DNA from: Pseudobutyrivibrio sp. MD2005 | Lineage (GTDB): Bacteria > Bacillota > Clostridia > Lachnospirales > Lachnospiraceae | Direction of reading: 5' to 3' | Assembly (NCBI RefSeq): GCF_000621865.1 | Contig: NZ_JHXE01000013.1 | Location: 1 to 64,000 of the forward strand | Length of the DNA stretch: 64,000 nucleotides | Shown: positions 1 through 64,000 of the stretch, one piece after another | Layout of the letters: the number at the start of each line of letters is the position of its first letter | Position numbering within the stretch: position 1 is the stretch's first letter | Translations under genes and position numbers: made by a program | The notes under the pieces: generated by a model | Told to the model about the DNA's origin: nothing | What the model saw: only the letters and a program-made list of their open reading frames with translations | The model's database searches: none

Positions 1-224
1 TGTGTATATGGAAACAGTGGAAGAAGCCAAAAACTAAAGTACGCAATCTCATAAAGATGGGCGTGCCCAAGGACTTGGCGCTTTTGGCTGGTAACAGTCG
101 GCGCGGACATTGGTTTACCACACATACAGTCGCAGTCAACATGGCAATGACAAAAGAAAGACTGATAAACAGTGGCTTCTATGATTTAGCCACAGCCTAT
201 CAGTCTGTGCACGTCAACTATTGA
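1..224 (+). CDS. ltrA: Group II intron reverse transcriptase/maturase, C-terminal end (5' truncated by window)
   Basis: The frame starting at base 3 runs open to a TGA at 222-224 and gives about 73 residues. It reads as the C-terminal part of an intron-encoded protein: a basic WKQWKKPKTK stretch, then NLIKMGVPKDLA, then a GNSRRGHW motif. This is the usual end of the maturase/GIIM region of LtrA-like proteins, which bind the intron RNA and help splicing and retrohoming. The intron RNA domains V and VI follow directly downstream, which supports the call. The reverse transcriptase domain must lie upstream of the window, so whether the protein is intact cannot be judged. Confidence 0.9.
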   Translation, partial: CIWKQWKKPKTKVRNLIKMGVPKDLALLAGNSRRGHWFTTHTVAVNMAMTKERLINSGFYDLATAYQSVHVNY

Positions 225-295
225 AAGCGCCGTATACCGAACGGTACGTACGGTGCCGTGAGAGGACGGCGGTTAGTCACCGCCTCCTACTCTAT
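225..295 (+). ncRNA. Group II intron 3' end (domains V and VI)
   Basis: Domain V is visible at 227-256: an 8-bp lower stem (GCGCCGTA with TACGGTGC, one G-T pair), a two-base CG bulge, a TACC/GGTA upper stem and a GAAC tetraloop. Domain VI follows at 262-288 with the GGCGGT/ACCGCC stem, and the intron probably ends with CTCTAT near 295. The CGC triad at the start of domain V is typical of bacterial class C introns, which insert downstream of terminators. The intron lies on the plus strand just past the stop of the convergent minus-strand gene. The exact 3' splice site is inferred. Confidence 0.8.
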
Positions 296-312
296 TTCAA
301 GCTTTGTTCCCC

Positions 313-1536
313 CTACATCTGAGCTCCATTTACCATGAGTAAATCGGTAGGCTCGATTGGAACGCAAAGGCACTTCTTACCGTCTACGTAAGCTGTAGTG
401 ACATCTGCCGCCTTAGCATCAGAAACCTTTACGACGATGTCTGCTTCTTTGCCATCTTCTGTGACACCGCTAACTTCTTTGAGCTGTTTTGTCAAATCTA
501 CAACGCGCTCCTTTAGGACATTTTTTTCTACGCGAAGTTCATTGTTTTTGAGGGCTTTTTCATCAAGAATTTCTTCCGCCAAAGGAAGCTGCTCTTCAAA
601 ATAGTTTTCAAAATTGGCCTGAATCTTTTCTACCTTAACATCTGAAAGACCAGAATCAGTAAGGATATTAGCAACATCCTGTGGCTCAAGGATGATAGGC
701 TCGTCCTGGCCGAGGCGCTCTGTCTCTACAGTGATAAAATCTGAAAGATTCTGCTGGATATCAAGCTTGGTCTCAAGTGTTTCATCTGTTTCTTCGCCAA
801 GTGCCTGATTTAAAATATTGTTGAAAGCGTTTTTCTTTTGTGTAGTAGTCTTGCGAGAGCCGCAACCGATGCAGTTTTCCCAGAACTCCACATGAGGCTC
901 TTTTGTGTTCTTAGTGTAAGCCAGGCAAGCATGTAAATCAGTTGTGCGTTCAGTAAATGCAGGGAATGTAAATGCTGTATCTACAGGGCCTACAACCCAA
1001 TCACGATCTCTTGCTCCGATTCTGTTTTCGGCTTCACGATATCCTAAAGCAGCCTTTGAAAGCTGAACAGGACAGATAGCACAGATGATATATTCGTATA
1101 CTTCTTCAGATTCATCTAATTCAAGATTATCAGTAGTCTTTACAGGAATATCGTAAGTATCGTGGAATAGTACAATAAGATAGTTTCCTACAAAATCGTA
1201 AGACTCGATAATTCTGTTGTAGTATTCGATAAGTAGCTTTTCATCCTTAAGGCCAGATTCACGAAGACGCATTAACAAATCGTGACCACTGCCTTCTATT
1301 TCTGATTCAGGATCGAAAGGAAGCTCTAAAAGGTTGTTGCCAATAGTACCTGACATTGATTTGTTGGCAATCTCAAGATACTTGTGAAATTCCTCATCCT
1401 CAAGATTTAAGAAAGTCTCTTTGAAGGTAAGAACGATTTCTTTGTTGGCGTCAACATAACAACCAACCATCTTATCGAAGTTACAAGAGTCCTTTTTAAA
1501 CCTGCGTTTTATTTCATTTACTTCTTTTTTATTCAT
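313..1536 (-). CDS. DUF4317 family protein
   Basis: The 407-residue product begins MNKKEVNEIKRRFKK and reads as a full-length DUF4317 protein, a family common in Lachnospiraceae and related Clostridia with no known biochemical role. No signal peptide or membrane segment is visible, so it is probably cytoplasmic. A charged, partly helical C-terminal third (about residues 270-365) is rich in Glu and Lys. A good ribosome site, GAGGT, lies about 10 bases before the ATG on the minus strand. The gene is divergent from the LysR gene at 1732 and its stop is about 18 bases from the group II intron end. Confidence 0.85.
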   Translation of the reverse strand: MNKKEVNEIKRRFKKDSCNFDKMVGCYVDANKEIVLTFKETFLNLEDEEFHKYLEIANKSMSGTIGNNLLELPFDPESEIEGSGHDLLMRLRESGLKDEKLLIEYYNRIIESYDFVGNYLIVLFHDTYDIPVKTTDNLELDESEEVYEYIICAICPVQLSKAALGYREAENRIGARDRDWVVGPVDTAFTFPAFTERTTDLHACLAYTKNTKEPHVEFWENCIGCGSRKTTTQKKNAFNNILNQALGEETDETLETKLDIQQNLSDFITVETERLGQDEPIILEPQDVANILTDSGLSDVKVEKIQANFENYFEEQLPLAEEILDEKALKNNELRVEKNVLKERVVDLTKQLKEVSGVTEDGKEADIVVKVSDAKAADVTTAYVDGKKCLCVPIEPTDLLMVNGAQM

Positions 1537-1731
1537 TTAAATTACCTCGATTTCTACAGTGCTCATTTCATTATATTTATAAAAAATATGAAAAGCAATG
1601 TGAAATCTGCTGGTATTATTGACAAAGGAACAGTAAAAAAATAATATATAAATACCTACTAAAATGGTGGGTATATTGCGAGCAGCACAATTTACTATTA
1701 TGTAGTTTTTTAGGACAAAAGGGAGAATGAC

Positions 1732-2673
1732 ATGACAATACAACAAGTGCTATATGCTCTAACTATTGAAGAGTGTGGTTCGATGAACAAGGCAGCAGAA
1801 AAGCTTTATATTGTACAACCTACACTTACGAGTGCCATACAGGAATTGGAAAATGAAGTTGGCATTACTATTTTTATGCGAACAAATAAGGGAGTTATTG
1901 TTACTCCTGAGGGCGCCGAGTTTTTAGAGGATATAAGAGGCTTTTATCGTCAATACGATATAGTAATGCAAAAGTACAAAGATGAAGGCACTTACAAAAG
2001 AAAGTTTGGCGTATCCACACAGCACTATACATTTGCTGTAAGAGCATTTGTTGATATGGCAAAAGAATATGATATGAATCAGTTCGACTTTGCCCTTAGA
2101 GAGACTACTACACAAAACATTATAAAGGACGTAAGCACTCTTAAAAGTGAAATAGGAGTACTTTATATAAGCGAGCATAATCGCAAGGCTCTTACAAAGC
2201 TTTTCAACGAGCACGCAGTAGAGTTTCATCCATTGATTAAGTGCAGAGCCTTTGTGTACCTATGGCATGAGCATCCATTGGCAAAACTTGATTCTATTGG
2301 TTTTGAAGATTTGAAAAATTATCCTTGTATGTATTTTGAGCAGGGAGAAAACAGTGAGTATTTGGCTGAAGAAATACTCAGTGAGAATATATATCCTCAG
2401 ACAATACGTGTTACAGACCGTTCGACTATGCTAAATTTAGTAAAGGCTATGAATGGCTATACTCTTTGTTCTGGAATTATATGGGGCGATTACAATGGCG
2501 ACGGCTATATTGTTGTGCCATACAGGGAAGACGAGGAAAACCCAAACAGCATTATGGAAATAGGATACATCACTAAAAAGAATGCTGTAATGAGTAAGAT
2601 AGGTGTTGAATATCTGGAGGAAATAGACAAAGCCCTTGCTCAGATAGACAAATCTGTAATCTACGAAGAATAA
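1732..2673 (+). CDS. LysR family transcriptional regulator
   Basis: The 313-residue protein has an N-terminal winged helix (residues about 1-60) with the LysR signature: SMNKAAEKLY, then QPTLTSAIQELE, then a TPEGAEFL wing. Residues about 90-300 form the substrate-binding-like effector domain. A ribosome site (AGGGAG) precedes the ATG. LysR proteins usually regulate a divergent gene and themselves, so the DUF4317 gene on the other side of the 195-base intergenic region is a candidate target; that is inference. The effector cannot be predicted. The siroheme-type dehydrogenase follows 71 bases downstream, close enough that the two could be linked. Confidence 0.9.
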   Translation: MTIQQVLYALTIEECGSMNKAAEKLYIVQPTLTSAIQELENEVGITIFMRTNKGVIVTPEGAEFLEDIRGFYRQYDIVMQKYKDEGTYKRKFGVSTQHYTFAVRAFVDMAKEYDMNQFDFALRETTTQNIIKDVSTLKSEIGVLYISEHNRKALTKLFNEHAVEFHPLIKCRAFVYLWHEHPLAKLDSIGFEDLKNYPCMYFEQGENSEYLAEEILSENIYPQTIRVTDRSTMLNLVKAMNGYTLCSGIIWGDYNGDGYIVVPYREDEENPNSIMEIGYITKKNAVMSKIGVEYLEEIDKALAQIDKSVIYEE

Positions 2674-2744
2674 GCAGTCTATAATAATTTATACACATTT
2701 TTCTGATATAGTTCAGTTTATAAGGGGATTATTAGGAGGGGACT

Positions 2745-3377
2745 ATGGCTTATTTTCCAATGTTTGTAGATTTAACAAATACAAATTGTTTAGTGATTGG
2801 CGGTGGAGAAGTAGCTCTTAGAAAAGTCAATGTGCTTTTGGATTTTGGTGCAAAGGTACATGTGATTGCCAGAGAAATATCTATGGAATTGGCAGCTCTG
2901 TCAGAGGAGACAGATCATTTGCTTCTTGAGCAAAGAGAGTTTATTCCAGATGACTTACAATCTAGAAAGCTTGTAGTGGTTGCAACCAATGATGAAGAAT
3001 TCAATGGGCAAGTTGCAATTCTATGTAAAGAAGGTGGCATTCCTGTAAATGTTGTAGATGACCAGGCGAATTGTTCATTTATATTCCCTTCTTACCTAAA
3101 GGAACAGAATCTGGTAGGAGCATTTTCTAGTAGCGGAAACAGTCCAGCGCTTACACAATATCTTAGAAATAGAGAAAAGGAAATTCTTACACCAAAGCTT
3201 GGCGAGCTAAATGAAATGCTTGGAAGATGGAGAAAGCCTATTACAGAGCTGTTTCCACTTGAAGAAAGCCGCAAGAGTGCATTTGAACAGCTAATTGATT
3301 ACGCTCTTTGCTATGATGGAATTCCTACCGATGAAGAGGTGGAGGAATTACTTGGCTCAATAAGTATGATTTTATAG
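2745..3377 (+). CDS. Precorrin-2 dehydrogenase / sirohydrochlorin ferrochelatase-like protein
   Basis: The 210-residue protein matches the N-terminal module of CysG/Met8/SirC. It starts MAYFPMFVDL, has a Rossmann NAD-binding loop GGGEVALRK near residues 25-33, and the family motif SSSGNSPALTQ near 129-139. This enzyme oxidises precorrin-2 to sirohydrochlorin, and some members also insert iron to give siroheme. A strong ribosome site (TAGGAGGGG) precedes the ATG. No other tetrapyrrole gene adjoins it, so it may serve siroheme or cobalamin synthesis encoded elsewhere. It is shorter than bifunctional CysG and lacks the methyltransferase half. A string of hairpins and a terminator follow. Confidence 0.88.
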   Translation: MAYFPMFVDLTNTNCLVIGGGEVALRKVNVLLDFGAKVHVIAREISMELAALSEETDHLLLEQREFIPDDLQSRKLVVVATNDEEFNGQVAILCKEGGIPVNVVDDQANCSFIFPSYLKEQNLVGAFSSSGNSPALTQYLRNREKEILTPKLGELNEMLGRWRKPITELFPLEESRKSAFEQLIDYALCYDGIPTDEEVEELLGSISMIL

Positions 3378-3495
3378 ATTCTTGAAAAACATCAGTTTTT
3401 CAGGAATCGTAAATACCATGAAAATAGATTTATCTATTTTCATGTCCTGCAAAGCAGGATTCTTGCTGGCAATTTCATTGTTCTGTCAGCAAGAA
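3378..3495 (+). repeat. Array of four consecutive hairpins downstream of the dehydrogenase gene
   Basis: Four inverted repeats follow one another almost without spacing: 3378-3407 (13-bp stem, loop ATCA), 3417-3444 (11-bp perfect stem), 3445-3459 (TCCTGC/GCAGGA) and 3460-3495 (9-bp perfect stem). None has its own T-run; a fifth hairpin with a T-run follows at 3519. The array could be a structured 3' UTR, a small RNA or stacked decayed terminators. Confidence 0.6.
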
Positions 3496-3518
3496 GTCAT
3501 AAATAAATAGTATTAAAC

Positions 3519-3548
3519 GACTGTGGATTTATCCACAGTCATTTTTTT
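3519..3548 (+). terminator. Rho-independent terminator
   Basis: A perfect 9-bp stem (GACTGTGGA with TCCACAGTC) around the loop TTTA is followed by ATTTTTTT. It separates the dehydrogenase gene from the signalling operon that starts at 3656. Confidence 0.9.
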
Positions 3549-3559
3549 GAAGAAATGTT

Positions 3560-3608
3560 TGTGAAAAAACTGTGAAACGTAGGAATTAGCACTGAAAAGT
3601 CTTATACT
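3560..3608 (+). promoter_or_regulatory. Site A: 11-bp direct repeat operator and -10 box of the signalling operon
   Basis: TGTGA at 3560-3564 is repeated exactly 11 bp later at 3571-3575. A -10-like TATACT lies at 3603-3608, 27 bases after the second repeat, with no good -35 consensus, as expected for an activated promoter. The first gene starts at 3656 after an AGGGGGAG ribosome site. The same arrangement recurs at B, F and H. Confidence 0.7.
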
Positions 3609-3655
3609 ATTTAATAGCTATATCCAATTTTAAATGGTTAAAATGAGGGGGAGTT

Positions 3656-4999
3656 ATGGGGTCACTTCAAGGAATAAGGTTACAGATTAAGCGAGTTTAT
3701 ATCGTACTAGGGGTTTCTTTTGTATTATTATTAATTTCTTTTGTTTTTCATGTTATAAAAATTAATAAATTTAATGCCTTGGAAAGGTATGATACTCCAG
3801 ATACGGTGTCTATGGATGTTACTGCAGATATACATCCTAGAGGCCTACTTACTGATTCTTGGGAAAAGAATGATGCCTTCGATGGAGTTGTTATCAACGG
3901 AAAAATATATGAGGCCACCATAACAAATAATTCTAAAAGCTTACTGGTTGATTGGAAGCTTAGAGTAAATATTGAAGATTCATGCTATATAAATAATTGT
4001 TGGAATGGAACAGTAGAAATCCATCAGTTCTCAAATGGTGAGGAAAAGGTTCAAGAAATAGATTTGAGAAACTACAATATTGATGATATAACTCTTAATT
4101 ATTATCTTGCAGGACAGGATCTTTTGATTCCATTGAATAGTGGTGATTATTTTGTATATCTTCCATACGAAGGAAGTGATTCTGGAGAGGTTCCACTTAA
4201 ATCAACCGCGGAGTTTTCTGGCGCGGTTAATATCGGTTTCATTTTATATAGCTTAAGTGGGGATAATGATTTATCTGATTATGTAATGAGCTACCATATC
4301 AATAAATCGTATTTCGCTGGAACTACAGGAATGATTTTCCTGATCCTACTTCCATTGTGGGCTTTGCTTACAATTGTATGGACGATAATTTCTATTATTA
4401 TCATGCAGTTTACAAGTACACTTTACATCCAAAATCAGATTATTGATGATATGTTTAATCTTAGCGGTACACTTGCTGATGATAAGGATTACTATCACAA
4501 GGAACATTCTTTGCGTGTGGCCAATTATTCAAAAAAGATCGCCGAAGCAATGGGAATGGATAAGCAGGATTGCCAGGTGATTTATTATGGCGCTATGCTT
4601 CATAATATTGGAAATTACGCTGTCCCAGAGCGCGTGTTGGAAAAGAGTACTCAGCTTTCTACTGAGGATGAAAAGCTGCTCCAGATTCACACTATCAAGG
4701 GAGCAAAGATACTTGAAAATATGAAATCTATACCACAGTCAGCATTGGCTGCAATGTATCATCATGAAAAGTATGATGGAAGTGGTTATCCTATGGGAAA
4801 ATCAGGGGAGGATATTCCACTTATTGCAAGAATTGTTGCTGTGGCTGATGCCTACGATGATATGATTCATGAGAGGGATTATCGAAGAAAGTACTCAGAG
4901 CAGGAAATTAAAAATATATTTAAGGCAAATTCAGGTAAATGGTTTGATCCAATTATCGTAGATATTTTTTTAGAAATTGTAGATTCCATTGAGGAGTAG
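3656..4999 (+). CDS. Membrane HD-GYP domain protein with CBM2-like extracytoplasmic domain and altered HD motif
   Basis: The 447-residue protein has a membrane segment at about residues 12-34, an extracytoplasmic beta-rich domain at about 45-215, a second membrane segment at about 225-258 and a C-terminal HD-GYP domain (about 270-447). HD-GYP enzymes hydrolyse cyclic di-GMP. The GYP part is intact (HHEKYDGSGYP), but the metal-binding HD pair reads LHNIGN, with Asn at residue 317 where Asp is normal, so activity may be lost or changed. The external domain (NNSKSLLVDWKL, then CWNGTVEI) resembles a type 2 carbohydrate-binding module. It is the first gene of the long operon, 8 bases before the next gene. 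Confidence 0.85.
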   Translation: MGSLQGIRLQIKRVYIVLGVSFVLLLISFVFHVIKINKFNALERYDTPDTVSMDVTADIHPRGLLTDSWEKNDAFDGVVINGKIYEATITNNSKSLLVDWKLRVNIEDSCYINNCWNGTVEIHQFSNGEEKVQEIDLRNYNIDDITLNYYLAGQDLLIPLNSGDYFVYLPYEGSDSGEVPLKSTAEFSGAVNIGFILYSLSGDNDLSDYVMSYHINKSYFAGTTGMIFLILLPLWALLTIVWTIISIIIMQFTSTLYIQNQIIDDMFNLSGTLADDKDYYHKEHSLRVANYSKKIAEAMGMDKQDCQVIYYGAMLHNIGNYAVPERVLEKSTQLSTEDEKLLQIHTIKGAKILENMKSIPQSALAAMYHHEKYDGSGYPMGKSGEDIPLIARIVAVADAYDDMIHERDYRRKYSEQEIKNIFKANSGKWFDPIIVDIFLEIVDSIEE

Positions 5000-5007
5000 A
5001 TTATAAG

Positions 5008-8000
5008 ATGACGAAGTTCGACAGGAAAAAAACTATATATCTGCTGGTGGGCATTATTATAAATGTCGTAGGGAGACTGTTAGCTATTAAAATTCAATTT
5101 CCAGGCTTCCTAAACATGACAGGAATAGTGTATGCATCCTATTATGGCGGCGCAGCTGTAGGTAGCCTTGTAGCTATTATTAGCGGCGTTATTTCTGCAA
5201 TTTTTATTAGAAGAGATATTTACCTTATTTTGGTAGATTTTATTTTTGCTATAGCTGTATTTTTACTTACCAGAAAAAACAGATTTTTTAAAAGATTTTT
5301 TTCTGTACTCAGTTACATTTTAGTATTCTCGGCAATAAAGGGTGTCATGTTGATAATGGCATATCCGGCCTTATTCGTTGATGGATTTGATATTTATTTA
5401 GTTGATGCATTATTTGATTATCTATTGAACTTCGGCTTGTCATCAGCTACATGTTCGGTTGTAAGCTGTTTTTACATTTGCTTTGCAGATGCATTTGTTG
5501 GACTTATGCTGATTTATATTGTCAGAAGAACATACAAGTTCTACATCCGTAAGAAAAATGCTAAGAGATTAAAAAAATCTCTTGGTGCCAAAGTCTCTTT
5601 ATCAATTCTTATGGCTGCAGTTATTTTATCTTTTGCGCATGCTACAAGCGCTGAAGCAGCTTTAAATGTCAATTTTATTCAAAGAATCTACAACAGTGAT
5701 AATGGACTTATAGGAGGTTGTGCTAATGCGCTGGCCCAGACTTCAGATGGAAGTATGTGGGTAGGTACTTACGGCGGGTTATACAGATTTAATGGCAAGG
5801 AATTCGAATTGTTGGATTCTGTAGATTCCATTAGATCAGTCCAGTGTTTGTATGTTGATTCAGAGGATAATCTTTGGGTTGGTACAAACGGTGCAGGCGT
5901 AACAATTCTGGATGATGAAATAAATGTCACTGTAATAAATTCTGATAGTGGATTGCTTTCTAATTCCGTTCGCGCAATTGAGCAGGGAAATGATGGAAGC
6001 TATTACATCGGAACCACAGCAGGTCTTTCTATAGTTAGATCCAATGATGTTGGGCTTACTGTTGTAGGCGGTGTAGGTGATATCGGCAACGTTTCAAGAG
6101 AGGCAGTTGACCATGAGGGAAATGTTGCTGTGCTTAACACAGTTGGAATTATTTCTGTGTTCTCTGGAAAGGATGCCAATAGATTTGCCACAATCGAGTG
6201 CGATGAGGCTACCAGCATCGAATTTGATGGCGAAGGTTCGCTGTATGTAGGCACTGATGTTCAACGCATTTACAAATACGAAAAGGTTGATAGAGAATAT
6301 GTGTTGGCAGGTACTATAGAAACACCGGGATTTGTTTATATTAATAATATGTATTTCCACGAGAGTGGATATATGTTTATAGCGGCAGATACAGGTATTG
6401 GTTCTGTTGCTACTGATGGAACTGTTAACCAGATCAATACAGGAAGTTTCGATAGTTCAGTAGAACAAATCTATGAGGATTATCAAGGCGATTTGTGGTT
6501 TACCTCATACAGAAGAGGATTGCTTTGCTTGAGCCATTCCGCATTTACGGATATGTTTGTTGTTTGCAATGTTAAGCCGTCTGTAGCAAATGCGATAATT
6601 GAAAAAGACGGCCTGTACTATGTTGGAACAGATGATGGTTTAGTTATTCTTGATTTCGAAAATAGTGATAGTGTTACAAATGAGATAACAGATTTCTATA
6701 GCGGCATAAGAGTCCGTACATTAGCGAAGGATAAGGAAGACAATCTGATTATTGCAGGTTATGGCAAAAACCTGATGTGCATAACAAAGGACGGCGAGTT
6801 CCGCCAATATATCCGTGATGATCTGCCACAGATTGATGATAGAAAACAAAGATATGTTACTTGCCTTTCAGATGGAAGGGTGATTGTTTCCGGTGAGAAT
6901 GGTCTCACAATAATTAACAATCACGAAATTGAAAAGACTCTGGTATACGGCGAGGAACTAAAAAACGCAACAATACTTAACGCCTTAGAGTGTGATGATG
7001 GAACTATTTTGGCAGGCAGCGATGGTGACGGTATTGTAGTCATTAAGAATGACAAAGTAGAAAGATATGTTAATAAAAATGATGGATTGTGCTCCAGCGT
7101 TATTCTTAGAATAGTTGAAGATAAGATGGGCGAAGGGTACTTTGTCATGACTGGCAGTGGACTTTGCTATATGGATAGCGAGTATAAAGTCCGAGAGCTT
7201 TCAGGAATACCATTTTTCAACAACTATGATTTATACCAGGATGATAATGGTAATGTATTTATTTTGGGCGGTGCTGGTATTTATGTTGTTAGATACGAGA
7301 ATCTTATATCTAACGATAGCTCAAATGCTTTTACACTTATAGATTCAAAGGCTGGATTGCCAGGTAGTTTGACAAGTAATGCTTGGAACTATGTTTGCAA
7401 AGATAACTGTATTTATTTGTGTGGTAGTACTGGAACTTATTCCCTTAGCATAGATGATTATAAACTGGCTGTAGATTCATATAAGGCAAAAATCACAGGC
7501 TTATCACTAGACGGAAATTATTCTAGTATTACAAGTAGAGATACTATTGTAATTCCTAGAGGAACAAGTAAAACTGATATTTATTTTGATTTGAACAACT
7601 TTACACCTACAGATCCGTATATACGATACTATATGTCTGGAATAGATACAGAAAAGACAAAGGTTCAGTCCAGCTCTTTAGAGGCTGTATCTTACTACAG
7701 AATGCCTTATGGTGATTACCAGTTTCATATTGAGGTTCTAAACGAGGATAACACTGTTATAGAAGAACAGGTTTACAACATCACTAAAGAGAGAGAAGTA
7801 TTTGAGACTACCTTGTTTAAAATGTACTTCTATTTCATCCTCCTGTTGATAACAATTTCAGTTGTTATTTCAATGGCAAATGGAACCGTATATACGTTAA
7901 CCAAAAAGCAAAATGTAGAGCATGAAGAAATAGTAAAGAAACTTCAGGCTGAAAAGACAGCAGCTCTTGAAAGGTCTCTTAGAATGGAAGAAGAGGCCAA

Positions 8001-9807
8001 CAAGATGAAATCTGAGTTTTTGGCAAATATGTCTCACGAAATCAGAACACCTATCAATGCCATTATTGGTATGGGAACAATGATTACACGAGAGTCAAAA
8101 GAGGACACTACCAAAAAATATGCATGGGATATTCGAAATGCCAGTAAGACATTACTTGCACTTGTTAATGATATCCTTGATTTTTCAAAAATCGAATCAG
8201 GCAAGCTGGAATTGGTACTCAGCGATTATGATTTGAGTGTCCTTGTAAATGATTTGTTTAATATGATTCGTCCAAAAGTAAGTGAGAAGAAGCTTGATTT
8301 TAATGTGATTATCAATCCGAGAATTCCTCAAAACTTATATGGCGATGATGTAAGAATTGAGCAAATCATGATGAACATTTTAAGCAATGCTGTAAAGTAC
8401 ACGCAGGAAGGTTCTGTTACATTTGAAATGGACTATGAACCTGTTGATGATACAAACATAATGCTTAAAGTTAGTATTTCTGATACAGGTATAGGAATTA
8501 AAGAGGAGGATATTGAAAAGCTATTCTCACCATATCAAAGAATTGATGAACATAGAAACAAGAAGGTAGAGGGAACAGGTCTTGGAATGAGTATCACAAA
8601 GAGCCTTCTTGAAAAGATGGACAGCAATTTGGAAGTTGTCAGTGAATATGGTAAGGGATCAACATTCTCATTTGCAATTAAGCAGTCATATTCTGGTAGC
8701 GATACAATTGGCGATTACAAATTAAAGGCAGAAACAGTTGTTGCTGAGGATGCCGAAGAACAGTTCCATGCACCAGATGCAGTTGCACTTGTAGTTGACG
8801 ATGTAGAAATGAATCTGATAGTTGCCAAGAATCTGATGAAGAGAACTCAAATAAAAGTTGAGACTGTTGGCTCAGGTCCACAGGCAATAGAGTTATGTCA
8901 GCACAAAAAATACGATATCATTTTCCTTGATGCAATGATGCCGGGAATGAGTGGAGAAGAGACATTTGAATCTATAAGAAAGATGTGTCCAGACAACTCC
9001 GATACTCCGATAATTGTTCTTACAGCAAATGCAGTTAAGGGGGCAAAAGAACAATATCTTGCTGTTGGTTTTACTGATTATTTATCAAAACCAATTGATG
9101 GCATGGAATTAGAAGCAGCACTTGATAAATATCTTCCGGAGGATAAAAAGATATACGATATTACAGTAGCTGCAGACGAGGAAACAAATGATATTACCGA
9201 AGATGACGAAGTGGTAAATGCATTGAGAAACATTCCAGAAATGGATGTAGATGCAGGTATTGCAACGGCAGGCGATAAAGATACTTATCTTGTGGTTTGT
9301 AGAAGCTTCTATGACACATCAAAAGAACGCATTCAGATGATTAGAGACTACTATGAATCAAAAAATATTAAGGATTATACAATACAGGTACATGCACTAA
9401 AATCATCTGCAAGGTTGATTGGAGCTAATGATTTATCCGCAAAGGCGTTAGAGCTTGAACTTGCTGGAAAGGATAATAATTTAGATACAATAACCGCAAA
9501 TACGGATTCAACCTTGGAGATTTATCAAAGTATTTATAATCAAATGAAGGATGTCTATGGAATAGATGAAGAGTCAAATTCATGTGACGATTCAGACAAA
9601 ACTCCAATCAGTGAAGAAGAGCTTGAAGATGCTTATGGGGCGCTAAAAGAGTTGATTCCATTGATGGAATATGATGCCATAGAGATGCTTTTTGATGAAT
9701 TAAAAGACTACAAGCTCCCAGAAAAAGATGAGGAAATCTTCAGCGAACTTAAGAAGGCACTGAAGGTGTTCGATTGGGACAAGATGGAGCAAATATTGAG
9801 CATATGA
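5008..9807 (+). CDS. Hybrid histidine kinase with membrane sensor, propeller, REC and HPt domains
   Basis: The 1599-residue protein starts with about six membrane helices (residues 1-185) resembling the N-terminus of the protein at 9846. Another hydrophobic segment near 195-212 is followed by a large extracytoplasmic region (about 218-800) of two-component-regulator propeller repeats (WVGTYGGLYRFNG type), a Y_Y_Y-like domain (about 830-920) and a membrane helix near 940-958. Inside the cell are HisKA (His1010 in SHEIRTP), HATPase (N box LSNAVKYT, DTGIG, GTGLG), a receiver (Asp1308 in LDAMMPGM), an HPt domain (His1462 in HALKSSAR) and a C-terminal helical tail shared with two paralogues. Such hybrid kinases run a phosphorelay inside one chain. 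No DNA-binding domain is present, so the final target lies elsewhere. Confidence 0.92.
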   Translation: MTKFDRKKTIYLLVGIIINVVGRLLAIKIQFPGFLNMTGIVYASYYGGAAVGSLVAIISGVISAIFIRRDIYLILVDFIFAIAVFLLTRKNRFFKRFFSVLSYILVFSAIKGVMLIMAYPALFVDGFDIYLVDALFDYLLNFGLSSATCSVVSCFYICFADAFVGLMLIYIVRRTYKFYIRKKNAKRLKKSLGAKVSLSILMAAVILSFAHATSAEAALNVNFIQRIYNSDNGLIGGCANALAQTSDGSMWVGTYGGLYRFNGKEFELLDSVDSIRSVQCLYVDSEDNLWVGTNGAGVTILDDEINVTVINSDSGLLSNSVRAIEQGNDGSYYIGTTAGLSIVRSNDVGLTVVGGVGDIGNVSREAVDHEGNVAVLNTVGIISVFSGKDANRFATIECDEATSIEFDGEGSLYVGTDVQRIYKYEKVDREYVLAGTIETPGFVYINNMYFHESGYMFIAADTGIGSVATDGTVNQINTGSFDSSVEQIYEDYQGDLWFTSYRRGLLCLSHSAFTDMFVVCNVKPSVANAIIEKDGLYYVGTDDGLVILDFENSDSVTNEITDFYSGIRVRTLAKDKEDNLIIAGYGKNLMCITKDGEFRQYIRDDLPQIDDRKQRYVTCLSDGRVIVSGENGLTIINNHEIEKTLVYGEELKNATILNALECDDGTILAGSDGDGIVVIKNDKVERYVNKNDGLCSSVILRIVEDKMGEGYFVMTGSGLCYMDSEYKVRELSGIPFFNNYDLYQDDNGNVFILGGAGIYVVRYENLISNDSSNAFTLIDSKAGLPGSLTSNAWNYVCKDNCIYLCGSTGTYSLSIDDYKLAVDSYKAKITGLSLDGNYSSITSRDTIVIPRGTSKTDIYFDLNNFTPTDPYIRYYMSGIDTEKTKVQSSSLEAVSYYRMPYGDYQFHIEVLNEDNTVIEEQVYNITKEREVFETTLFKMYFYFILLLITISVVISMANGTVYTLTKKQNVEHEEIVKKLQAEKTAALERSLRMEEEANKMKSEFLANMSHEIRTPINAIIGMGTMITRESKEDTTKKYAWDIRNASKTLLALVNDILDFSKIESGKLELVLSDYDLSVLVNDLFNMIRPKVSEKKLDFNVIINPRIPQNLYGDDVRIEQIMMNILSNAVKYTQEGSVTFEMDYEPVDDTNIMLKVSISDTGIGIKEEDIEKLFSPYQRIDEHRNKKVEGTGLGMSITKSLLEKMDSNLEVVSEYGKGSTFSFAIKQSYSGSDTIGDYKLKAETVVAEDAEEQFHAPDAVALVVDDVEMNLIVAKNLMKRTQIKVETVGSGPQAIELCQHKKYDIIFLDAMMPGMSGEETFESIRKMCPDNSDTPIIVLTANAVKGAKEQYLAVGFTDYLSKPIDGMELEAALDKYLPEDKKIYDITVAADEETNDITEDDEVVNALRNIPEMDVDAGIATAGDKDTYLVVCRSFYDTSKERIQMIRDYYESKNIKDYTIQVHALKSSARLIGANDLSAKALELELAGKDNNLDTITANTDSTLEIYQSIYNQMKDVYGIDEESNSCDDSDKTPISEEELEDAYGALKELIPLMEYDAIEMLFDELKDYKLPEKDEEIFSELKKALKVFDWDKMEQILSI

Positions 9808-9845
9808 TATAATATTTACTAGGTTTTTACGCGAGGGGATTTGGG

Positions 9846-11975
9846 ATGAAGAAGCGAGACAGGAAGGTAGATAAAAATGTAGTTCTAAATATAGTGGCTA
9901 TAGTTGGTGGTGTAATAATCAACGTATTGTTTGGTTATTTCACATATACGTCAGGTATGCCTATATATTTCGATACTATTGCGACGATAGGTGTTGGAGC
10001 AGTATGTGGAATGCTGCCAGGATTTTTGGTTGCTGTATTTACCAATCTGTTTTGTAGCTTTTTCAATCCCTTCGCTATTTATTATGCTATTCTCAGTGTG
10101 CTAATAGCAGGCGTTACTGCAATATTTGTTCATCGTAAATATTTCAAAAATAAATTAAGCCTAGTCTTATATATTCTTATTTTAGCTTTAGTTTCAGGGG
10201 GACTAGGTTCTGTTATACAGCTGGCACTTATACACCAGCCTCAGTTTGTAGAGGTGGCTCATGCCTCTGAATATCTTTCAAATCATTTAAAACTTAATTT
10301 TTTCATTAGCTTTGTTTTAATTAATATTTGTCTAAATATAATCGACAAGGGTATTTCTACTATTGCTGTTGTAGTTGTTCTTAGATTCATTCCAGAAAAG
10401 AATTTGGATGGAATATGGGATGTAGGTTGGCAACAGCGTCCCCTTTCTGCAGTTGATATGAAGCGAATGAAGCTGTCATCAAAGAAAAATGGTGGCAAGC
10501 TTCAGAGGAGAGTCACTGGAATGCTTGTGGTTGCAGCAGTACTTATTACACTCATCATGGGAATTATCAGTGTTCACTTATTCTATGAGAATGCCAAGGT
10601 AAGCTATACGTTAAATGCAATAGGTGCAGCAAAGATGGCATCAAAAGTAATCAATCCAGATAGAGTTGATTCCTACATAAAAAAAGGTAGAGAGTTAGGG
10701 GACTATGTTGAGACTGAAAACGCTTTATATGACATTAGAGCCAGCTATGAAGGCGTGGAATATCTCTACGTTCTCAAGATGAGAGATGATGGCTGTCAGG
10801 TAGTCTTCGATTTGGAAACACCTGATGTTGAAGCATATGTAAATGGAGATATCATTAAATTTGAAGAGGCCTTTGAACCATATCTTGATGATTTGTTTAG
10901 GGGTGAAGAGATAGAGCCAATTGAATCAGATGATTTATCAGGATGGGTTATTACCCAGTACTATCCTGTAAGAAATTCTGCTGGCGAAACAGTATGTTAT
11001 GCGTGCGCAGATGTAAAGATGAATTATATCTCTGATTATCTTATTGGATATATCATCAAGGTAACTTTAATTTTCTCAGGATTTTTCATGCTGATTCTTG
11101 CCTATGGTATGTGGTTATCAAGGTATTTCCTTGTGTATCCAATCAACAGTATGGCATCTTACACTAATGATTTTATGTCAGAGAATGATAATCAGACTGC
11201 ATTAGAGGAAAATGTTAGAAAGATAAAGGCTCTGGATATTCATACCGGAGATGAAATAGAAAACTTATACAAGGCACTTTGCAGAATGACAGAAGATACT
11301 GCAGAGAAGATGCGTGATGTTAGACAGCAGTCTAAGGCTATTAACCAAATGCAAACTGGTCTGATAATCACAATGGCGGACTTGGTGGAAAACCGTGATT
11401 CAGATACTGGTTATCATATCCTTAAGACAGCTGATTACGTAAGAATCATTTTGGCAGGTTTACAGAAAAAGGGATATTACGCTAAGAAACTTACACCTAA
11501 ATTTATTGCCGATGTAGAAATGTCAGCACCATTACATGATATCGGTAAGATTAATATTCCTGATGCGGTGCTAAACAAGCCGGGCAAACTTACAGATGAA
11601 GAGTATGAAATCATGAAGACTCATACTACAGCTGGTAAGCAGATTATGGAGAAAGCTATTAGCACAGTTAAAGGTGAGAGCTATTTGAAAGAAGCTAGAA
11701 ACATGGCGGCTTATCACCATGAAAAATGGGATGGCTCAGGCTATCCAGAAGGATTGAAGGGAGAAGTAATACCGCTATCTGCACGTATCATGGCAGTTGC
11801 AGATGTATTCGATGCCCTAACAGCTAGAAGAGTATATAAAGACCCAATGCCATTTGAAAAGGCAATGGGAATTATTGTAAAGGATGCAGGTACACATTTT
11901 GATCCAAAATGTGTAGAAGTTTTTGTTGAAGCAGAGAAAGAAGTAAGAAGAGTATTGAGAAAGTATCAAGAATAG
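9846..11975 (+). CDS. Membrane HD-GYP phosphodiesterase with sensor domain
   Basis: The 709-residue protein has a multi-helix membrane region (about 1-190) that resembles S-component/MASE-like sensors. A membrane helix near 220-243, an extracytoplasmic sensor (about 245-400, dCache-like), another helix near 403-425, a HAMP-like linker and a complete HD-GYP domain (about 510-705) follow. The HD pair is intact (LHDIGK, His564-Asp565), as is HHEKWDGSGYP, so it should degrade cyclic di-GMP. It is 38 bases from the kinase before it and shares that protein's membrane domain. Together with the degenerate HD-GYP at 3656 it links the operon to cyclic di-GMP. No GGDEF synthase lies in the window. Confidence 0.9.
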   Translation: MKKRDRKVDKNVVLNIVAIVGGVIINVLFGYFTYTSGMPIYFDTIATIGVGAVCGMLPGFLVAVFTNLFCSFFNPFAIYYAILSVLIAGVTAIFVHRKYFKNKLSLVLYILILALVSGGLGSVIQLALIHQPQFVEVAHASEYLSNHLKLNFFISFVLINICLNIIDKGISTIAVVVVLRFIPEKNLDGIWDVGWQQRPLSAVDMKRMKLSSKKNGGKLQRRVTGMLVVAAVLITLIMGIISVHLFYENAKVSYTLNAIGAAKMASKVINPDRVDSYIKKGRELGDYVETENALYDIRASYEGVEYLYVLKMRDDGCQVVFDLETPDVEAYVNGDIIKFEEAFEPYLDDLFRGEEIEPIESDDLSGWVITQYYPVRNSAGETVCYACADVKMNYISDYLIGYIIKVTLIFSGFFMLILAYGMWLSRYFLVYPINSMASYTNDFMSENDNQTALEENVRKIKALDIHTGDEIENLYKALCRMTEDTAEKMRDVRQQSKAINQMQTGLIITMADLVENRDSDTGYHILKTADYVRIILAGLQKKGYYAKKLTPKFIADVEMSAPLHDIGKINIPDAVLNKPGKLTDEEYEIMKTHTTAGKQIMEKAISTVKGESYLKEARNMAAYHHEKWDGSGYPEGLKGEVIPLSARIMAVADVFDALTARRVYKDPMPFEKAMGIIVKDAGTHFDPKCVEVFVEAEKEVRRVLRKYQE

Positions 11976-12006
11976 CCACATACTTTGCATAGGGGGCAAG
12001 AGTTTT

Positions 12007-15000
12007 ATGAAATATATGAGTTGCAAGAGGTTACTTGCTACAATGATGGCATCGTCAGTGATTATAACGATGGCTAGTTTGAATACAGAGGCTAAGAAAA
12101 ATGTCCAACAAGCGGACGCAGTATCTTCCGCCACGGAGAATCTTGAGAAAAACGGTGGAGGTTATGCGGTTTCCGGCCAGATTGATGGAGTTGGCTATGC
12201 CACAAAACTATATGATTCGTCTGATGGACTGCCTACTTCAGATGCCAATTGTGTATTGGCAACCAGCGATGGCTATATCTGGATTGGTAGCTATGGTGGA
12301 ATTATAAAATACGACGGTTCAACATTTACAAGACAGGATTCTTCTACAGGTCTGACTAACGCCAGAGCTTTGTTCGAGGATAGCCAAGGGCGAATATGGG
12401 TTGGTACAAATGATAACGGTATTGTTGTTATAGACGGCGATACTACAAAGCAAATTACTTATAAAGAGGGGCTGCCAGCCTCTACAATTAGAGCGTTCGC
12501 CGAAGACGAAAACGGCAACATATTTGTAGGTACAACAGGTGGCGTTTGCTATATTAGCTCGGATTACAAAGTGACAGATTTGGGCGATGAAAGACTTGCT
12601 GGTAAATTCGTACAACATCTGTGTACTGATAATGTAGGAAGAATTGTTGGTAATACAAAAGATGGTGACGTATTTATTATCCAAAATGAAATGATAATAA
12701 ATTACTACGTAAATGCGGATATATTAAAGGACACCATATCTATTGCTTACCCAGATCCTGAAGCTTCCCAGTATTTATATATGGGAACAGATACAGGTAT
12801 TGTCTACTATGGTTCTATTTCCAGCAATTTAAAAGAACTAACAGAAATAGATTTAAGCGAATATACAACAAAGATTGAAAATATAACCTATGCATGTGGA
12901 AGAGTCTGGATAATCGGAGGCAATGTTGTAGGATATCTTGATGCAGATAACAACTTCAATGTTATCGAGAATCTGCCGGTAGATACTGCAATTGAGATGC
13001 TCACATCAGATTATCAGGGAGATATATGGCTGGCATCTTCTCGTCAGGGTGTTTGCGAAATTATAACTAGTAATTTCCAAAATATCAGTGAGTTGGCAGG
13101 ACTTGAGCCAGAGGTAGTAAACACAACATGCAAATATGATGGTGTTTTATATATCGGAACAGATAAAGGCTTAGAGGCTGTAGATGAGGACAATAATGTA
13201 GTTACTAATGAACTTACCGATATGCTGGCTGAAACAAGAATCAGATGTATCATGAGAGATCCTGAGGACGGCCTATGGGTATCTAGCTACACAAATGGCT
13301 ATGGATTAGTTCATTATTCAAATAGTGGAGAGATAACTCTCTACAATGAAGAAAATGGATTTATAGATGATGGAGTAAGATGCACTTCAATTGCTTCAGA
13401 TGGAACAATTCTGGTAGGTACAAACAAAGGCGTGGCCCTACTCAAAGACGGTGTTGTTACTAGAACAATCACTCCAGCGGATGGGCTTAAAAATGGAGTT
13501 TGTCTTACAGTATCCGAAGGATATGATGGGGTAATATATATTGGTACAGACGGTGGTGGTCTATACAGTTATAGTAATGATACGCTAACTCATATAGAGA
13601 GAGACGAAGGGCTCACATCAGACGTTATTCTTAAAATCAAACCAGATGCAGACCATGGTGTAAACTGGGTACTCACATCAAATTCAATTGAGTTTATAAG
13701 AGATGGAGAAGTATATCCGATAACAACATTCCCATACAATAATAATTTCGATATTGTATGCGATAGCAATGATAACTATTGGGTTTCATCTTCATGTGGT
13801 TTGTATTGTGTGGATGCTGAGGCAATGCTTGCAGATCATATTGTTGATTATTCTTTGTACAACAGTGTAAATGGCCTTACCAGCATTCCTACAGCAAATT
13901 CATATAGCGATATTGATGCTGAGGGCAATCTTTATATAGCCGGTAGAACAGGAGTTAATCATGTTAACATTAATAATTTCTTTAGGCAGACTAGTGAAAT
14001 AAGAATCGAAGTAAAAGAAATTACCTATGATGATCAGGCGGTTACTCCAAATGAGGAAGGTGTATATGTGATTCCGGCAGATGCAGGAAGAATTATGATG
14101 CGTCCGGCAATTCTTAACTACACTCTTTCTGATCCGATTGTAAAAGTATTTCTTGAGGGGGATGAGAATTCAGGAATAACTGAAGTTCAAAGCGAAGTAG
14201 GAGCACTTGAGTACACTGGGCTTGGATATGGAAGTTATGTATTGCATTTGCAGATTGTAGACGAAGTCACAGGCAAAGTATATCAGGACTCAACTTACAA
14301 TATAGAAAAGAAGCCACATATTTTTGAATTGGCGGTAATCAGAATATTGCTAGCAGCTCTTGTGGCAATCTTAGTTGGATTTATTGTATGGCGTGTAATG
14401 ACAAGCACAATTATTAGACGTCAATACAAAGAAATTCAAGCGGCGAAGGAAGAGGCAGAAAGAGCCAATAGTGCAAAATCCAGATTCCTTGCCAATATGT
14501 CTCACGAGATTCGTACACCAATAAATACCATTATTGGTATGGACGAAATGCTTCTTAGGGAAAACGGAGATGGAGTGGATAAAGGCTACTACATGTCTGT
14601 AATCAATTATGCGATAGATATCCGTTCGGCAGCCGAGACACTTTTGGGATTGATTAACGACATTTTAGATTTGTCCAAGATAGAATCTGGAAAGATGCAT
14701 CTTGTGAATAGCGAATACCGTCCGGCTGATCAGATACGTGGAATGGTTAAGATGATTCGTGTCCGCAGTGAGGAAAAGAATCTAAGCTTTGATTTAGACA
14801 TAGATGAAAACATTCCTAAAAAGCTATACGGCGATTACGGAAAGATTAAGCAGGTCGTATTAAATCTTCTTACCAATGCTGTTAAGTACACTGAAGAGGG
14901 CGGATTTGTTTTAACTATCAAAGTGCTGGAAAAGAAGGGGAATAACTGCAAGCTATTATTCTCTGTTAAGGACACGGGAATTGGTGTTAAGCCAGAGGAT

Positions 15001-16056
15001 ATTAAGAAACTGTTTTCTGCTTTTGAAAGACTAGAGGAAGAGAAAAATACTAGTATACAAGGCACAGGGCTTGGCCTTGATATTTCAAGACAGTTTGCAG
15101 AATTAATGAATGGCTCACTTACATGTGAGAGTGTTTATGGACAGGGTTCTGAGTTTAAATTTATTGTGGAGCAGGAAATCGTAGTTGATATTCCAATTGG
15201 AACATTCAACGAGGATGATGAGGAAATGAGCGCTGGCCCTTATGAACCATTATTTGTTGCTCCGGATGCATCTGTACTTGTTGTTGATGATAATCCTATG
15301 AACCTAACGGTTGTAAAGGGACTATTAAAAGAAACTAAAGTATTTGTTACAGTGGTAACTTCTGGACAGGAATGTTTGGAGAAGCTCAAGTTTGGTGAAT
15401 ATGACGTAGTCTTTTTGGATCATCTGATGCCAGGTATGGATGGAATTGAAACCATTGGAAAAATCAGGAATAAATATCCTGATCTGCCAGTTTATGCATT
15501 TACGGCAAACACACTGGTTGAAAGTGATGATTTCTACGAGAGCAAGGGCTTTACTGGTTATATTTCAAAGCCAGTGGATGGCCGTGAATTAGAAAAAATA
15601 ATAAGAAAGCATCTCAGTGATGACATCGTAATGGAAGCAGATAAATGGAAGACTGATTATAGAAATGCAGAGCTTCCAGAAGAATACCTATGGTTGAAAT
15701 CGGTTGAGGGTATATCTGTTTCGGATGGCATAAGAGCAAATGGCGGGGTTGAGACTTATATAATGTCTGTTAATAACTTCTATGACACTATAGATGACAG
15801 CTCTGCTGCTATAGAAACTGCCTATAAAGACGGCGACTTAAAGCTATATACAATAAAGGTCCATGCACTAAAAAGCTCAGCTAGAATTCTAGGTGCTAAA
15901 AACCTTAGCCAACTGGCTAAAAGCATAGAAGAGGCTGCACATAATAACAACCTGGAGTTTATAGCAGACCATACTGGTACATTGCTTAAAGAATATAGGG
16001 GATTCAAAGAAAAGTTATCTCAAATAAAAAATAGCGAAGCTAGAGAGTTACTTTAG
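12007..16056 (+). CDS. Hybrid histidine kinase with propeller sensor, REC and HPt
   Basis: The 1349-residue protein has a signal peptide or anchor (about 1-28) and extracytoplasmic propeller repeats (about 55-680; WIGSYGGIIKYDG, WVGTNDNGIVVID). A Y_Y_Y-like domain (about 690-770) and a membrane helix near 780-800 follow. The cytoplasmic part has a coiled coil, HisKA (His833), HATPase ([18 protein letters not shown]), a receiver (Asp1138 in [10 protein letters not shown]) and an HPt domain (His1286 in HALKSSAR). It is clearly paralogous to the kinase at 19366 over its whole length, but it ends soon after HPt and lacks the C-terminal tail found in the three other kinases. Propeller sensors of this type often read extracellular sugars; the ligand here is unknown. 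Confidence 0.92.
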   Translation: MKYMSCKRLLATMMASSVIITMASLNTEAKKNVQQADAVSSATENLEKNGGGYAVSGQIDGVGYATKLYDSSDGLPTSDANCVLATSDGYIWIGSYGGIIKYDGSTFTRQDSSTGLTNARALFEDSQGRIWVGTNDNGIVVIDGDTTKQITYKEGLPASTIRAFAEDENGNIFVGTTGGVCYISSDYKVTDLGDERLAGKFVQHLCTDNVGRIVGNTKDGDVFIIQNEMIINYYVNADILKDTISIAYPDPEASQYLYMGTDTGIVYYGSISSNLKELTEIDLSEYTTKIENITYACGRVWIIGGNVVGYLDADNNFNVIENLPVDTAIEMLTSDYQGDIWLASSRQGVCEIITSNFQNISELAGLEPEVVNTTCKYDGVLYIGTDKGLEAVDEDNNVVTNELTDMLAETRIRCIMRDPEDGLWVSSYTNGYGLVHYSNSGEITLYNEENGFIDDGVRCTSIASDGTILVGTNKGVALLKDGVVTRTITPADGLKNGVCLTVSEGYDGVIYIGTDGGGLYSYSNDTLTHIERDEGLTSDVILKIKPDADHGVNWVLTSNSIEFIRDGEVYPITTFPYNNNFDIVCDSNDNYWVSSSCGLYCVDAEAMLADHIVDYSLYNSVNGLTSIPTANSYSDIDAEGNLYIAGRTGVNHVNINNFFRQTSEIRIEVKEITYDDQAVTPNEEGVYVIPADAGRIMMRPAILNYTLSDPIVKVFLEGDENSGITEVQSEVGALEYTGLGYGSYVLHLQIVDEVTGKVYQDSTYNIEKKPHIFELAVIRILLAALVAILVGFIVWRVMTSTIIRRQYKEIQAAKEEAERANSAKSRFLANMSHEIRTPINTIIGMDEMLLRENGDGVDKGYYMSVINYAIDIRSAAETLLGLINDILDLSKIESGKMHLVNSEYRPADQIRGMVKMIRVRSEEKNLSFDLDIDENIPKKLYGDYGKIKQVVLNLLTNAVKYTEEGGFVLTIKVLEKKGNNCKLLFSVKDTGIGVKPEDIKKLFSAFERLEEEKNTSIQGTGLGLDISRQFAELMNGSLTCESVYGQGSEFKFIVEQEIVVDIPIGTFNEDDEEMSAGPYEPLFVAPDASVLVVDDNPMNLTVVKGLLKETKVFVTVVTSGQECLEKLKFGEYDVVFLDHLMPGMDGIETIGKIRNKYPDLPVYAFTANTLVESDDFYESKGFTGYISKPVDGRELEKIIRKHLSDDIVMEADKWKTDYRNAELPEEYLWLKSVEGISVSDGIRANGGVETYIMSVNNFYDTIDDSSAAIETAYKDGDLKLYTIKVHALKSSARILGAKNLSQLAKSIEEAAHNNNLEFIADHTGTLLKEYRGFKEKLSQIKNSEARELL

Positions 16057-16067
16057 AGGAATAATTA

Positions 16068-18575
16068 ATGGAATTATTAAAAGAAATACAATTAAGTGTG
16101 ATGCTGTATTTGAGCGGCGCCTGTGGAGTCTTAATGATATTCACCGCAAATACGAAGACCATGACAGCTACACGAAGAAAGGCTTTGCTATATATGCAGG
16201 CTGTATCGATGTTGTTGCTCATGTTTGATCGCTATGCGTATATTTTTAGAGGCCAAACAAGTACACTCGGCTATTGGATGGTAAGAATTAGTAATTTTGG
16301 TGTATTCTTATTTTCAATAGCTGCTACACATGCTTTTAACTTGTATTTGATAGACTTGTATAGAAAAGAAGATAAACTTAATCGCGTTCCTGTTCAGTTA
16401 AGAATAAACGAGATATTATTTACTATCGGTGTTATTCTGCTGGTAATTTCACAGTTTAATGGTTTTTACTATACATTTGATGAAATGAATAGGTACACTC
16501 GCGGAAAGGGATTTTATGTTTGCTATATCATTCCGCTTGTGATGCTTACCATTCAATTAGTATCAGTTCTAATGTATAGAAAAGTTTTATCAAAGATAGA
16601 GTTTATTCCGGTTTTCTTGTTTGCGATGGTTCCATATATTGCAACCTTGATTCAGATACATGCTTACGGACTCTCGCTTACTAATATTTCCCTTGTTGGA
16701 ATGGTTGTTCTTTTATATTTCTTTGAGATTAAAAATCTTAATGATTTGGAAGAAGCTAAGAACAAAGCAGAGGCAGCAAATACTGCAAAATCCAGATTCC
16801 TTACCAATATTTCACATGAAATTCGTACTCCTATTAATACCATAATGGGTATGAATGAAATGATTTTAAGGGAGGACGCTTCAGAGGTACCTCGTAAATA
16901 CTATGACACAATTACAGGCTATTCTAAAGATATACAGTCAGCTGCAGATTCATTACTTAGTTTAGTAAATGACATTTTGGATATATCACAAATAGAATCG
17001 GGAAATATGCATTTAGATGAGCATGCATATAATCTTAAGGACCTGCTGAAAAATATCGTAAATGCGATAAGAGTTAAGAGCGATGCCAAAGACCTGAAAT
17101 TCATAGTAAATGTAGATAAAAATTTACCAGAAAAAGTATACGGTGATACTAACAAGATAAAGCAAATTCTTAATAACATTTTGAGCAATGCTATAAAAAA
17201 TACAGAGGAAGGTGAGATAACCTTTAATGTAGAAATGCTTGAGAGAAAGCAGGAGGATTGTAAAATACGATTCACAGTTGTTGATACTGGAATCGGCATG
17301 AAGCCAGAGGAAATAGAAAAAATATTCTCCGCCTTTGAATTGCTTGATGTAGTAAAAAGCAGCAACATCCAAGGTTCAGGACTAGGCATTGATATATCTA
17401 GACACTTTGCAAAAATGCTTGGTGGTGTTTTGAAATGCTCTAGTGAATATGGCAGAGGAACTACCTTTACTTTAGAATTGAATCAAAAGGTAGTCGAGAA
17501 TACTTTGATGGGTGAGTTCGAAGAGCTTGAAAACATACCATCAAAGGGTGCCTACGTGGCAAGATTTGTTGCTCCGGATGCATCGGTACTTGTTGTTGAT
17601 GATAATCCAATGAATCTTTCTGTAATCCGTGGCTTACTGTCAGCTACAAAAATGTATATCGTAACGGCAGCTTCTGGCGAGGAATGTTTACAAAAGCTGG
17701 CTGAATCAAATTACGATATCATCCTTCTTGACCATATGATGCCAGGAATGGATGGTATAGAGACTGTTACAAAGATTAGAGAGAGCGGCAAAGATTTACC
17801 AGTCATAGCACTTACTGCAAACTATATCTCTAACGGCGAAGAATTCTATACATCAAGAGGCTTTGATGGATATCTGCCAAAACCGGTTGATGGAGAGACA
17901 CTTGAAAAAACAATTAGAAAATATCTGCCTAACAATGCTGTTATGGATGTGGATGAGGCAGATTTGCCAGTGCAGGCCATGGTGCTTCCAGATGAATATA
18001 GATGGCTGGAAGATGTTGAAGGAATTTCAACAGAGGACGGAATAGTCTACAGCGGTGGAGCTGATGGCTTTATCAATTCTCTTAAAATGTTCTTAGAGAC
18101 ATTGGATGCAAATGTTAATATTATCGACAAGGCATTCAAAGATAAAGATATTAAGTTCTATACAGTTAAGGTACATGCACTGAAAAGTTCTGCAAGAATA
18201 ATTGGTGCTATGGAATTGTCAGAGCTTGCCAGACAGTTAGAAGAAGCTGGTAAGGGTTATGATTTTGATTTTATAGTAGAAAACAACGACAAATTAATAT
18301 CAGAATACAAGGCCTTTAAGGATAAGCTGGCGGAATTGATAATAGTTGAAGACGACAGCGATAAGCCTCTTATACCTGAGGATGAATTGGAAGGAGCGCT
18401 TGAGGCTCTTAAAGAATTAGCACCACAGATGGATTATGATTCTATTGAAATGGTATTAGAACAGATTCATGAATATCAACTCCCGAAGGATGTAAGTGAT
18501 TTGATAGTCGAAATAGAAAAGGCATTAAAGACTTTCGATTGGGATAAGATGGAAGAATTATTAAACGATAAATAA
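16068..18575 (+). CDS. Hybrid histidine kinase with seven-helix membrane sensor, REC and HPt
   Basis: The 835-residue protein replaces the propeller of its neighbours with an N-terminal region of about seven membrane helices (residues 8-225). HisKA (His250 in NISHEIRTP), HATPase (LSNAIKNT, DTGIG, GSGLG), a receiver (Asp555 in LDHMMPGMDG) and HPt (His703 in HALKSSAR) follow, then the conserved C-terminal helical tail ending FDWDKMEELL. The N box has Asn where the paralogues have Tyr, and G2 has Ser for Thr; both are tolerable changes. The start lies 11 bases after the previous stop with an AGAGGA ribosome site. The membrane region resembles 7TM sensor domains; its ligand is unknown. Confidence 0.9.
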   Translation: MELLKEIQLSVMLYLSGACGVLMIFTANTKTMTATRRKALLYMQAVSMLLLMFDRYAYIFRGQTSTLGYWMVRISNFGVFLFSIAATHAFNLYLIDLYRKEDKLNRVPVQLRINEILFTIGVILLVISQFNGFYYTFDEMNRYTRGKGFYVCYIIPLVMLTIQLVSVLMYRKVLSKIEFIPVFLFAMVPYIATLIQIHAYGLSLTNISLVGMVVLLYFFEIKNLNDLEEAKNKAEAANTAKSRFLTNISHEIRTPINTIMGMNEMILREDASEVPRKYYDTITGYSKDIQSAADSLLSLVNDILDISQIESGNMHLDEHAYNLKDLLKNIVNAIRVKSDAKDLKFIVNVDKNLPEKVYGDTNKIKQILNNILSNAIKNTEEGEITFNVEMLERKQEDCKIRFTVVDTGIGMKPEEIEKIFSAFELLDVVKSSNIQGSGLGIDISRHFAKMLGGVLKCSSEYGRGTTFTLELNQKVVENTLMGEFEELENIPSKGAYVARFVAPDASVLVVDDNPMNLSVIRGLLSATKMYIVTAASGEECLQKLAESNYDIILLDHMMPGMDGIETVTKIRESGKDLPVIALTANYISNGEEFYTSRGFDGYLPKPVDGETLEKTIRKYLPNNAVMDVDEADLPVQAMVLPDEYRWLEDVEGISTEDGIVYSGGADGFINSLKMFLETLDANVNIIDKAFKDKDIKFYTVKVHALKSSARIIGAMELSELARQLEEAGKGYDFDFIVENNDKLISEYKAFKDKLAELIIVEDDSDKPLIPEDELEGALEALKELAPQMDYDSIEMVLEQIHEYQLPKDVSDLIVEIEKALKTFDWDKMEELLNDK

Positions 18576-18589
18576 TCGGAGGAGAAATA

Positions 18590-19348
18590 ATGGGACAGAA
18601 TAAAATACTTATAATTGGCGAGAAAGAATCATTTATTATAAGGGTGCTGCTGAAAAAATTGGCAGATGCGGATATAGATGCGGTATTTGTGACTCCATCC
18701 CTAAATAAAATAAATGAACAGTGGGATGACATTTCACTAATCACATTTTACATGGAAAAGGATGAGCGCCTTGAAGATGAAATCAGAACCTTCCTTGTAG
18801 ACAAGATGGAAGATGATGACAAGCGCGTAATCCTTATTGGAGAGCCAACAGATACAGAAATAGTTGCACATGGAATACCATCGATATTAATCTACTCCAT
18901 ACTACCTAGACCTCTGGATTATGATAATTTCATCGAGGTTGTCAATTCCTATGGTACTAAGGTTTCAACTGGAGAATTAAAAAAGAGTATTCTGGTTGTA
19001 GACGATGATCCAAACTACATGAATCTGGTACGTGAATGGCTTAAGGATACATATAAAGTATCTATGGCTACATCTGGCCTTAGAGCTATAAAGTGGCTGG
19101 GAGCTAATAAAGTAGATTTGATTCTACTTGACTATGAAATGCCAATAACAGATGGCCCACAGGTTCTTGAAATGCTTAGAGCGGATCCTGATACAAGGGA
19201 CATTCCGGTTATGTTTTTAACTGGTAGAGATGATAAAGAAAGCGTTATGTCTGTTATGGCTCTAAAGCCAGAAGGCTATTTCTTAAAGACTATAGGAAAA
19301 GAAGAATTACTTAACAAACTAAAAGTCTATTTTGTAACTAAAGAATAA
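18590..19348 (+). CDS. Double-receiver response regulator without output domain
   Basis: The 252-residue protein has two receiver-like halves. Residues about 130-252 form a canonical receiver: ILVVDDDP acidic pocket, phospho-acceptor Asp181 in LLDYEMP, FLTG and the LKT lysine. Residues about 1-120 look like a decayed receiver, with ILIIGEKE where the acidic pair should be and no clear acceptor Asp. No DNA-binding or enzymatic output domain follows, so it probably passes phosphate to, or binds, the kinases around it. It sits 14 bases after one hybrid kinase and 17 before the next, inside the same operon. Confidence 0.88.
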
Positions 19349-19365
19349 AAAAGAATAGGGCTAAT

Positions 19366-22300
19366 ATGAATAAGATGATGCGTAAACTATCGGTTTTTGC
19401 TGCATTGCTTGGCTTGACTGTTTTGGGAATTACTACTTCTGTGAATGCAAAAGAAACTGATTCTGAGAACAACAAAGTTCAGATTGGTGGTGGATATGCA
19501 GCCACTGGGCAATTAGACCAAATGGGATATTATGCGCAAATTTACGACGCTACCAATGGGCTGCCTACATCTGAAGCTAATTATGTTATGTCCAGCGATG
19601 ATGGCTTTATCTGGATTTGTGGCTATAGTGGTGTCATAAGATATGATGGCAAATCATTTGTACGTTTTACTGAGCCAGAAGGATTGACCAGTGGTCGAGC
19701 TTTATTCGAGGATTCCAGCCATAGAATATGGATAGGAACTAATGATAATGGCGTAATATATTTCGATAGTAATCGCACACCTCATCATATTACAACGGAA
19801 GATGGCTTGGCGTCTTCATCAATCAGAACATTCGCTGAGGATAGTGATGGCTGTGTATTTATCGGCACTACTGAGGGAATCAATTATGTTGATGCAGACG
19901 GAAACATAGAGCGATTAAATGATGAGCATCTCAATAATAAAAGAATCTTAAGAATGGATGCTGCAAAAGATGGAACTATTTATGGTTACACAAAAGCAGG
20001 AGACATTTTTTCATTAAAAGAAGGGGAAGTGCTGTCTTTTTATAAGGCAGGAGAATTGGGTAATAAGAACATCACCAATATTTATGCTGACCCTTCTGAT
20101 TCAAGCAAAGTCTATATTGGAACAAAATCTGACAAATTATATCATGGCAAGTATGGCGAAAAACTAAATCAGATGGACGAAATAGAGGTTGCGCCACTTG
20201 ATAATATCAAGTGGATTGAATTTGCCTGTGAAAGAATCTGGGTAGCCTCTGAGAGTAAATTCGGATACCTTGATGAAAATGAAGAATACCATGTTATCAA
20301 TGATATGCCTATTTCAGGAGGAATCGAAATGCTCACCTCCGATTATCAAGGAAATATCTGGATTGCTTCATCCCTTCAGGGCGTGATGAAACTGGTTGGC
20401 AATAATTTTTCTAACATTACAGTTAAAGCCGGGTTAGATAAAGAGATTGTAAACTCAACATGCCTATTAAATGGCGATCTTTACATAGCAACTAATGATG
20501 GTCTTAGAATTTTAAAAGACCTTGAAACTCCAATTGAAAACGAGTTGACAGATTATATGGAAGGCTCAAGAATTCGTTGCGTAAATAAGGATGAAGCTGG
20601 CAATATTTGGCTGGCATCATTTGCAAATGAACGAGGACTTGTCTGTCAGAAGGCTGATGGCACTATTATTAGCTACACTACAGAAAATGGAATGCCAAGT
20701 AATGAGGTGCGCTGCGTTCTGCCTTCTGAAGACGGAAAAACACTGGCAGCGACTAATGGCGGCCTTGCCATTGTTAAGGACGATAAGATTGTAGATGTTT
20801 TAGATAGAGAAGATGGAATAAATAATACTGTATTTCTCGACGTTGAGAATGGCAGAAACGGTGAAATATATATAGCAACCGATGGCTCTGGTATATATGT
20901 TTACAAAGACGGAAAGGTTGAAACCCTCTCCCTTAAAGATGGCCTGACAAGTGATGTTATCAATAGAGTTAAATGGGATGAGAAAAGACAGATTTATTGG
21001 ATTGTTACATCAAATTCAATCGAGTATATGAAAGATGGAGTGATTACTTGTGTTAAGTCATTCCCATATAACAATAACGATAATATCTATTTTGATGATA
21101 ACGACGGATTATGGATACTTGCATCTGACGGAATCTATCAGGTTGACGCTAAAGAAATGCTTGAGGACAATGTTCAAAATTATTGTCATTATTCGATTGC
21201 AAATGGACTTAGCAGTTTGCCAATCATGATGGAGTATAGTGATATGGATGAAGATGGCACACTATACATGTCTAGTATGGATGGAGTGTGCGCTGTCAAC
21301 ATTAACAATTATTACAGTAAGGATGTGTGGATAAAGACTGCGGTAACTAATATATATGTTGATAATGAAATCTTAAGTCCTGATGAGAATGGAGTTTACA
21401 CTATACCTGCTACGAGCGGACGTATACAAATCGTTCCTGCGATTTTAGATTATTCCTTAAACAACCCAATGATAAAGGTTTATCTTGAGGGAACCACTGA
21501 TTTGGGAGTGACAGATTACAGAGAAAAAATTACAGCTTTAGAGTTTACAGGATTAAGATATGGCAATTACACCCTTCATATACAGGTCCTTGAAAATGGT
21601 ACACAAAATGTGCTGTATGATACTCAGTTCAAGATAATAAAAGAGCCAAGATTCTTTGAGCGAACTATCGTAAGAGTTTTCATGGTGCTTTTGGGAGCAG
21701 CTATGACTGCTTTTGTGGTTTGGTGGATTATGACGCAGACAGTCATTAGAAAGCAATATGTTGAAATCCAGCAGGCAAAGGATGAAGCGGAGCGTGCTAA
21801 TTCTGCTAAATCCAGATTTTTAGCAAATATGTCTCATGAAATCCGTACTCCTATTAATACCATTATGGGTATGGATGAAATCATTTTGAGAGAGAAGCCT
21901 GATGGGGTTCCAAAACCATATTTGATGACAGTTATCAACAGCGCTATGGATATAAGAACTGCATCTGAATCATTGCTAAGCTTAATTAATGAAATCCTTG
22001 ATATATCAAAAATAGAATCAGGCAAAATGCATCTTGTGGAGCAGGAATATAAGCCTGAGGACCAGCTTCGTACAATAATCACAATGATAAGAGGCAGAAG
22101 TGAAGAAAAGGATCTTTACTTTAAAGTAAAGGTAGATGAGACTCTTCCGAAAGTATTATATGGTGATGCTGGAAAGATCAAGCAGATAATACTAAATCTG
22201 CTTACAAACGCTGTTAAATACACTGAGTCAGGTGGATTTGAATTAAATGTGCAGGTTGTTAATCGTACAGAAGGAACTTGCGATGTCAGAGTATCTGTAA

Positions 22301-23598
22301 AGGATACAGGTATTGGTGTCAAAGAGGAGGATCTTGATAAATTATTTACAGCCTATGAACGTCTTGATGAGGAACGAAACAGTGCAATTCAGGGAACAGG
22401 TCTAGGCCTTGATATTTCCCGCAGATTTAGTGAACTCATGGGTGGAAACCTTTGGTGTGAAAGTGTATATGGCGAAGGCTCAGAATTCATATTTACATTT
22501 ACACAGAATATTGTAGACGGTACTGAGATAGGCCACTTTAAGGAAAGAGAGGAAAGTGCTATTGATGGCTTCTACGCACCAAAATTTATTGCACCGGATG
22601 GGCATGTTTTAATTGTAGATGATACCCAGATGAATCTTAATGTGTTTACAGCACTGTTAAAGCCAACCCAGATAGATATCACTACAGCTACAAGCGGCGA
22701 AGAGTGTCTTGAAAAGGTGAAAAACTTTAAATATCATGTTGTACTTCTTGATCATTTGATGCCTGGTATGGATGGTATAGAAACACTTGAAAAGCTTAGA
22801 GAAATAGATCCAGATGTACCTGTTTATGCACTTACTGCAAATACATCTGAAGGTGCAGCAGATTATTATCGTTCTAAGGGATTTAATGGATATCTTTCAA
22901 AGCCTATTGATTCTAAGGCTATGGAAGAAACATTAATGAAGCATTTATCAGATGTAATCAAGGAGCGGCCAGCCGAAGAAATTGCGTCTAACGAGCCTAC
23001 TGAGTTGCCTGATGATATGCTGTGGCTAAAAGAAATAGAGGGAATTGATACTGTGGAAGGAGCAAAAAATTCTGGAGGTATTCCAGTTTATGTTCACAGT
23101 ATACGAGACTTCTACGAAACTATAGATTTGAACGCCAAAGCTATCAGGGAAGCCTTTGATAAACAGGATTACAAGCTCTACACAGTAAAAGTCCATGCAT
23201 TAAAGACATCTGCCAGAATAGTGGGTGCACTGGATTTATCCGCTATGGCAGAGCGTTTGGAAGAGGCGGGCAAGAATAGAGAAATAGATTTTATAAATGA
23301 TAATACTCAAGAGCTGCTAGAGGATTATTTGGAATTTAAAACCAAACTGGCAAAGCTTGCTGAAGACGATAGTAAAGCAGATGATAGCAACAAAACTGAA
23401 ATCGATATTCAGGAATTACAAAGTGCTTATGATGCACTTAAAGAACTGGTAGACCAAATGGACTACGATGGAGTAGAAATGGTTATTGAGCAGGTGAAGG
23501 AATACAAGTTGCCAGATGAGGATGCCAAAAAAATTGCAGAATTATCAAGGCTACTAAAGCTGTTTGATTGGGATGCAATGGAAGAGGTGTTGGGTTAA
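19366..23598 (+). CDS. Hybrid histidine kinase with propeller sensor, REC and HPt
   Basis: The 1410-residue protein matches the kinase at 12007 domain for domain. It has a signal peptide (about 1-28), propeller repeats (about 55-680), a Y_Y_Y-like domain, a membrane helix near 770-790, HisKA (His824), HATPase ([18 protein letters not shown]), a receiver (Asp1129 in [10 protein letters not shown]), and HPt (His1277 in HALKTSAR). It ends with the helical tail [11 protein letters not shown] shared with the kinases at 5008 and 16068. The two propeller kinases look like an internal duplication within the operon, with the smaller kinase and double receiver between them. It is the last gene of the run, and 143 bases with two repeat operators follow. 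Confidence 0.92.
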
Positions 23599-23604
23599 TT
23601 TATC

Positions 23605-23654
23605 TGTGAAATTACTGTGATAAAAGGAGTTGCCTAAGGATAATCAGATATAAT
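23605..23654 (+). promoter_or_regulatory. Site B: 11-bp direct repeat operator with -10 box
   Basis: TGTGA at 23605-23609 and 23616-23620 (11-bp period) is followed 28 bases later by a consensus TATAAT at 23649-23654. It lies just after the kinase stop and upstream of site C, so two repeat operators control the first peptide gene. Confidence 0.7.
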
Positions 23655-23678
23655 AAAAATATTCTTATACATGAATGG

Positions 23679-23715
23679 TGTGACATTACTGTGACAAGTA
23701 GGATGCTATCATAAT
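23679..23715 (+). promoter_or_regulatory. Site C: 11-bp direct repeat operator before the first peptide gene
   Basis: TGTGAC at 23679 and 23690 has the 11-bp period. Here the likely -10 is closer (TATCAT at 23707 or CATAAT at 23710), 12-15 bases after the second TGTGA. The layout resembles sites D and E, which also precede very small ORFs. Confidence 0.6.
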
Positions 23716-23741
23716 AAAAAAGAAACAAGGAGGTATTTCAT

Positions 23742-23981
23742 ATGGAGCTTAAATTAAACGATTTAGAAAATGTAGTAGGCGGTATTAGCATAGATGAGGG
23801 GGACGTAACAGCATACTGTCAGAAGTGCGGTGCTAAGTTAAAGTACAAAAGCCAGAAAAGAGAAGAAGGCGGCAACACAGGTGTGTTTGTATGTGAAAAT
23901 ACAAATTACAAAAATACAGGAAGGCCTTGCCCTAATTTTGGTTTAGTTAAAAGTAACAACGAGGTTAATTTCATGGCGTAA
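23742..23981 (+). CDS. Double-glycine leader peptide with paired-cysteine core (secreted peptide precursor)
   Basis: The 79-residue precursor begins MELKLNDLENVVGG, a typical double-glycine leader with the L..L..V.GG pattern recognised by C39 peptidases. Cleavage would free a core of about 65 residues. The core holds CQKC, then CENTN, then RPC, so it has four cysteines that could bind zinc or form disulfides. An AAGGAGG ribosome site lies about 8 bases before the ATG. The next genes encode a membrane-fusion protein and a C39-peptidase ABC transporter, which argues that this is their substrate. Whether it is a bacteriocin or a signal cannot be told. I do not recognise the core as a known bacteriocin class. 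Confidence 0.8.
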   Translation: MELKLNDLENVVGGISIDEGDVTAYCQKCGAKLKYKSQKREEGGNTGVFVCENTNYKNTGRPCPNFGLVKSNNEVNFMA

Positions 23982-24011
23982 TAGCTAAATGAAAGACTAA
24001 TTGGGGGAGAC

Positions 24012-24434
24012 ATGGAAAACAGAATATTTAGAAAAAAAACACTTGAAAGAATATCATCTCCAGAACAATTAACTGACTATCTTAGGGTTACTGCCCCAGG
24101 TGTGTGGGTAATACTAACGATAGTGGTATTACTTTTTGTTGGCTTTTTTGCATGGACTGCAGTGGGTACCATAACAACTTATGTTGATGGGAAAGCAGTA
24201 GTGACTGGTGGCACGGCTGATATTGTTATCACCGGGACAGAAGAAAATAGTACTATTAACACCGGAATGACTGCTCATATTGCTTCTACGGATTATGTTA
24301 TTTCTTCTGTAGATACAGATGAATATGGCAGGGCGGTTGCACATACAAAAGTAGATTTGGCAGATGGAACATATGATGCCAGAGTTATAGTAGAACAGAT
24401 ACACCCAATTAAGCTTTTGACAGAAGGCAGGTGA
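24012..24434 (+). CDS. Miniature NHLM-type membrane-fusion (HlyD-like) protein
   Basis: The 140-residue protein starts with a short cytoplasmic segment containing SPEQLTDYLRVTAP, then one membrane helix (about residues 32-55). A short beta-rich outer part follows and ends with VEQIHPIKLL. The start and end match those of NHLM bacteriocin-system secretion proteins, but the usual middle, with its long coiled-coil hairpin and lipoyl halves, is missing; relatives are around 250-400 residues. It stops 4 bases before the C39 transporter gene, so the two are probably made together. It may be a shortened adaptor suited to a Gram-positive envelope. A regulatory membrane protein is the alternative. Confidence 0.7.
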   Translation: MENRIFRKKTLERISSPEQLTDYLRVTAPGVWVILTIVVLLFVGFFAWTAVGTITTYVDGKAVVTGGTADIVITGTEENSTINTGMTAHIASTDYVISSVDTDEYGRAVAHTKVDLADGTYDARVIVEQIHPIKLLTEGR

Positions 24435-24438
24435 ATGA

Positions 24439-26619
24439 ATGGACAGACAGAAGGTTCCACCTACGCTTACAAAAGGTGTTGCAAAGGTACCTGTTATATT
24501 ACAGCTTGAGGCACTAGAGTGCGGTGCTGCATGCCTCGCTATGATTATGGCTTATTATCGCAAATGGATACCACTGGAGCAGGTAAGACTTGACTGTGGT
24601 GTATCCCGTGATGGTTCAAAGGCCAAGAATATTTATAAGGCAGCCCAATCTTACGGATTTGAAGTAAGTGCCTTTAGATTAAGCCCTGAGGAGCTTAAGA
24701 AGAATGGAAAGTTTCCGTGTATCATACACTGGAACATGAACCACTTTGTGGTTTTGAATGGTTTTAAAGGTAATAAAGCATATATTAATGACCCAGCTAA
24801 AGGTTTAGTGACCGTTAGCTGGGATATTTTCGATGAATCCTTTACTGGAGTTGTGCTTTGTCTTACTCCATCAGATTCCTTTGTTATGGAGGGCAAACAG
24901 AAAAGCATAATTGATTTTGCGAAAAAGAGAATGATGGGCACAGGTGGAATGGTTGTGTTTGTAATCATTACTACAGCCCTTGTATATATGTTTGGTGTGT
25001 TTGATTCTGTCACATCCAAAATCTTTATTGATAGATTGCTGTCTGGAACGAATCGCAATTGGATATATCCATTTATTCTAATAATGGTAATGATTGCAGT
25101 GCTGCAATTGGTTGTTGAATGGATTAAAGCTATTTATTCATATAAGATTAACGGAAAAATGGCAGCCCTTGGCAATTGCTCGTATATGTGGAAGGTGTTA
25201 AGTCTCCCAATGGAGTTTTTCTCACAACGTTTTGCTGGGGATATCCAAGGTAGATTACATCTTAATGCATCAATTGCAGGAACTTTGGTAAATACATTTG
25301 CCCCTATAGTAATCAATTCAGTGATGATGATTGTATATTTGGCATTAATGTTGGAACAAAGTCCTCTGCTTACTCTTATTGGTGTTAGTACACTGGTAAT
25401 CAATGCTTTCATAGCCAGAATTATTTCTCAAAAGCGAGTAAATATTTCCAGAGTTCAACTGCGAGATATGGGAAAGCTGGAATCCACCACTGCAAGCGGA
25501 ATTGAGATGATTGAAACAATAAAATCCAGTGGCGCAGAAAATGGATTTTTTGAGAAGTGGGCAGGATATCAGGCATCTGCCAATGCTCAGTCCGTAAAGG
25601 CGGTAAAGACGGATCAGTTTTGGGGAATGCTTCCGGTATTTTTTGACATACTGGCCAACTATATCGTTTTGATACTTGGCGTATATCTTGTAATGGAAGG
25701 TAAATTTAGCTTAGGTGCTGTTTTTATGTTCCAGGGTTTGCTTGCGTCATTCACTAGTCCAGCTACTTTACTTATAAATGCGGGCCAGACAATTCAGGAA
25801 ATGCGTACAAATATGGAACGTGTTGAAGATGTTATGACCTATCCTAATGATATAGCTCTTAAAAGTAGTGTAGATAACTCTACGGAGCATTTATCAAAGC
25901 TAAGAGGAAAAGTAGAAATTAAAAATTTGACCTTTGGATATTCAAGGTTAGAAGAACCATTAATAAAAGATTTTTCTTTATCCATTGAACCTGGTGAAAG
26001 AGTAGCTATTGTAGGAGCTTCTGGATGTGGCAAATCCACATTGTCTAAGCTGATATCTGGCCTATACCAACCATGGAGTGGCGAGATTTTATTTGATGGA
26101 AAACTCAGGTCCCAATACCCTAGAGAGGTTATGACTGGCTCTATAGCCGTGGTTGATCAGGATATCATTTTATTTGAGGATACAATTTCAAATAATATCC
26201 GTATGTGGGATGAATCCATCAAACCATTTGAGGTGATTCTAGCAGCTCGTGATGCACAGATACATGATGATATTTTGCGCATGCCAGGAGGATACAATCA
26301 TAAGATTACTTCTGGAGGAAGAGATTTATCTGGCGGTCAAAGACAGAGAATGGAAATTGCAAGAGTGCTGGCTCAGGACCCGATTATTATTATTTTGGAT
26401 GAGGCAACAAGCGCACTTGATGCAAAGACCGAATATGAGGTAGTTAAATCTATTAAGGAGAGAGGTATTACTTGCATAGTAATAGCTCACCGTTTATCTA
26501 CAATACGTGATTGCGATAAAATCATTGTTTTGGAACATGGTGATATCGTAGAAAAGGGAACACATGAGGAACTAATTAAGGCTAATTGTACCTATGCAAA
26601 TCTTATAGCAAACGAGTGA
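24439..26619 (+). CDS. NHLM-type peptide ABC transporter with C39 peptidase domain
   Basis: The 726-residue protein fuses three modules: a C39 peptidase (about 15-135), a membrane domain of about six helices (about 165-455) and an ABC ATPase (about 490-726). The peptidase keeps its active site: Gln22, Cys28 in ECGAAC, His102 in NHFV and Asp118 in NDPAKG. The ATPase has GASGCGKST, the LSGGQRQR signature and ILDEATS. Such proteins cut the leader after a double glycine and export the core. The adjacent double-glycine peptides at 23742 and 28885 are obvious substrates. The gene is 7 bases ahead of a second transporter, as in NHLM loci. Confidence 0.93.
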   Translation: MDRQKVPPTLTKGVAKVPVILQLEALECGAACLAMIMAYYRKWIPLEQVRLDCGVSRDGSKAKNIYKAAQSYGFEVSAFRLSPEELKKNGKFPCIIHWNMNHFVVLNGFKGNKAYINDPAKGLVTVSWDIFDESFTGVVLCLTPSDSFVMEGKQKSIIDFAKKRMMGTGGMVVFVIITTALVYMFGVFDSVTSKIFIDRLLSGTNRNWIYPFILIMVMIAVLQLVVEWIKAIYSYKINGKMAALGNCSYMWKVLSLPMEFFSQRFAGDIQGRLHLNASIAGTLVNTFAPIVINSVMMIVYLALMLEQSPLLTLIGVSTLVINAFIARIISQKRVNISRVQLRDMGKLESTTASGIEMIETIKSSGAENGFFEKWAGYQASANAQSVKAVKTDQFWGMLPVFFDILANYIVLILGVYLVMEGKFSLGAVFMFQGLLASFTSPATLLINAGQTIQEMRTNMERVEDVMTYPNDIALKSSVDNSTEHLSKLRGKVEIKNLTFGYSRLEEPLIKDFSLSIEPGERVAIVGASGCGKSTLSKLISGLYQPWSGEILFDGKLRSQYPREVMTGSIAVVDQDIILFEDTISNNIRMWDESIKPFEVILAARDAQIHDDILRMPGGYNHKITSGGRDLSGGQRQRMEIARVLAQDPIIIILDEATSALDAKTEYEVVKSIKERGITCIVIAHRLSTIRDCDKIIVLEHGDIVEKGTHEELIKANCTYANLIANE

Positions 26620-26626
26620 GGACTAT

Positions 26627-28813
26627 ATGAAGAGTTGGTTCGCAGACCAAATTGAAGAGAGAAGAGAAGCTGATAGGCAAGCATTAGAAGATTCCTTTCA
26701 GAGAATTGCTCATGTTATTTTAGGCAAACATTCAGCTGAAAAAATTAGCGATGAACAAATTGTAACAAAACAAGAGCTGGATCAAATTCTGAAATATTAT
26801 CACTATAAGCCTGTAGAAGTATCTGAAAATATAAGCAGTGGCAAAGAGCACATGGATTACTGCTTGAGACACTATGGCCTGATGCGCAGGTCTGTACAGC
26901 TTGAAGATGGCTGGTACAAGGACGCCTATGGCCCTATGCTTGGATATTTTCAAGATACAGGAAAGCCGATTGCACTTTTGCCTAATGTTTTTAGTGGGTA
27001 CTCATACATAGATGAAACTACTGGTGTGAGAGTTAAAATTACAAAGAAAAGGGCAAAGAATTTTTCGAGAAAAGCAATTTGTTTTTACAAGCCGTTGCCA
27101 CTAAAGGAGCTTGGAATAGGGGATTTGATTTTATTCTTGAAGGATTCTATTACGGCAGGGGATATTTTGCTAATCGCCCTAGCTACTTTTTTAATCAGTT
27201 GTGTTGGATTATTGTTGCCAAAGATTACAGTGGCGGTTACAGGTCCTGTCTTAAGCAGCAAAAATTCAACTGCCCTTATTGGTGCAGCAGTATTTATATT
27301 CTGTATATCATTGTCCACTCAGCTAATTACGGCTGTTAATGGATTGCTGGTTGCCAGGTTGGAAACTAAGACCTCTGTGGCAGTAGAGTCTTCCATGATG
27401 ATGCGAATATTGTCATTGCCGGTCAGTTTTCACAGAAAATACAGTCCGGGTGAGTTAAAAGCACGTTCAATGGCTGTTAATGAGTTGTGCGATTTGGTAG
27501 AAAAGATGTTTATGACTACAGGATTTTCTGCCATAGCATCACTCATCTACATAACACAGATTTTTAGATATGCACCAACTTTGGTAGTGCCTTCTATCAT
27601 CATCATTATTTTTACAGTAGTTTTTTCTTTGATGATAACTATACTACAGGTTGGAATAAGCAAAAAGATACGTGAGGAAGAGGCAAAAGAATCAGGACTA
27701 ACTTATTCAATCATTACAGGAATTCAAAAAATAAAACTTGCGGGAGCAGAAAAACGTATTTTTGCAAAATGGTTAAGTCATTATTCGAAGCTTGCGGAGC
27801 TGGTCTATAATCCTCCAACAATATTAAAAATGAGCAATGTTGTTATTACTGGAACTACATTGTTTTCAACTATTATCCTGTATTATTTAGCGATTATAGG
27901 AAATGTTTCGCAATCTTCATATTTTGGTTTTATTGCGGCTTATGGCACTGTTATGGCTGCATTTACACAGCTTTCAAGTATAGCCCTTTCAGTTGCACAG
28001 ATTAAGCCTATTCTTGAAATGTCAGAGCCATTTTTGAAAACAGTGCCTGAAACATCAGAGAATAAAGAGATTGTGACAGAACTGGCAGGAAATGTTGAGT
28101 TAGCCCATGTATCATTTAGATATGCCGAAAATACACCATATATATTAGATGATTTTTCGTTAAAGATTAAAGCAGGAGACTACGTGGCGATTGTAGGTCG
28201 TACAGGATGTGGTAAATCAACACTGATACGTTTGCTACTGGGATTTGAAACACCGGAAAAGGGTGCAATTTATTACGATGGTCGAGATGTAAGCGAGCTT
28301 GATATGGGCTCTTTGAGAAAAAATATTGGAACAGTTACTCAGGATGGTGGATTGTTCCAAGGCGATATTTATTCTAATATCGTAATTACGAAGCCTGATT
28401 TGTCTATTGAAGATGCATGGGCGGCTGCAGAGACAGCAAAGATAGCCGAGGACATTAGAAATATGCCTATGGGAATGTTTACTATGATTTCCGAAGGCCA
28501 AGGCGGTATATCAGGTGGGCAAAAGCAAAGATTAATGATTGCTAGAGCGGTAGCTCCTAATCCTAAACTGCTTATATTTGATGAAGCAACATCGGCGCTG
28601 GACAATGTTACTCAAAAACAGGTTTCGGAAGCACTTGATGAAATGGGATGCACACGTATTGTGGTTGCTCACAGGCTTTCGACCATAAAAAAATGTGACC
28701 GAATAGTAGTGATGGATGGTGGCCACATTATTGAGGATGGTACATATGACCAGCTAATAGAGCAAAATGGATTTTTTGCAGAGCTTGTATCCAGACAACG
28801 ATTGGATTCATAG
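26627..28813 (+). CDS. NHLM-type ABC transporter permease/ATPase (second subunit)
   Basis: The 728-residue protein has an N-terminal cytoplasmic domain (about 1-170) without C39 catalytic residues, then about six membrane helices (about 178-470) and an ABC ATPase (about 495-728; GRTGCGKST, ISGGQKQR, IFDEATS). It corresponds to the ATP-binding partner found beside the peptidase transporter in NHLM bacteriocin-type loci, and the two probably form a heterodimer. Its N-terminal domain may help hold substrate. It follows the peptidase transporter by 7 bases and ends 71 bases before the second peptide gene. Confidence 0.9.
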   Translation: MKSWFADQIEERREADRQALEDSFQRIAHVILGKHSAEKISDEQIVTKQELDQILKYYHYKPVEVSENISSGKEHMDYCLRHYGLMRRSVQLEDGWYKDAYGPMLGYFQDTGKPIALLPNVFSGYSYIDETTGVRVKITKKRAKNFSRKAICFYKPLPLKELGIGDLILFLKDSITAGDILLIALATFLISCVGLLLPKITVAVTGPVLSSKNSTALIGAAVFIFCISLSTQLITAVNGLLVARLETKTSVAVESSMMMRILSLPVSFHRKYSPGELKARSMAVNELCDLVEKMFMTTGFSAIASLIYITQIFRYAPTLVVPSIIIIIFTVVFSLMITILQVGISKKIREEEAKESGLTYSIITGIQKIKLAGAEKRIFAKWLSHYSKLAELVYNPPTILKMSNVVITGTTLFSTIILYYLAIIGNVSQSSYFGFIAAYGTVMAAFTQLSSIALSVAQIKPILEMSEPFLKTVPETSENKEIVTELAGNVELAHVSFRYAENTPYILDDFSLKIKAGDYVAIVGRTGCGKSTLIRLLLGFETPEKGAIYYDGRDVSELDMGSLRKNIGTVTQDGGLFQGDIYSNIVITKPDLSIEDAWAAAETAKIAEDIRNMPMGMFTMISEGQGGISGGQKQRLMIARAVAPNPKLLIFDEATSALDNVTQKQVSEALDEMGCTRIVVAHRLSTIKKCDRIVVMDGGHIIEDGTYDQLIEQNGFFAELVSRQRLDS

Positions 28814-28817
28814 TTTG

Positions 28818-28856
28818 TATGACAGTTTTATGACAAAAGGAATGATAGGATATAGC
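28818..28856 (+). promoter_or_regulatory. Site D: 11-bp direct repeat operator before the second peptide gene
   Basis: TATGAC at 28818 and 28829 has the 11-bp period and differs from the other sites by A for G. The -10 is uncertain (TAGGAT at 28846 or TATAGC at 28851). It lies in the 71 bases before the second double-glycine peptide and most resembles site C, which precedes the first. Confidence 0.55.
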
Positions 28857-28884
28857 TACAGAAGCAGTTAGAGGAGGAGTTAAA

Positions 28885-29073
28885 ATGACTGAATTAAAGG
28901 AATTAAATATTGATGAATTAGAATTTGCAACAGGTGGAACAGGCGGCATTGGTGAAAAAGAGGTAACAGTGAATCATTATTGCACAAATTGCAAAAAGAC
29001 TACTAAATTTATTGTATTCACTGGAACAAGAGGAAGATGCAAAGAATGCGGCCTCAGAGAGGATAATCTGTAA
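28885..29073 (+). CDS. Double-glycine leader peptide with CxxC...CxxC core (secreted peptide precursor)
   Basis: The 62-residue precursor begins MTELKELNIDELEFATGG, another double-glycine leader. Its core has CTNC and, 16 residues later, CKEC, a compact four-cysteine layout like a zinc ribbon. A ribosome site (GAGGAGG) precedes the ATG. It shares the leader type and the paired-cysteine theme with the peptide at 23742, and the two flank the exporter genes, so both are probably processed by the C39 transporter. An RsbW-like ATPase follows 44 bases downstream and may be co-transcribed. A two-peptide bacteriocin or a two-signal system are both possible. Confidence 0.78.
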   Translation: MTELKELNIDELEFATGGTGGIGEKEVTVNHYCTNCKKTTKFIVFTGTRGRCKECGLREDNL

Positions 29074-29117
29074 AAAAATCGTAACTGTATTCTGTAGAAG
29101 AGATAAGGAGATATTAA

Positions 29118-29555
29118 ATGAAAAAGACGTTCGAATGTGAAGCAACACTTGAAAATCTAGACAAAGCTACAGCATTCGTTGAGGGGGAGCTTGAAGAGTT
29201 GGGCTGTGGTATGAAACAGATGATGCAGCTTACAGTAGCTCTAGAAGAGATATTTGTGAATATTGCTCATTATGCTTATGCAAAGACTGATGCTAATGGA
29301 AAACAGATACCCGATACAGGCAGTGGCCCTATGACCTTATCACTGGAAACAGATCAGGAAAATGTATATATGACATTTGAGGACGAAGGTGTATATTACA
29401 ATCCGCTTGAGAAGGAAGACCCAGATGTGAGCTTATCAGTTGAAGAACGCGAAATCGGCGGGGTGGGGATTTTTATGGTTAAAAAGAGCATGGATGATGT
29501 CATATATAAGCGAGAAGGAGAAAAAAATATTCTTACTTTAGTGAAAAAACTGTGA
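29118..29555 (+). CDS. RsbW/SpoIIAB-like ATP-binding regulatory protein
   Basis: The 145-residue protein is a stand-alone GHKL ATPase of the anti-sigma family. It has the N box VALEEIFVNIAHYAY (about residues 41-55), a G1-like FEDEGVYYNP and the G2 region EIGGVGIFMVKKSMD. Such proteins are Ser/Thr kinases that phosphorylate a STAS partner and usually hold a sigma factor. A STAS protein (30842) and an RsbU-like phosphatase (41136) are in the window, but no sigma factor is. A ribosome site (AAGGAGAT) precedes the ATG. Its last codons overlap operator site F for the next transcription unit. Confidence 0.88.
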   Translation: MKKTFECEATLENLDKATAFVEGELEELGCGMKQMMQLTVALEEIFVNIAHYAYAKTDANGKQIPDTGSGPMTLSLETDQENVYMTFEDEGVYYNPLEKEDPDVSLSVEEREIGGVGIFMVKKSMDDVIYKREGEKNILTLVKKL

Positions 29556-29590
29556 ATACTATAATAATTATCTGAAAAAAAGGATATACT
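29540..29590 (+). promoter_or_regulatory. Site F: 11-bp direct repeat operator overlapping the end of the ATPase gene
   Basis: AGTGA at 29540-29544 and TGTGA at 29551-29555 (11-bp period) include the TGA stop of the upstream gene. TATACT follows at 29585-29590, 29 bases after the second repeat. It would drive the gene starting at 29625. Confidence 0.62.
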
Positions 29591-29624
29591 ATAAATAGAC
29601 AAAATAATGGGAAAGGGGAGTACG

Positions 29625-30839
29625 ATGCAGTCAGAACATATTAGAATCACGAATTTGCAGAGTCAGTTTGATCGAGTCGAAGATGTGCTTGCTGATTACC
29701 TTTTTAGAGTTGGCCTAACGGGGAAGAATGAGACTAGATTTACATTGCTAACTGAAGAGGCACTACGATTGGCAAAATCTATTTCCAATGATGATAATTC
29801 AATCGAACTTTGGTTAGAGGGAAATGCTAGAGTTTCGCATATCTGTTTGATGCTTAAGACACAAATTGATGCAAATAAACAAGAGGAATTTCTTTCCGTA
29901 TCATCGTCTGGCGAAAATAGTGCAGACAAAACATTCTTTGAGGAGCTTAGAGCTTATTTTATTAAGCCAAAGAAACCAACATGGTCATTGGCTGAATATG
30001 AAGCAGAGCTAATGAGAAAGAGAGCCCAGGATAAGTATTCCGAGGAAGCATGGGGTAATCTTGAACGTTCCGTTTTGGCAAATCTTGCAGATGATATTGC
30101 TGTTGGTGTTAAGGATAATCATGTTTTAATGATTATCACAAAAGATTTTACCAACTCAATCGTTCAGATATCATCCAAGAAGCCTGTTAAGATTTCATCT
30201 CAGATATTCTTATCATCAGATGAGGAATCACTGGCAACTGCCTACAGCAAGGTGGATAGCGTAGTAGCGGAGTTAAGCCTTAAGGGCAAGGATTCTTTAC
30301 GAATGAAGCTACTATTGGAAGAAACCATTGGTATGGTAGAAGAAATGGTTGGCGATTTCACAGCGATGATTTGGGTAGAAAAATACGCAAGTCAATGTGC
30401 AGTCAAGTTTGTTGGTACCACGAAAATGGATGCTGACAAGAAATATGAAATGCTTTCATTATCTTCAAGTGGACAGAATGCATTAGTACATGGATTCATG
30501 GGCAAGCTAAAAGATATTATTGAAACTGGTATGCTGAATTATGAGAGTGTAATGAAGCTTAATCAGGAATACAATGGCATTACTGTTAACTATGCAGGAA
30601 TTGGTGCTTACCATGATGTTTCAGTGGCTACTAACCCAACTGCGATGTCAGGCTTTATGTGGTCTATGATTGACTACCGTCAAGCATTGGGCGAGGAGCG
30701 AAAAGAAAATGAAGCAATGCAGGCTGCTTGGGATGAGCTTGAGAAATCTATTGTTGCAAGTATTGCGGATGATGTAATTGTAGGAATAAAGAGCAATAAA
30801 GTACAGATGACAATGATTTACAAAATGAAGGAGGATTAA
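29625..30839 (+). CDS. Protein with two degenerate RsbW-like (GHKL-fold-like) repeats
   Basis: From the ATG at 29625 (7 bases after AAAGGGGAG; a longer start at 29607 has no ribosome site) the product is 404 residues with no membrane segment. It is built of two similar halves: LEEALRLAKSI-type and LLEETIGMVEEM-type helices recall the N box of RsbW. Each half ends in a matching block, WGNLERSVLANLADDIAVG and WDELEKSIVASIADDVIVG. The catalytic Asn and the glycine-rich ATP lid are not evident, so ATP binding is doubtful. It lies between an RsbW-like ATPase and the STAS protein, 2 bases before the latter. I do not know a named family for this double form. Confidence 0.7.
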   Translation: MQSEHIRITNLQSQFDRVEDVLADYLFRVGLTGKNETRFTLLTEEALRLAKSISNDDNSIELWLEGNARVSHICLMLKTQIDANKQEEFLSVSSSGENSADKTFFEELRAYFIKPKKPTWSLAEYEAELMRKRAQDKYSEEAWGNLERSVLANLADDIAVGVKDNHVLMIITKDFTNSIVQISSKKPVKISSQIFLSSDEESLATAYSKVDSVVAELSLKGKDSLRMKLLLEETIGMVEEMVGDFTAMIWVEKYASQCAVKFVGTTKMDADKKYEMLSLSSSGQNALVHGFMGKLKDIIETGMLNYESVMKLNQEYNGITVNYAGIGAYHDVSVATNPTAMSGFMWSMIDYRQALGEERKENEAMQAAWDELEKSIVASIADDVIVGIKSNKVQMTMIYKMKED

Positions 30840-30841
30840 CT

Positions 30842-31141
30842 ATGTTAAACATCGATCAGAAGAAAGACGGAGCAAATCTTGTTATTGGATTAGAAGGTAG
30901 ATTAGATACTTCTACAGCACCTCAGCTTGAAACAGCAGTTAATGATGCTATCGCTGGTGTTACAGACTTAAAGTTTGATTTTACAAAGCTTGAGTATATT
31001 TCCAGTGCTGGCCTTAGAGTTCTTCTTTCTACACAGAAGATTATGAATAAACAGGGCAAGATGGTAATCAATAACGTATCTGAAGAAGTAATGGAAATCT
31101 TTGATGTAACAGGATTCTCTGATATTCTTACAATCGAATAA
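30842..31141 (+). CDS. STAS domain anti-sigma factor antagonist
   Basis: The 99-residue protein is a single STAS domain of the SpoIIAA/RsbV type: GLEGRLDTSTAPQLE near residues 17-31 and FTKLEYISSAGLRVLL near 48-63, with the phospho-acceptor Ser in ISSAGLR. In partner switching it is phosphorylated by an RsbW-like kinase and dephosphorylated by a PP2C phosphatase. Candidates for both are encoded at 29118 and 41136. It starts 2 bases after the double-repeat protein, with which it is surely co-translated, and ends in front of a two-way hairpin terminator. Confidence 0.92.
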   Translation: MLNIDQKKDGANLVIGLEGRLDTSTAPQLETAVNDAIAGVTDLKFDFTKLEYISSAGLRVLLSTQKIMNKQGKMVINNVSEEVMEIFDVTGFSDILTIE

Positions 31142-31155
31142 GACTTAATAAAAAT

Positions 31156-31181
31156 GAGCCAGCTCCTATGAGCTGGCTCTT
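31156..31181. terminator. Bidirectional hairpin terminator between convergent genes
   Basis: A perfect 10-bp stem (GAGCCAGCTC with GAGCTGGCTC), loop CTAT. It is followed by a good T-run on the minus strand side and a weaker one on the plus side, between the STAS gene and the convergent transporter gene. Confidence 0.85.
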
Positions 31182-31191
31182 ATAGTTTCTA

Positions 31192-32550
31192 TTAAACAAG
31201 TCCTTGAATAATGATAATGAGAATAAGGACAGGAAGAACATATAGTAAATATGGCTTAATTTTAGGCGATATCTTAAGCCCGTTACCTTTATTTGCTTCC
31301 TTGAGATAGTTGTCAAATCCCCAACCAGATTTAAGCACACAGAATAGTAAGAATATAAGTGCGCCTGTTGGAAGAAGCAGATTGCTGACAATAAAATCTT
31401 CTGAGTCAAGAACGTCTCTTCCACCGATAATGTGTAAATCACTCCAGATGTTGTATCCAAGTATGCAAGGCACGCATGCAACTAGAATAAATACAAGATT
31501 GAAAGTGATTGATTTCTTTCTAGACATACCATGATTATCCATAAGGTATGCAACAAGATTTTCAAATACAGCAGTGATAGTTGAAAAGCTTGCAAATGTC
31601 ATAAATACAAAGAATAATGTACCCCAAATACGTGAACCGTGCATGTTTAAAAAGATCTGAGGTAGGGTAATAAATATAAGTGATGGACCCTGATCTGGCA
31701 TTACTCCAAATGAGAAACATGCAGGGAAAATAATGAGTCCTGCAAGTAATGCAACAAATGTATCAAGTATACATACTCTGATGGATTCGCCTGCAAGTGA
31801 GTTGTCATCATTCATGTAACTACCAAAGATTTCAAGTGAACCAATACCTAAGCTAAGTGTAAAGAATGCCTGATTCATAGCTGACATAATTACTTTGCCA
31901 AGACCGATTTCTTTAGCCTTCTTTAAATTAGGATATAGATAGAATTTGAGTCCCTGGCCAGCACCAGAAAGAGTAAATGAATGTACAGCAAGTACTACAA
32001 TAAGAAGTAATAAACCTGTCATCATAAACTTGTTTACGCGCTCTAGCCCCTTTTCAACGCCAAATGAGAGAACAACAAATCCGACAATAATTGTTATAAA
32101 AGTAAATACAACCATTTCTGAAGGGTTGGCAAGCATATCTGTAAATACCTGACCAACTTCATCTGTGCTTACGTTGTCAAAACGGCCTGAGAGGAACTTC
32201 CAGCAGTAGTTGAGAATCCATCCAGAAACAACGGTGTAATACATCATTAAAAGGTAGCAGCCCATCATGCAGAAATATCCGTGTAGATGCCATTTATGGC
32301 CAGGCTTTTCTAATAATTTGTAGCCCTCAAGGACACTTTGTTTACTTGCTCTACCAACAGCGAATTCCATGGTCATTACCGGTATACCCATGATAATTAA
32401 GAAAAGGAGATAGAACAGTACAAATACTGCACCTCCGTTGGCACCGCAAACATATGGGAATTTCCATACATTTCCGATTCCGATAGCGCAGCCAGCGCTT
32501 ACCATAATGAAGCCTAGACGGCTTGTAAATGCGTCTCGTTTTGAATTCAT
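31192..32550 (-). CDS. Sodium-dependent neurotransmitter-symporter family (NSS) transporter
   Basis: The 452-residue protein has about 11-12 membrane helices and the NSS signature near its N-terminus: FTSRLGFIMVSAGCAIGIGN, then VWKFPYVCGANGG. Bacterial members such as LeuT, TnaT and MhsT carry amino acids together with sodium ions. The specific substrate cannot be told. It is the only minus-strand gene inside the regulon region, shares no operon with its neighbours and ends at the two-way terminator. Its upstream region is shared with the divergent PRPP synthetase gene. Confidence 0.92.
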   Translation of the reverse strand: MNSKRDAFTSRLGFIMVSAGCAIGIGNVWKFPYVCGANGGAVFVLFYLLFLIIMGIPVMTMEFAVGRASKQSVLEGYKLLEKPGHKWHLHGYFCMMGCYLLMMYYTVVSGWILNYCWKFLSGRFDNVSTDEVGQVFTDMLANPSEMVVFTFITIIVGFVVLSFGVEKGLERVNKFMMTGLLLLIVVLAVHSFTLSGAGQGLKFYLYPNLKKAKEIGLGKVIMSAMNQAFFTLSLGIGSLEIFGSYMNDDNSLAGESIRVCILDTFVALLAGLIIFPACFSFGVMPDQGPSLIFITLPQIFLNMHGSRIWGTLFFVFMTFASFSTITAVFENLVAYLMDNHGMSRKKSITFNLVFILVACVPCILGYNIWSDLHIIGGRDVLDSEDFIVSNLLLPTGALIFLLFCVLKSGWGFDNYLKEANKGNGLKISPKIKPYLLYVLPVLILIIIIQGLV

Positions 32551-32636
32551 ATATTTGATATTCTCCTTCTAATCAATTTAAGTCAGACCAATACAGTATA
32601 TCATAAACAGAAAATTAAAGCTTCATAAAATTTAAA

Positions 32637-32683
32637 TGTGAAACCTTTGTGAAATGCGGGGTTTTATGAGACAAATCTATAGA
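32637..32683 (+). promoter_or_regulatory. Site G: 11-bp direct repeat operator before the PRPP synthetase gene
   Basis: TGTGA at 32637-32641 and 32648-32652 has the 11-bp period. A possible -10, TATAGA, lies at 32678-32683, 25 bases later. The site is in the divergent region between the NSS transporter and the PRPP synthetase and points toward the latter. Confidence 0.58.
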
Positions 32684-32743
32684 AACGTTGATAGAATGAA
32701 TCTATAAGGGGAGTTGTAAGTCTAGACAGATTGGAGGGCATTT

Positions 32744-33838
32744 ATGGAAGATAAGCTGGGAATTATTTCATTAGAATCGTTTGAGAAACAAACAGAAAAA
32801 ATAAATGAAATCCTATGTAAATGGCGCGGCGCCGACAATTACATTATACCAATCAAGTGCCCAAGATTTACCAGTGGAGAGGCCAAAGCTGTAATCGAAA
32901 AATCTGTTAGAGATAAGGACTTATACATTTTAGTAGATGTATGCAACAATTCTATAAAGTATAAAATGGACGGAGAGTACAACAGGATGTCCCCGGATGA
33001 CCATTATCAGGATCTGAAAAGAGTTATCATGGCCTGCAATGGTAAGGCTAGCAAAATAACCGTTATAATGCCATTTTTATACGAAGGTAGACAACATCGC
33101 AAAACTACTAGAGAATCTTTGGACTGCGCCATGATGCTAAAGGAAATGGAATTCTTAGGGGTCGATGATATAGTCACATTTGATGCTCATGATTCCAGAA
33201 TGCAAAATGTTCTTCCTTTAAGCGGAATTGAAAATATTTCTCCAGCGCTCCAGTTTACACAGGCATTCCTGGCAGAATATGAGGATATTAAGTTGGATGC
33301 CGAACATCTCATGCTGATTGCTCCTGATGAAGGTGCTACTGAAAGAACAATTTTTTATGCATCATTATTTGGCGTTAATTTAGGTATGTTTTATAAGCGA
33401 AGAGATTACGCAAACATCATTGATGGAGTAAATCCTATAGTGGCTCATGATTTTTGCGGAAGTAACCTTAATGGAATGGATGCAATTGTTGTGGATGATA
33501 TGATTGCTTCAGGTGGAAGCATAATTGACGTTTGCAAGCAGATAAAAGAGCGTGGGGCAAATAGAGTATTCATCTTTTCAACATTTGGTTTATTTACGGC
33601 TGGATTTGAAAAACTGGACAAGGCTTATGCTGATGGGCTGTTTGATAGGATTCTTACAACCAATTTGGTTTACCAAAAGCCGGAACTTTTGGAAAAAGAA
33701 TACTATCTGACCGTAAATATGAATCGCTATATTGCAGCAATCATAGATACATTGAATAAAAAGCAATCAATGCTTGAACTTAGTAAGCCTGAGAAGAAAA
33801 TCAGGCAAGCTGTAATGAATTATAAAGGGGAGTTCTAA
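32744..33838 (+). CDS. prs: Ribose-phosphate pyrophosphokinase (PRPP synthetase)
   Basis: The 364-residue protein has the PRPP synthetase layout. A catalytic flexible loop contains EGRQHRKTTRESLD, a substrate loop contains DAHDSRM, and the PRPP-binding motif is IVVDDMIASGGS (near residues 248-259). The enzyme makes 5-phosphoribosyl diphosphate from ribose 5-phosphate and ATP for nucleotide, His and Trp synthesis. It is longer than the usual 310-320 residues, as in some Clostridia, and may not be the main copy of the genome. It heads a unit with an unknown protein and a wall hydrolase and is preceded by operator site G, an unusual setting for a housekeeping enzyme. Confidence 0.88.
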   Translation: MEDKLGIISLESFEKQTEKINEILCKWRGADNYIIPIKCPRFTSGEAKAVIEKSVRDKDLYILVDVCNNSIKYKMDGEYNRMSPDDHYQDLKRVIMACNGKASKITVIMPFLYEGRQHRKTTRESLDCAMMLKEMEFLGVDDIVTFDAHDSRMQNVLPLSGIENISPALQFTQAFLAEYEDIKLDAEHLMLIAPDEGATERTIFYASLFGVNLGMFYKRRDYANIIDGVNPIVAHDFCGSNLNGMDAIVVDDMIASGGSIIDVCKQIKERGANRVFIFSTFGLFTAGFEKLDKAYADGLFDRILTTNLVYQKPELLEKEYYLTVNMNRYIAAIIDTLNKKQSMLELSKPEKKIRQAVMNYKGEF

Positions 33839-33842
33839 GCTT

Positions 33843-34259
33843 ATGGCAATAAAGTTTAAATACTGTAGAATCCAAGGAAAAGAGCTGGCCAGAAACACCA
33901 TGACAGGTAAAGGAATATTTAGCATGTTTAATCAAATGCTAACTGATGATGTGATGGACGAGGAGGACACTGAGTTATTCAAAGAAATAGATGCATGGTT
34001 TGCAGATGAGCTTCCATGGCCACCACAATGTCAAAGGCAGGAAAAAGTTATTTGTTATTTCAAAACAGAGAATAGCGATATGATGATGAAGATGATTAAT
34101 CCGCTCCTGTGGCTGCTTGAAAGATACAATCATCCGTATTACGTGGTATACACCAATTTTCCTGGAGAGATTGTATACGAGGATGATTATCAAATTGTTG
34201 TGAAGGTGGATGAAAACATCGTAATTGAAGATATACAAGCTAGCTGGTCACCAGAATAG
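33843..34259 (+). CDS. Hypothetical protein, 138 residues
   Basis: I do not recognise this family. The product is soluble and acidic, with no signal peptide or membrane helix. It contains a hydrophobic central segment (MINPLLWLLERYNHPYYVVY) and an Ile-Val-rich C-terminus. It lies 4 bases after the PRPP synthetase and 30 before the wall hydrolase, so it is part of that operon. A good start (ATG) follows GGGGAG at the end of the upstream gene. A partner or regulator of the PRPP synthetase is possible but unsupported. Confidence 0.7.
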   Translation: MAIKFKYCRIQGKELARNTMTGKGIFSMFNQMLTDDVMDEEDTELFKEIDAWFADELPWPPQCQRQEKVICYFKTENSDMMMKMINPLLWLLERYNHPYYVVYTNFPGEIVYEDDYQIVVKVDENIVIEDIQASWSPE

Positions 34260-34289
34260 AGGATTGAGTTAAAAAAGTAGGAGGGGTAT

Positions 34290-35696
34290 ATGATTGGTAA
34301 AAAGATAATGGCGGTATTGCTTGCATCAACTATTATGCTTGGAGGATTTACATTTACAGTTGATGCCAAAGTGAGTACAGAAAGTAAAGTAACAGATGAA
34401 ATGTGCACAGCAGATTATTGGACATCATTAATGGGGGATTCTGAAAATGTGGTTTTGATGAATCAATCTGCTATAGCAAATTACAATCAGCTGGCATTAA
34501 ATACACCTGATTGTAACATGCATGACATTGCACATATGGATTCTGGCTATGATGCCACGGCATTGAAAGAAGCACTTGTTGCCGATGTGATAGAACAGAT
34601 GCCAACCAAGGATACTTATGCTAATGGAGTACAAATTGATCAGTCTGCTTATTACAGCGCAGTGGCTAATTGGGTTCAGAATACAGCATGGGATGGGATG
34701 GCATATCCTAAGTATGCATTGGCAGTGCAGCAAACACAAATAAAGGCAATTCCAACAGTGGACTACATTGGCTACAGTGACACAGACTCAGATGATGAAA
34801 TCATCCTGTCATCAATGCGAGTAAATGAACCATTTTTGGTCAAGCAATGTGCCGTTGTTAATGGCGTAGTTTTCTATTATGGATACTCAAATAATGTTCC
34901 TGGATGGGTGCTTGGAAATGATATCGCTTTTTGTGATACAAAAAATGAATGGCTAAATATGTGGCAGACTGACATAGGGGACAGCAATTTTCTTGTTGTA
35001 ACAGGTGATGAGTTTAGCTTGTCTGAATCTTACTATTCGCCTGCAACATCAAACTTGAAGCTTACAATGGGCACCACACTAAAACTTGTGCCAGAAAACG
35101 ATGTGCCAAGAAATATTGCTATGCGTGGCACTTGGAACAACTATGTTGTCTACGTCCCAACAAGAGATGCAAATGGTAAAATGGTTAGGCAGATTGCGCT
35201 GATTTCTCAGGGCAAGGATGTAAATGTAGGGTATCTGCCATTAACATCAGCAAATGTATTAAAACTTTCTTTCTCATATTTAGGAAATACTTATGGCTGG
35301 GGTGGAATGCTGGATTCTGTTGATTGCTCAGCCTATGTCAGAAATGTTTACAAGTGCTTTGGCTTTGAAATGCCTCGAAACACTTCATGGCAGAAAAAGG
35401 TTCCTGGCACATTTATCGATGTATCAGCCCTTGACGACGCTACTAAAACAGGCACCATCGCTGGTTGCCTCCCAGGCACACCGCTATACTTCCCAGGCCA
35501 CACTATGATTTATCTTGGAACAGTAAATGGCACCTGCTATGTAATCAGCGCCTTAGGTTCTGCTTCTGACAGCACCGGCGCCCTTGATGTAAAGGTTCAG
35601 AACTCCGTATCAATCACTTCTCTCGATGTCCGCCGAAGAAACGGCAACACCTGGCTTACAAGCGTTGACACCATCGTGGTGCCATGGGCGATATAA
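34290..35696 (+). CDS. Secreted NlpC/P60 family cell-wall hydrolase with SH3-like domains
   Basis: The 468-residue protein has a signal peptide (about 1-26, ending VDAK) and an N-terminal region (about 30-150). An SH3-like region (about 160-320) holds FLVKQCAVVNGVVFYYGY and VPGWVLGNDIAF. A C-terminal NlpC/P60 peptidase (about 330-468) has its catalytic Cys in DSVDCSAYV and the His in GHTMIYLG. Such enzymes cut peptide bonds in peptidoglycan stems. An AGGAGGGG ribosome site precedes the ATG, and a strong terminator follows. Its place in the regulon suggests wall remodelling goes with the secretion and sensing functions; that is inference. Confidence 0.88.
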   Translation: MIGKKIMAVLLASTIMLGGFTFTVDAKVSTESKVTDEMCTADYWTSLMGDSENVVLMNQSAIANYNQLALNTPDCNMHDIAHMDSGYDATALKEALVADVIEQMPTKDTYANGVQIDQSAYYSAVANWVQNTAWDGMAYPKYALAVQQTQIKAIPTVDYIGYSDTDSDDEIILSSMRVNEPFLVKQCAVVNGVVFYYGYSNNVPGWVLGNDIAFCDTKNEWLNMWQTDIGDSNFLVVTGDEFSLSESYYSPATSNLKLTMGTTLKLVPENDVPRNIAMRGTWNNYVVYVPTRDANGKMVRQIALISQGKDVNVGYLPLTSANVLKLSFSYLGNTYGWGGMLDSVDCSAYVRNVYKCFGFEMPRNTSWQKKVPGTFIDVSALDDATKTGTIAGCLPGTPLYFPGHTMIYLGTVNGTCYVISALGSASDSTGALDVKVQNSVSITSLDVRRRNGNTWLTSVDTIVVPWAI

Positions 35697-35722
35697 GTCT
35701 CAAAGAACGCAAGAATAGCAAA

Positions 35723-35758
35723 AAGCCAACCTCACTGAAACGGAGGTTGGCTTTTTTT
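35723..35758 (+). terminator. Rho-independent terminator
   Basis: An 11-bp stem (AAGCCAACCTC with GAGGTTGGCTT) and a 9-base loop followed by a T-run end the PRPP synthetase/NlpC unit, just before operator site H. Confidence 0.92.
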
Positions 35759-35761
35759 AAA

Positions 35762-35811
35762 TCTAAAAAAACTGTGAAGTTTGAGGTTCCCGCTATCAAA
35801 ATCGTTATACT
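35762..35811 (+). promoter_or_regulatory. Site H: operator and promoter of the MacAB-like exporter unit
   Basis: TGTGA at 35773-35777 has a degenerate copy (TCTAA) 11 bp upstream at 35762. TATACT lies at 35806-35811, 28 bases after TGTGA, the same spacing as sites A, B and F. Only one half is strong. The -10 position rules out any ATPase start before about 35818. Confidence 0.55.
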
Positions 35812-35843
35812 TAAATAAAAAGTGTATGCGGGGAGGGAACATA

Positions 35844-36548
35844 TTGGGGACTCTAATTAGTTTCGAAAATGTGGGCAAAATTTACCGCACTGGTGATATT
35901 GAGTATGAAGCCCTGCACGATGTGAATTTAACAATCGACGAAGGGGAAATGGTTGTTATTTTGGGGCCATCTGGAGCAGGAAAAAGTACGCTGCTTAATA
36001 TGCTAGGTGGGTTGGATGCTGCCACATCAGGAAAAATCATGTTTGGTGAAAAAGAGGTGACCGCACTTAACGATAAACAGCTAGGTGTTTTTCGTGCGCA
36101 AGATGTGGGAATCATTTTTCAGTTTTACAATTTAATACCAACTTTAAATGCTCTTGAAAATGTAGCACTTATTAGTGAGCTTGGAATAGAAATCATGGAT
36201 CCAAAGGAGGCTTTGGGCTTGGTTGGGCTTGGAGATAAATGGAAGAACTTCCCATCTCAGATGTCCGGTGGACAGCAACAAAGAGTTTCAATTGCTAGAG
36301 CGTTAGCCAAAAAGCCAAGACTACTTTTGTGCGATGAACCGACCGGTGCCCTTGATACCAACACAGGTAAAGAGGTCATTAATTTGCTGCAGAAACAAAG
36401 TAAAGAGGAACATCGAACAGTTGTAATAGTAACCCATAACGATTTGTTTGCTGAACTGGCTGACAAGATTATAAACGTAAAAAATGGAACGGTTCATAGT
36501 GTAGTTATTAACGAGAATCCGAAAACTGTAGATGAGGTGGAGTGGTAA
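35844..36548 (+). CDS. ABC transporter ATP-binding protein (MacB/LolD type)
   Basis: From a TTG start at 35844, behind GGGGAGGGAA, the product is 234 residues. A longer reading from 35781 would begin upstream of the -10 box and so is rejected. It has the Walker A GPSGAGKST, signature MSGGQQQR, and Walker B LLLCDEPTGALD, plus the MacB/LolD-type GLGDKWKNFP helix region. It should power the permease at 38009 together with the adaptor at 36550. Such three-part exporters in Gram-positives move peptides or give resistance to antimicrobial peptides. The stop is next to the adaptor start. Confidence 0.9.
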   Translation: MGTLISFENVGKIYRTGDIEYEALHDVNLTIDEGEMVVILGPSGAGKSTLLNMLGGLDAATSGKIMFGEKEVTALNDKQLGVFRAQDVGIIFQFYNLIPTLNALENVALISELGIEIMDPKEALGLVGLGDKWKNFPSQMSGGQQQRVSIARALAKKPRLLLCDEPTGALDTNTGKEVINLLQKQSKEEHRTVVIVTHNDLFAELADKIINVKNGTVHSVVINENPKTVDEVEW

Positions 36549-36549
36549 T

Positions 36550-37998
36550 ATGGATAAAATCAAAGATCTTTTCAAGAAAAAGAAAAAAGTTATTATTTCC
36601 GCATTTGTAGTTCTTTTATGCGTAGTTGGTGCTATTGTATACGCTTTAATCCCAGAGACAATTGCCGTAGAAAAAGTTGCTAAAGGCAATGTGCAGGCTT
36701 ATGTTTCAGAGGTTGGTAATATTTCGGCAGACGATGCCATAACAATATATTCGCCAGTTTCAGGCAAGGTTTCAGACGTAAAGTTCAAAAATTATGAAAA
36801 CGTAGCCGCTGGAGATGTTTTGGCAACCTATGATTTGACCACATTCCAGGAAGGTGTGCAGGCAGCTTCTGCAAATAAAAAATACTATCAGGATGGCTAT
36901 AATGCAGCAGTTTCCAAAAATAATGAATATAAAGATATGCTAAATGTAGCTCAGGTTGAAGGCGAAGCTAATAAGCAAATCTATGCCGGATTACTTGAGT
37001 CAAGAGATGAACTTGATATAACAAAGGAAGCAAGAGCACAGGAGATTCAATATCAAATCAATAAACTTGAGGCTCAGCTTGCAACTTTATCAGCTGATTT
37101 ATCATCTGCTCAAAGTGAACTTAGCTCAGCAGAAGGAGACGATAGAGATGATGCTCAAAGTAGAGTGGATTCTATCTATCATCAAATTGAATCTAACCGA
37201 AAAGCAATCATGAGCATTGACACACGAAGCATGACTATTGAAGAATACACAGTTTACCTTGAGGTATTAAGACACCTTGATTTAATCGACAGATTCTGGT
37301 CTCAAAATATACAAAACGAATCTATTGCTAAGCAGGCAATCGTTAGTGATTCCCAGATAGCTCAGTATTCAGATTCTATCGAACTTGCAAAGATTCAGGA
37401 AACACAGGCTAATCGTGATCTTGAACTTGCTGAACAGGGATTATTATCTTCATGCGGTGGTACTATCGTTCAAAGATTAGTAGATCCAGGTTCTACAGTT
37501 ACTGCCGGAACACCACTTTTTGTTATTCAGCCAGATTCTGGTTACAAGGTAAAGGTTATGATTTCCAGATTTGATATAGGAAGCGTAGCTGTTGGTCAGA
37601 AGGCAGAGGTTATAATTGGTGGTACAACTTACAATGGTGTAGTAAGTGGCATTTCTCCAGTGGCTGAGACAGATTCTTCCAACAAGCCTAAGGTAAAAGT
37701 ATTTGTAAACATCGAAGATAGCGAAGCAAAGCCTACTATAGGATTAGAGGCAGATGTTAAGATCTTTACAGATGAAAAGAAGGATGTTTTGACAGTAAGT
37801 GATACGGCTGTTTATACAGACGATCAGGGAAGCTATGTATATGTTTTAGAGGATGATGTAATCACACGAAAGGACATCACACGTGGAGTATCTGGTGGTG
37901 GCAAAGTTGAGATTGTTGACGGATTAAGCGAAAATCAGCAGGTTATCACAGTACCTGTAGCAGAGGACGAAGTAGGAAGCAAACGTGTAGCAGAATAG
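36550..37998 (+). CDS. Periplasmic-adaptor-like (HlyD/MacA) membrane fusion protein
   Basis: The start at 36550 is chosen because GAGGTGGAG lies about 8 bases upstream; an earlier in-frame ATG at 36532 lacks one. The 482-residue protein has a membrane anchor (about 15-38), a first biotinyl-lipoyl-like half (GKVSDVKFKNYENVAAGDVL), a long helical hairpin (about 100-290, with QLATLSADLSSAQSEL) and a second lipoyl half (GGTIVQRLVDPGSTVTAGTP). C-terminal barrel domains follow. It is an adaptor of the MacA type and couples to the ATPase before it and the permease after it. Confidence 0.9.
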   Translation: MDKIKDLFKKKKKVIISAFVVLLCVVGAIVYALIPETIAVEKVAKGNVQAYVSEVGNISADDAITIYSPVSGKVSDVKFKNYENVAAGDVLATYDLTTFQEGVQAASANKKYYQDGYNAAVSKNNEYKDMLNVAQVEGEANKQIYAGLLESRDELDITKEARAQEIQYQINKLEAQLATLSADLSSAQSELSSAEGDDRDDAQSRVDSIYHQIESNRKAIMSIDTRSMTIEEYTVYLEVLRHLDLIDRFWSQNIQNESIAKQAIVSDSQIAQYSDSIELAKIQETQANRDLELAEQGLLSSCGGTIVQRLVDPGSTVTAGTPLFVIQPDSGYKVKVMISRFDIGSVAVGQKAEVIIGGTTYNGVVSGISPVAETDSSNKPKVKVFVNIEDSEAKPTIGLEADVKIFTDEKKDVLTVSDTAVYTDDQGSYVYVLEDDVITRKDITRGVSGGGKVEIVDGLSENQQVITVPVAEDEVGSKRVAE

Positions 37999-38008
37999 AG
38001 GAGAAGTT

Positions 38009-40333
38009 ATGCTTTTAAGAAAGGTATTAAGAGACCTCAAACGCAATGGGGTGCAGTTTTTATCTATCTTCATAATGACCTTTTTTGCCATGCTGATGTC
38101 TGCTGGATTTGATACCGAATATGCTGAGTTTGGTGTTATGGGAAGCCGGTACCTTGAGGAGACCAACTATAAGGACCTTGAGGTGGAAGGCGATGAGTTT
38201 GATAATACTCAAATTTCCGCATTGGAAGGAATGGAAGAGATAAAGAGTGTTAATGGCTTAATCCACACAACCGGCAAGACTACACTTGATCAGGAACGTT
38301 TGCTTGCCATTTGCTATATTAATGGCAATGACGTATCAAAAATGAAGGTGATTTCCGGTGAAGCATATACTCCTGGAGCAAAAGGTGCCTGGATTGAGGA
38401 ACGTTTTGCTACACCAATGGGCCTGAAGGTTGGAGATGTAATTAATATCAATACAGAGGGAGTAAATTTTAAGGAAGAAATCAAGGGCATAGTTTATTAT
38501 CCAGAATATCTATACTACGTACCAAACGAAACATATCCTGAGCCTAATTATGGAACCCACGGATTTGTAGTAATGGATATAAGCGAAGCTCCATATAAAG
38601 AGATAAAGTACGATCAGCTAATCATGGATTTGAAAGAAGTTGAAGGCCAATCTCTTACTCTCACTGATAAAGAACGTGATTACATGCTTTATATGAAGGA
38701 GAAGGTTGCTGAAAAGCTTGATAACAAGAAGGTAGTAGTTAAAACTAAAGTAGAGGATGATATCTATGATGAGTTTGCAGGAAGCATTGATTCAATGACT
38801 GCATTAGGAACTATATTTACAGTACTATTCCTATTGACAGCTGCTTTGGGTATCATCACCACAATGACTCGTATCACCAGCAATCAAAGAGGGCAGATAG
38901 GAACCATGAAAGCCCTTGGATTTTCTGATGTAGCAATAACAACCCATTATCTGTCTTATTCTGCAATAGTTACACTAATTGCATCGATACTTGGAACGAT
39001 TGTTGGAGAGTACACGCTTGGTGCATTTCTTATAGACATCGATATTTACTATTATCAGAATCCATATTACGATCCGCTGTTAACACAGAAGAGCTATATA
39101 ATGCCTGTAATTGCAATATTGATTGGAGCTGTCACGACCTTTATCTGTACAAGAAAGACATTGGCCGAGAAAGCTGCAGATATCCTTAGACCTGAACCTC
39201 CTAAGAATAATTCAATGGGCATATTAGAGCGAAGTAAGACATGGGAAAAGCTTGCTTTTGGCTCACGTTGGAATATCAGAGATGTTGTAAATAATAGGCT
39301 TAGAACAGTGATGAGTATAATGGGCATAGCTGTTACTTCGATGCTGATATTTACAGCAGTTGGATTCTATGAAATGCTTGATGGCCAAGCTGGATGGGTA
39401 TTCACAGACCTTCTGAATACTAATTACAAAATTGTATTTAATAGCGATGCTGATTATGGAACAGTTCTGGATTATTCCAAACAGTATGATGGTCAAATGG
39501 TACAATCCATTGACGTTACCGCTTATTCAGACAAAGGTCATAGAGTTCGTCCACTGAGTATAGTCGATGAGGGAAATATTTATCGTTTTCAGGATGAGAA
39601 TATAGAATTCTTTGAATTGCCTGATGAGGGACTAGTTCTCACAAGTAGACTAAGGGAGACATTCCATGTTGAGGTGGGCGATGAACTGAGATGGCATATG
39701 CCTGGAGACGACAAAGAGTATAAGGCTAAAATAGTAAAATTTTGCAAGCTGGGTACTGAACAAGGCCTTATCATGAGCAGAAAAGCTTGGGAAAATATAG
39801 AAGGAGATTTCCAGCCTAATATAATTTATACCAACAAAACTGTTCCATCAAAGCTTAAGGATAAAGATGGAATTATTGCTATAAATGATAAAGATATGCT
39901 TATAAGGGCTGCAGAAGCGACTGTCGAATCTGGTTATACGATTTCTATTATTTTAATAGTAATTGGTGTAGCAATGGGAACCGTGGTGCTTTATAATTTA
40001 GGTGAGCTTTCTTATATTGAAAAAATAAGAGAGATTGCCACAATGAAGGTACTAGGATTTCAATCATTCAATATAAAAATGATTCTATTGCAGCAGAACT
40101 TAACGGTAACAGCGTTAGGCGCACTTATTGGAGTGCCGGCAGGCAAGCTTATCCTTATGGAATTAATCGATCTATATTTATTGGATGATATAGATGTAAT
40201 TATGGAACTGTCTGCAGTGCCGTATGTTGTAGCAGTTATTGGAACGTTCTTTGTTTCAATGATGATTAACTTATTTGTAATTTCTAAGGTAAATGAAATA
40301 TCTATGGTTGAAGCATTAAAGGGTGTTGAGTAA
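38009..40333 (+). CDS. ABC transporter permease (MacB/FtsX family)
   Basis: The 774-residue protein has an N-terminal membrane helix (about 15-35) and an extracytoplasmic MacB-like domain (about 45-245). Three membrane helices with FtsX features (about 265-390; ITSNQRGQIGTMKALG) follow, then a second half with a helix near 425-450, another outer domain and three more helices (about 650-770; KIREIATMKVLGF). This double-FtsX form is usual in Gram-positive peptide exporters of the MacB/BceB-like group. It is 10 bases after the adaptor. A small hairpin overlaps its stop. Confidence 0.9.
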   Translation: MLLRKVLRDLKRNGVQFLSIFIMTFFAMLMSAGFDTEYAEFGVMGSRYLEETNYKDLEVEGDEFDNTQISALEGMEEIKSVNGLIHTTGKTTLDQERLLAICYINGNDVSKMKVISGEAYTPGAKGAWIEERFATPMGLKVGDVININTEGVNFKEEIKGIVYYPEYLYYVPNETYPEPNYGTHGFVVMDISEAPYKEIKYDQLIMDLKEVEGQSLTLTDKERDYMLYMKEKVAEKLDNKKVVVKTKVEDDIYDEFAGSIDSMTALGTIFTVLFLLTAALGIITTMTRITSNQRGQIGTMKALGFSDVAITTHYLSYSAIVTLIASILGTIVGEYTLGAFLIDIDIYYYQNPYYDPLLTQKSYIMPVIAILIGAVTTFICTRKTLAEKAADILRPEPPKNNSMGILERSKTWEKLAFGSRWNIRDVVNNRLRTVMSIMGIAVTSMLIFTAVGFYEMLDGQAGWVFTDLLNTNYKIVFNSDADYGTVLDYSKQYDGQMVQSIDVTAYSDKGHRVRPLSIVDEGNIYRFQDENIEFFELPDEGLVLTSRLRETFHVEVGDELRWHMPGDDKEYKAKIVKFCKLGTEQGLIMSRKAWENIEGDFQPNIIYTNKTVPSKLKDKDGIIAINDKDMLIRAAEATVESGYTISIILIVIGVAMGTVVLYNLGELSYIEKIREIATMKVLGFQSFNIKMILLQQNLTVTALGALIGVPAGKLILMELIDLYLLDDIDVIMELSAVPYVVAVIGTFFVSMMINLFVISKVNEISMVEALKGVE

Positions 40334-40354
40334 CAACACCCTTGATGTTGTTTT
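40321..40354 (+). terminator. Weak hairpin overlapping the permease stop codon
   Basis: GGGTGTTG (40321-40328) pairs with CAACACCC (40334-40341) around the TAA stop. A competing CAACA/TGTTG pairing precedes TTTTT at 40350-40354. It may cause partial termination before the lipoprotein gene. Confidence 0.4.
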
Positions 40355-40376
40355 TACACAAGAAGGGGGATAATCA

Positions 40377-41108
40377 ATGAAAAGAAAATTTTTAGGCTTA
40401 TTTTTAGCAGGAGTGATGATGGCTTCAGTGGTAGGTTGTGGTAACGATAAAGCTGAATCGGATTCTTCTAATGAAGCGACTACTGAAACAGCAGCTGAAG
40501 TAGAAAATCAGAAGGCGGATAAAGCAGAGGCTGAAGACACCACTGAGGAGGCAGCTGTACCTACTGAAACATCAATAGAATTTATAAAAGAAATCTCAGA
40601 AGAATCGGCGCCAGATATTGATATTGAAGGCTGTGATACATTCACTCAGATTGTGGATAAAAAGCTTGAACCAGGAATGGGATACACAAATATCGATTTT
40701 GGCGACACAAATGTTTTAATGGTCTGCAGTGGCACTTATGACAACATGGATGGAAATATGGCAGCTATTGATGCCACAATGTATATCTATAAGGGTGATG
40801 AAATCCAGGTGCTTGGAAAGGTATGTTCAGGCGGAACAGCTTATCCACTTTCTACTGATGGCACATATCTATACACAGGTTCTAATCACTGGGTATGTAA
40901 ATATGCAGTTACAGAAGATGGTGTGAAGATTCTTGAGAAAGCATCTGTGGAATACACTACAGACGGTGCAGAAAACTATTTCTATGAATCAGAGGATGAG
41001 GGAGATAATAGCAACTATGATTCAGCAGGAGCAGAGAAAAAACTTAATGATTTATATGATGAAATGTTTGCTTCTGATGTGATTAATTTTGACACAATCG
41101 TAGAATAA
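40377..41108 (+). CDS. Predicted lipoprotein of unknown function
   Basis: The 243-residue protein has a type II signal peptide ending in the lipobox SVVGC (Cys near residue 21). An acidic low-complexity linker (about 25-65, rich in Glu, Ala, Thr and Lys) and a compact domain of about 170 residues follow. The domain includes SGTYDNMDGNMAAIDATMYIYKG, split here as SGTYDNMDG and MYIYKG. I do not recognise the domain. It follows the permease by 43 bases and may work with that exporter or as a sensor partner for the phosphatase encoded next. An AGAAGGGGG ribosome site precedes the ATG. Confidence 0.75.
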   Translation: MKRKFLGLFLAGVMMASVVGCGNDKAESDSSNEATTETAAEVENQKADKAEAEDTTEEAAVPTETSIEFIKEISEESAPDIDIEGCDTFTQIVDKKLEPGMGYTNIDFGDTNVLMVCSGTYDNMDGNMAAIDATMYIYKGDEIQVLGKVCSGGTAYPLSTDGTYLYTGSNHWVCKYAVTEDGVKILEKASVEYTTDGAENYFYESEDEGDNSNYDSAGAEKKLNDLYDEMFASDVINFDTIVE

Positions 41109-41135
41109 TAGATTGTTAAAGTTGTAAAAGCAGTT

Positions 41136-42728
41136 ATGAAATCTAGTAATAAGAAAAAGAAAAATTGGGGAATCAACAGAAAGGCACTATTATCAATTAT
41201 CGTATTTACGTTATTGATGAATGTAATCATGTGCATAAGTGGTTCCCTGATTTTTGATAAGGCGATTCAAAAAATATATAACGAGCGCGGATATGTGGTA
41301 GCCAATATAATCATGGACGAGATCGACCACGATAAAATCGCAGAATATACATCTACCTGGCAGGCTGACGATTACTATTATGAAATGGTTGATTATCTAA
41401 AGGGGATACAGGCCCATTCCAATGCTGCTTATATCTATATAGGGGTTCCTTACGAAGATAAGACAATTAAATATGTTTATGATTCGGGAAGTAATATAGG
41501 ATTTGTAGATCCAATTGCGGCGCCTTTTGATGAAATTTGGCAGGCATATCAGGAGGGTGTACAGCCAAAAAGCTATTTGGTTAGACATTCCCAGTACGGC
41601 TATTTAACTTCTAGCTGTCTTCCTGTAAAGGATAGCTCTGGGAAAGTGGTAGCTTTACTTTTTGTTGATACCAATATGGAAGTCATTCGTACCACTTTGA
41701 ATAGATTTGCTTTGAACATAAGCATCATTTCATTCATTGTCTTGGGCATATATTGCATTATTAGTTGGCGCGCTATGCGTACGAGTATTATCAAGCCTCT
41801 TATGATTATTAAAAATAATCTGAGACTGTTTTCGATAGATACATCATACAAGGATGATACATTGGAAAATATCAATACAAATGATGAGCTTGAGGAGCTT
41901 GCCCAATCTGTTAGCAATATGGAAAAAGATATCGTTGAATATATTGACGATATAAAGCGAATCACTGCTGAAAAAGAGAGAATTGGTGTGGAGTTAAACA
42001 TCGCATCACGCATTCAGGAATCTATGCTTCCAAATGTTTTTCCACCATTTCCTGGCAGGAATGAGTTTGAGATATTTGCAACAATGACTCCGGCCAAAGA
42101 AGTAGGTGGAGATTTCTATGATTTCTTCTTCATAGACGATAATCATCTCGCCCTTGTAATGGCTGATGTTTCAGGAAAAGGTATTCCGGCTGCCATATTT
42201 ATGGCTATCACCAAAACACTCATAAAAAATAGAGCGTTAACAGGTAAGAATCTATCTACCTCAGAAATACTATATGATATCAACAGGCTTTTGTGTGAAG
42301 ATAATGATGCTGTGTTATTTGTCACAATATGGTGTGCAATCATCGATTTAACAACAGGTAAAGGAATTGCATCAAATGCAGGCCATGAATATCCTGCAAT
42401 ATGTAGAAAGGGCGGAGAGTTTAAGCTTGAGAAGTACAAGCATTCACCAGCTGTTGCCACAATAGATGGAATCAAATTCGAAGAACATGAATTTGAACTA
42501 AATCCAGGCGATACACTTTTTGTTTATACAGATGGCGTGGCTGAAGCTACAAGCCTTTGGGATGAGCTTTATGGTCCAGAGAGAATGCTAAAAGCTTTAA
42601 ATGTCGCCCCAGAAGCTTCACCGGAAATCCTTCTTAAAAATGTGAAGGAGAGCATAGATGATTTTGTCGGCAAAGCATCACAGTTTGACGATATTACAAT
42701 GCTTGGATTTAGATATCTTGGAAAATAG
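41136..42728 (+). CDS. Membrane-bound PP2C-type phosphatase (RsbU/SpoIIE family) with HAMP domain
   Basis: The 530-residue protein has a membrane helix near 15-35, an extracytoplasmic sensor (about 36-185), a second helix near 188-208, a HAMP linker (about 210-265) and a C-terminal PP2C/SpoIIE domain (about 290-530). The metal-binding motifs are intact: EVGGDFYDFF, MADVSGKG, YTDGVAEA and SQFDDITML. Such phosphatases activate a STAS protein by removing phosphate, here most likely the product of 30842. The ribosome site is weak, which suggests modest expression. It is followed after 9 bases by the unknown protein and regulator genes. Confidence 0.9.
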   Translation: MKSSNKKKKNWGINRKALLSIIVFTLLMNVIMCISGSLIFDKAIQKIYNERGYVVANIIMDEIDHDKIAEYTSTWQADDYYYEMVDYLKGIQAHSNAAYIYIGVPYEDKTIKYVYDSGSNIGFVDPIAAPFDEIWQAYQEGVQPKSYLVRHSQYGYLTSSCLPVKDSSGKVVALLFVDTNMEVIRTTLNRFALNISIISFIVLGIYCIISWRAMRTSIIKPLMIIKNNLRLFSIDTSYKDDTLENINTNDELEELAQSVSNMEKDIVEYIDDIKRITAEKERIGVELNIASRIQESMLPNVFPPFPGRNEFEIFATMTPAKEVGGDFYDFFFIDDNHLALVMADVSGKGIPAAIFMAITKTLIKNRALTGKNLSTSEILYDINRLLCEDNDAVLFVTIWCAIIDLTTGKGIASNAGHEYPAICRKGGEFKLEKYKHSPAVATIDGIKFEEHEFELNPGDTLFVYTDGVAEATSLWDELYGPERMLKALNVAPEASPEILLKNVKESIDDFVGKASQFDDITMLGFRYLGK

Positions 42729-42737
42729 GAGAAAAAT

Positions 42738-43229
42738 ATGATTGATGTTAAATTGTACGAGGCTCTGATTAATTTTGAAGATAGCGAGGAGGCTCAGGAC
42801 TATTACTATCAGTCCATGGATAAGCTTACAGGCAAATATGCAAAAGATGGTCATGAAGAAACTCTCAGAGAAAAGATTCTAAGGGTGTATGCCACCCTAT
42901 TTTGTGAGGATACAGCAATGGAAAATGCTCCATATGCCAGTGTTGATGATGTGGCTGACACAGCTGATAGGCTCTACATTGGAAGTGTTGGGTATGATTC
43001 TGAACACTGGTATAGAATGAAGCACCATTTTCCTGTCATAGACGAGGATAATTATGATAGATTTGCTGCACTTGTAATTGTAGATCTTAACTGCGGAATG
43101 CTTCATGACATGGCTGTAAATGAAAGTAAGACGCTTGTTGTGGGCGAGGCATCACCTCTTAATATGACAAGCGAACAACGCAAAAATCAGAAAACATCTT
43201 CCATAAGTTTGGCGGGAGGTGATATCTGA
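42738..43229 (+). CDS. Hypothetical protein, 163 residues, upstream of the response regulator
   Basis: I do not recognise this family. The product is soluble and acidic, mostly helical at the N-terminus (IDVKLYEALINFEDSEEAQD) with a conserved-looking SEHWYRMKHHFPV stretch near residues 95-107. It lies 9 bases after the phosphatase gene, and its TGA overlaps the ATG of the regulator gene (ATGA), so it is translationally coupled to the regulator. A role as partner of the phosphatase or regulator is plausible but not shown. Confidence 0.75.
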   Translation: MIDVKLYEALINFEDSEEAQDYYYQSMDKLTGKYAKDGHEETLREKILRVYATLFCEDTAMENAPYASVDDVADTADRLYIGSVGYDSEHWYRMKHHFPVIDEDNYDRFAALVIVDLNCGMLHDMAVNESKTLVVGEASPLNMTSEQRKNQKTSSISLAGGDI

Positions 43230-44035
43230 TGAGAGTTATGTTTGTTGACGACAAGAAAAAGGACCTTGATGAGCTACTTGAAGTGTCTGAAGACTTGTTT
43301 TCAGGAGCTGAAGTAGTATCCTTTGATGATCCTTTGAATGCCCTTGCCATGGCTCGTACATCTGAAATTGATATTGCGATAATAGATACTGATATGTGTG
43401 ATTTAAGTGGGATTGAGCTTGGAGGCTATTTAAAAGAGCTTAATCCATTTATTAATATTATTTTCACTAGCAACACGACCAATTACGGATTTGAGGCTAT
43501 GCAGCTTCATGCAAGCGGATACATGTTAAAACCTGTCACAAAAGATAAGGTGAGAGATGAATTGGCGCAGCTTCGATACGCTGAAAAATACAATGACCAT
43601 AAGCGTGTGTTTGCTCAGACCTTTGGCAATTTTGAGCTATTTGTAGATGGTAAACCAGTGGAATTCAAATACTCAAGAACAAAGGAAATTGTGGCAATTT
43701 TGATTAATAATAGAGGGGCACAGACCACCAACGGAGAGATTATTGCATCTCTTTGGGAAGATGATGGAGACCCTGCTAAAAAGCAGTCCTATCTATCAAA
43801 TCTTCGTCAGGATCTGCAAAATACTTTCACCAAGCTGAAGCTTGAAGGAATCATCCTAAAGCAGCGTGGCAGCATGGCCATTGCAAAAGAAAGAATAGAA
43901 TGCGATCTATTTGATTGGCTTGAAAAGAAAAATGCATCTAAGTATAAATACTTGGGTGATTATATGAATCAGTATAGCTGGTGTGAATTCTTCCACGCTG
44001 AGCTAGATGAAATAAGTTATGACTTGGAGGAATAA
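43229..44035 (+). CDS. Response regulator with receiver and SARP-like winged-helix DNA-binding domain
   Basis: The 268-residue protein has a receiver domain (about 1-120: FVDDKK acidic pair, phospho-acceptor Asp53 in IIDTDM, Thr80, Lys101 in LKP) and a C-terminal OmpR/SARP-like winged helix (about 130-230). The latter has FGNFELFVDG, TKEIVAILINN, a GEIIASLWEDD helix and a SNLRQDLQ recognition helix. SARP and OmpR domains bind direct repeats with an 11-bp period, which is the period of the operators found across this window. It is the only receiver-plus-DNA-binding protein here and so the prime candidate output of the kinases. Its TAA overlaps the next ATG. Confidence 0.85.
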   Translation: MRVMFVDDKKKDLDELLEVSEDLFSGAEVVSFDDPLNALAMARTSEIDIAIIDTDMCDLSGIELGGYLKELNPFINIIFTSNTTNYGFEAMQLHASGYMLKPVTKDKVRDELAQLRYAEKYNDHKRVFAQTFGNFELFVDGKPVEFKYSRTKEIVAILINNRGAQTTNGEIIASLWEDDGDPAKKQSYLSNLRQDLQNTFTKLKLEGIILKQRGSMAIAKERIECDLFDWLEKKNASKYKYLGDYMNQYSWCEFFHAELDEISYDLEE

Positions 44036-45075
44036 TGAGATATCCGGCTTTTTTAGAAAATAATGGCACAATTGGGCTTGTGGCACCTTCTTTTGGTTGC
44101 ACATTTGAGCCATACAAAAGCTGCATGGAGGCAGCGATTAAACGATTTGAAGGTATGGGCTATTCCATCATAGAAGGGCCTAATTGCAGAAAGGATGACG
44201 GCATAGGCATCAGCTCAACACCAGCAAATTGTGGCAAGGAGCTGACAGAATACTACTGCTCTGATGATAATGACATATTAATCTCTTGCGGTGGCGGAGA
44301 ATTGATGTGTGAGATTTTAGATTATATCGATTTTGAGGCAGTGAAGGCAGCAAAGCCAAAATGGTTTTTGGGCTATTCCGATAATACGAATTTCACTTTT
44401 TTATTAAATACTATTTGTGATACAGCTTCGATTTATGGCCCATGCATTGGAGGATTTGGAGCAAAGGTATTACATCCAGCTTTAGAAGATACAATCAAAG
44501 CTTTTACAGGTAAATTGCAGCAGGTTTCAGGCTACGATAGTTTCGAATTGGAATCTTTAAAGGACGAAGAGCATCCTCTTGAGCCATATAATCTGACTGA
44601 GAAAAAAGAACTGCGCCTATTTATGGGAGAGGCAGAAATGAATCGCCTGCCTGAGTTTAAGGGACGTCTTACAGGAGGATGTCTGGATTGCTTGGCAAAT
44701 CTTGTGGGCACTAAATATGATAACGTAGAGGCATTTAATGAAAAGTATAAAGATGAGGGCGTTATCTGGTTTATAGAAGCCTGCGATTTGAATGTGATGT
44801 CAATCAGGCGTGCTCTGTGGAACCTTGATAATGCAGGCTGGTTTAAAAATGCAAAAGGCTTTATCGTTGGACGTCCATGGGCTGCATGGAAGCAGGAGAT
44901 GATGGGACTTGATCAATATAATGCTGTGACTGGCATTTTAGGAAAATATAATGTACCTATTGTGATGGATGCTGATGTAGGACATCTTCCACCTGCAATG
45001 CCTATCATTTCTGGAGCCCTTGGTACTGTAAGCGTGGAAAACAGTAATATAACAATCCAGTACGATTTAATTTAA
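44035..45075 (+). CDS. S66 family serine peptidase (LD-carboxypeptidase / MccF-like)
   Basis: The 346-residue protein belongs to the S66 family. It has GTIGLVAPSF at the N-terminus and the nucleophile Ser115 in FLGYSDNTN, with CGGGE before it. The Glu and His of the triad would be near WFIEACD and DVGHLPP. Family members either trim murein tetrapeptides (LdcA) or inactivate microcin C (MccF). The start overlaps the regulator stop (TAATG), so it is the last gene of the exporter/regulator unit. In that setting either wall recycling or peptide immunity could apply; the sequence does not decide. Confidence 0.88.
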   Translation: MRYPAFLENNGTIGLVAPSFGCTFEPYKSCMEAAIKRFEGMGYSIIEGPNCRKDDGIGISSTPANCGKELTEYYCSDDNDILISCGGGELMCEILDYIDFEAVKAAKPKWFLGYSDNTNFTFLLNTICDTASIYGPCIGGFGAKVLHPALEDTIKAFTGKLQQVSGYDSFELESLKDEEHPLEPYNLTEKKELRLFMGEAEMNRLPEFKGRLTGGCLDCLANLVGTKYDNVEAFNEKYKDEGVIWFIEACDLNVMSIRRALWNLDNAGWFKNAKGFIVGRPWAAWKQEMMGLDQYNAVTGILGKYNVPIVMDADVGHLPPAMPIISGALGTVSVENSNITIQYDLI

Positions 45076-45119
45076 TTATTGAAAGATTTTCTCAATAAGG
45101 AAAAATAGTTCATAAAACA

Positions 45120-45148
45120 TTGACGAGAAAATGGAGTTCTGCTAATCT
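45120..45148 (+). promoter_or_regulatory. Predicted vegetative promoter of enolase
   Basis: TTGACG at 45120-45125 and TAATCT at 45143-45148 are separated by 17 bases, a good sigma-A-like pair in the 180-base region before enolase. No TGTGA direct repeat is present here. Confidence 0.6.
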
Positions 45149-45207
45149 ACTTATGGTTAGAATTTACTAACTATGTGTAAATCATTGTGGGACTCCTTTT
45201 TTGTTAG

Positions 45208-46554
<1,347 letters not shown>

Positions 46555-46576
46555 TTTTATAATGGATATTATTGAA

Positions 46577-46609
46577 AAGTCACTTGGACGGGGCCAAGTG
46601 ACTTTTTTT
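46577..46609 (+). terminator. Rho-independent terminator of enolase
   Basis: An 11-bp stem (AAGTCACTTGG with CCAAGTGACTT) followed by a T-run ends 55 bases after the enolase stop. Confidence 0.93.
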
Positions 46610-46610
46610 G

Positions 46611-46747
46611 CTTCATAGAAATTACTCTGTAATTCCTATGAAGTAAAAAACAAGCTGCGCTTGAAAGATGTGTCTCGCCGGCATAGGAAGATAATTGCTT
46701 ACAGCAATTGCCGGCTCGCACTGCTGGAGTTTTGCAGAGCGAAACTC
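46611..46747 (+). repeat. Three consecutive hairpins downstream of the enolase terminator
   Basis: Inverted repeats follow one another: 46611-46643 (CTTCATAG/CTATGAAG with inner AATTAC/GTAATT), 46677-46715 (GCCGGC/GCCGGC with inner AATTGCT/AGCAATT) and 46727-46747 (GAGTTT/AAACTC). None has a T-run. The layout resembles the hairpin array at 3378-3495, although the sequences differ. Confidence 0.5.
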
Positions 46748-46839
46748 TTTCTTATGGTGGTGCAGGATTGTAAATCTTCCAATAAAGTGATAACTTACCA
46801 TTATACGAATATTGTTGCGAAAGGGAATGATAAATAATT

Positions 46840-48528
46840 ATGAAAAAAAGAATGGTTGTGCTATTTGTCACATCAGCATTAGTGTGTTTGGCTGCTGGAG
46901 GTTGTGGTAAAACAGGAAATTCTACAGGGGCAAAATCAGAAAATGGGAATGTAGTGAGTAATACTGAGGAGGCAAATAAAACAGAGAAGACTGTTGAGCT
47001 TAATCAGGATGAGCTGGATGAATTCACAGATTTATTTGATACTGCTGAATATAATGGCTTTTTGGTTACAGCATACAATTCGCCAGAAGAAATCGATTGG
47101 AATGAAGTGCTCTTTAACGGCGCAGGAATTGCAAAAGAATCAATTTCGAAATCAGAAAAGAATGCTTACATTCAGGAATATGGCTATGAAATCTACACGG
47201 ATTTATTGGGAATTCAGGCAGAAGATATTAAGAATTTCATGATGGATTATGCAGGAATAGAGTTTGATGGTGAAAGAGATTTGCCGGATTGGACATATGT
47301 TGAGAAGTACGATAGCTACTATGCTCAGCATGGAGACACTAATTATCAGCCTTTTACTTGCACATCAGGAACAAAGACTGGAAACGAATATGTTCTAGAG
47401 TTTATCAACGATAATGCTACCAATTATTATGGAGAGGATGAATATCCACTATATCCAAATCGAGAATTGACAGTGGAAAAGACTCAAAACGGATATCAGG
47501 TTAAATCTAACGTATACCTATATGAAGTTGGTAATGATCCTAATCAGACATTTGATATAGAGCTTTCCTGGGCAGATGGTACTTGCAGATTTATCACATA
47601 TCAGGGAGATTCTGCAAAAGAGAAAAGCGCATATATGATCATCACCAATGCTGGGAAAGAATTTGATACTTTAGCATCTTATATGTATCCAGAATATGCA
47701 GAGGAACAGTATATGGTCACTGTTGAAGCGGTAGGTGTATTTGACTTTAATGCCGATGGATTAACAGATGTTGCTGTTATAGGAGAGTGCAACGATGGAA
47801 ATCAACATGTCTTCCTATATAAAGCAGAATCTGATGGAGGTGACTATTACCAATTGTATTTGCAGGATTATATTTCTGAGCAAATAGAGGGAATGGTAAC
47901 AGGTGACCTTACCATATCAGGTGTAAAGAAAGTCCTTTTAGGCGATAATACTTCTGGAACATACAGTGATTGGAAAGAGGCTTATGCCCAAGTAGCGAAG
48001 ATTGCGAATTATATAGATAATGTAAGCTTTTCTTTGATTTATCTTGATGAAGATGATACTCCAGAGCTTGTAGTTGATGTAGTAGGGTATTATACTAGTG
48101 TATATAGTTTTAAGGATGGCGTAGCCAATCCTATAATAGAAAACTGGGGCTATGGGGCAGGAGGAGTCACAGGATACGATTATTCACCACGTAAAGGCTG
48201 TGTGAGAGCATATAACTCAGATTATGCAGGGCTTGAATCGGAGACAAGCTATATCTTTTTGCATGACACTCATATGAGAGCTGATTACACAGAGACTACA
48301 AGGCTTTATGACGATCTTAATGACAATGGATATCCAGATGAAAATGAGAGCACTGATGAGGCTCTGGAGAATGCTGCTGGAGCTGTTTTTTACAGCGCTG
48401 ATGACAAATCTCTTGGCGAGGATGAAATAAAAAATAAAATTAGTGAAATAGAATCTAACTACGAATTTGATACAATATATGGGGAATATCAATATTCAGA
48501 CTTCTTAGAATATATGCAACAGATGTAA
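46840..48528 (+). CDS. Predicted lipoprotein of unknown function, 562 residues
   Basis: The protein has a type II signal peptide with lipobox LAAGGC (Cys near residue 22), then a Ser/Asn/Thr/Glu-rich linker (to about residue 50). A long domain follows that includes FDFNADGLTDVAVIG and IYLDEDDTPELVV-like segments, the latter read here as LIYLDEDDTPELVVD. These Asp-rich loops resemble calcium-binding FG-GAP/EF-like repeats. It therefore is a surface protein with possible metal-bound repeats. It stands alone between enolase and pyruvate kinase. I do not recognise the whole protein. Confidence 0.8.
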   Translation: MKKRMVVLFVTSALVCLAAGGCGKTGNSTGAKSENGNVVSNTEEANKTEKTVELNQDELDEFTDLFDTAEYNGFLVTAYNSPEEIDWNEVLFNGAGIAKESISKSEKNAYIQEYGYEIYTDLLGIQAEDIKNFMMDYAGIEFDGERDLPDWTYVEKYDSYYAQHGDTNYQPFTCTSGTKTGNEYVLEFINDNATNYYGEDEYPLYPNRELTVEKTQNGYQVKSNVYLYEVGNDPNQTFDIELSWADGTCRFITYQGDSAKEKSAYMIITNAGKEFDTLASYMYPEYAEEQYMVTVEAVGVFDFNADGLTDVAVIGECNDGNQHVFLYKAESDGGDYYQLYLQDYISEQIEGMVTGDLTISGVKKVLLGDNTSGTYSDWKEAYAQVAKIANYIDNVSFSLIYLDEDDTPELVVDVVGYYTSVYSFKDGVANPIIENWGYGAGGVTGYDYSPRKGCVRAYNSDYAGLESETSYIFLHDTHMRADYTETTRLYDDLNDNGYPDENESTDEALENAAGAVFYSADDKSLGEDEIKNKISEIESNYEFDTIYGEYQYSDFLEYMQQM

Positions 48529-48621
48529 TTGGCGGTTTACGAAAAGGCGATTTGGTGTTATTATGGAATGGCTTTTTTAAATTTTAAGTGTGTTGTTAAT
48601 TAAACATAGAGGAGTTATTGA

Positions 48622-50037
48622 ATGAGAAAGACAAAGATTATTTGTACAATCGGACCTGCTAGTATGAATGAGGAAACTCTTACAGCAATGGCACAGGCTG
48701 GAATGAATGTTGCCCGTATGAATTTCTCTCATGGTGATCACGAAGAGCAGGGAATGAAGATGGATTTAGTTAAGAAGGTTCGCAAGAAGCTTAACCTTCC
48801 TATCGCTATTCTTCTTGACACAAAGGGTCCAGAGTACCGTATCAAGACATTTAAGGACGGTTCAGTTACTGTAAAAGAAGGTGATACATTTATCTTCACA
48901 ACAGATGATGTAGAGGGTGATCAGACACGTGTTTCTGTTACTCACAAGAACCTTCACAACGACCTTAACGTTGGTGATACACTTTCAGTTTGTAACGGTA
49001 TCGTATTCTTTGAGGTTACAGAAATCAAGGGACACGATGTTATCACAAAGTGTACTGCAGGCGGTACTATGAGCAACAAGAAGTCTATGAGCTTCCCTAA
49101 CAAGGTTATGTCAGGCCCATACCTTTCAGAGCAGGATAAGAAGGATCTTCTTTTCGGTATCGAGAATGATGTTGATTTCGTTGCTGCTTCATTCGTATCT
49201 ACAAAGCAGGATATGGTTGAGCTTAGAACATTCCTTGATGAGAATGGTGGTAAGGATATCGTTGTTATCGCAAAGATCGAGAATCAGCCAGGTGTTGACA
49301 ATGTAGAGGAAATCCTTGAAATTGCTAACGGTATCATGGTTGCTCGTGGTGATCTTGGTGTTGAGATTCCATTTGTTAAGCTTCCAGCTGTTCAGAAGGA
49401 ACTCATTTCTAAGGCACGTTCACTTGGTAAGAGCGTTGTTACAGCTACAGAAATGCTTGAGTCTATGATTACTAATCCACGTCCTACACGTGCTGAAATC
49501 TCAGACGTTGCTAACGCTGTATATGATGGAACATCAGCTATCATGCTTTCAGGCGAGTCTGCTCAGGGTAAATTCCCAGTTCAGGCTGTTGCTACAATGG
49601 CAGAAATCGCTGAGACTACAGAGAACGATATCAACTACGAAGGACGTTTCCACAAGGAAGATATCGGCATTGCATCTACACCAGATGCTGTTTGCCACTC
49701 AACATGCTCAATGGCTATAGATGTTGAGGCAAAGGCTATCGTTGCTTGCACAATGTCAGGTTACACAGCAAAGCGTGTCAGCCGTTTCCGTTGTCCAGTA
49801 GATGTTATCGCTATGACAACAGATAAAAAGGTTTGGAGAAGACTTGCACTTAGCTGGGGTGTTACACCAGTTCTTGTTGATAAGTTTAAGTCACTTGATG
49901 TTATGTTCTATCATGCAGTATCACGTGTTCAGCAGATGCTTAACCTTAAGAAGGGTGACATGGTAGTTCTTACAGGTGGTCCAATCGATGGTTCTGTAGG
50001 AAATACAAATACAATCAAAGTTGAAACTATTCAGTAA
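48622..50037 (+). CDS. pyk: Pyruvate kinase
   Basis: The 471-residue protein has the pyruvate kinase hallmarks: KIICTIGPAS at the start, ARMNFSHG, LDTKGPE, the active-site IAKIENQPGVDN and VARGDLGVE. ATEMLESM and SGESAQGKFP follow, then a C-terminal allosteric domain ending GNTNTIKVE. It makes pyruvate and ATP from phosphoenolpyruvate and is the short form without a fused extra PEP-binding domain. A GAGGAG ribosome site precedes the ATG. Codon bias is strong, as in enolase. It has its own terminator. Confidence 0.98.
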   Translation: MRKTKIICTIGPASMNEETLTAMAQAGMNVARMNFSHGDHEEQGMKMDLVKKVRKKLNLPIAILLDTKGPEYRIKTFKDGSVTVKEGDTFIFTTDDVEGDQTRVSVTHKNLHNDLNVGDTLSVCNGIVFFEVTEIKGHDVITKCTAGGTMSNKKSMSFPNKVMSGPYLSEQDKKDLLFGIENDVDFVAASFVSTKQDMVELRTFLDENGGKDIVVIAKIENQPGVDNVEEILEIANGIMVARGDLGVEIPFVKLPAVQKELISKARSLGKSVVTATEMLESMITNPRPTRAEISDVANAVYDGTSAIMLSGESAQGKFPVQAVATMAEIAETTENDINYEGRFHKEDIGIASTPDAVCHSTCSMAIDVEAKAIVACTMSGYTAKRVSRFRCPVDVIAMTTDKKVWRRLALSWGVTPVLVDKFKSLDVMFYHAVSRVQQMLNLKKGDMVVLTGGPIDGSVGNTNTIKVETIQ

Positions 50038-50059
50038 TAGTTCTACGAAAGAGAACGAA

Positions 50060-50086
50060 AGAGATGCCTTGTGGCATCTCTTTTTT
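50060..50086 (+). terminator. Rho-independent terminator of pyruvate kinase
   Basis: A 9-bp stem (AGAGATGCC with GGCATCTCT), loop TTGT, followed by TTTTTC. Confidence 0.93.
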
Positions 50087-50246
50087 CGCCTAGGTTAGCG
50101 CGATTTCATTGGGACAAATACGAAAAAATGAGAAAAGTAAAGTCACTGAAAATTCACACATTTTACACTATTTACGCATAATTATCAGGTAATATATAAT
50201 CATCTCGAGAGAGATACAATTTTTTCATAACATTATTCTCCCTTTT

Positions 50247-50275
50247 GAAAGAGACGCTCCGCTGGCGTCTCTTTC
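50247..50275. repeat. Perfect 11-bp inverted repeat
   Basis: GAAAGAGACGC pairs with GCGTCTCTTTC across a 7-base loop. There is no T-run after it on the plus strand. The stem words echo the pyruvate kinase terminator (GAAAGAGATGCC), so it may be a relic of it. Confidence 0.6.
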
Positions 50276-50364
50276 ACATTGTGTGGATATTTATAGCGAG
50301 GAATTAAGAAGGATATCACTTTACTTATTACGATGCTGCTGATTTACACTTAAAACTGATTCAG

Positions 50365-50436
50365 GGATGGTTTGCGGGGCGAATTTACTTGGCAATCAAC
50401 GGATGGTTTGCGGGGCGAATTTATTTGGCAATCAAC
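50365..50436. repeat. Tandem 36-bp direct repeat (two copies)
   Basis: The unit GGATGGTTTGCGGGGCGAAT plus 16 further bases occurs at 50365-50400 and 50401-50436 with one difference (TTTACTT against TTTATTT). A partial third start, GGATG, follows at 50437. It is not a CRISPR because no spacers separate the copies. Confidence 0.85.
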
Positions 50437-50491
50437 GGATGCTACTTGTGTTTTTGAATAAAGTTAAAATAGACAAGTAGCATTTCTATAT

Positions 50492-50700
50492 TTTTCATGC
50501 TAGTGTGTATTATCTCGGAAGAATCTACTATATTTAATAGGCATATATTATATATGTGTGTATTTGTGGCGTGGGGCATCGGTAGATAACTGCTCAAAAT
50601 AGGGGAAAACTACTTGTGATTAGCTGGCAGCCAAAATATAACAAGTAACTTTTAAAATATACACCAAAGTTATGCCACACAAGCTTTTTTAGCATGAAAA
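50492..50700. ncRNA. Candidate structured RNA or MITE-like element framed by inverted repeats
   Basis: TTTTCATGCTA (50492-50502) is the exact reverse complement of TAGCATGAAAA (50690-50700), and GTGTG (50503) matches CACAC (50676) just inside. Further pairs lie within: ATCTAC with GTAGAT, and CTACTTGT with ACAAGTA. Nested pairing over 209 bases suggests one folded RNA or a small inverted-repeat element. The strand and family are unknown. Confidence 0.4.
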
Positions 50701-50771
50701 TCATTACACAAGCTAATTGAAAACATGGCTCTGTTTCCAGAGGTAAATATAAAAATAGAAATGTGATTTTG

Positions 50772-50805
50772 TGTGATACTAGTGTGACAAAAAAAGTGAT
50801 ATAAT
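50772..50805 (+). promoter_or_regulatory. Site E: 11-bp direct repeat operator with consensus -10
   Basis: TGTGA at 50772-50776 and 50783-50787 (11-bp period) is followed 12 bases later by TATAAT at 50800-50805. A further TGTGA lies at 50762. It precedes two small ORFs and is the only such site outside the 3-45 kb signalling region. Confidence 0.6.
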
Positions 50806-50867
50806 TTCATTGTAAAATTAAATACGGTGGAGGAGATGAAAAAATGGTAGTAGGACAGATTATTACA

Positions 50868-50975
50868 TGCTGTACATTAGAGGAGGTAATTGGCAAGGCG
50901 TTTGAACTGAAAAAACAAGGTATAATAACAGAATTTATATCAGCCTGTTCACTTCGTGTTGTTTGTGTGGGCTAG
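50868..50975 (+). CDS. Possible small protein, about 35 residues
   Basis: A short frame ends at the TAG at 50973-50975 and codes for an amphipathic stretch EVIGKAFELKKQG followed by EFISACSLRVVCVG. In frame, the ATG at 50868 gives 35 residues. A better ribosome site (GGTGGAGGAG) lies before another ATG at 50845, whose frame differs near 50880 as I read the bases, so the true start is unsure. The product has two cysteines and no double glycine. Operator site E is about 70 bases upstream. It is too short for a firm call. Confidence 0.4.
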   Translation, partial: CCTLEEVIGKAFELKKQGIITEFISACSLRVVCVG

Positions 50976-51000
50976 AAATTGTAGTAAGGGGTATTGAGTA

Positions 51001-51150
51001 ATGGAAGTACAAGAAGACATTGATCTAAAACTAGCAAAGGTTAAGTTAAAGCTTATGCTAGAGGAAGATAAAAGAAGAGCTTTTGGGGAGAAAAAAAGAA
51101 GCGCTTCGCAGGGAGAAAAACCGATAACTGTTAACAAAGTATCGGCCTAG
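51001..51150 (+). CDS. Small charged protein, 49 residues
   Basis: The frame begins MEVQEDIDLKLAKVKLKLML and continues with a very basic helical stretch (EEDKRRAFGEKKRS) before ending VNKVSA. A ribosome site (GTAAGGGG) lies about 10 bases before the ATG, and a terminator follows at 51180. It is predicted to be one long charged helix. I do not recognise it. It is 25 bases after the small frame at 50868 and may share operator site E with it. Confidence 0.6.
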   Translation: MEVQEDIDLKLAKVKLKLMLEEDKRRAFGEKKRSASQGEKPITVNKVSA

Positions 51151-51179
51151 TTAAAAATTTGGTATTTTTAAATACGAGT

Positions 51180-51213
51180 GCCAGCTATGGATTAAATCTG
51201 TAGCTGGCTTTTT
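51180..51213 (+). terminator. Rho-independent terminator after the small ORFs
   Basis: GCCAGCTA pairs with TAGCTGGC and is followed by TTTTT at 51209-51213. Confidence 0.85.
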
Positions 51214-51231
51214 GTTACTCTTTGTATATGT

Positions 51232-51266
51232 ATAAAAGAGGCCTACGGCTATATGCTGTAGGCCTC
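51232..51266 (-). terminator. Terminator of the ABC-F gene
   Basis: A perfect 9-bp stem (GAGGCCTAC with GTAGGCCTC) reads on the minus strand into a short T-run (TTTTATAC). It lies just after the minus-strand stop. Confidence 0.8.
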
Positions 51267-51278
51267 TCTATTTACATA

Positions 51279-52916
51279 TTAGTCATCCAATTCTTCAGAA
51301 GACATCTCAAGGACTGTACGCTTACGAGCCATTTCATCAGACTCAAGGTACTCATCGTAAGTTGTCATCTTATCGATCATCTGTCCGTTTGGAAGGATTT
51401 CGATGATACGGTTAGCTGTTGTCTGCACGATTTCGTGGTCACGAGAAGAGAAGAGGATTACACCTGAGAACTTCTGGAGACCAGTGTTAAGTGCAGTGAT
51501 TGATTCCATGTCAAGGTGGTCAGTAGGCTCATCTAACATAAGAACGTTTGAATTCTCAATCATCATACGTGAAAGAAGAACTCTAACCTTTTCACCACCG
51601 GATAAAACCTTCATTTTCTTTGCGCCGTCATCACCAGCGAAAAGCATACGTCCAAGGAAACCACGAACATAAGTAGCATCCTTGATTTCAGAGAACTGTG
51701 TGAGCCAGTCTACAATGAGAAGGTCAGTAGAGAAAATCTCTGTGTTGTCCTTAGGGAAGTAAGACTGTGAAGTAGTAACACCCCACTTGTAGCTTCCTTC
51801 ATCTGGCTCCATTTCGCCAGCAAGAATCTGGAACAATACTGTCTTTGCACGCTCGTTTGAACCAACGAACGCAATCTTATCTTCACGACCAACATTGAAT
51901 GAAAGGTGATCGAGAATTAATTCGCCATCAATTGTCTTTGTAAGGTTTTCAACTGAAAGAACCTCGTTTCCGATTTCACGAGCTGGGCGGAAATCGATGT
52001 ATGGATACTTACGGCTAGAAGGACGGATGTCATCGAGCTGAATCTTCTCTAATGCACGCTTACGAGATGTAGCCTGCTTAGACTTAGAAGCGTTAGCAGA
52101 GAATCTCTGGATGAATTCTTGTAATTCCTTAATCTGCTCTTCCTTCTTTTTGTTAGCTTCCTTACGCTGCTGAATGATAAGCTGTGAAGACTGATACCAG
52201 AAATCGTAGTTACCAGCGTAAAGCTGAATCTTGCCGTAATCAATATCTGCTGTGTGTGTACAAACCTTATTAAGGAAGTAACGGTCATGGGATACAACGA
52301 TGACAGTGTTCTCAAAGTTAATAAGGAATTCCTCGAGCCATGCAATAGCATCTAAATCCAAGTGGTTAGTAGGCTCATCGAGAAGAAGAACATCAGGTGA
52401 ACCAAATAGTGCACGTGCAAGAAGAATCTTGACCTTTAAAGCACCTGGAAGCTCTGACATCTGTGTGTAATGGAATTCTGTGTCTACGCCAAGGCCGTTA
52501 AGAAGTGTAGCTGCATCAGATTCTGCATTCCAGCCATCCATCTCGGCAAACTCAGTCTCGAGCTCAGCAGCACGGATACCATCTTCGTCAGAAAAATCTT
52601 CCTTCATATATATAGCGTCCTTTTCCTTCATGATATCGTAGAGACGCTGATTACCCATGATAACTGTATCAAGAGCTGTAAACTCATCATACTTGAAGTG
52701 ATCCTGCTCTAAGAAAGAAAGACGGTTACCAGGGCTCATTGTGATTTCGCCGCTAGTAGGCTCTAACTGACCAGATAAGATTCTTAAGAAAGTAGACTTA
52801 CCAGCACCGTTGGCACCGATGATACCGTAGCAGTTACCTTCAGTAAATTTGATATTAACCTCTTCGAAAAGGGCTTTTTTACCAAAACGAAGAGTGACAT
52901 TATTCGCTTGAATCAT
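51279..52916 (-). CDS. ABC-F family ATPase (ribosome-associated, YbiT-like)
   Basis: The 545-residue soluble protein has two ABC domains joined by a helical linker (about 240-310, KEANKKKEEQIKELQEF) and no membrane part. The first domain has GANGAGKST and LLLDEPTNHLDLDA, the second GSNERAKT, LSGGEKVR and MLDEPTDHLDM. The AKT form of the second Walker A is usual in the YbiT-like group. These proteins act on the ribosomal E site in translation control or, in some cases, antibiotic resistance. It is a single-gene unit, transcribed toward the small ORFs. Confidence 0.93.
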   Translation of the reverse strand: MIQANNVTLRFGKKALFEEVNIKFTEGNCYGIIGANGAGKSTFLRILSGQLEPTSGEITMSPGNRLSFLEQDHFKYDEFTALDTVIMGNQRLYDIMKEKDAIYMKEDFSDEDGIRAAELETEFAEMDGWNAESDAATLLNGLGVDTEFHYTQMSELPGALKVKILLARALFGSPDVLLLDEPTNHLDLDAIAWLEEFLINFENTVIVVSHDRYFLNKVCTHTADIDYGKIQLYAGNYDFWYQSSQLIIQQRKEANKKKEEQIKELQEFIQRFSANASKSKQATSRKRALEKIQLDDIRPSSRKYPYIDFRPAREIGNEVLSVENLTKTIDGELILDHLSFNVGREDKIAFVGSNERAKTVLFQILAGEMEPDEGSYKWGVTTSQSYFPKDNTEIFSTDLLIVDWLTQFSEIKDATYVRGFLGRMLFAGDDGAKKMKVLSGGEKVRVLLSRMMIENSNVLMLDEPTDHLDMESITALNTGLQKFSGVILFSSRDHEIVQTTANRIIEILPNGQMIDKMTTYDEYLESDEMARKRTVLEMSSEELDD

Positions 52917-53084
52917 TTATATAATCCTTTCGAAACAAAAAATATACTATAAAACCTGACATATGATATCAGAAAAATGCAAAAATGTCTAGGAATAGCC
53001 TTAACTTTAGGCATTGTGATTGTTGCTTTTTAACTCGTTAAATTATATAATATTTAATAAAAATTTTGGGAAGGTGGTGATATC

Positions 53085-55388
53085 ATGGCAATTCTTAATC
53101 AGACCGAGCTTGAGAAACTTGAAAGCAAAGTCGCAATGGATAATCATGGTGTCATTGCTACCACGGATTTTGTTGATCCAGACGAGCTATACAAAGAGCT
53201 TATCGACAGGGTTCGTAAGTACCACCCAAACACCGACATTTCTATGATTGAAAAAGGCTACAATCTTGCCCACAAGGCCCACGAGGGTCAGGCGCGCAAG
53301 TCTGGAGAGCCTTATATCATCCATCCACTTTGTGTGGCTATTATCCTGGCAGATCTCGAACTAGATAAAGAAACAATCGTTGCGGGTCTTCTTCATGATG
53401 TTGTGGAGGACACTATCTACACTAAGGAAGAAATCGCAGCAGAGTTTTCCGAGGAAGTTGCCTTACTTGTTGATGGCGTCACCAAATTGGGCCAGTTAAA
53501 TTATGATGAGGATAAAGTAGAAATCCAGGCAGAAAATCTCCGTAAGATGTTTCTTGCCATGGCGAAGGATATCCGCGTAATCCTTATCAAGCTTGCTGAT
53601 AGATTGCACAACATGCGTACACTTAAGTACATGCGCCCAGAAAAGCAAAAAGAGAAGGCCAAGGAGACAATGGAGATTTATGCTCCTTTGGCACAGCGTC
53701 TTGGTATCAGCAAGGTGAAGATTGAGCTTGATGACCTTTCTCTTAAGTATCTTGAGCCAGAAGCATACTATGATTTAGTTGAAAAGATTGCTCTTAGAAA
53801 AGAGCAGCGTAATGAATACATTAATTCTCTTGTAGAGGATGTTTCTAAGCACATTAAAGCAGCTGAGATTCCTGCTGAAGTATACGGCAGAGCAAAGCAT
53901 TTCTTTAGTATTTACAAAAAGATGGTTAATCAAAATAAGACCATCGATCAGATATATGATTTATTTGCCGTTCGTATAATCGTTGATTCAATCAAGGACT
54001 GTTATGCAGCATTGGGTGTTATCCACGAAATGTACACCCCTATTCCAGGGCGTTTCAAGGATTATATTGCTATGCCTAAGCCTAATATGTACCAATCACT
54101 TCACACTACAGTCATTGGTCCAAATGGCTCACCATTCGAAATCCAAATTCGTACATACGAAATGCATCGTACTAGTGAATATGGTATCGCTGCTCACTGG
54201 AAATACAAGGAGAGCGGTGAAGGTTCTACAGTAGTTGGCGAAGAGGAAAAGCTTTCATGGCTTCGTGAAATCCTTGAATGGCAGAAAGAAATCTCTGATA
54301 ACAGGGAGTTTTCATCATTACTGAAGTCTGATCTTAATCTTTTCTCAGACACAGTATTCTGCTTCACACCAAGCGGTGATGTTAAGAACCTGCCTAACGG
54401 CTCTACACCTATCGATTTTGCTTACGCTATTCATTCGGCAGTCGGCAATCGTATGATTGGAGCAAAGGTTAATGGTAAGCTTGTTCCTATCGATTACGTC
54501 ATTCAAAATGGTGACCGAATCGAAATCGTCACATCAGGAAACACTAATGGCCCTAGCCGCGATTGGCTTAACATAGTCAAGAGCTCTCAGGCCAAGAATA
54601 AAATAAATCAGTGGTTCCGCAGCCAGTCAAAAGACGAAAATATTGCCAAAGGTAAGGAACTCATTATCAATTCGGCTAAGCAAAAGGGCATAGATTTAGG
54701 CGAGGTCAACAAGCCTAAATACCAAGAGCTTATCAAGAATAAATATGGCTTCCATAGCTGGGACGATTGTCTTGCTGCAGTGGGCCAGGGCGCTATAAAA
54801 GAAGGCGCTGTTATCAACAGAATGTTTTCTGAATGGCAGAAGGATCATCCTATCAAAGTTAGCGATGAGGATGTTCTTGCTGAGCATTCTGGTGGTAGCG
54901 AGAAAATCAAGCCAAAGTCTAAAAACGGTATTACAGTTAGCGGTTTGTACGATGTCTCAGTTCGTTTTTCAAAGTGCTGTAATCCAGTACCAGGTGACGA
55001 AATCGTTGGATTTGTCACACGAGGACGAGGTGTGTCTATTCATCGAACAGATTGTATCAATATGATTAATCTGCCTGAGTTCGAAAAGGAAAGACTTATC
55101 GAGGCTGAGTGGGCTGCAGGATTTGAAGAAGAGGGCAAGAAAGGCGGCGTATATCTTACCGAGATTAACATTTATGGAAACAATCGTACTGGCTTGCTTG
55201 TTGATATCACACGTATTTTCACAGAAAGAGAAATCGATATAGATTCTATACACTCAAAGACTAGCAAGCAGGGTGTTGCTACAATCACTATCAAGTTTGG
55301 CACTCAAAGCCGTGAGCAGCTGCGCTCCCTTGTGGAAAAGATTAAGCAGGTTGAGTCTATCATCGATGTAGAAAGACCTAGAGGATAG
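53085..55388 (+). CDS. rel: Bifunctional (p)ppGpp synthetase/hydrolase Rel
   Basis: The 767-residue protein has the full Rel layout. An HD hydrolase (about 50-200) contains HDVVEDT and RLHNMRTLK, followed by a synthetase domain (about 235-360, DLFAVRIIVD, KPNMYQSLHTTV), a TGS domain (about 405-465), a zinc-finger region (SKCCNPVPGDEI near 630) and a C-terminal ACT domain (about 690-765). It makes and breaks the stringent-response alarmone. The start at 53085 follows GGAAGGTGGTG. It heads the operon that continues with the MBL hydrolase, HemZ and HisS. Confidence 0.97.
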   Translation: MAILNQTELEKLESKVAMDNHGVIATTDFVDPDELYKELIDRVRKYHPNTDISMIEKGYNLAHKAHEGQARKSGEPYIIHPLCVAIILADLELDKETIVAGLLHDVVEDTIYTKEEIAAEFSEEVALLVDGVTKLGQLNYDEDKVEIQAENLRKMFLAMAKDIRVILIKLADRLHNMRTLKYMRPEKQKEKAKETMEIYAPLAQRLGISKVKIELDDLSLKYLEPEAYYDLVEKIALRKEQRNEYINSLVEDVSKHIKAAEIPAEVYGRAKHFFSIYKKMVNQNKTIDQIYDLFAVRIIVDSIKDCYAALGVIHEMYTPIPGRFKDYIAMPKPNMYQSLHTTVIGPNGSPFEIQIRTYEMHRTSEYGIAAHWKYKESGEGSTVVGEEEKLSWLREILEWQKEISDNREFSSLLKSDLNLFSDTVFCFTPSGDVKNLPNGSTPIDFAYAIHSAVGNRMIGAKVNGKLVPIDYVIQNGDRIEIVTSGNTNGPSRDWLNIVKSSQAKNKINQWFRSQSKDENIAKGKELIINSAKQKGIDLGEVNKPKYQELIKNKYGFHSWDDCLAAVGQGAIKEGAVINRMFSEWQKDHPIKVSDEDVLAEHSGGSEKIKPKSKNGITVSGLYDVSVRFSKCCNPVPGDEIVGFVTRGRGVSIHRTDCINMINLPEFEKERLIEAEWAAGFEEEGKKGGVYLTEINIYGNNRTGLLVDITRIFTEREIDIDSIHSKTSKQGVATITIKFGTQSREQLRSLVEKIKQVESIIDVERPRG

Positions 55389-55389
55389 A

Positions 55390-56013
55390 ATGAAAGTAGG
55401 AAAGGTTCTTTTACCGGCTGCAGCTGAAAATTGCTATGTGGCCATTAATGAACAGACTAACGAATCAATAATTATAGATCCAGGCTCAGCAGCAGAACGC
55501 ATTAAAAATGCTGTTGCTCAGACTGGCACAACACCAGTGGCAATTCTTTTGACACATGGTCATTTTGATCATGCGGGAGAAGCTGCTACAATTGCAAAGG
55601 AATACAATATCAAAATATATGCTCATGAAGCTCAAGAGGAGGAACTCAAGAATCCTTCTCTGAACCTTTCTGGAGCAATGTATGGTAGCAGTGAGTCTTA
55701 TAAGGCAGACTGTTTCCTTAAGGATGATCAGGAAATGGATTTAGCTGGTATGCATTTTAAATGTTTGTTTACTCCTGGTCATACACCTGGTGGTTGTTGT
55801 TTTTATTTCCCTGATGCAGGTGTAGTATTCACTGGCGATACACTGTTCTGCGGTTCGGTAGGCAGAACAGATTTCCCTGGCGGCTCAATGAGACAGCTTG
55901 TGAATTCAATCCGTTCAAAGCTGATGACGCTACCAGACGATACCATTTGCTATCCAGGCCATAACACGCCTACAACAATTGAAGAAGAGAGGATATACAA
56001 TCCATACCTATGA
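55390..56013 (+). CDS. MBL-fold hydrolase (glyoxalase II-like)
   Basis: The 207-residue protein has the metallo-beta-lactamase metal sites: LTHGHFDHAGE near 57-67, the His in TPGHTPGG near 131-138, FTGDTLFCGSVGR near 152-164 and the last His in YPGHNTPT. Such small MBL proteins of the YcbL/glyoxalase II group hydrolyse thioesters or related bonds; the substrate is unknown. It begins 1 base after the rel stop, and its TGA overlaps the next ATG (ATGA), as in many Clostridia. Confidence 0.93.
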   Translation: MKVGKVLLPAAAENCYVAINEQTNESIIIDPGSAAERIKNAVAQTGTTPVAILLTHGHFDHAGEAATIAKEYNIKIYAHEAQEEELKNPSLNLSGAMYGSSESYKADCFLKDDQEMDLAGMHFKCLFTPGHTPGGCCFYFPDAGVVFTGDTLFCGSVGRTDFPGGSMRQLVNSIRSKLMTLPDDTICYPGHNTPTTIEEERIYNPYL

Positions 56014-57449
56014 TATACGTAAGGTTGAATGAAGATAATTTTGAATATGATATTTATTCATTAGTAAAGGCCTTCTATCCAAAGGAGGAGGTGCGAATAG
56101 GCACCGAAGCTGCTCCAGAGGATGAAGGGCTTTTATTTTGTATGAATGTGAACTATGAGGATCATAAGCTCACGTTAGATGGCCGAGAGATTGAAATCGA
56201 TTATTCTAACAGGCCTGATACTAAAAATAGATTAAAGCTTGCTATCTACGAAAGCTTAAGCGCACGCACGGGAAAGACTTTGCCATGGGGCACGCTTACA
56301 GGTATTCGTCCTACAAAGATTTCGCTTGGAATGATAGAAAACGGAGCAAGTGATGAGCAGGTCGCAGCCTACATGAAGGAGACTTATCTTACATCTCAGG
56401 AAAAGATAGATCTTAGCCTTCAGGTTTCCCATATGGAACATAAGCTGCTATCAAAGATTGATTATGATAATGGTTATTCTGTCTACATTGGCATTCCCTT
56501 TTGTCCAAGCACATGCTTGTATTGTTCTTTTACTTCTTACCCAATTGGATTGTGGACTAAAAAGCTGGATGATTATTTAGCAGCTCTTGAAAAGGAAATG
56601 GCTTTTACCGCAGAGGCATGTAAGGGAAAGAGTCTTACCACGATTTATATTGGTGGCGGAACACCTACCTCTTTGGACGAAGAGCATATGGAAAAGCTGC
56701 TTTCATTGGTAGACAAATACTTCGATACAGAATCATTGCTGGAATACACAATCGAGGCAGGCCGTCCAGATTCAATCACATATGAAAAGCTTCAGGTTAT
56801 GAAGAATCATCCTGTGACACGAATCTCCATCAATCCACAGACAATGAATCAAAAGACATTGGATTTGATTGGGCGTTTCCACAAGGTAGAGGATATACAC
56901 AAGGTATTCGGCTGGGCTAGAGAGCTTGGATTCGACAATATCAATATGGACATGATTCTTGGTTTGCCGGGTGAGACAATCGATGATGTGAAATACACAT
57001 TGGATGAAATCAAGAAGCTGGCTCCTGATAATCTGACAGTACATTCCCTTGCTCTTAAGCATTCTGCTCGATTAAATATAGATAGGGAAGCCTATGATGA
57101 TTATTTGATTGATAATTCCCAGAGTCATATGGATATTTGTCTTGAGGCAGCAAAAGATATGGGCATGGAACCATATTATTTGTATCGCCAGAAGAATATG
57201 GCTGCTAATCTTGAAAACATAGGTTATGCTACTGCTGGCAAAGAGGGGCTTTATAATATCTTGATAATGGAAGAAAAACAAACTATAATGGCACTTGGTT
57301 GTGGCACTGCCTGCAAGTTTGTTACAGATCATGGTGCTACAGTTACACGATGTGAAAATGTCAAGGATGTCCAGCTTTACATGGATCGAATTGATGAAAT
57401 GATAGATAGAAAAAGAGAAAGACTTAGAGAGGATTTAAAATGGCTTTAA
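56010..57449 (+). CDS. hemZ: Coproporphyrinogen dehydrogenase-like radical SAM protein HemZ
   Basis: The 479-residue protein has an N-terminal segment (about 1-155) typical of HemZ and a radical SAM core with the cluster motif CPSTCLYC (about 168-175) and IYIGGGTPTS (about 212-221). The HemN-type C-terminus includes PYYLYRQKNMAANLENIGYA. It belongs to the HemN/HemW group. HemZ was named as an oxygen-independent coproporphyrinogen oxidase, but the real activity in these strict anaerobes is uncertain, and a HemW-like role is possible. It overlaps both its neighbours, the MBL gene and hisS. Confidence 0.9.
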   Translation: MIYVRLNEDNFEYDIYSLVKAFYPKEEVRIGTEAAPEDEGLLFCMNVNYEDHKLTLDGREIEIDYSNRPDTKNRLKLAIYESLSARTGKTLPWGTLTGIRPTKISLGMIENGASDEQVAAYMKETYLTSQEKIDLSLQVSHMEHKLLSKIDYDNGYSVYIGIPFCPSTCLYCSFTSYPIGLWTKKLDDYLAALEKEMAFTAEACKGKSLTTIYIGGGTPTSLDEEHMEKLLSLVDKYFDTESLLEYTIEAGRPDSITYEKLQVMKNHPVTRISINPQTMNQKTLDLIGRFHKVEDIHKVFGWARELGFDNINMDMILGLPGETIDDVKYTLDEIKKLAPDNLTVHSLALKHSARLNIDREAYDDYLIDNSQSHMDICLEAAKDMGMEPYYLYRQKNMAANLENIGYATAGKEGLYNILIMEEKQTIMALGCGTACKFVTDHGATVTRCENVKDVQLYMDRIDEMIDRKRERLREDLKWL

Positions 57450-58699
57450 ACAAGAAACCAGTCAATGGAATGAAGGATATACTTCCATACGAGATGGAAG
57501 TAAGAGACTATGTTACTTCAATAATCAAAGAAACATACCGTTCATTTGGATTTACACCTATCGAGACACCAGCTATGGAATCGATTGGCAATCTTTCAAA
57601 TAAGCAGGGTGGCGAAAACGAAAAGCTTATCTTTAAGGTTATGAAGCGTGGCGAAAAGCTTAATATCCCTGAGGCTCAAAGTGAAGAAGATGTTGTTGAT
57701 TTTGGTATGAGATACGATCTTACAGTTCCACTTTGCAGATTCTACTCTAATCACGCCAATGAATTAACATCTCCATTCAAGGCACTTCAGATTGGTTCTG
57801 TTTGGAGAGCAGATAGACCACAGCGTGGACGTTACAGACAGTTTACACAGTGCGATATCGATATATTGGGCGAGCCAAGCAACCTTGCTGAAATAGAGCT
57901 TATTCTTGCTACAACAACTACACTTGGCAGAATCGGATTTAAGAATTTCGAGATTCGTATAAATGAGCGTAGAATTCTTAAGGCTATGGCAGCATATGCT
58001 GGATTCGCTGAGGAAGATTACGATTCAATTTTTATCACACTTGATAAGATGGATAAGATAGGTCTTGATGGAGTATCAAAGGAGCTTCTTGAAGCTGGTT
58101 ACCCACAGGAGTCTATTGATAAATATGTTGAGCTGTTTGGTGCTCTTGAAAATGTCAAGGATGTTGCTGCAGGTATGGATGTTTTACTATCTAAGCTTGG
58201 TGAATTCCTTGATGAAGAGGTTGCTGATTGGATGCGTGAAATTGCTACAGCTGTTAATGCAACTAAGGAAGCACAGTTTGAGCTTGTATTCGATCCAACA
58301 CTTGTTAGAGGTATGAGCTATTATACTGGAACAATTTTCGAAATCGCTATTCCTGAGTTTGGTGGAAGCTGCGGTGGCGGCGGACGTTACGATAAGATGA
58401 TTGGTAATTTCACAGGACAGAATACACCAGCATGTGGATTCTCAATCGGTTTTGAAAGAATCATTCTTCTTCTTATGGAGCAGGGCTTCAAGGTACCTGG
58501 AGCTAATAAGAAGGTAGCTTATTTAGTAGAAAAAGGATATCCAGCAGAGAAGCTTGCAGATGTTATGGCACAGGCAAAGGCTGCACGAGCTGAAGGCCAG
58601 ACAGTGCTTGTAGTACGAATGAATAAGAATAAAAAGTTCCAGAAGGAACAGCTCTCAAACGAGGGCTATGAAGAATTTGTTGAGTTCTTTAATAGATAA
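57440..58699 (+). CDS. hisS: Histidyl-tRNA synthetase
   Basis: The 419-residue protein is a class II synthetase with GMKDILPYE at the N-terminus, motif 2 around WRADRPQRGRYRQFTQCD, the HisRS signature LVRGMSYYTGTIFE, and motif 3 in CGFSIGFERI. The C-terminal anticodon-binding domain (about 330-419) ends in FVEFFNR. It charges tRNA-His. Its ATG lies inside the last codons of hemZ, so it is coupled to it. A strong two-way terminator follows. Confidence 0.97.
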   Translation: MALNKKPVNGMKDILPYEMEVRDYVTSIIKETYRSFGFTPIETPAMESIGNLSNKQGGENEKLIFKVMKRGEKLNIPEAQSEEDVVDFGMRYDLTVPLCRFYSNHANELTSPFKALQIGSVWRADRPQRGRYRQFTQCDIDILGEPSNLAEIELILATTTTLGRIGFKNFEIRINERRILKAMAAYAGFAEEDYDSIFITLDKMDKIGLDGVSKELLEAGYPQESIDKYVELFGALENVKDVAAGMDVLLSKLGEFLDEEVADWMREIATAVNATKEAQFELVFDPTLVRGMSYYTGTIFEIAIPEFGGSCGGGGRYDKMIGNFTGQNTPACGFSIGFERIILLLMEQGFKVPGANKKVAYLVEKGYPAEKLADVMAQAKAARAEGQTVLVVRMNKNKKFQKEQLSNEGYEEFVEFFNR

Positions 58700-58703
58700 A
58701 AAT

Positions 58704-58751
58704 AATCCCCTGTACATATCAATCATTGTGATATGTACAGGGGATTTTGTT
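58704..58751. terminator. Bidirectional 18-bp hairpin terminator
   Basis: AATCCCCTGTACATATCA (58704-58721) pairs perfectly with 58729-58746 across a 7-base loop. T- and A-rich flanks serve hisS on the plus strand and the convergent membrane-protein gene on the minus strand. Confidence 0.93.
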
Positions 58752-58754
58752 GTC

Positions 58755-59837
58755 TTAATCTAATTTTAAATCTCCGTCGTGGACCCAATTAAGTTGTCTG
58801 GCAACAGTGTTGAACAATGGGCAAAGGACAGCTGGAAGCACAAAGCAAATGAGTATGAGGCCTGCCCAATCCATAGTAGTGATTGCTGTCTTTGTGCCAG
58901 CAGCAATATCATTAAGCCAGCCTGTGTATACACCAATCTGTCCAACGAAACCGCAGGTTCCCATACCTGAAGAAACAGGTGTACCGTTCATCTCAAGCTT
59001 AAATAAGCAAGTGGCAAGTGGACCAGTGATTGCTGAGCAAAGAATTGGTGAAATCCAAATGCGAGGATTCTTGATTATATTTGGCATCTGTAACATGGAT
59101 GTGCCTATTCCCTGAGAGATAAGGCCGCCCCATTTGTTTTCTTTGAAACTCATTACAGCAAAACCAACCATTTGAGCACAGCAGCCAGCAACGGCAGCAC
59201 CACCAGCAAGACCTGTAAGCGATAATGCAGCGCAAATTGCGGCAGATGAAATAGGTAATGTAAGAGCGATACCCACAATTACAGATACGAGAATTCCCAT
59301 GATGAATGGCTGTTTTGTGGTAGCCCACATAATCAATGTTCCAACTGAGCTTGCGGCTTTGCCGAGGGCAGGTGCCCACCAAGCTGATAACCCAACACCT
59401 ACTGCGATTGTGGCAAGAGGTGTAATTAGAATATCGATTTTTGTTTCTTTTGAAACGGCCTTACCGATTTCTGCTGAAATAATGGCAATAAATAAAACAG
59501 CAAGAGGACCGCCGGCTTTACCAAGGGCATTTGAGGCAAATCCTACAGTACTCAGTGAGAATAGTACCAAAGGAGGTGCTTGAAGTGCGTATCCAATAGC
59601 AATGGCCATTGCTGGGCCACTCATTGCTGAAGCAAGTCCACCAACGGTATATTCTGCATCACCAACTGTAGCAACAGTAGTGGTCAAAAATCCAATACCA
59701 AACTGTGTTCCTATTGTATTGATGATTGTTCCGATTAGAAGTGAACAGAACAAACCTTGGGCCATGGCGCCCAGTGCATCAATAAGGTATCTTTTTACCG
59801 AGATTTCGATATTCTTTCTTTTTAAAAACTCTTTCAT
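58755..59837 (-). CDS. PfoR / PTS EIIC-like integral membrane protein
   Basis: The 360-residue protein has about eight to ten membrane helices and matches the PTS_EIIC_2 / PfoR superfamily: it begins with a short basic stretch (KRKNIEISVKRYLID), then GAMAQGLFCSLLIGTI. GQIGVYTGWL follows near the C-terminus. PfoR was first described as a regulator of perfringolysin O, but the family looks like sugar-permease EIIC proteins without the cytosolic phosphorylation domains. No EIIA or EIIB gene adjoins it. Its substrate and function are unknown. Confidence 0.85.
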   Translation of the reverse strand: MKEFLKRKNIEISVKRYLIDALGAMAQGLFCSLLIGTIINTIGTQFGIGFLTTTVATVGDAEYTVGGLASAMSGPAMAIAIGYALQAPPLVLFSLSTVGFASNALGKAGGPLAVLFIAIISAEIGKAVSKETKIDILITPLATIAVGVGLSAWWAPALGKAASSVGTLIMWATTKQPFIMGILVSVIVGIALTLPISSAAICAALSLTGLAGGAAVAGCCAQMVGFAVMSFKENKWGGLISQGIGTSMLQMPNIIKNPRIWISPILCSAITGPLATCLFKLEMNGTPVSSGMGTCGFVGQIGVYTGWLNDIAAGTKTAITTMDWAGLILICFVLPAVLCPLFNTVARQLNWVHDGDLKLD

Positions 59838-59994
59838 GACAAACTTTCTCCTAATTTAAAAATACAATTGAATTTATTATAACTAAAGGGCTTGCGTTAG
59901 ACTAGCAAAAGTTAAGTATTATAAAATGTATTTGTCTATATCACCCATATGAAATAAAATATATGTAATAGATTTGATTTATTGAGGGGAAAAT

Positions 59995-60342
59995 ATGCAC
60001 GAGTTGGCTGTCACAGAATACGTTTATAATATAGTCAAAAAACAGGCTGAGTTGAATAACGTAAACAAAGTAGAAAAGATTAATCTATTGATTGGAGACC
60101 AGTGTGACTACGTCCCAGAAATAATAGAAGAATATCTGCAAGTGATGAGTGAAGATTCACTACTTGATGGCGTAAAAGTTTGTGCAAAAATCAAAGAATC
60201 AAAGGTGCTCTGTAAAGATTGCGGCGCGCAGTTTACTCGCCATGAGTTTGACGGGAAGTGCCCAAAGTGCGGAAGTGAAAATCTAAAGCTTAATCGTTGC
60301 ACGGATTTTATAGTCGATAATATTGAGGCATCACAGGAATAG
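59995..60342 (+). CDS. hypA: Hydrogenase nickel-incorporation protein HypA
   Basis: The 115-residue protein begins MHELAVTEYV, with the conserved nickel-binding His2, and has a zinc site formed by CKDCG and CPKCG (about residues 73-76 and 92-95). HypA delivers nickel during [NiFe]-hydrogenase maturation. No hydrogenase or other hyp gene is in the window, so the partner genes must be elsewhere, or the protein serves another nickel enzyme. An MgtC-like gene starts 9 bases later. Confidence 0.92.
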   Translation: MHELAVTEYVYNIVKKQAELNNVNKVEKINLLIGDQCDYVPEIIEEYLQVMSEDSLLDGVKVCAKIKESKVLCKDCGAQFTRHEFDGKCPKCGSENLKLNRCTDFIVDNIEASQE

Positions 60343-60351
60343 GAGAAAAAT

Positions 60352-61047
60352 ATGGTAAATACGGTTATTGATTATTTGCAGGGGAATAGTGATATGGCGG
60401 TGGCTATTCGTCTTTTGCTAGCGACTTTCTGCGGCAGTCTGATAGGCTGGGAGCGTGTAGTAAGACGTCATAGTGCAGGAATTAGGACTTTTGCACTTGT
60501 GAGCCTTGGGTCTGCAGTTGCAGCAGTGTTAAACATTTATCTTGCTATGATACCGGATATGAATGCTGATGTTAGCCGTATCCCTGCAGGAGTTGTTAGC
60601 GGCATAGGCTTCCTTGGCGCAGGAACAATTATTGTAACTGGCAGAAACCAAATCAAGGGACTTACAACGGCAGCCTCGTTGTGGGTGGCATCTTGCATGG
60701 GCATGGCTTTTGGCGCAGGGTACATCACGGTAGGTCTTGTGTGTTTTGGTTTTGTGATGGTTGCCAATATCATATTGGTACACGTTAGCCAAAAAATAGA
60801 GGAAAACAGCCGTTACGTTAGTTTATATATAGAAGTTGAAGAGACAAACGGTGTCAAAAAGCTTAAAAAGAAGTTTATTGAGCTGGGATATCATATCAGC
60901 AGCATGAATAAGACCAAGGACAAGACTTTGTCAGGAAGTGATACAGCGCTTATGATTGAGCTTGATTTTGGTAGAAAGCATTATCATCAGGAACTTATTG
61001 ATGAGTTGAACAATCTGGATTTTGTCAGTTATCTAGAAGAAGTATAG
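60352..61047 (+). CDS. MgtC/SapB family membrane protein
   Basis: The 231-residue protein has about four to five membrane helices in the first 145 residues with the family motifs GSLIGWERVVRRHSAGIRT and SGIGFLGAGTII. A soluble ACT-like C-terminal domain (about 150-231) follows. MgtC proteins are linked to magnesium limitation and acid stress; SapB-like relatives are common in Clostridia. It lies 9 bases after hypA and 18 before the HerA-like gene. It is not clear that the three share a function. Confidence 0.92.
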   Translation: MVNTVIDYLQGNSDMAVAIRLLLATFCGSLIGWERVVRRHSAGIRTFALVSLGSAVAAVLNIYLAMIPDMNADVSRIPAGVVSGIGFLGAGTIIVTGRNQIKGLTTAASLWVASCMGMAFGAGYITVGLVCFGFVMVANIILVHVSQKIEENSRYVSLYIEVEETNGVKKLKKKFIELGYHISSMNKTKDKTLSGSDTALMIELDFGRKHYHQELIDELNNLDFVSYLEEV

Positions 61048-61065
61048 CGGTAGTGGAGGAACAAT

Positions 61066-62643
61066 ATGATTAGAGATGGAAAGATATGGGTAGGAAACAC
61101 AGAAGCAGGAGAGCCAGTGTACATGCTTCCTAAAATGGCTAATAGACATGGACTTGTTGCAGGTGCAACAGGAACTGGTAAGACAATCACATTAAAGGTG
61201 CTTGCGGAATCATTTTCAGATATGGGTGTGCCTGTATTTCTTGCAGATGTTAAAGGCGATATTGCAGGGATGATAAATGCCGGTACTGATAGTGAGGATA
61301 TGCAAAAGCGAATTGCAAAATTCGGATTAAACGATTATGGATTCAATTTCCACAATTATCCAGTGACATTATGGGATGTATATGGCAAAAATGGAATTCA
61401 GGTGCGTACAACTATCACTGAAATTGGACCGCTTTTATTGTCAAGAATTCTAGATTTAAATGAAATGCAAAGCGATATTTTGGCTATTGTATTTAAAATT
61501 GCAGATGACAATAATTTAGCGCTTATAGATACTAAAGATTTAAAGTCTATGCTTAATTATGTTTCAGAAAATAATAAGGAATTTGCTGCCGAGTATGGAA
61601 AGCTTAGCCCACAGAGCTTGGGCGCTATTCAGCGTGCTGTTGTATCACTGGAAATAGCCGGAGGCGACCAGTTCTTTGGTGAGCCAGCCCTTGATATCCG
61701 TGATTGGCTTACAGTTGGCGAGCAGGGCCGCGGCATGATTCATATTCTTGATAGCCAGAATCTTGTTAGCAACGGAACACTTTATTCGTCATTCCTCTTG
61801 TGGATGCTTTCTGAACTGTTTGAAATCATGCCAGAGGTTGGAGATTTGGATAAGCCTAAGATGGTATTCTTCTTTGACGAAGCGCACTTGCTATTTAAGG
61901 ATATGCCAAAAGCATTATTAGATAAAATAGAGCAGGTAGTGAAGCTTATACGTTCTAAGGGCGTTGGTGTCTATTTTATTACCCAGAATCCTCGTGATAT
62001 TCCAAATGGTGTGTTGGCACAGCTTGGAAATAAGGTGCAGCACGCACTTCATGCATACACACCTACAGAGCAAAAGGCTTTGAAGGCTGCGGCTGATTCA
62101 TATAGAGAAAATCCTGCGTTTGACACTGCAGAAGTGATTGAAACATTAGGAACAGGAGAGGCTGTAACATCATTCTTACAGGAAGATGGAACGCCTACAA
62201 TGGTTGAAAAGGTGTCTGTTTTACCACCACAGTCTAGAATGGGTGGAGTAGATGAAGCTACGAGAAATAATGCAATAATGGGAAGCATGCTTTACTCGAA
62301 ATATGCAAATGCTGTAGATCCTGAATCTGCATACGAATTGCTCCAAAGAATTGGCGCTGAAAAGGCTGAGGCAGCCCAAAAGGCAAAAGAAGAGGCAGAA
62401 GTTGCTAAGGCGGCTGCAAAAGAGCAGGCAGCTAAAGAAAAGGCTGCTGAACGTGAAAAAGAGAAGGAGGCTAATCGTAAGAAACGTGCAGCTAAGTCTG
62501 TTGGAACAACTGTAGCTGGTACGGTAGGCCGAGAAGTAGGCAAAACAGTTGGTAAAAAATTTGGAGGAAAGTTTGGGCAGACGTTAGGTGGCAACACTGG
62601 AGCACAGCTTTTTAGAGGCATTCTTAATACATTGCTAAAATAA
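61066..62643 (+). CDS. HerA/YjgR-like ATPase (DUF853)
   Basis: The 525-residue protein has a P-loop GATGTGKTITLK near residues 32-43, a Walker B FFFDEAHLL near 268-276, and the family's FITQNPRDIPNGVLAQLGNK region. The C-terminal end (about 440-525) is first charged and Ala/Glu/Lys-rich, then Gly-rich (VGREVGKTVGKKFGG). It belongs to the DUF853 branch of HerA-like helicases/ATPases, whose role is not well defined; DNA processing is the usual guess. An AGTGGAGG ribosome site precedes the ATG. A terminator follows. Confidence 0.92.
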   Translation: MIRDGKIWVGNTEAGEPVYMLPKMANRHGLVAGATGTGKTITLKVLAESFSDMGVPVFLADVKGDIAGMINAGTDSEDMQKRIAKFGLNDYGFNFHNYPVTLWDVYGKNGIQVRTTITEIGPLLLSRILDLNEMQSDILAIVFKIADDNNLALIDTKDLKSMLNYVSENNKEFAAEYGKLSPQSLGAIQRAVVSLEIAGGDQFFGEPALDIRDWLTVGEQGRGMIHILDSQNLVSNGTLYSSFLLWMLSELFEIMPEVGDLDKPKMVFFFDEAHLLFKDMPKALLDKIEQVVKLIRSKGVGVYFITQNPRDIPNGVLAQLGNKVQHALHAYTPTEQKALKAAADSYRENPAFDTAEVIETLGTGEAVTSFLQEDGTPTMVEKVSVLPPQSRMGGVDEATRNNAIMGSMLYSKYANAVDPESAYELLQRIGAEKAEAAQKAKEEAEVAKAAAKEQAAKEKAAEREKEKEANRKKRAAKSVGTTVAGTVGREVGKTVGKKFGGKFGQTLGGNTGAQLFRGILNTLLK

Positions 62644-62655
62644 AATAATACTTAG

Positions 62656-62685
62656 GACCATTGGCTTAGCCAGTGGTCTTTTTTT
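62656..62685 (+). terminator. Rho-independent terminator
   Basis: GACCATTGGC pairs with GCCAGTGGTC (one G-T pair) and is followed by a run of T. It ends the hypA/MgtC/HerA-like run. Confidence 0.9.
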
Positions 62686-62732
62686 CTCTAGTTGATAGTT
62701 TTTATTGATAAGAAAAAAATGTGAAAAAAGTG

Positions 62733-62784
62733 TTGACTTCAAACCTGCATTAGGTTATGATAACCGCAGTTAGCAATGGCTAAC
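62733..62784 (+). promoter_or_regulatory. Promoter with two inverted-repeat operators before DUF3793/flavodoxin
   Basis: TTGACT (62733-62738) and TATGAT (62756-62761) with 17-base spacing form a near-consensus promoter. GGTTATGATAACC (62753-62765), a perfect palindrome, covers the -10. GTTAGCAATGGCTAAC (62769-62784), a second perfect palindrome, covers the transcription start. This is the look of a repressor site, perhaps metal-dependent (DtxR/Fur type), fitting a flavodoxin made under iron limitation. Confidence 0.7.
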
Positions 62785-62807
62785 ATGACGAGGGGGAAGC
62801 TAACATC

Positions 62808-63425
62808 ATGTGTAAAGAAGTTTTTGAAATGATATGTGCCATGGACAGGCGAAAGGTTGAATTACAAATTGTACTACAGTGTGCACCAACTATAGCTGGC
62901 CTTAAAACTTCAAATCTTCTTATTGTCCCTAGAGAACAGGAGGATAAAGTTAGATTCGTTTTAAGGTATTCTGGACTTTTGGGGTATCGCCTGGTATATG
63001 ACAGAAAACGAGTTATCTTCCTTGTATTTAATAAGGATATGCTTATGGCTTATCTTGCAAAAAAGGAAGTGAGAGAATTTCTGGCACAATACGGTTATCG
63101 CACTGATGCTTTTGGATATTCTCTTAGATTTTTCCAGGAAAGATATGAAGCTTTTATCCTTAGCAGAAAAGAGTTTCCACATGAGATGGGAGTATTTCTA
63201 GGGTATCCATTATGTGATGTGAAAGGCTTCATCACACACGGGGGAGATGAGTTTGAGATATCAGGGTATTGGAAAGTGTACGACAAGGCCGCTGAGAAAC
63301 AAAAACTATTTGAAAAATTTGATTATGTTAAAGACGAGATGATACGTATGGTTTCCAAGGGATGTTCCGTTAAGGATATAGTATTGGAATATAGCAATGT
63401 GTCATCATCTCAAAAAGCAGTTTAG
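62808..63425 (+). CDS. DUF3793 family protein
   Basis: The 205-residue protein matches DUF3793: an N-terminal LQCAPTIAGLKTSNLL motif (about 25-40), a central YSLRFFQERYE region, and GVFLGYPLCDVKGFI near 125-140, with no membrane helix. The family is typical of Clostridia and is often next to a flavodoxin gene, as here (28 bases). Its role is unknown. The ATG follows AGGGGGAAG. Control by the paired palindromes upstream is likely for both genes. Confidence 0.88.
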   Translation: MCKEVFEMICAMDRRKVELQIVLQCAPTIAGLKTSNLLIVPREQEDKVRFVLRYSGLLGYRLVYDRKRVIFLVFNKDMLMAYLAKKEVREFLAQYGYRTDAFGYSLRFFQERYEAFILSRKEFPHEMGVFLGYPLCDVKGFITHGGDEFEISGYWKVYDKAAEKQKLFEKFDYVKDEMIRMVSKGCSVKDIVLEYSNVSSSQKAV

Positions 63426-63453
63426 AATTAAACTTATCAAAGGAGAGGTTAAC

Positions 63454-63885
63454 ATGAGTAAGGTAAACGTAGTATTTTGGTCACAGTCAGGAAATACAGA
63501 AAGTATGGCAAATGCTGTAGGCGCTGGTGTTACAGCAGCTGGCGGCGAGGCTAACGTAGTATATGTTGGCGATGCTTCAATAGATGAACTCAAGCAGGCA
63601 AAGGCTTTTGCTCTTGGATGCCCAGCTATGGGTGCAGAGGTGCTTGAGGAAGGCGAGATGGAGCCATTTGTAACAGATTTAGAGGGCTTCGTTTCAGGAA
63701 AAACAATTGGTCTTTTCGGCTCATATGGATGGGGCGATGGACAGTGGATGCGCGATTGGGTTGATCGTATGACAGCTGCAGGCGCAACAGTAGTAAACGG
63801 TGAGGGCGTGATTTGTCAGGATGCCCCTGATGGAGCAGCAGAAGAAGCTTGTCAGGAACTTGGCAGAGCTTTAGCAGCAGTCTAA
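63454..63885 (+). CDS. Flavodoxin
   Basis: The start at 63454 (MSKVNVVFWSQSGNTE) follows AAAGGAGAGG; a longer reading from 63397 overlaps the previous gene and has no homology. The 143-residue protein has the FMN phosphate loop SQSGNTESMAN and the GSYGWGDGQWMRDW segment typical of short-chain flavodoxins. It carries electrons in place of ferredoxin when iron is short. It is the second gene of a unit with DUF3793, under a possible iron-responsive operator. Confidence 0.95.
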   Translation: MSKVNVVFWSQSGNTESMANAVGAGVTAAGGEANVVYVGDASIDELKQAKAFALGCPAMGAEVLEEGEMEPFVTDLEGFVSGKTIGLFGSYGWGDGQWMRDWVDRMTAAGATVVNGEGVICQDAPDGAAEEACQELGRALAAV

Positions 63886-63921
63886 TTAGGCTGTAGCTCT
63901 TACATTTTAAATTACCAATTT

Positions 63922-63956
63922 CCTTTCCCTGAGTTTCTAACCGGGTTTCTTAGGGA
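63922..63956. terminator. Hairpin between flavodoxin and the convergent end-of-window gene
   Basis: TTCCCTGAG near 63929 pairs with CTTAGGGAA near 63950 (one G-T pair), with inner TTTC/GGTTT contacts. There is no strong T-run, so a terminator role is only probable. It lies between two converging genes. Confidence 0.45.
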
Positions 63957-63961
63957 AGTTA

Positions 63962-64000
63962 TTAGACTCCTTTTACAGCCTCCAGGTATGCCAGTGCCTG
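63962..64000 (-). CDS. C-terminal end of an unidentified protein (truncated by window end)
   Basis: On the minus strand the last 39 bases read QALAYLEAVKGV and a TAA stop at 63962-63964. It is too short to identify. It converges on the flavodoxin gene. Confidence 0.5.
   Translation of the reverse strand, partial: QALAYLEAVKGV

Follow-up and report, generated by a model that had tools for sequence, protein, structure and literature searches.

Two direct-repeat operators, one of them probably bound by a receiver-SARP regulator, in a peptide-export region of Pseudobutyrivibrio sp. MD2005

SARP target promoters are described in excerpts of PMC10936776 as carrying direct repeats with a spacing of 11 or 22 bp. 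For PhoP of Mycobacterium tuberculosis, the part of PMC4832192 that treats its operator reports heptamers with a strict 4-bp spacer and a TGTGA core on the reverse strand, and the WalR (YycF) box is TGTWAH-N5-TGTWAH as cited in a passage of PMC9210968. Direct repeats of related form occur in the 64-kb window analyzed here (the whole stretch of 64,000 nucleotides), where a preliminary description had assigned eight pairs with 11-bp spacing to one transcription factor controlling a local regulon. Judged from sequence, the repeated signal is non-random, yet it merges two separate operators, class A and class B. We put at about 0.76 the probability that the response regulator g27 binds class A while another regulator, probably of the OmpR type, binds class B.

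The exact pair TGTGA-N6-TGTGA was found five times in the window against 0.22 expected:

3560, 23605, 23679, 32637 and 50772, all + strand: exact TGTGA-N6-TGTGA

Among start-to-start distances of 6 to 33 on the + strand, 11 alone was enriched (five pairs; all others 0 or 1); on the - strand no pair had distance 11 and the top count was 2, at 12. The genome (3.09 Mb) holds 18 exact copies, 5 of them inside the window (binomial 2.6e-5). A CRP-type inverted repeat was discarded, the window containing 0 exact TGTGA-N6-TCACA palindromes. With one mismatch allowed the count was ordinary (10 against 5.9 expected; at least 10 in 11 of 100 shuffles). The pair at 29540 has one mismatch, those at 28818 and 35762 two each; since 70 window sites have two mismatches or fewer, mismatch count by itself supports none of the three.

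Class A has the pattern TGTGAYA-N4-TGTGAYA-N10-TANNNT. A pair of heptamers (TGTGACA or TGTGATA) spaced by 11 bp occupies the -35 position, at a fixed distance from a mostly extended -10 (TG-N-TANNNT). Removal of near-copies left 61 sites, and 60 once L095, a site within a gene, was dropped; in this logo the columns beyond the search pattern were nearly invariant (T28 59/60, A29 60/60, T33 60/60). When loci were retrieved without requiring the TG, 28 of 30 sites had TANNNT at the exact class A distance. A third repeat register was present in L043 (917/928) and L074 (862/873). A class A profile trained on sites of other genomes only (57 of the 60, own-genome sites being left out) gave at most 19.8 in 60 random windows and at least 31.4 for its training sites. 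Three window sites were assigned to class A:

23679..23712, +: class A promoter of p1 and the exporter genes; exact operator, extended -10, score 37.0
28818..28851, +: class A promoter (TATGACA variant) of p2 and the partner-switch genes; found by pattern, score 26.8
50772..50805, +: class A promoter of p3, a conserved 43-aa small protein; score 41.4

The site at 28818 is real but weak, because its score exceeds the random maximum and falls below the training minimum. The remaining sites scored lower: 11.4 at 23605, 4.1 at 32637, -6.4 at 29540, -11.0 at 3560 and -24.0 at 35762. The last was rejected as a site, having two mismatches besides that score and lying directly behind a terminator-like hairpin. 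The others resemble class B, an 11-bp direct repeat of the form TGTGAAA-N4-TGTGAA:

3560..3576, +: class B box, HD/hybrid-kinase operon; TATACT 27 bases past the second half
23605..23620, +: class B-like box, 74 bp ahead of the class A site of p1; TATAAT 28 bases past the second half
29540..29555, +: class B-like box ahead of g15, overlapping the LVKKL-stop codons of g14; TATACT 29 bases past the second half
32637..32653, +: class B box, PRPP-synthetase-like/NlpC-P60 unit

Class B was found in all 29 genomes of the genus (105 sites against 8 for the control, summed counts). At 29540, TATACT lay 28 bases past the second half in 7 of 7 relative regions examined, including that of G007 (L065), which has no g27. 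A promoter there is likely for this reason, and the reading of the box as mere coding overlap (conserved LVKKL/LMKKL-stop) was set aside on the same count; its assignment to class B is probable from the sequence. Genome-wide, 35 class B sites showed no constant spacing to a -10, the distances being scattered; where class B sites do have a -10 it lies at 27-29 bases, unlike in class A. A class B regulator was sought among the eight OmpR-type genes of the genome and none was singled out.

The distribution of class A follows that of g27, a gene preceded by g26:

42738..43229, +: g26, 163-aa protein
43229..44035, +: g27, response regulator with receiver and SARP/OmpR-type winged helix, proposed to activate class A

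In the genus, all 17 genomes that encode a g27 orthologue (at least 66% identity) contained class A, as did 1 of the 12 without; a reversed control pattern gave 0 in the 29 genomes. G012, an assembly 81% complete in 460 contigs, has class A and lacks a g27 orthologue. G007 keeps g14-g15-g16 and has no class A site; g27 is absent genome-wide, and that contig lacks the kinase, peptide and exporter genes at their place. In a family sample class A occurred in 8 of 200 genomes, including 4 of 4 with a g27 orthologue of at least 59% identity, against 0 of 200 for the control pattern. G038, G109 and G094 matched the pattern without a close orthologue, the G094 site lying within a gene. Relatives of g27 occur in many of the 200 genomes, many of the matches covering the receiver only, and the pattern was absent from several family genomes with homologues of 38-44% identity (e.g. 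G207, G077, G117) and from G018 (39%). In other genera, class A precedes g26-g27 in G220 and flanks the two genes on both sides in G148, and in G163 a class A-like box stands beside a 33% g27 homologue; a homologous kinase operon in G163 is preceded by a class A-like box. Where a g27 orthologue is present, its region contains class A in 10 of 13 cases; the regions of G009, G020 and G025 do not, though sites exist elsewhere in these genomes. A class A promoter was sought at g27's own operon in the window and not found. On a relA tree of 28 of the 29 genomes (G012 gave no relA match), class A and g27 agree in 28 of 28 rows; since g27 changes only four times (bootstrap 3-5), with one independent pair on well-supported branches, the co-occurrence evidence rests on few events. 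Because g26 adjoins the g27 orthologue in 13 of 13 regions examined, co-occurrence with class A cannot tell the two genes apart; g26 is not beside the G163 homologue. Family searches with g26 matched no family.

The receiver of g27 (Response_reg, 2.5e-14) is present in all 24 aligned members. Its DNA-binding domain does not reach the Pfam Trans_reg_C cut-off (15.0 against 26.2 bits), and 23 of the 24 members match that family with E values no higher than 0.1 (lowest 2.5e-4). In a Foldseek search with this domain ranks 1-6 were AfsR and EmbR chains (E 2.4e-5 to 1.2e-3), and a sequence comparison with the PDB likewise ranked EmbR first (E 0.0023). The full-length model aligns with OmpR/PhoB regulators across both domains, mostly at 10-17 A rmsd and TM below 0.5, and this poor superposition leaves the structural assignment to the DNA-binding-domain search. 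Beyond the wing lie about 45 residues with two helices, mostly of low pLDDT; the all-helical activation (BTA) domain of SARPs (about 150 residues) was not found, and in the model the segment may possibly be a remnant of it. A search of the open-access literature returned no paper on COG3947 regulators. The second-repeat base was C or T in 44 and 8 sites of genomes with the recognition helix SYLSN and in 8 and 42 sites of SYLCN genomes (102 of 109 sites used, G012 and G220 left out), a difference that largely tracks two clades and in which orthologous sites enter more than once; G001 (SYLCN) has both bases, 2 C and 3 T. We infer that g27 activates class A.

The genes concerned are:

3656..23598, +: g04-g10, two HD_5 proteins, four hybrid histidine kinases with Hpt-like domains, one receiver protein
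23742..23981, +: p1, double-glycine leader peptide with Cys-x2-Cys (zinc-ribbon-like)
24012..24434, +: g11, short protein resembling membrane-fusion proteins, matching NHLM_micro_HlyD at its N-terminus
24439..26619, +: g12, C39 peptidase/ABC exporter, NHLM_micro_ABC1 (898.5 bits, above the cut-off of 853.3)
26627..28813, +: g13, ABC exporter subunit, NHLM_micro_ABC2-like (692.5 bits, cut-off 709.4)
28885..29073, +: p2, double-glycine leader peptide, zinc-ribbon-like
29118..29555, +: g14, HATPase_c_2 anti-sigma-like kinase
29607..30839, +: g15, 410-aa protein
30842..31141, +: g16, STAS-domain protein
41136..42728, +: g25, SpoIIE-type phosphatase
50844..50975, +: p3, small conserved protein of 43 aa following class A

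Against a full-length HlyD-type fusion protein g11 reached 32.3 bits (cut-off 156.2), matching at the N-terminus only. Class A in this genome precedes double-glycine peptides, the NHLM-type exporter, partner-switch genes and the conserved 43-aa protein. Orthologues of p1 in L063, L067 and L068 likewise follow class A, and p3-type genes, for which family searches matched no family, stand behind it in 9 loci, the window included. It lies immediately ahead of g14 in G026, G006, G010, G013, G004 and G023 and of g15 in G001, G020, G025, G028, G019, G005, G027 and G021; in G019, G005 and G027 a class A box is upstream of g14-g25-g06-g10. Additional sites on contigs C4, C5 and C7 show that the regulon is not local, contrary to the preliminary description; class A promoters of this genome number seven. 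On C5 the pattern led to two peptide genes that had no part in its definition, both sites beginning CGTGACA (one mismatch). Three of the four hybrid kinases in g04-g10 carry Reg_prop sensors, and homologues of these genes are linked to g27 in G019, G005 and G027 and to a g27 homologue in G163; we propose g04-g10 as a candidate input to g27.

These results separate the parts of the preliminary description. Of its eight pairs, the five exact ones stand, 28818 is weak but real, 29540 is likely and 35762 is lost, and with it the case for a MacAB-like unit in the regulon. The 11-bp spacing, whose conservation in relatives it had named as a test of the operator, is kept there, an outcome that favors the operator. 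A common operator for both peptides and the exporter holds, through class A at 23679 and 28818; the partner-switch genes belong with them provided that p2 and g14-g16 are cotranscribed. The wall-hydrolase unit falls outside, its box at 32637 being class B. The kinase operon has a class B box here, with class A or class A-like boxes near its homologues in G019, G005, G027 and G163.

From sequence, spacing, conservation, co-occurrence and linkage, a model can be drawn in which binding, activation, kinase partnership and transcript limits are predictions. The upstream hybrid kinases would probably phosphorylate g27, which would most likely bind class A as a head-to-tail dimer and recruit housekeeping RNA polymerase; its targets would be the double-glycine zinc-ribbon-like peptides, their exporter, partner-switch genes, lipoproteins and the 43-aa protein. 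Class A probably switches on small exported peptides. Class B would be read by a second regulator, distinct from that of class A and probably of the OmpR type.

A single operator for all eight sites was rejected on the differing genome distributions (17/17 against 1/12 for class A, 29/29 for class B) and on the profile scores. That a single factor reads both classes, as had been claimed, class B being a variant with a weaker or repressing effect, is very unlikely: core and spacing are common to both, and 5 of 59 class A promoters have a class B box in the 130 bp upstream (opposite strand 1/59, two control stretches 0/59), whereas class B occurs in all 12 genus genomes without g27, G007 among them, and its 35 sites have no fixed -10 distance. 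That one of the eight ordinary OmpR-type regulators reads class A, g27 being merely co-inherited with the module, is unlikely without being far-fetched. The genome encodes eight Trans_reg_C proteins; according to the excerpted PhoP literature such regulators bind 4-bp-spaced heptamers, that is 11-bp direct repeats, and the PhoP operator TCACAGC-N4-TCACAGC holds in its reverse complement the TGTGA-N6-TGTGA core. Against it, class A is missing in 11 of 12 genus genomes lacking g27, g26-g27 is flanked by class A in two other genera, and operator base and recognition helix vary together.

The rigid -10 spacing, together with HATPase, STAS and SpoIIE partner-switch genes in and near the regulon, would also fit a promoter of an alternative sigma factor freed by these proteins, with no operator at all. 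This we consider slightly less probable even than the single factor, as the -10 conforms to the ordinary TG-N-TATAAT type, the element upstream of it is an 11-bp direct repeat with a third register in L043 and L074, and a Pfam scan of 40 window proteins for a sigma factor gave none. Pairs chosen by eye among chance matches would account for the ordinary one-mismatch count, and 35762 belongs to this kind; as a general explanation this is scarcely credible given the excess of exact pairs, their concentration in the window, the enrichment of distance 11 alone and the near-invariant columns of the class A logo, and for class A it is refuted by the genus distribution against a control of 0 and by the exact -10 distance. 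The reading favored remains that g27 binds class A and a second regulator class B.

The pairing of a receiver and SARP winged helix with a concrete operator makes the regulon readable from sequence where a close orthologue is present, and by following the operator we arrived at exported double-glycine peptides whose cores are zinc-ribbon-like. Searches of the open-access literature gave no paper on this pairing. A self-contained peptide-signalling circuit of rumen Lachnospiraceae, in which hybrid kinases phosphorylate the receiver-SARP regulator, this acts on class A peptides, and the peptides (or their ligands, such as metal) act back on the kinases, is a tentative and rather doubtful extension; if true, quorum or metal sensing of the SARP type would exist outside Actinobacteria.

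Compared with known systems, g27 resembles the SARP activators (Streptomyces AfsR, EmbR) in its OmpR-type winged helix, of which they are the top structural matches, and class A, if its target, resembles SARP targets in direct repeats 11 bp apart close to the -10. With the -10 taken as -12 to -7, the repeats span -40 to -30 and -29 to -19 and are centred on -29.5, in the same register as the afs box in the excerpts of PMC10936776; the second heptamer ends 10 bases ahead of the -10 (SARP: 8 bp), a figure that depends on the repeat length chosen. Unlike AfsR, g27 has an N-terminal receiver, and about 45 mostly low-confidence residues against an all-helical domain of about 150 in the excerpted account; unlike SARP activators it is found in Lachnospiraceae, with mostly TG-extended -10 elements. 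It shares receiver and winged helix with OmpR/PhoB regulators such as M. tuberculosis PhoP, whose operator, as excerpted, is like class A in heptamers, 4-bp spacer and TGTGA core but differs in heptamer flanks (GCTGTGA against TGTGACA), and g27 itself is below the Trans_reg_C cut-off. Class B is like the WalR box, as cited in that passage, in spacing and TGT-A half-sites, and unlike it in its fourth base, which is G in class B and A or T in the WalR box, pattern being compared with pattern. The export genes resemble NHLM/NHLP peptide export in g12, above the NHLM_micro_ABC1 cut-off, and depart from it in g11, which matches the fusion protein at its N-terminus only, and in a zinc-ribbon-like cargo with short GG leaders.

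The window contains five exact TGTGA-N6-TGTGA pairs, all on the plus strand, against 0.22 expected from shuffles, and 11 was the sole enriched pair distance on that strand. The genome (3.09 Mb, 26 contigs) holds 18 exact copies, five of them inside the window (binomial 2.6e-5). The preliminary description had proposed one shared operator for this region. The exact pair confirmed that an operator is present, whereas the count with one mismatch was ordinary compared with shuffles; the three remaining sites of that description carry one or two mismatches each, and pairs with up to two mismatches occur at 70 places in the window. The description had, moreover, conflated two operator classes.

To characterize these pairs, regions of up to 20 kb were taken around genus orthologues of the 410-aa protein g15 (29607), and their genes and pairs were tabulated. 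Four of five named loci encoding relatives of this protein were from Pseudobutyrivibrio and one was from an uncultured Butyrivibrio, which places the window's genome with Pseudobutyrivibrio. The pairs in relatives split into TGTGACA/TGTGATA heptamers followed by a -10 whose distance does not vary (class A, TGTGAYA-N4-TGTGAYA-N10-TANNNT) and TGTGAAA pairs (class B, TGTGAAA-N4-TGTGAA-like). The pattern TGTGAYA-N4-TGTGAYA-N7-TG retrieved 61 non-redundant class A sites, 60 after removal of one intragenic site, and in these, three columns left free by the search pattern were T in 59/60, A in 60/60 and T in 60/60. The bias introduced by the TG was avoided by counting only loci fetched by other criteria (30 sites); TANNNT stood at the same position in 28 of them, the exceptions being one CATAAT and the first register of a triple repeat. 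In class A sites lacking the TG the hexamer was often TATAAT or TATACT. With the hexamer assumed to be at -12 to -7, the repeats would fall at -40 to -30 and -29 to -19.

A class A profile trained without the sites of this genome, with 60 random windows as reference (top score 19.8), revealed three promoters in the window, at 50772 (41.4), 23679 (37.0) and 28818 (26.8), followed by 23605 (11.4). Since 28818 scored below the lowest training site (31.4), it is a weak class A member. The sites were as follows.

Class A sites and a probable class B site in the window, and class A sites on other contigs (C4, C5, C7) of the same genome
23679, plus strand: class A, before double-glycine leader peptide p1 and the exporter
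28818, plus strand: class A, before double-glycine leader peptide p2, then g14-g16
50772, plus strand: class A, before a 43-aa protein
C7:173487 (L212): class A, before a lipoprotein-like gene
C4:202913: class A, before a 58-aa protein
C5, two sites: class A with one mismatch, each before a double-glycine peptide
29540-29580: probable class B, conserved gene-end TGTGA between g14 (HATPase_c_2 kinase) and g15, also in L058, L065, L067, L068, L072, L073 and L074

In relatives, class A stands before g14 or g15, before genes for the 43-aa protein and for lipoproteins, and before additional double-glycine peptides; for some sites the script picked out no downstream gene. The double-glycine peptides at 23742-23981 and 28885-29073 have Cys-x2-Cys in their cores, resembling small exported zinc ribbons, as do those on C5 near 183498 and 184276 (L216, L217); in those of G220 (L104, L109) the likeness was judged by eye. 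Zinc-ribbon and zinc-finger models matched the five peptides scanned from this genome below cut-off only. The 43-45-aa protein (50844-50975, MVVGQII...TEF...LRVV type) is conserved behind class A in nine loci (window, L110, L143, L147, L148, L160, L161, L162 and L164) and had no match in Pfam or NCBIfam. The motif KGVYV(N/T)Y marks a lipoprotein-like family that recurs behind class A in L212, L047, L059, L074, L153, L154 and L165. At 50365-50437, 3' of pyruvate kinase, GGATGGTTTGCGGGGCGAATTTAYTTGGCAATCAAC (about 36 bases) is present as two tandem copies.

Class A follows the distribution of g27 (43229-44035), a response regulator proposed as its activator. Among 29 genus genomes, a g27 orthologue (at least 66% identity) was found in 17, all with class A sites; of the 12 others only G012 (81% complete, 460 contigs) had one. 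The 17 genomes hold 102 of the 104 genus sites, and the reversed pattern gave 0 in all 29. Relaxing the pattern by one mismatch brought in G002 and G003 with a single match apiece, which is not above the control (matches in three genomes). On a relA tree the presence of g27 shows four changes (bootstrap 3-5), class A agreeing with it in 28/28 rows; only one independent pair lies on strongly supported branches, so that the sign test is not significant. In a 200-genome family sample the pattern occurred in eight: all four with a g27 orthologue of at least 59% identity, G163, G038, G109 (before a double-glycine peptide) and G094 (intragenic). Family genomes with homologues of about 38-44% identity (e.g. 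G207, G077, G117) lacked the class A pattern; these homologues may use a different operator.

G007 groups in one clade with the window's genome (relA, support 91/97) and retains LysR, sirC, g14, g15, g16, S66 and enolase on a single contig. Between these genes no match was found to g04-g13 (kinase operon and exporter), p1, p2 or g24-g27, nor to the 43-aa protein p3 beside pyruvate kinase; genome-wide (89% complete), g27 and class A sites were both absent. Genes for the kinases, peptides, exporter and regulator (3560-44035) behave as one module, which on contig C98 of G007 (L065, L208) is missing between conserved flanks.

Class A is also physically linked to g27. In G220 it precedes g26-g27 and a double-glycine peptide, with NHLM-type exporter genes adjoining, and in G148 it flanks g26-g27 on both sides. 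A class A site was found in 10/13 g27-orthologue regions (none in G009, G020 and G025), a proportion that is not unbiased because g15, often itself behind a class A promoter, served to choose most of the regions. G163 has a class A-like site (26.7) with a g27 homologue of 33% identity on one side and an HD/hybrid-kinase operon on the other; G019, G005 and G027 share the arrangement class A-g15-g16-g26-g27-class A-g14-SpoIIE-HD-hybrid kinase. This linkage ties homologues of the window kinases (3656-23598) to g27; the window kinases probably phosphorylate it. The 163-aa g26 (42738-43229) adjoins g27 in 13/13 g27-orthologue regions; no family match was found for it, and it is a candidate partner or sensor.

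The preliminary description also held that one factor controls the units behind the pairs. Class B argues against this, being present in 29/29 genus genomes (105 sites vs 8 in the control) before varied genes, among them one for HU and one for a conserved 305-aa protein. As a set (35 sites) it showed no constant distance to a -10. At 3560, 23605 and 29540, TATACT/TATAAT lies 27-29 bases downstream, and in the g14-g15 gap one of the two stands at 28 bases in 7/7 relative regions with or without g27, indicating that class B occurs independently of this regulator. L073 has two more copies of GAAAAAAYTGTGA with TATACT 27-28 bases downstream. Some class B sites may form a distinct promoter subtype. 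In 5/59 class A promoters a class B box lies no more than 130 bp upstream (1 and 0 in controls), so double control may apply to some of them.

g27 has a receiver domain, and its C-terminal part matched Trans_reg_C with 15.0 bits (cut-off 26.2), a weak match seen in 23/24 aligned members. EmbR was its best PDB sequence match (E 0.0023). The predicted DNA-binding domain (mean pLDDT 81, <50 over the last 17 residues) gave AfsR and EmbR chains as the six best Foldseek matches, with PhoP ranked behind. A classical SARP was rejected because the activation domain is nearly missing, and a plain OmpR regulator because the score falls below the Pfam cut-off; g27 was placed as a receiver-SARP hybrid. Its recognition helix reads SYLSN in eight and SYLCN in nine of the 17 genus members, and the C/T counts at position six of the second heptamer are 44/8 with SYLSN and 8/42 with SYLCN; as sites recur across relatives and the helix groups are largely clade-wise, this covariation is supporting, not independent. 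The strong part of the finding, class A paired with g27, makes up a well-defined and testable regulon at the level of sequence, and the points of interest are this regulator-operator pair and its unusual cargo.

Class B is similar to the WalR box as PMC9210968 cites it, but has G at position four where WalR has A/T. OmpR-type winged helices are known to bind direct repeats of 11-bp period: M. tuberculosis PhoP sits as a tandem dimer on heptamers with a 4-bp spacer (PMC4832192), and the sites of SARPs are repeats of 11 or 22 bp close to the -10 (PMC10936776). Class A would operate like these PhoP and SARP repeat sites.
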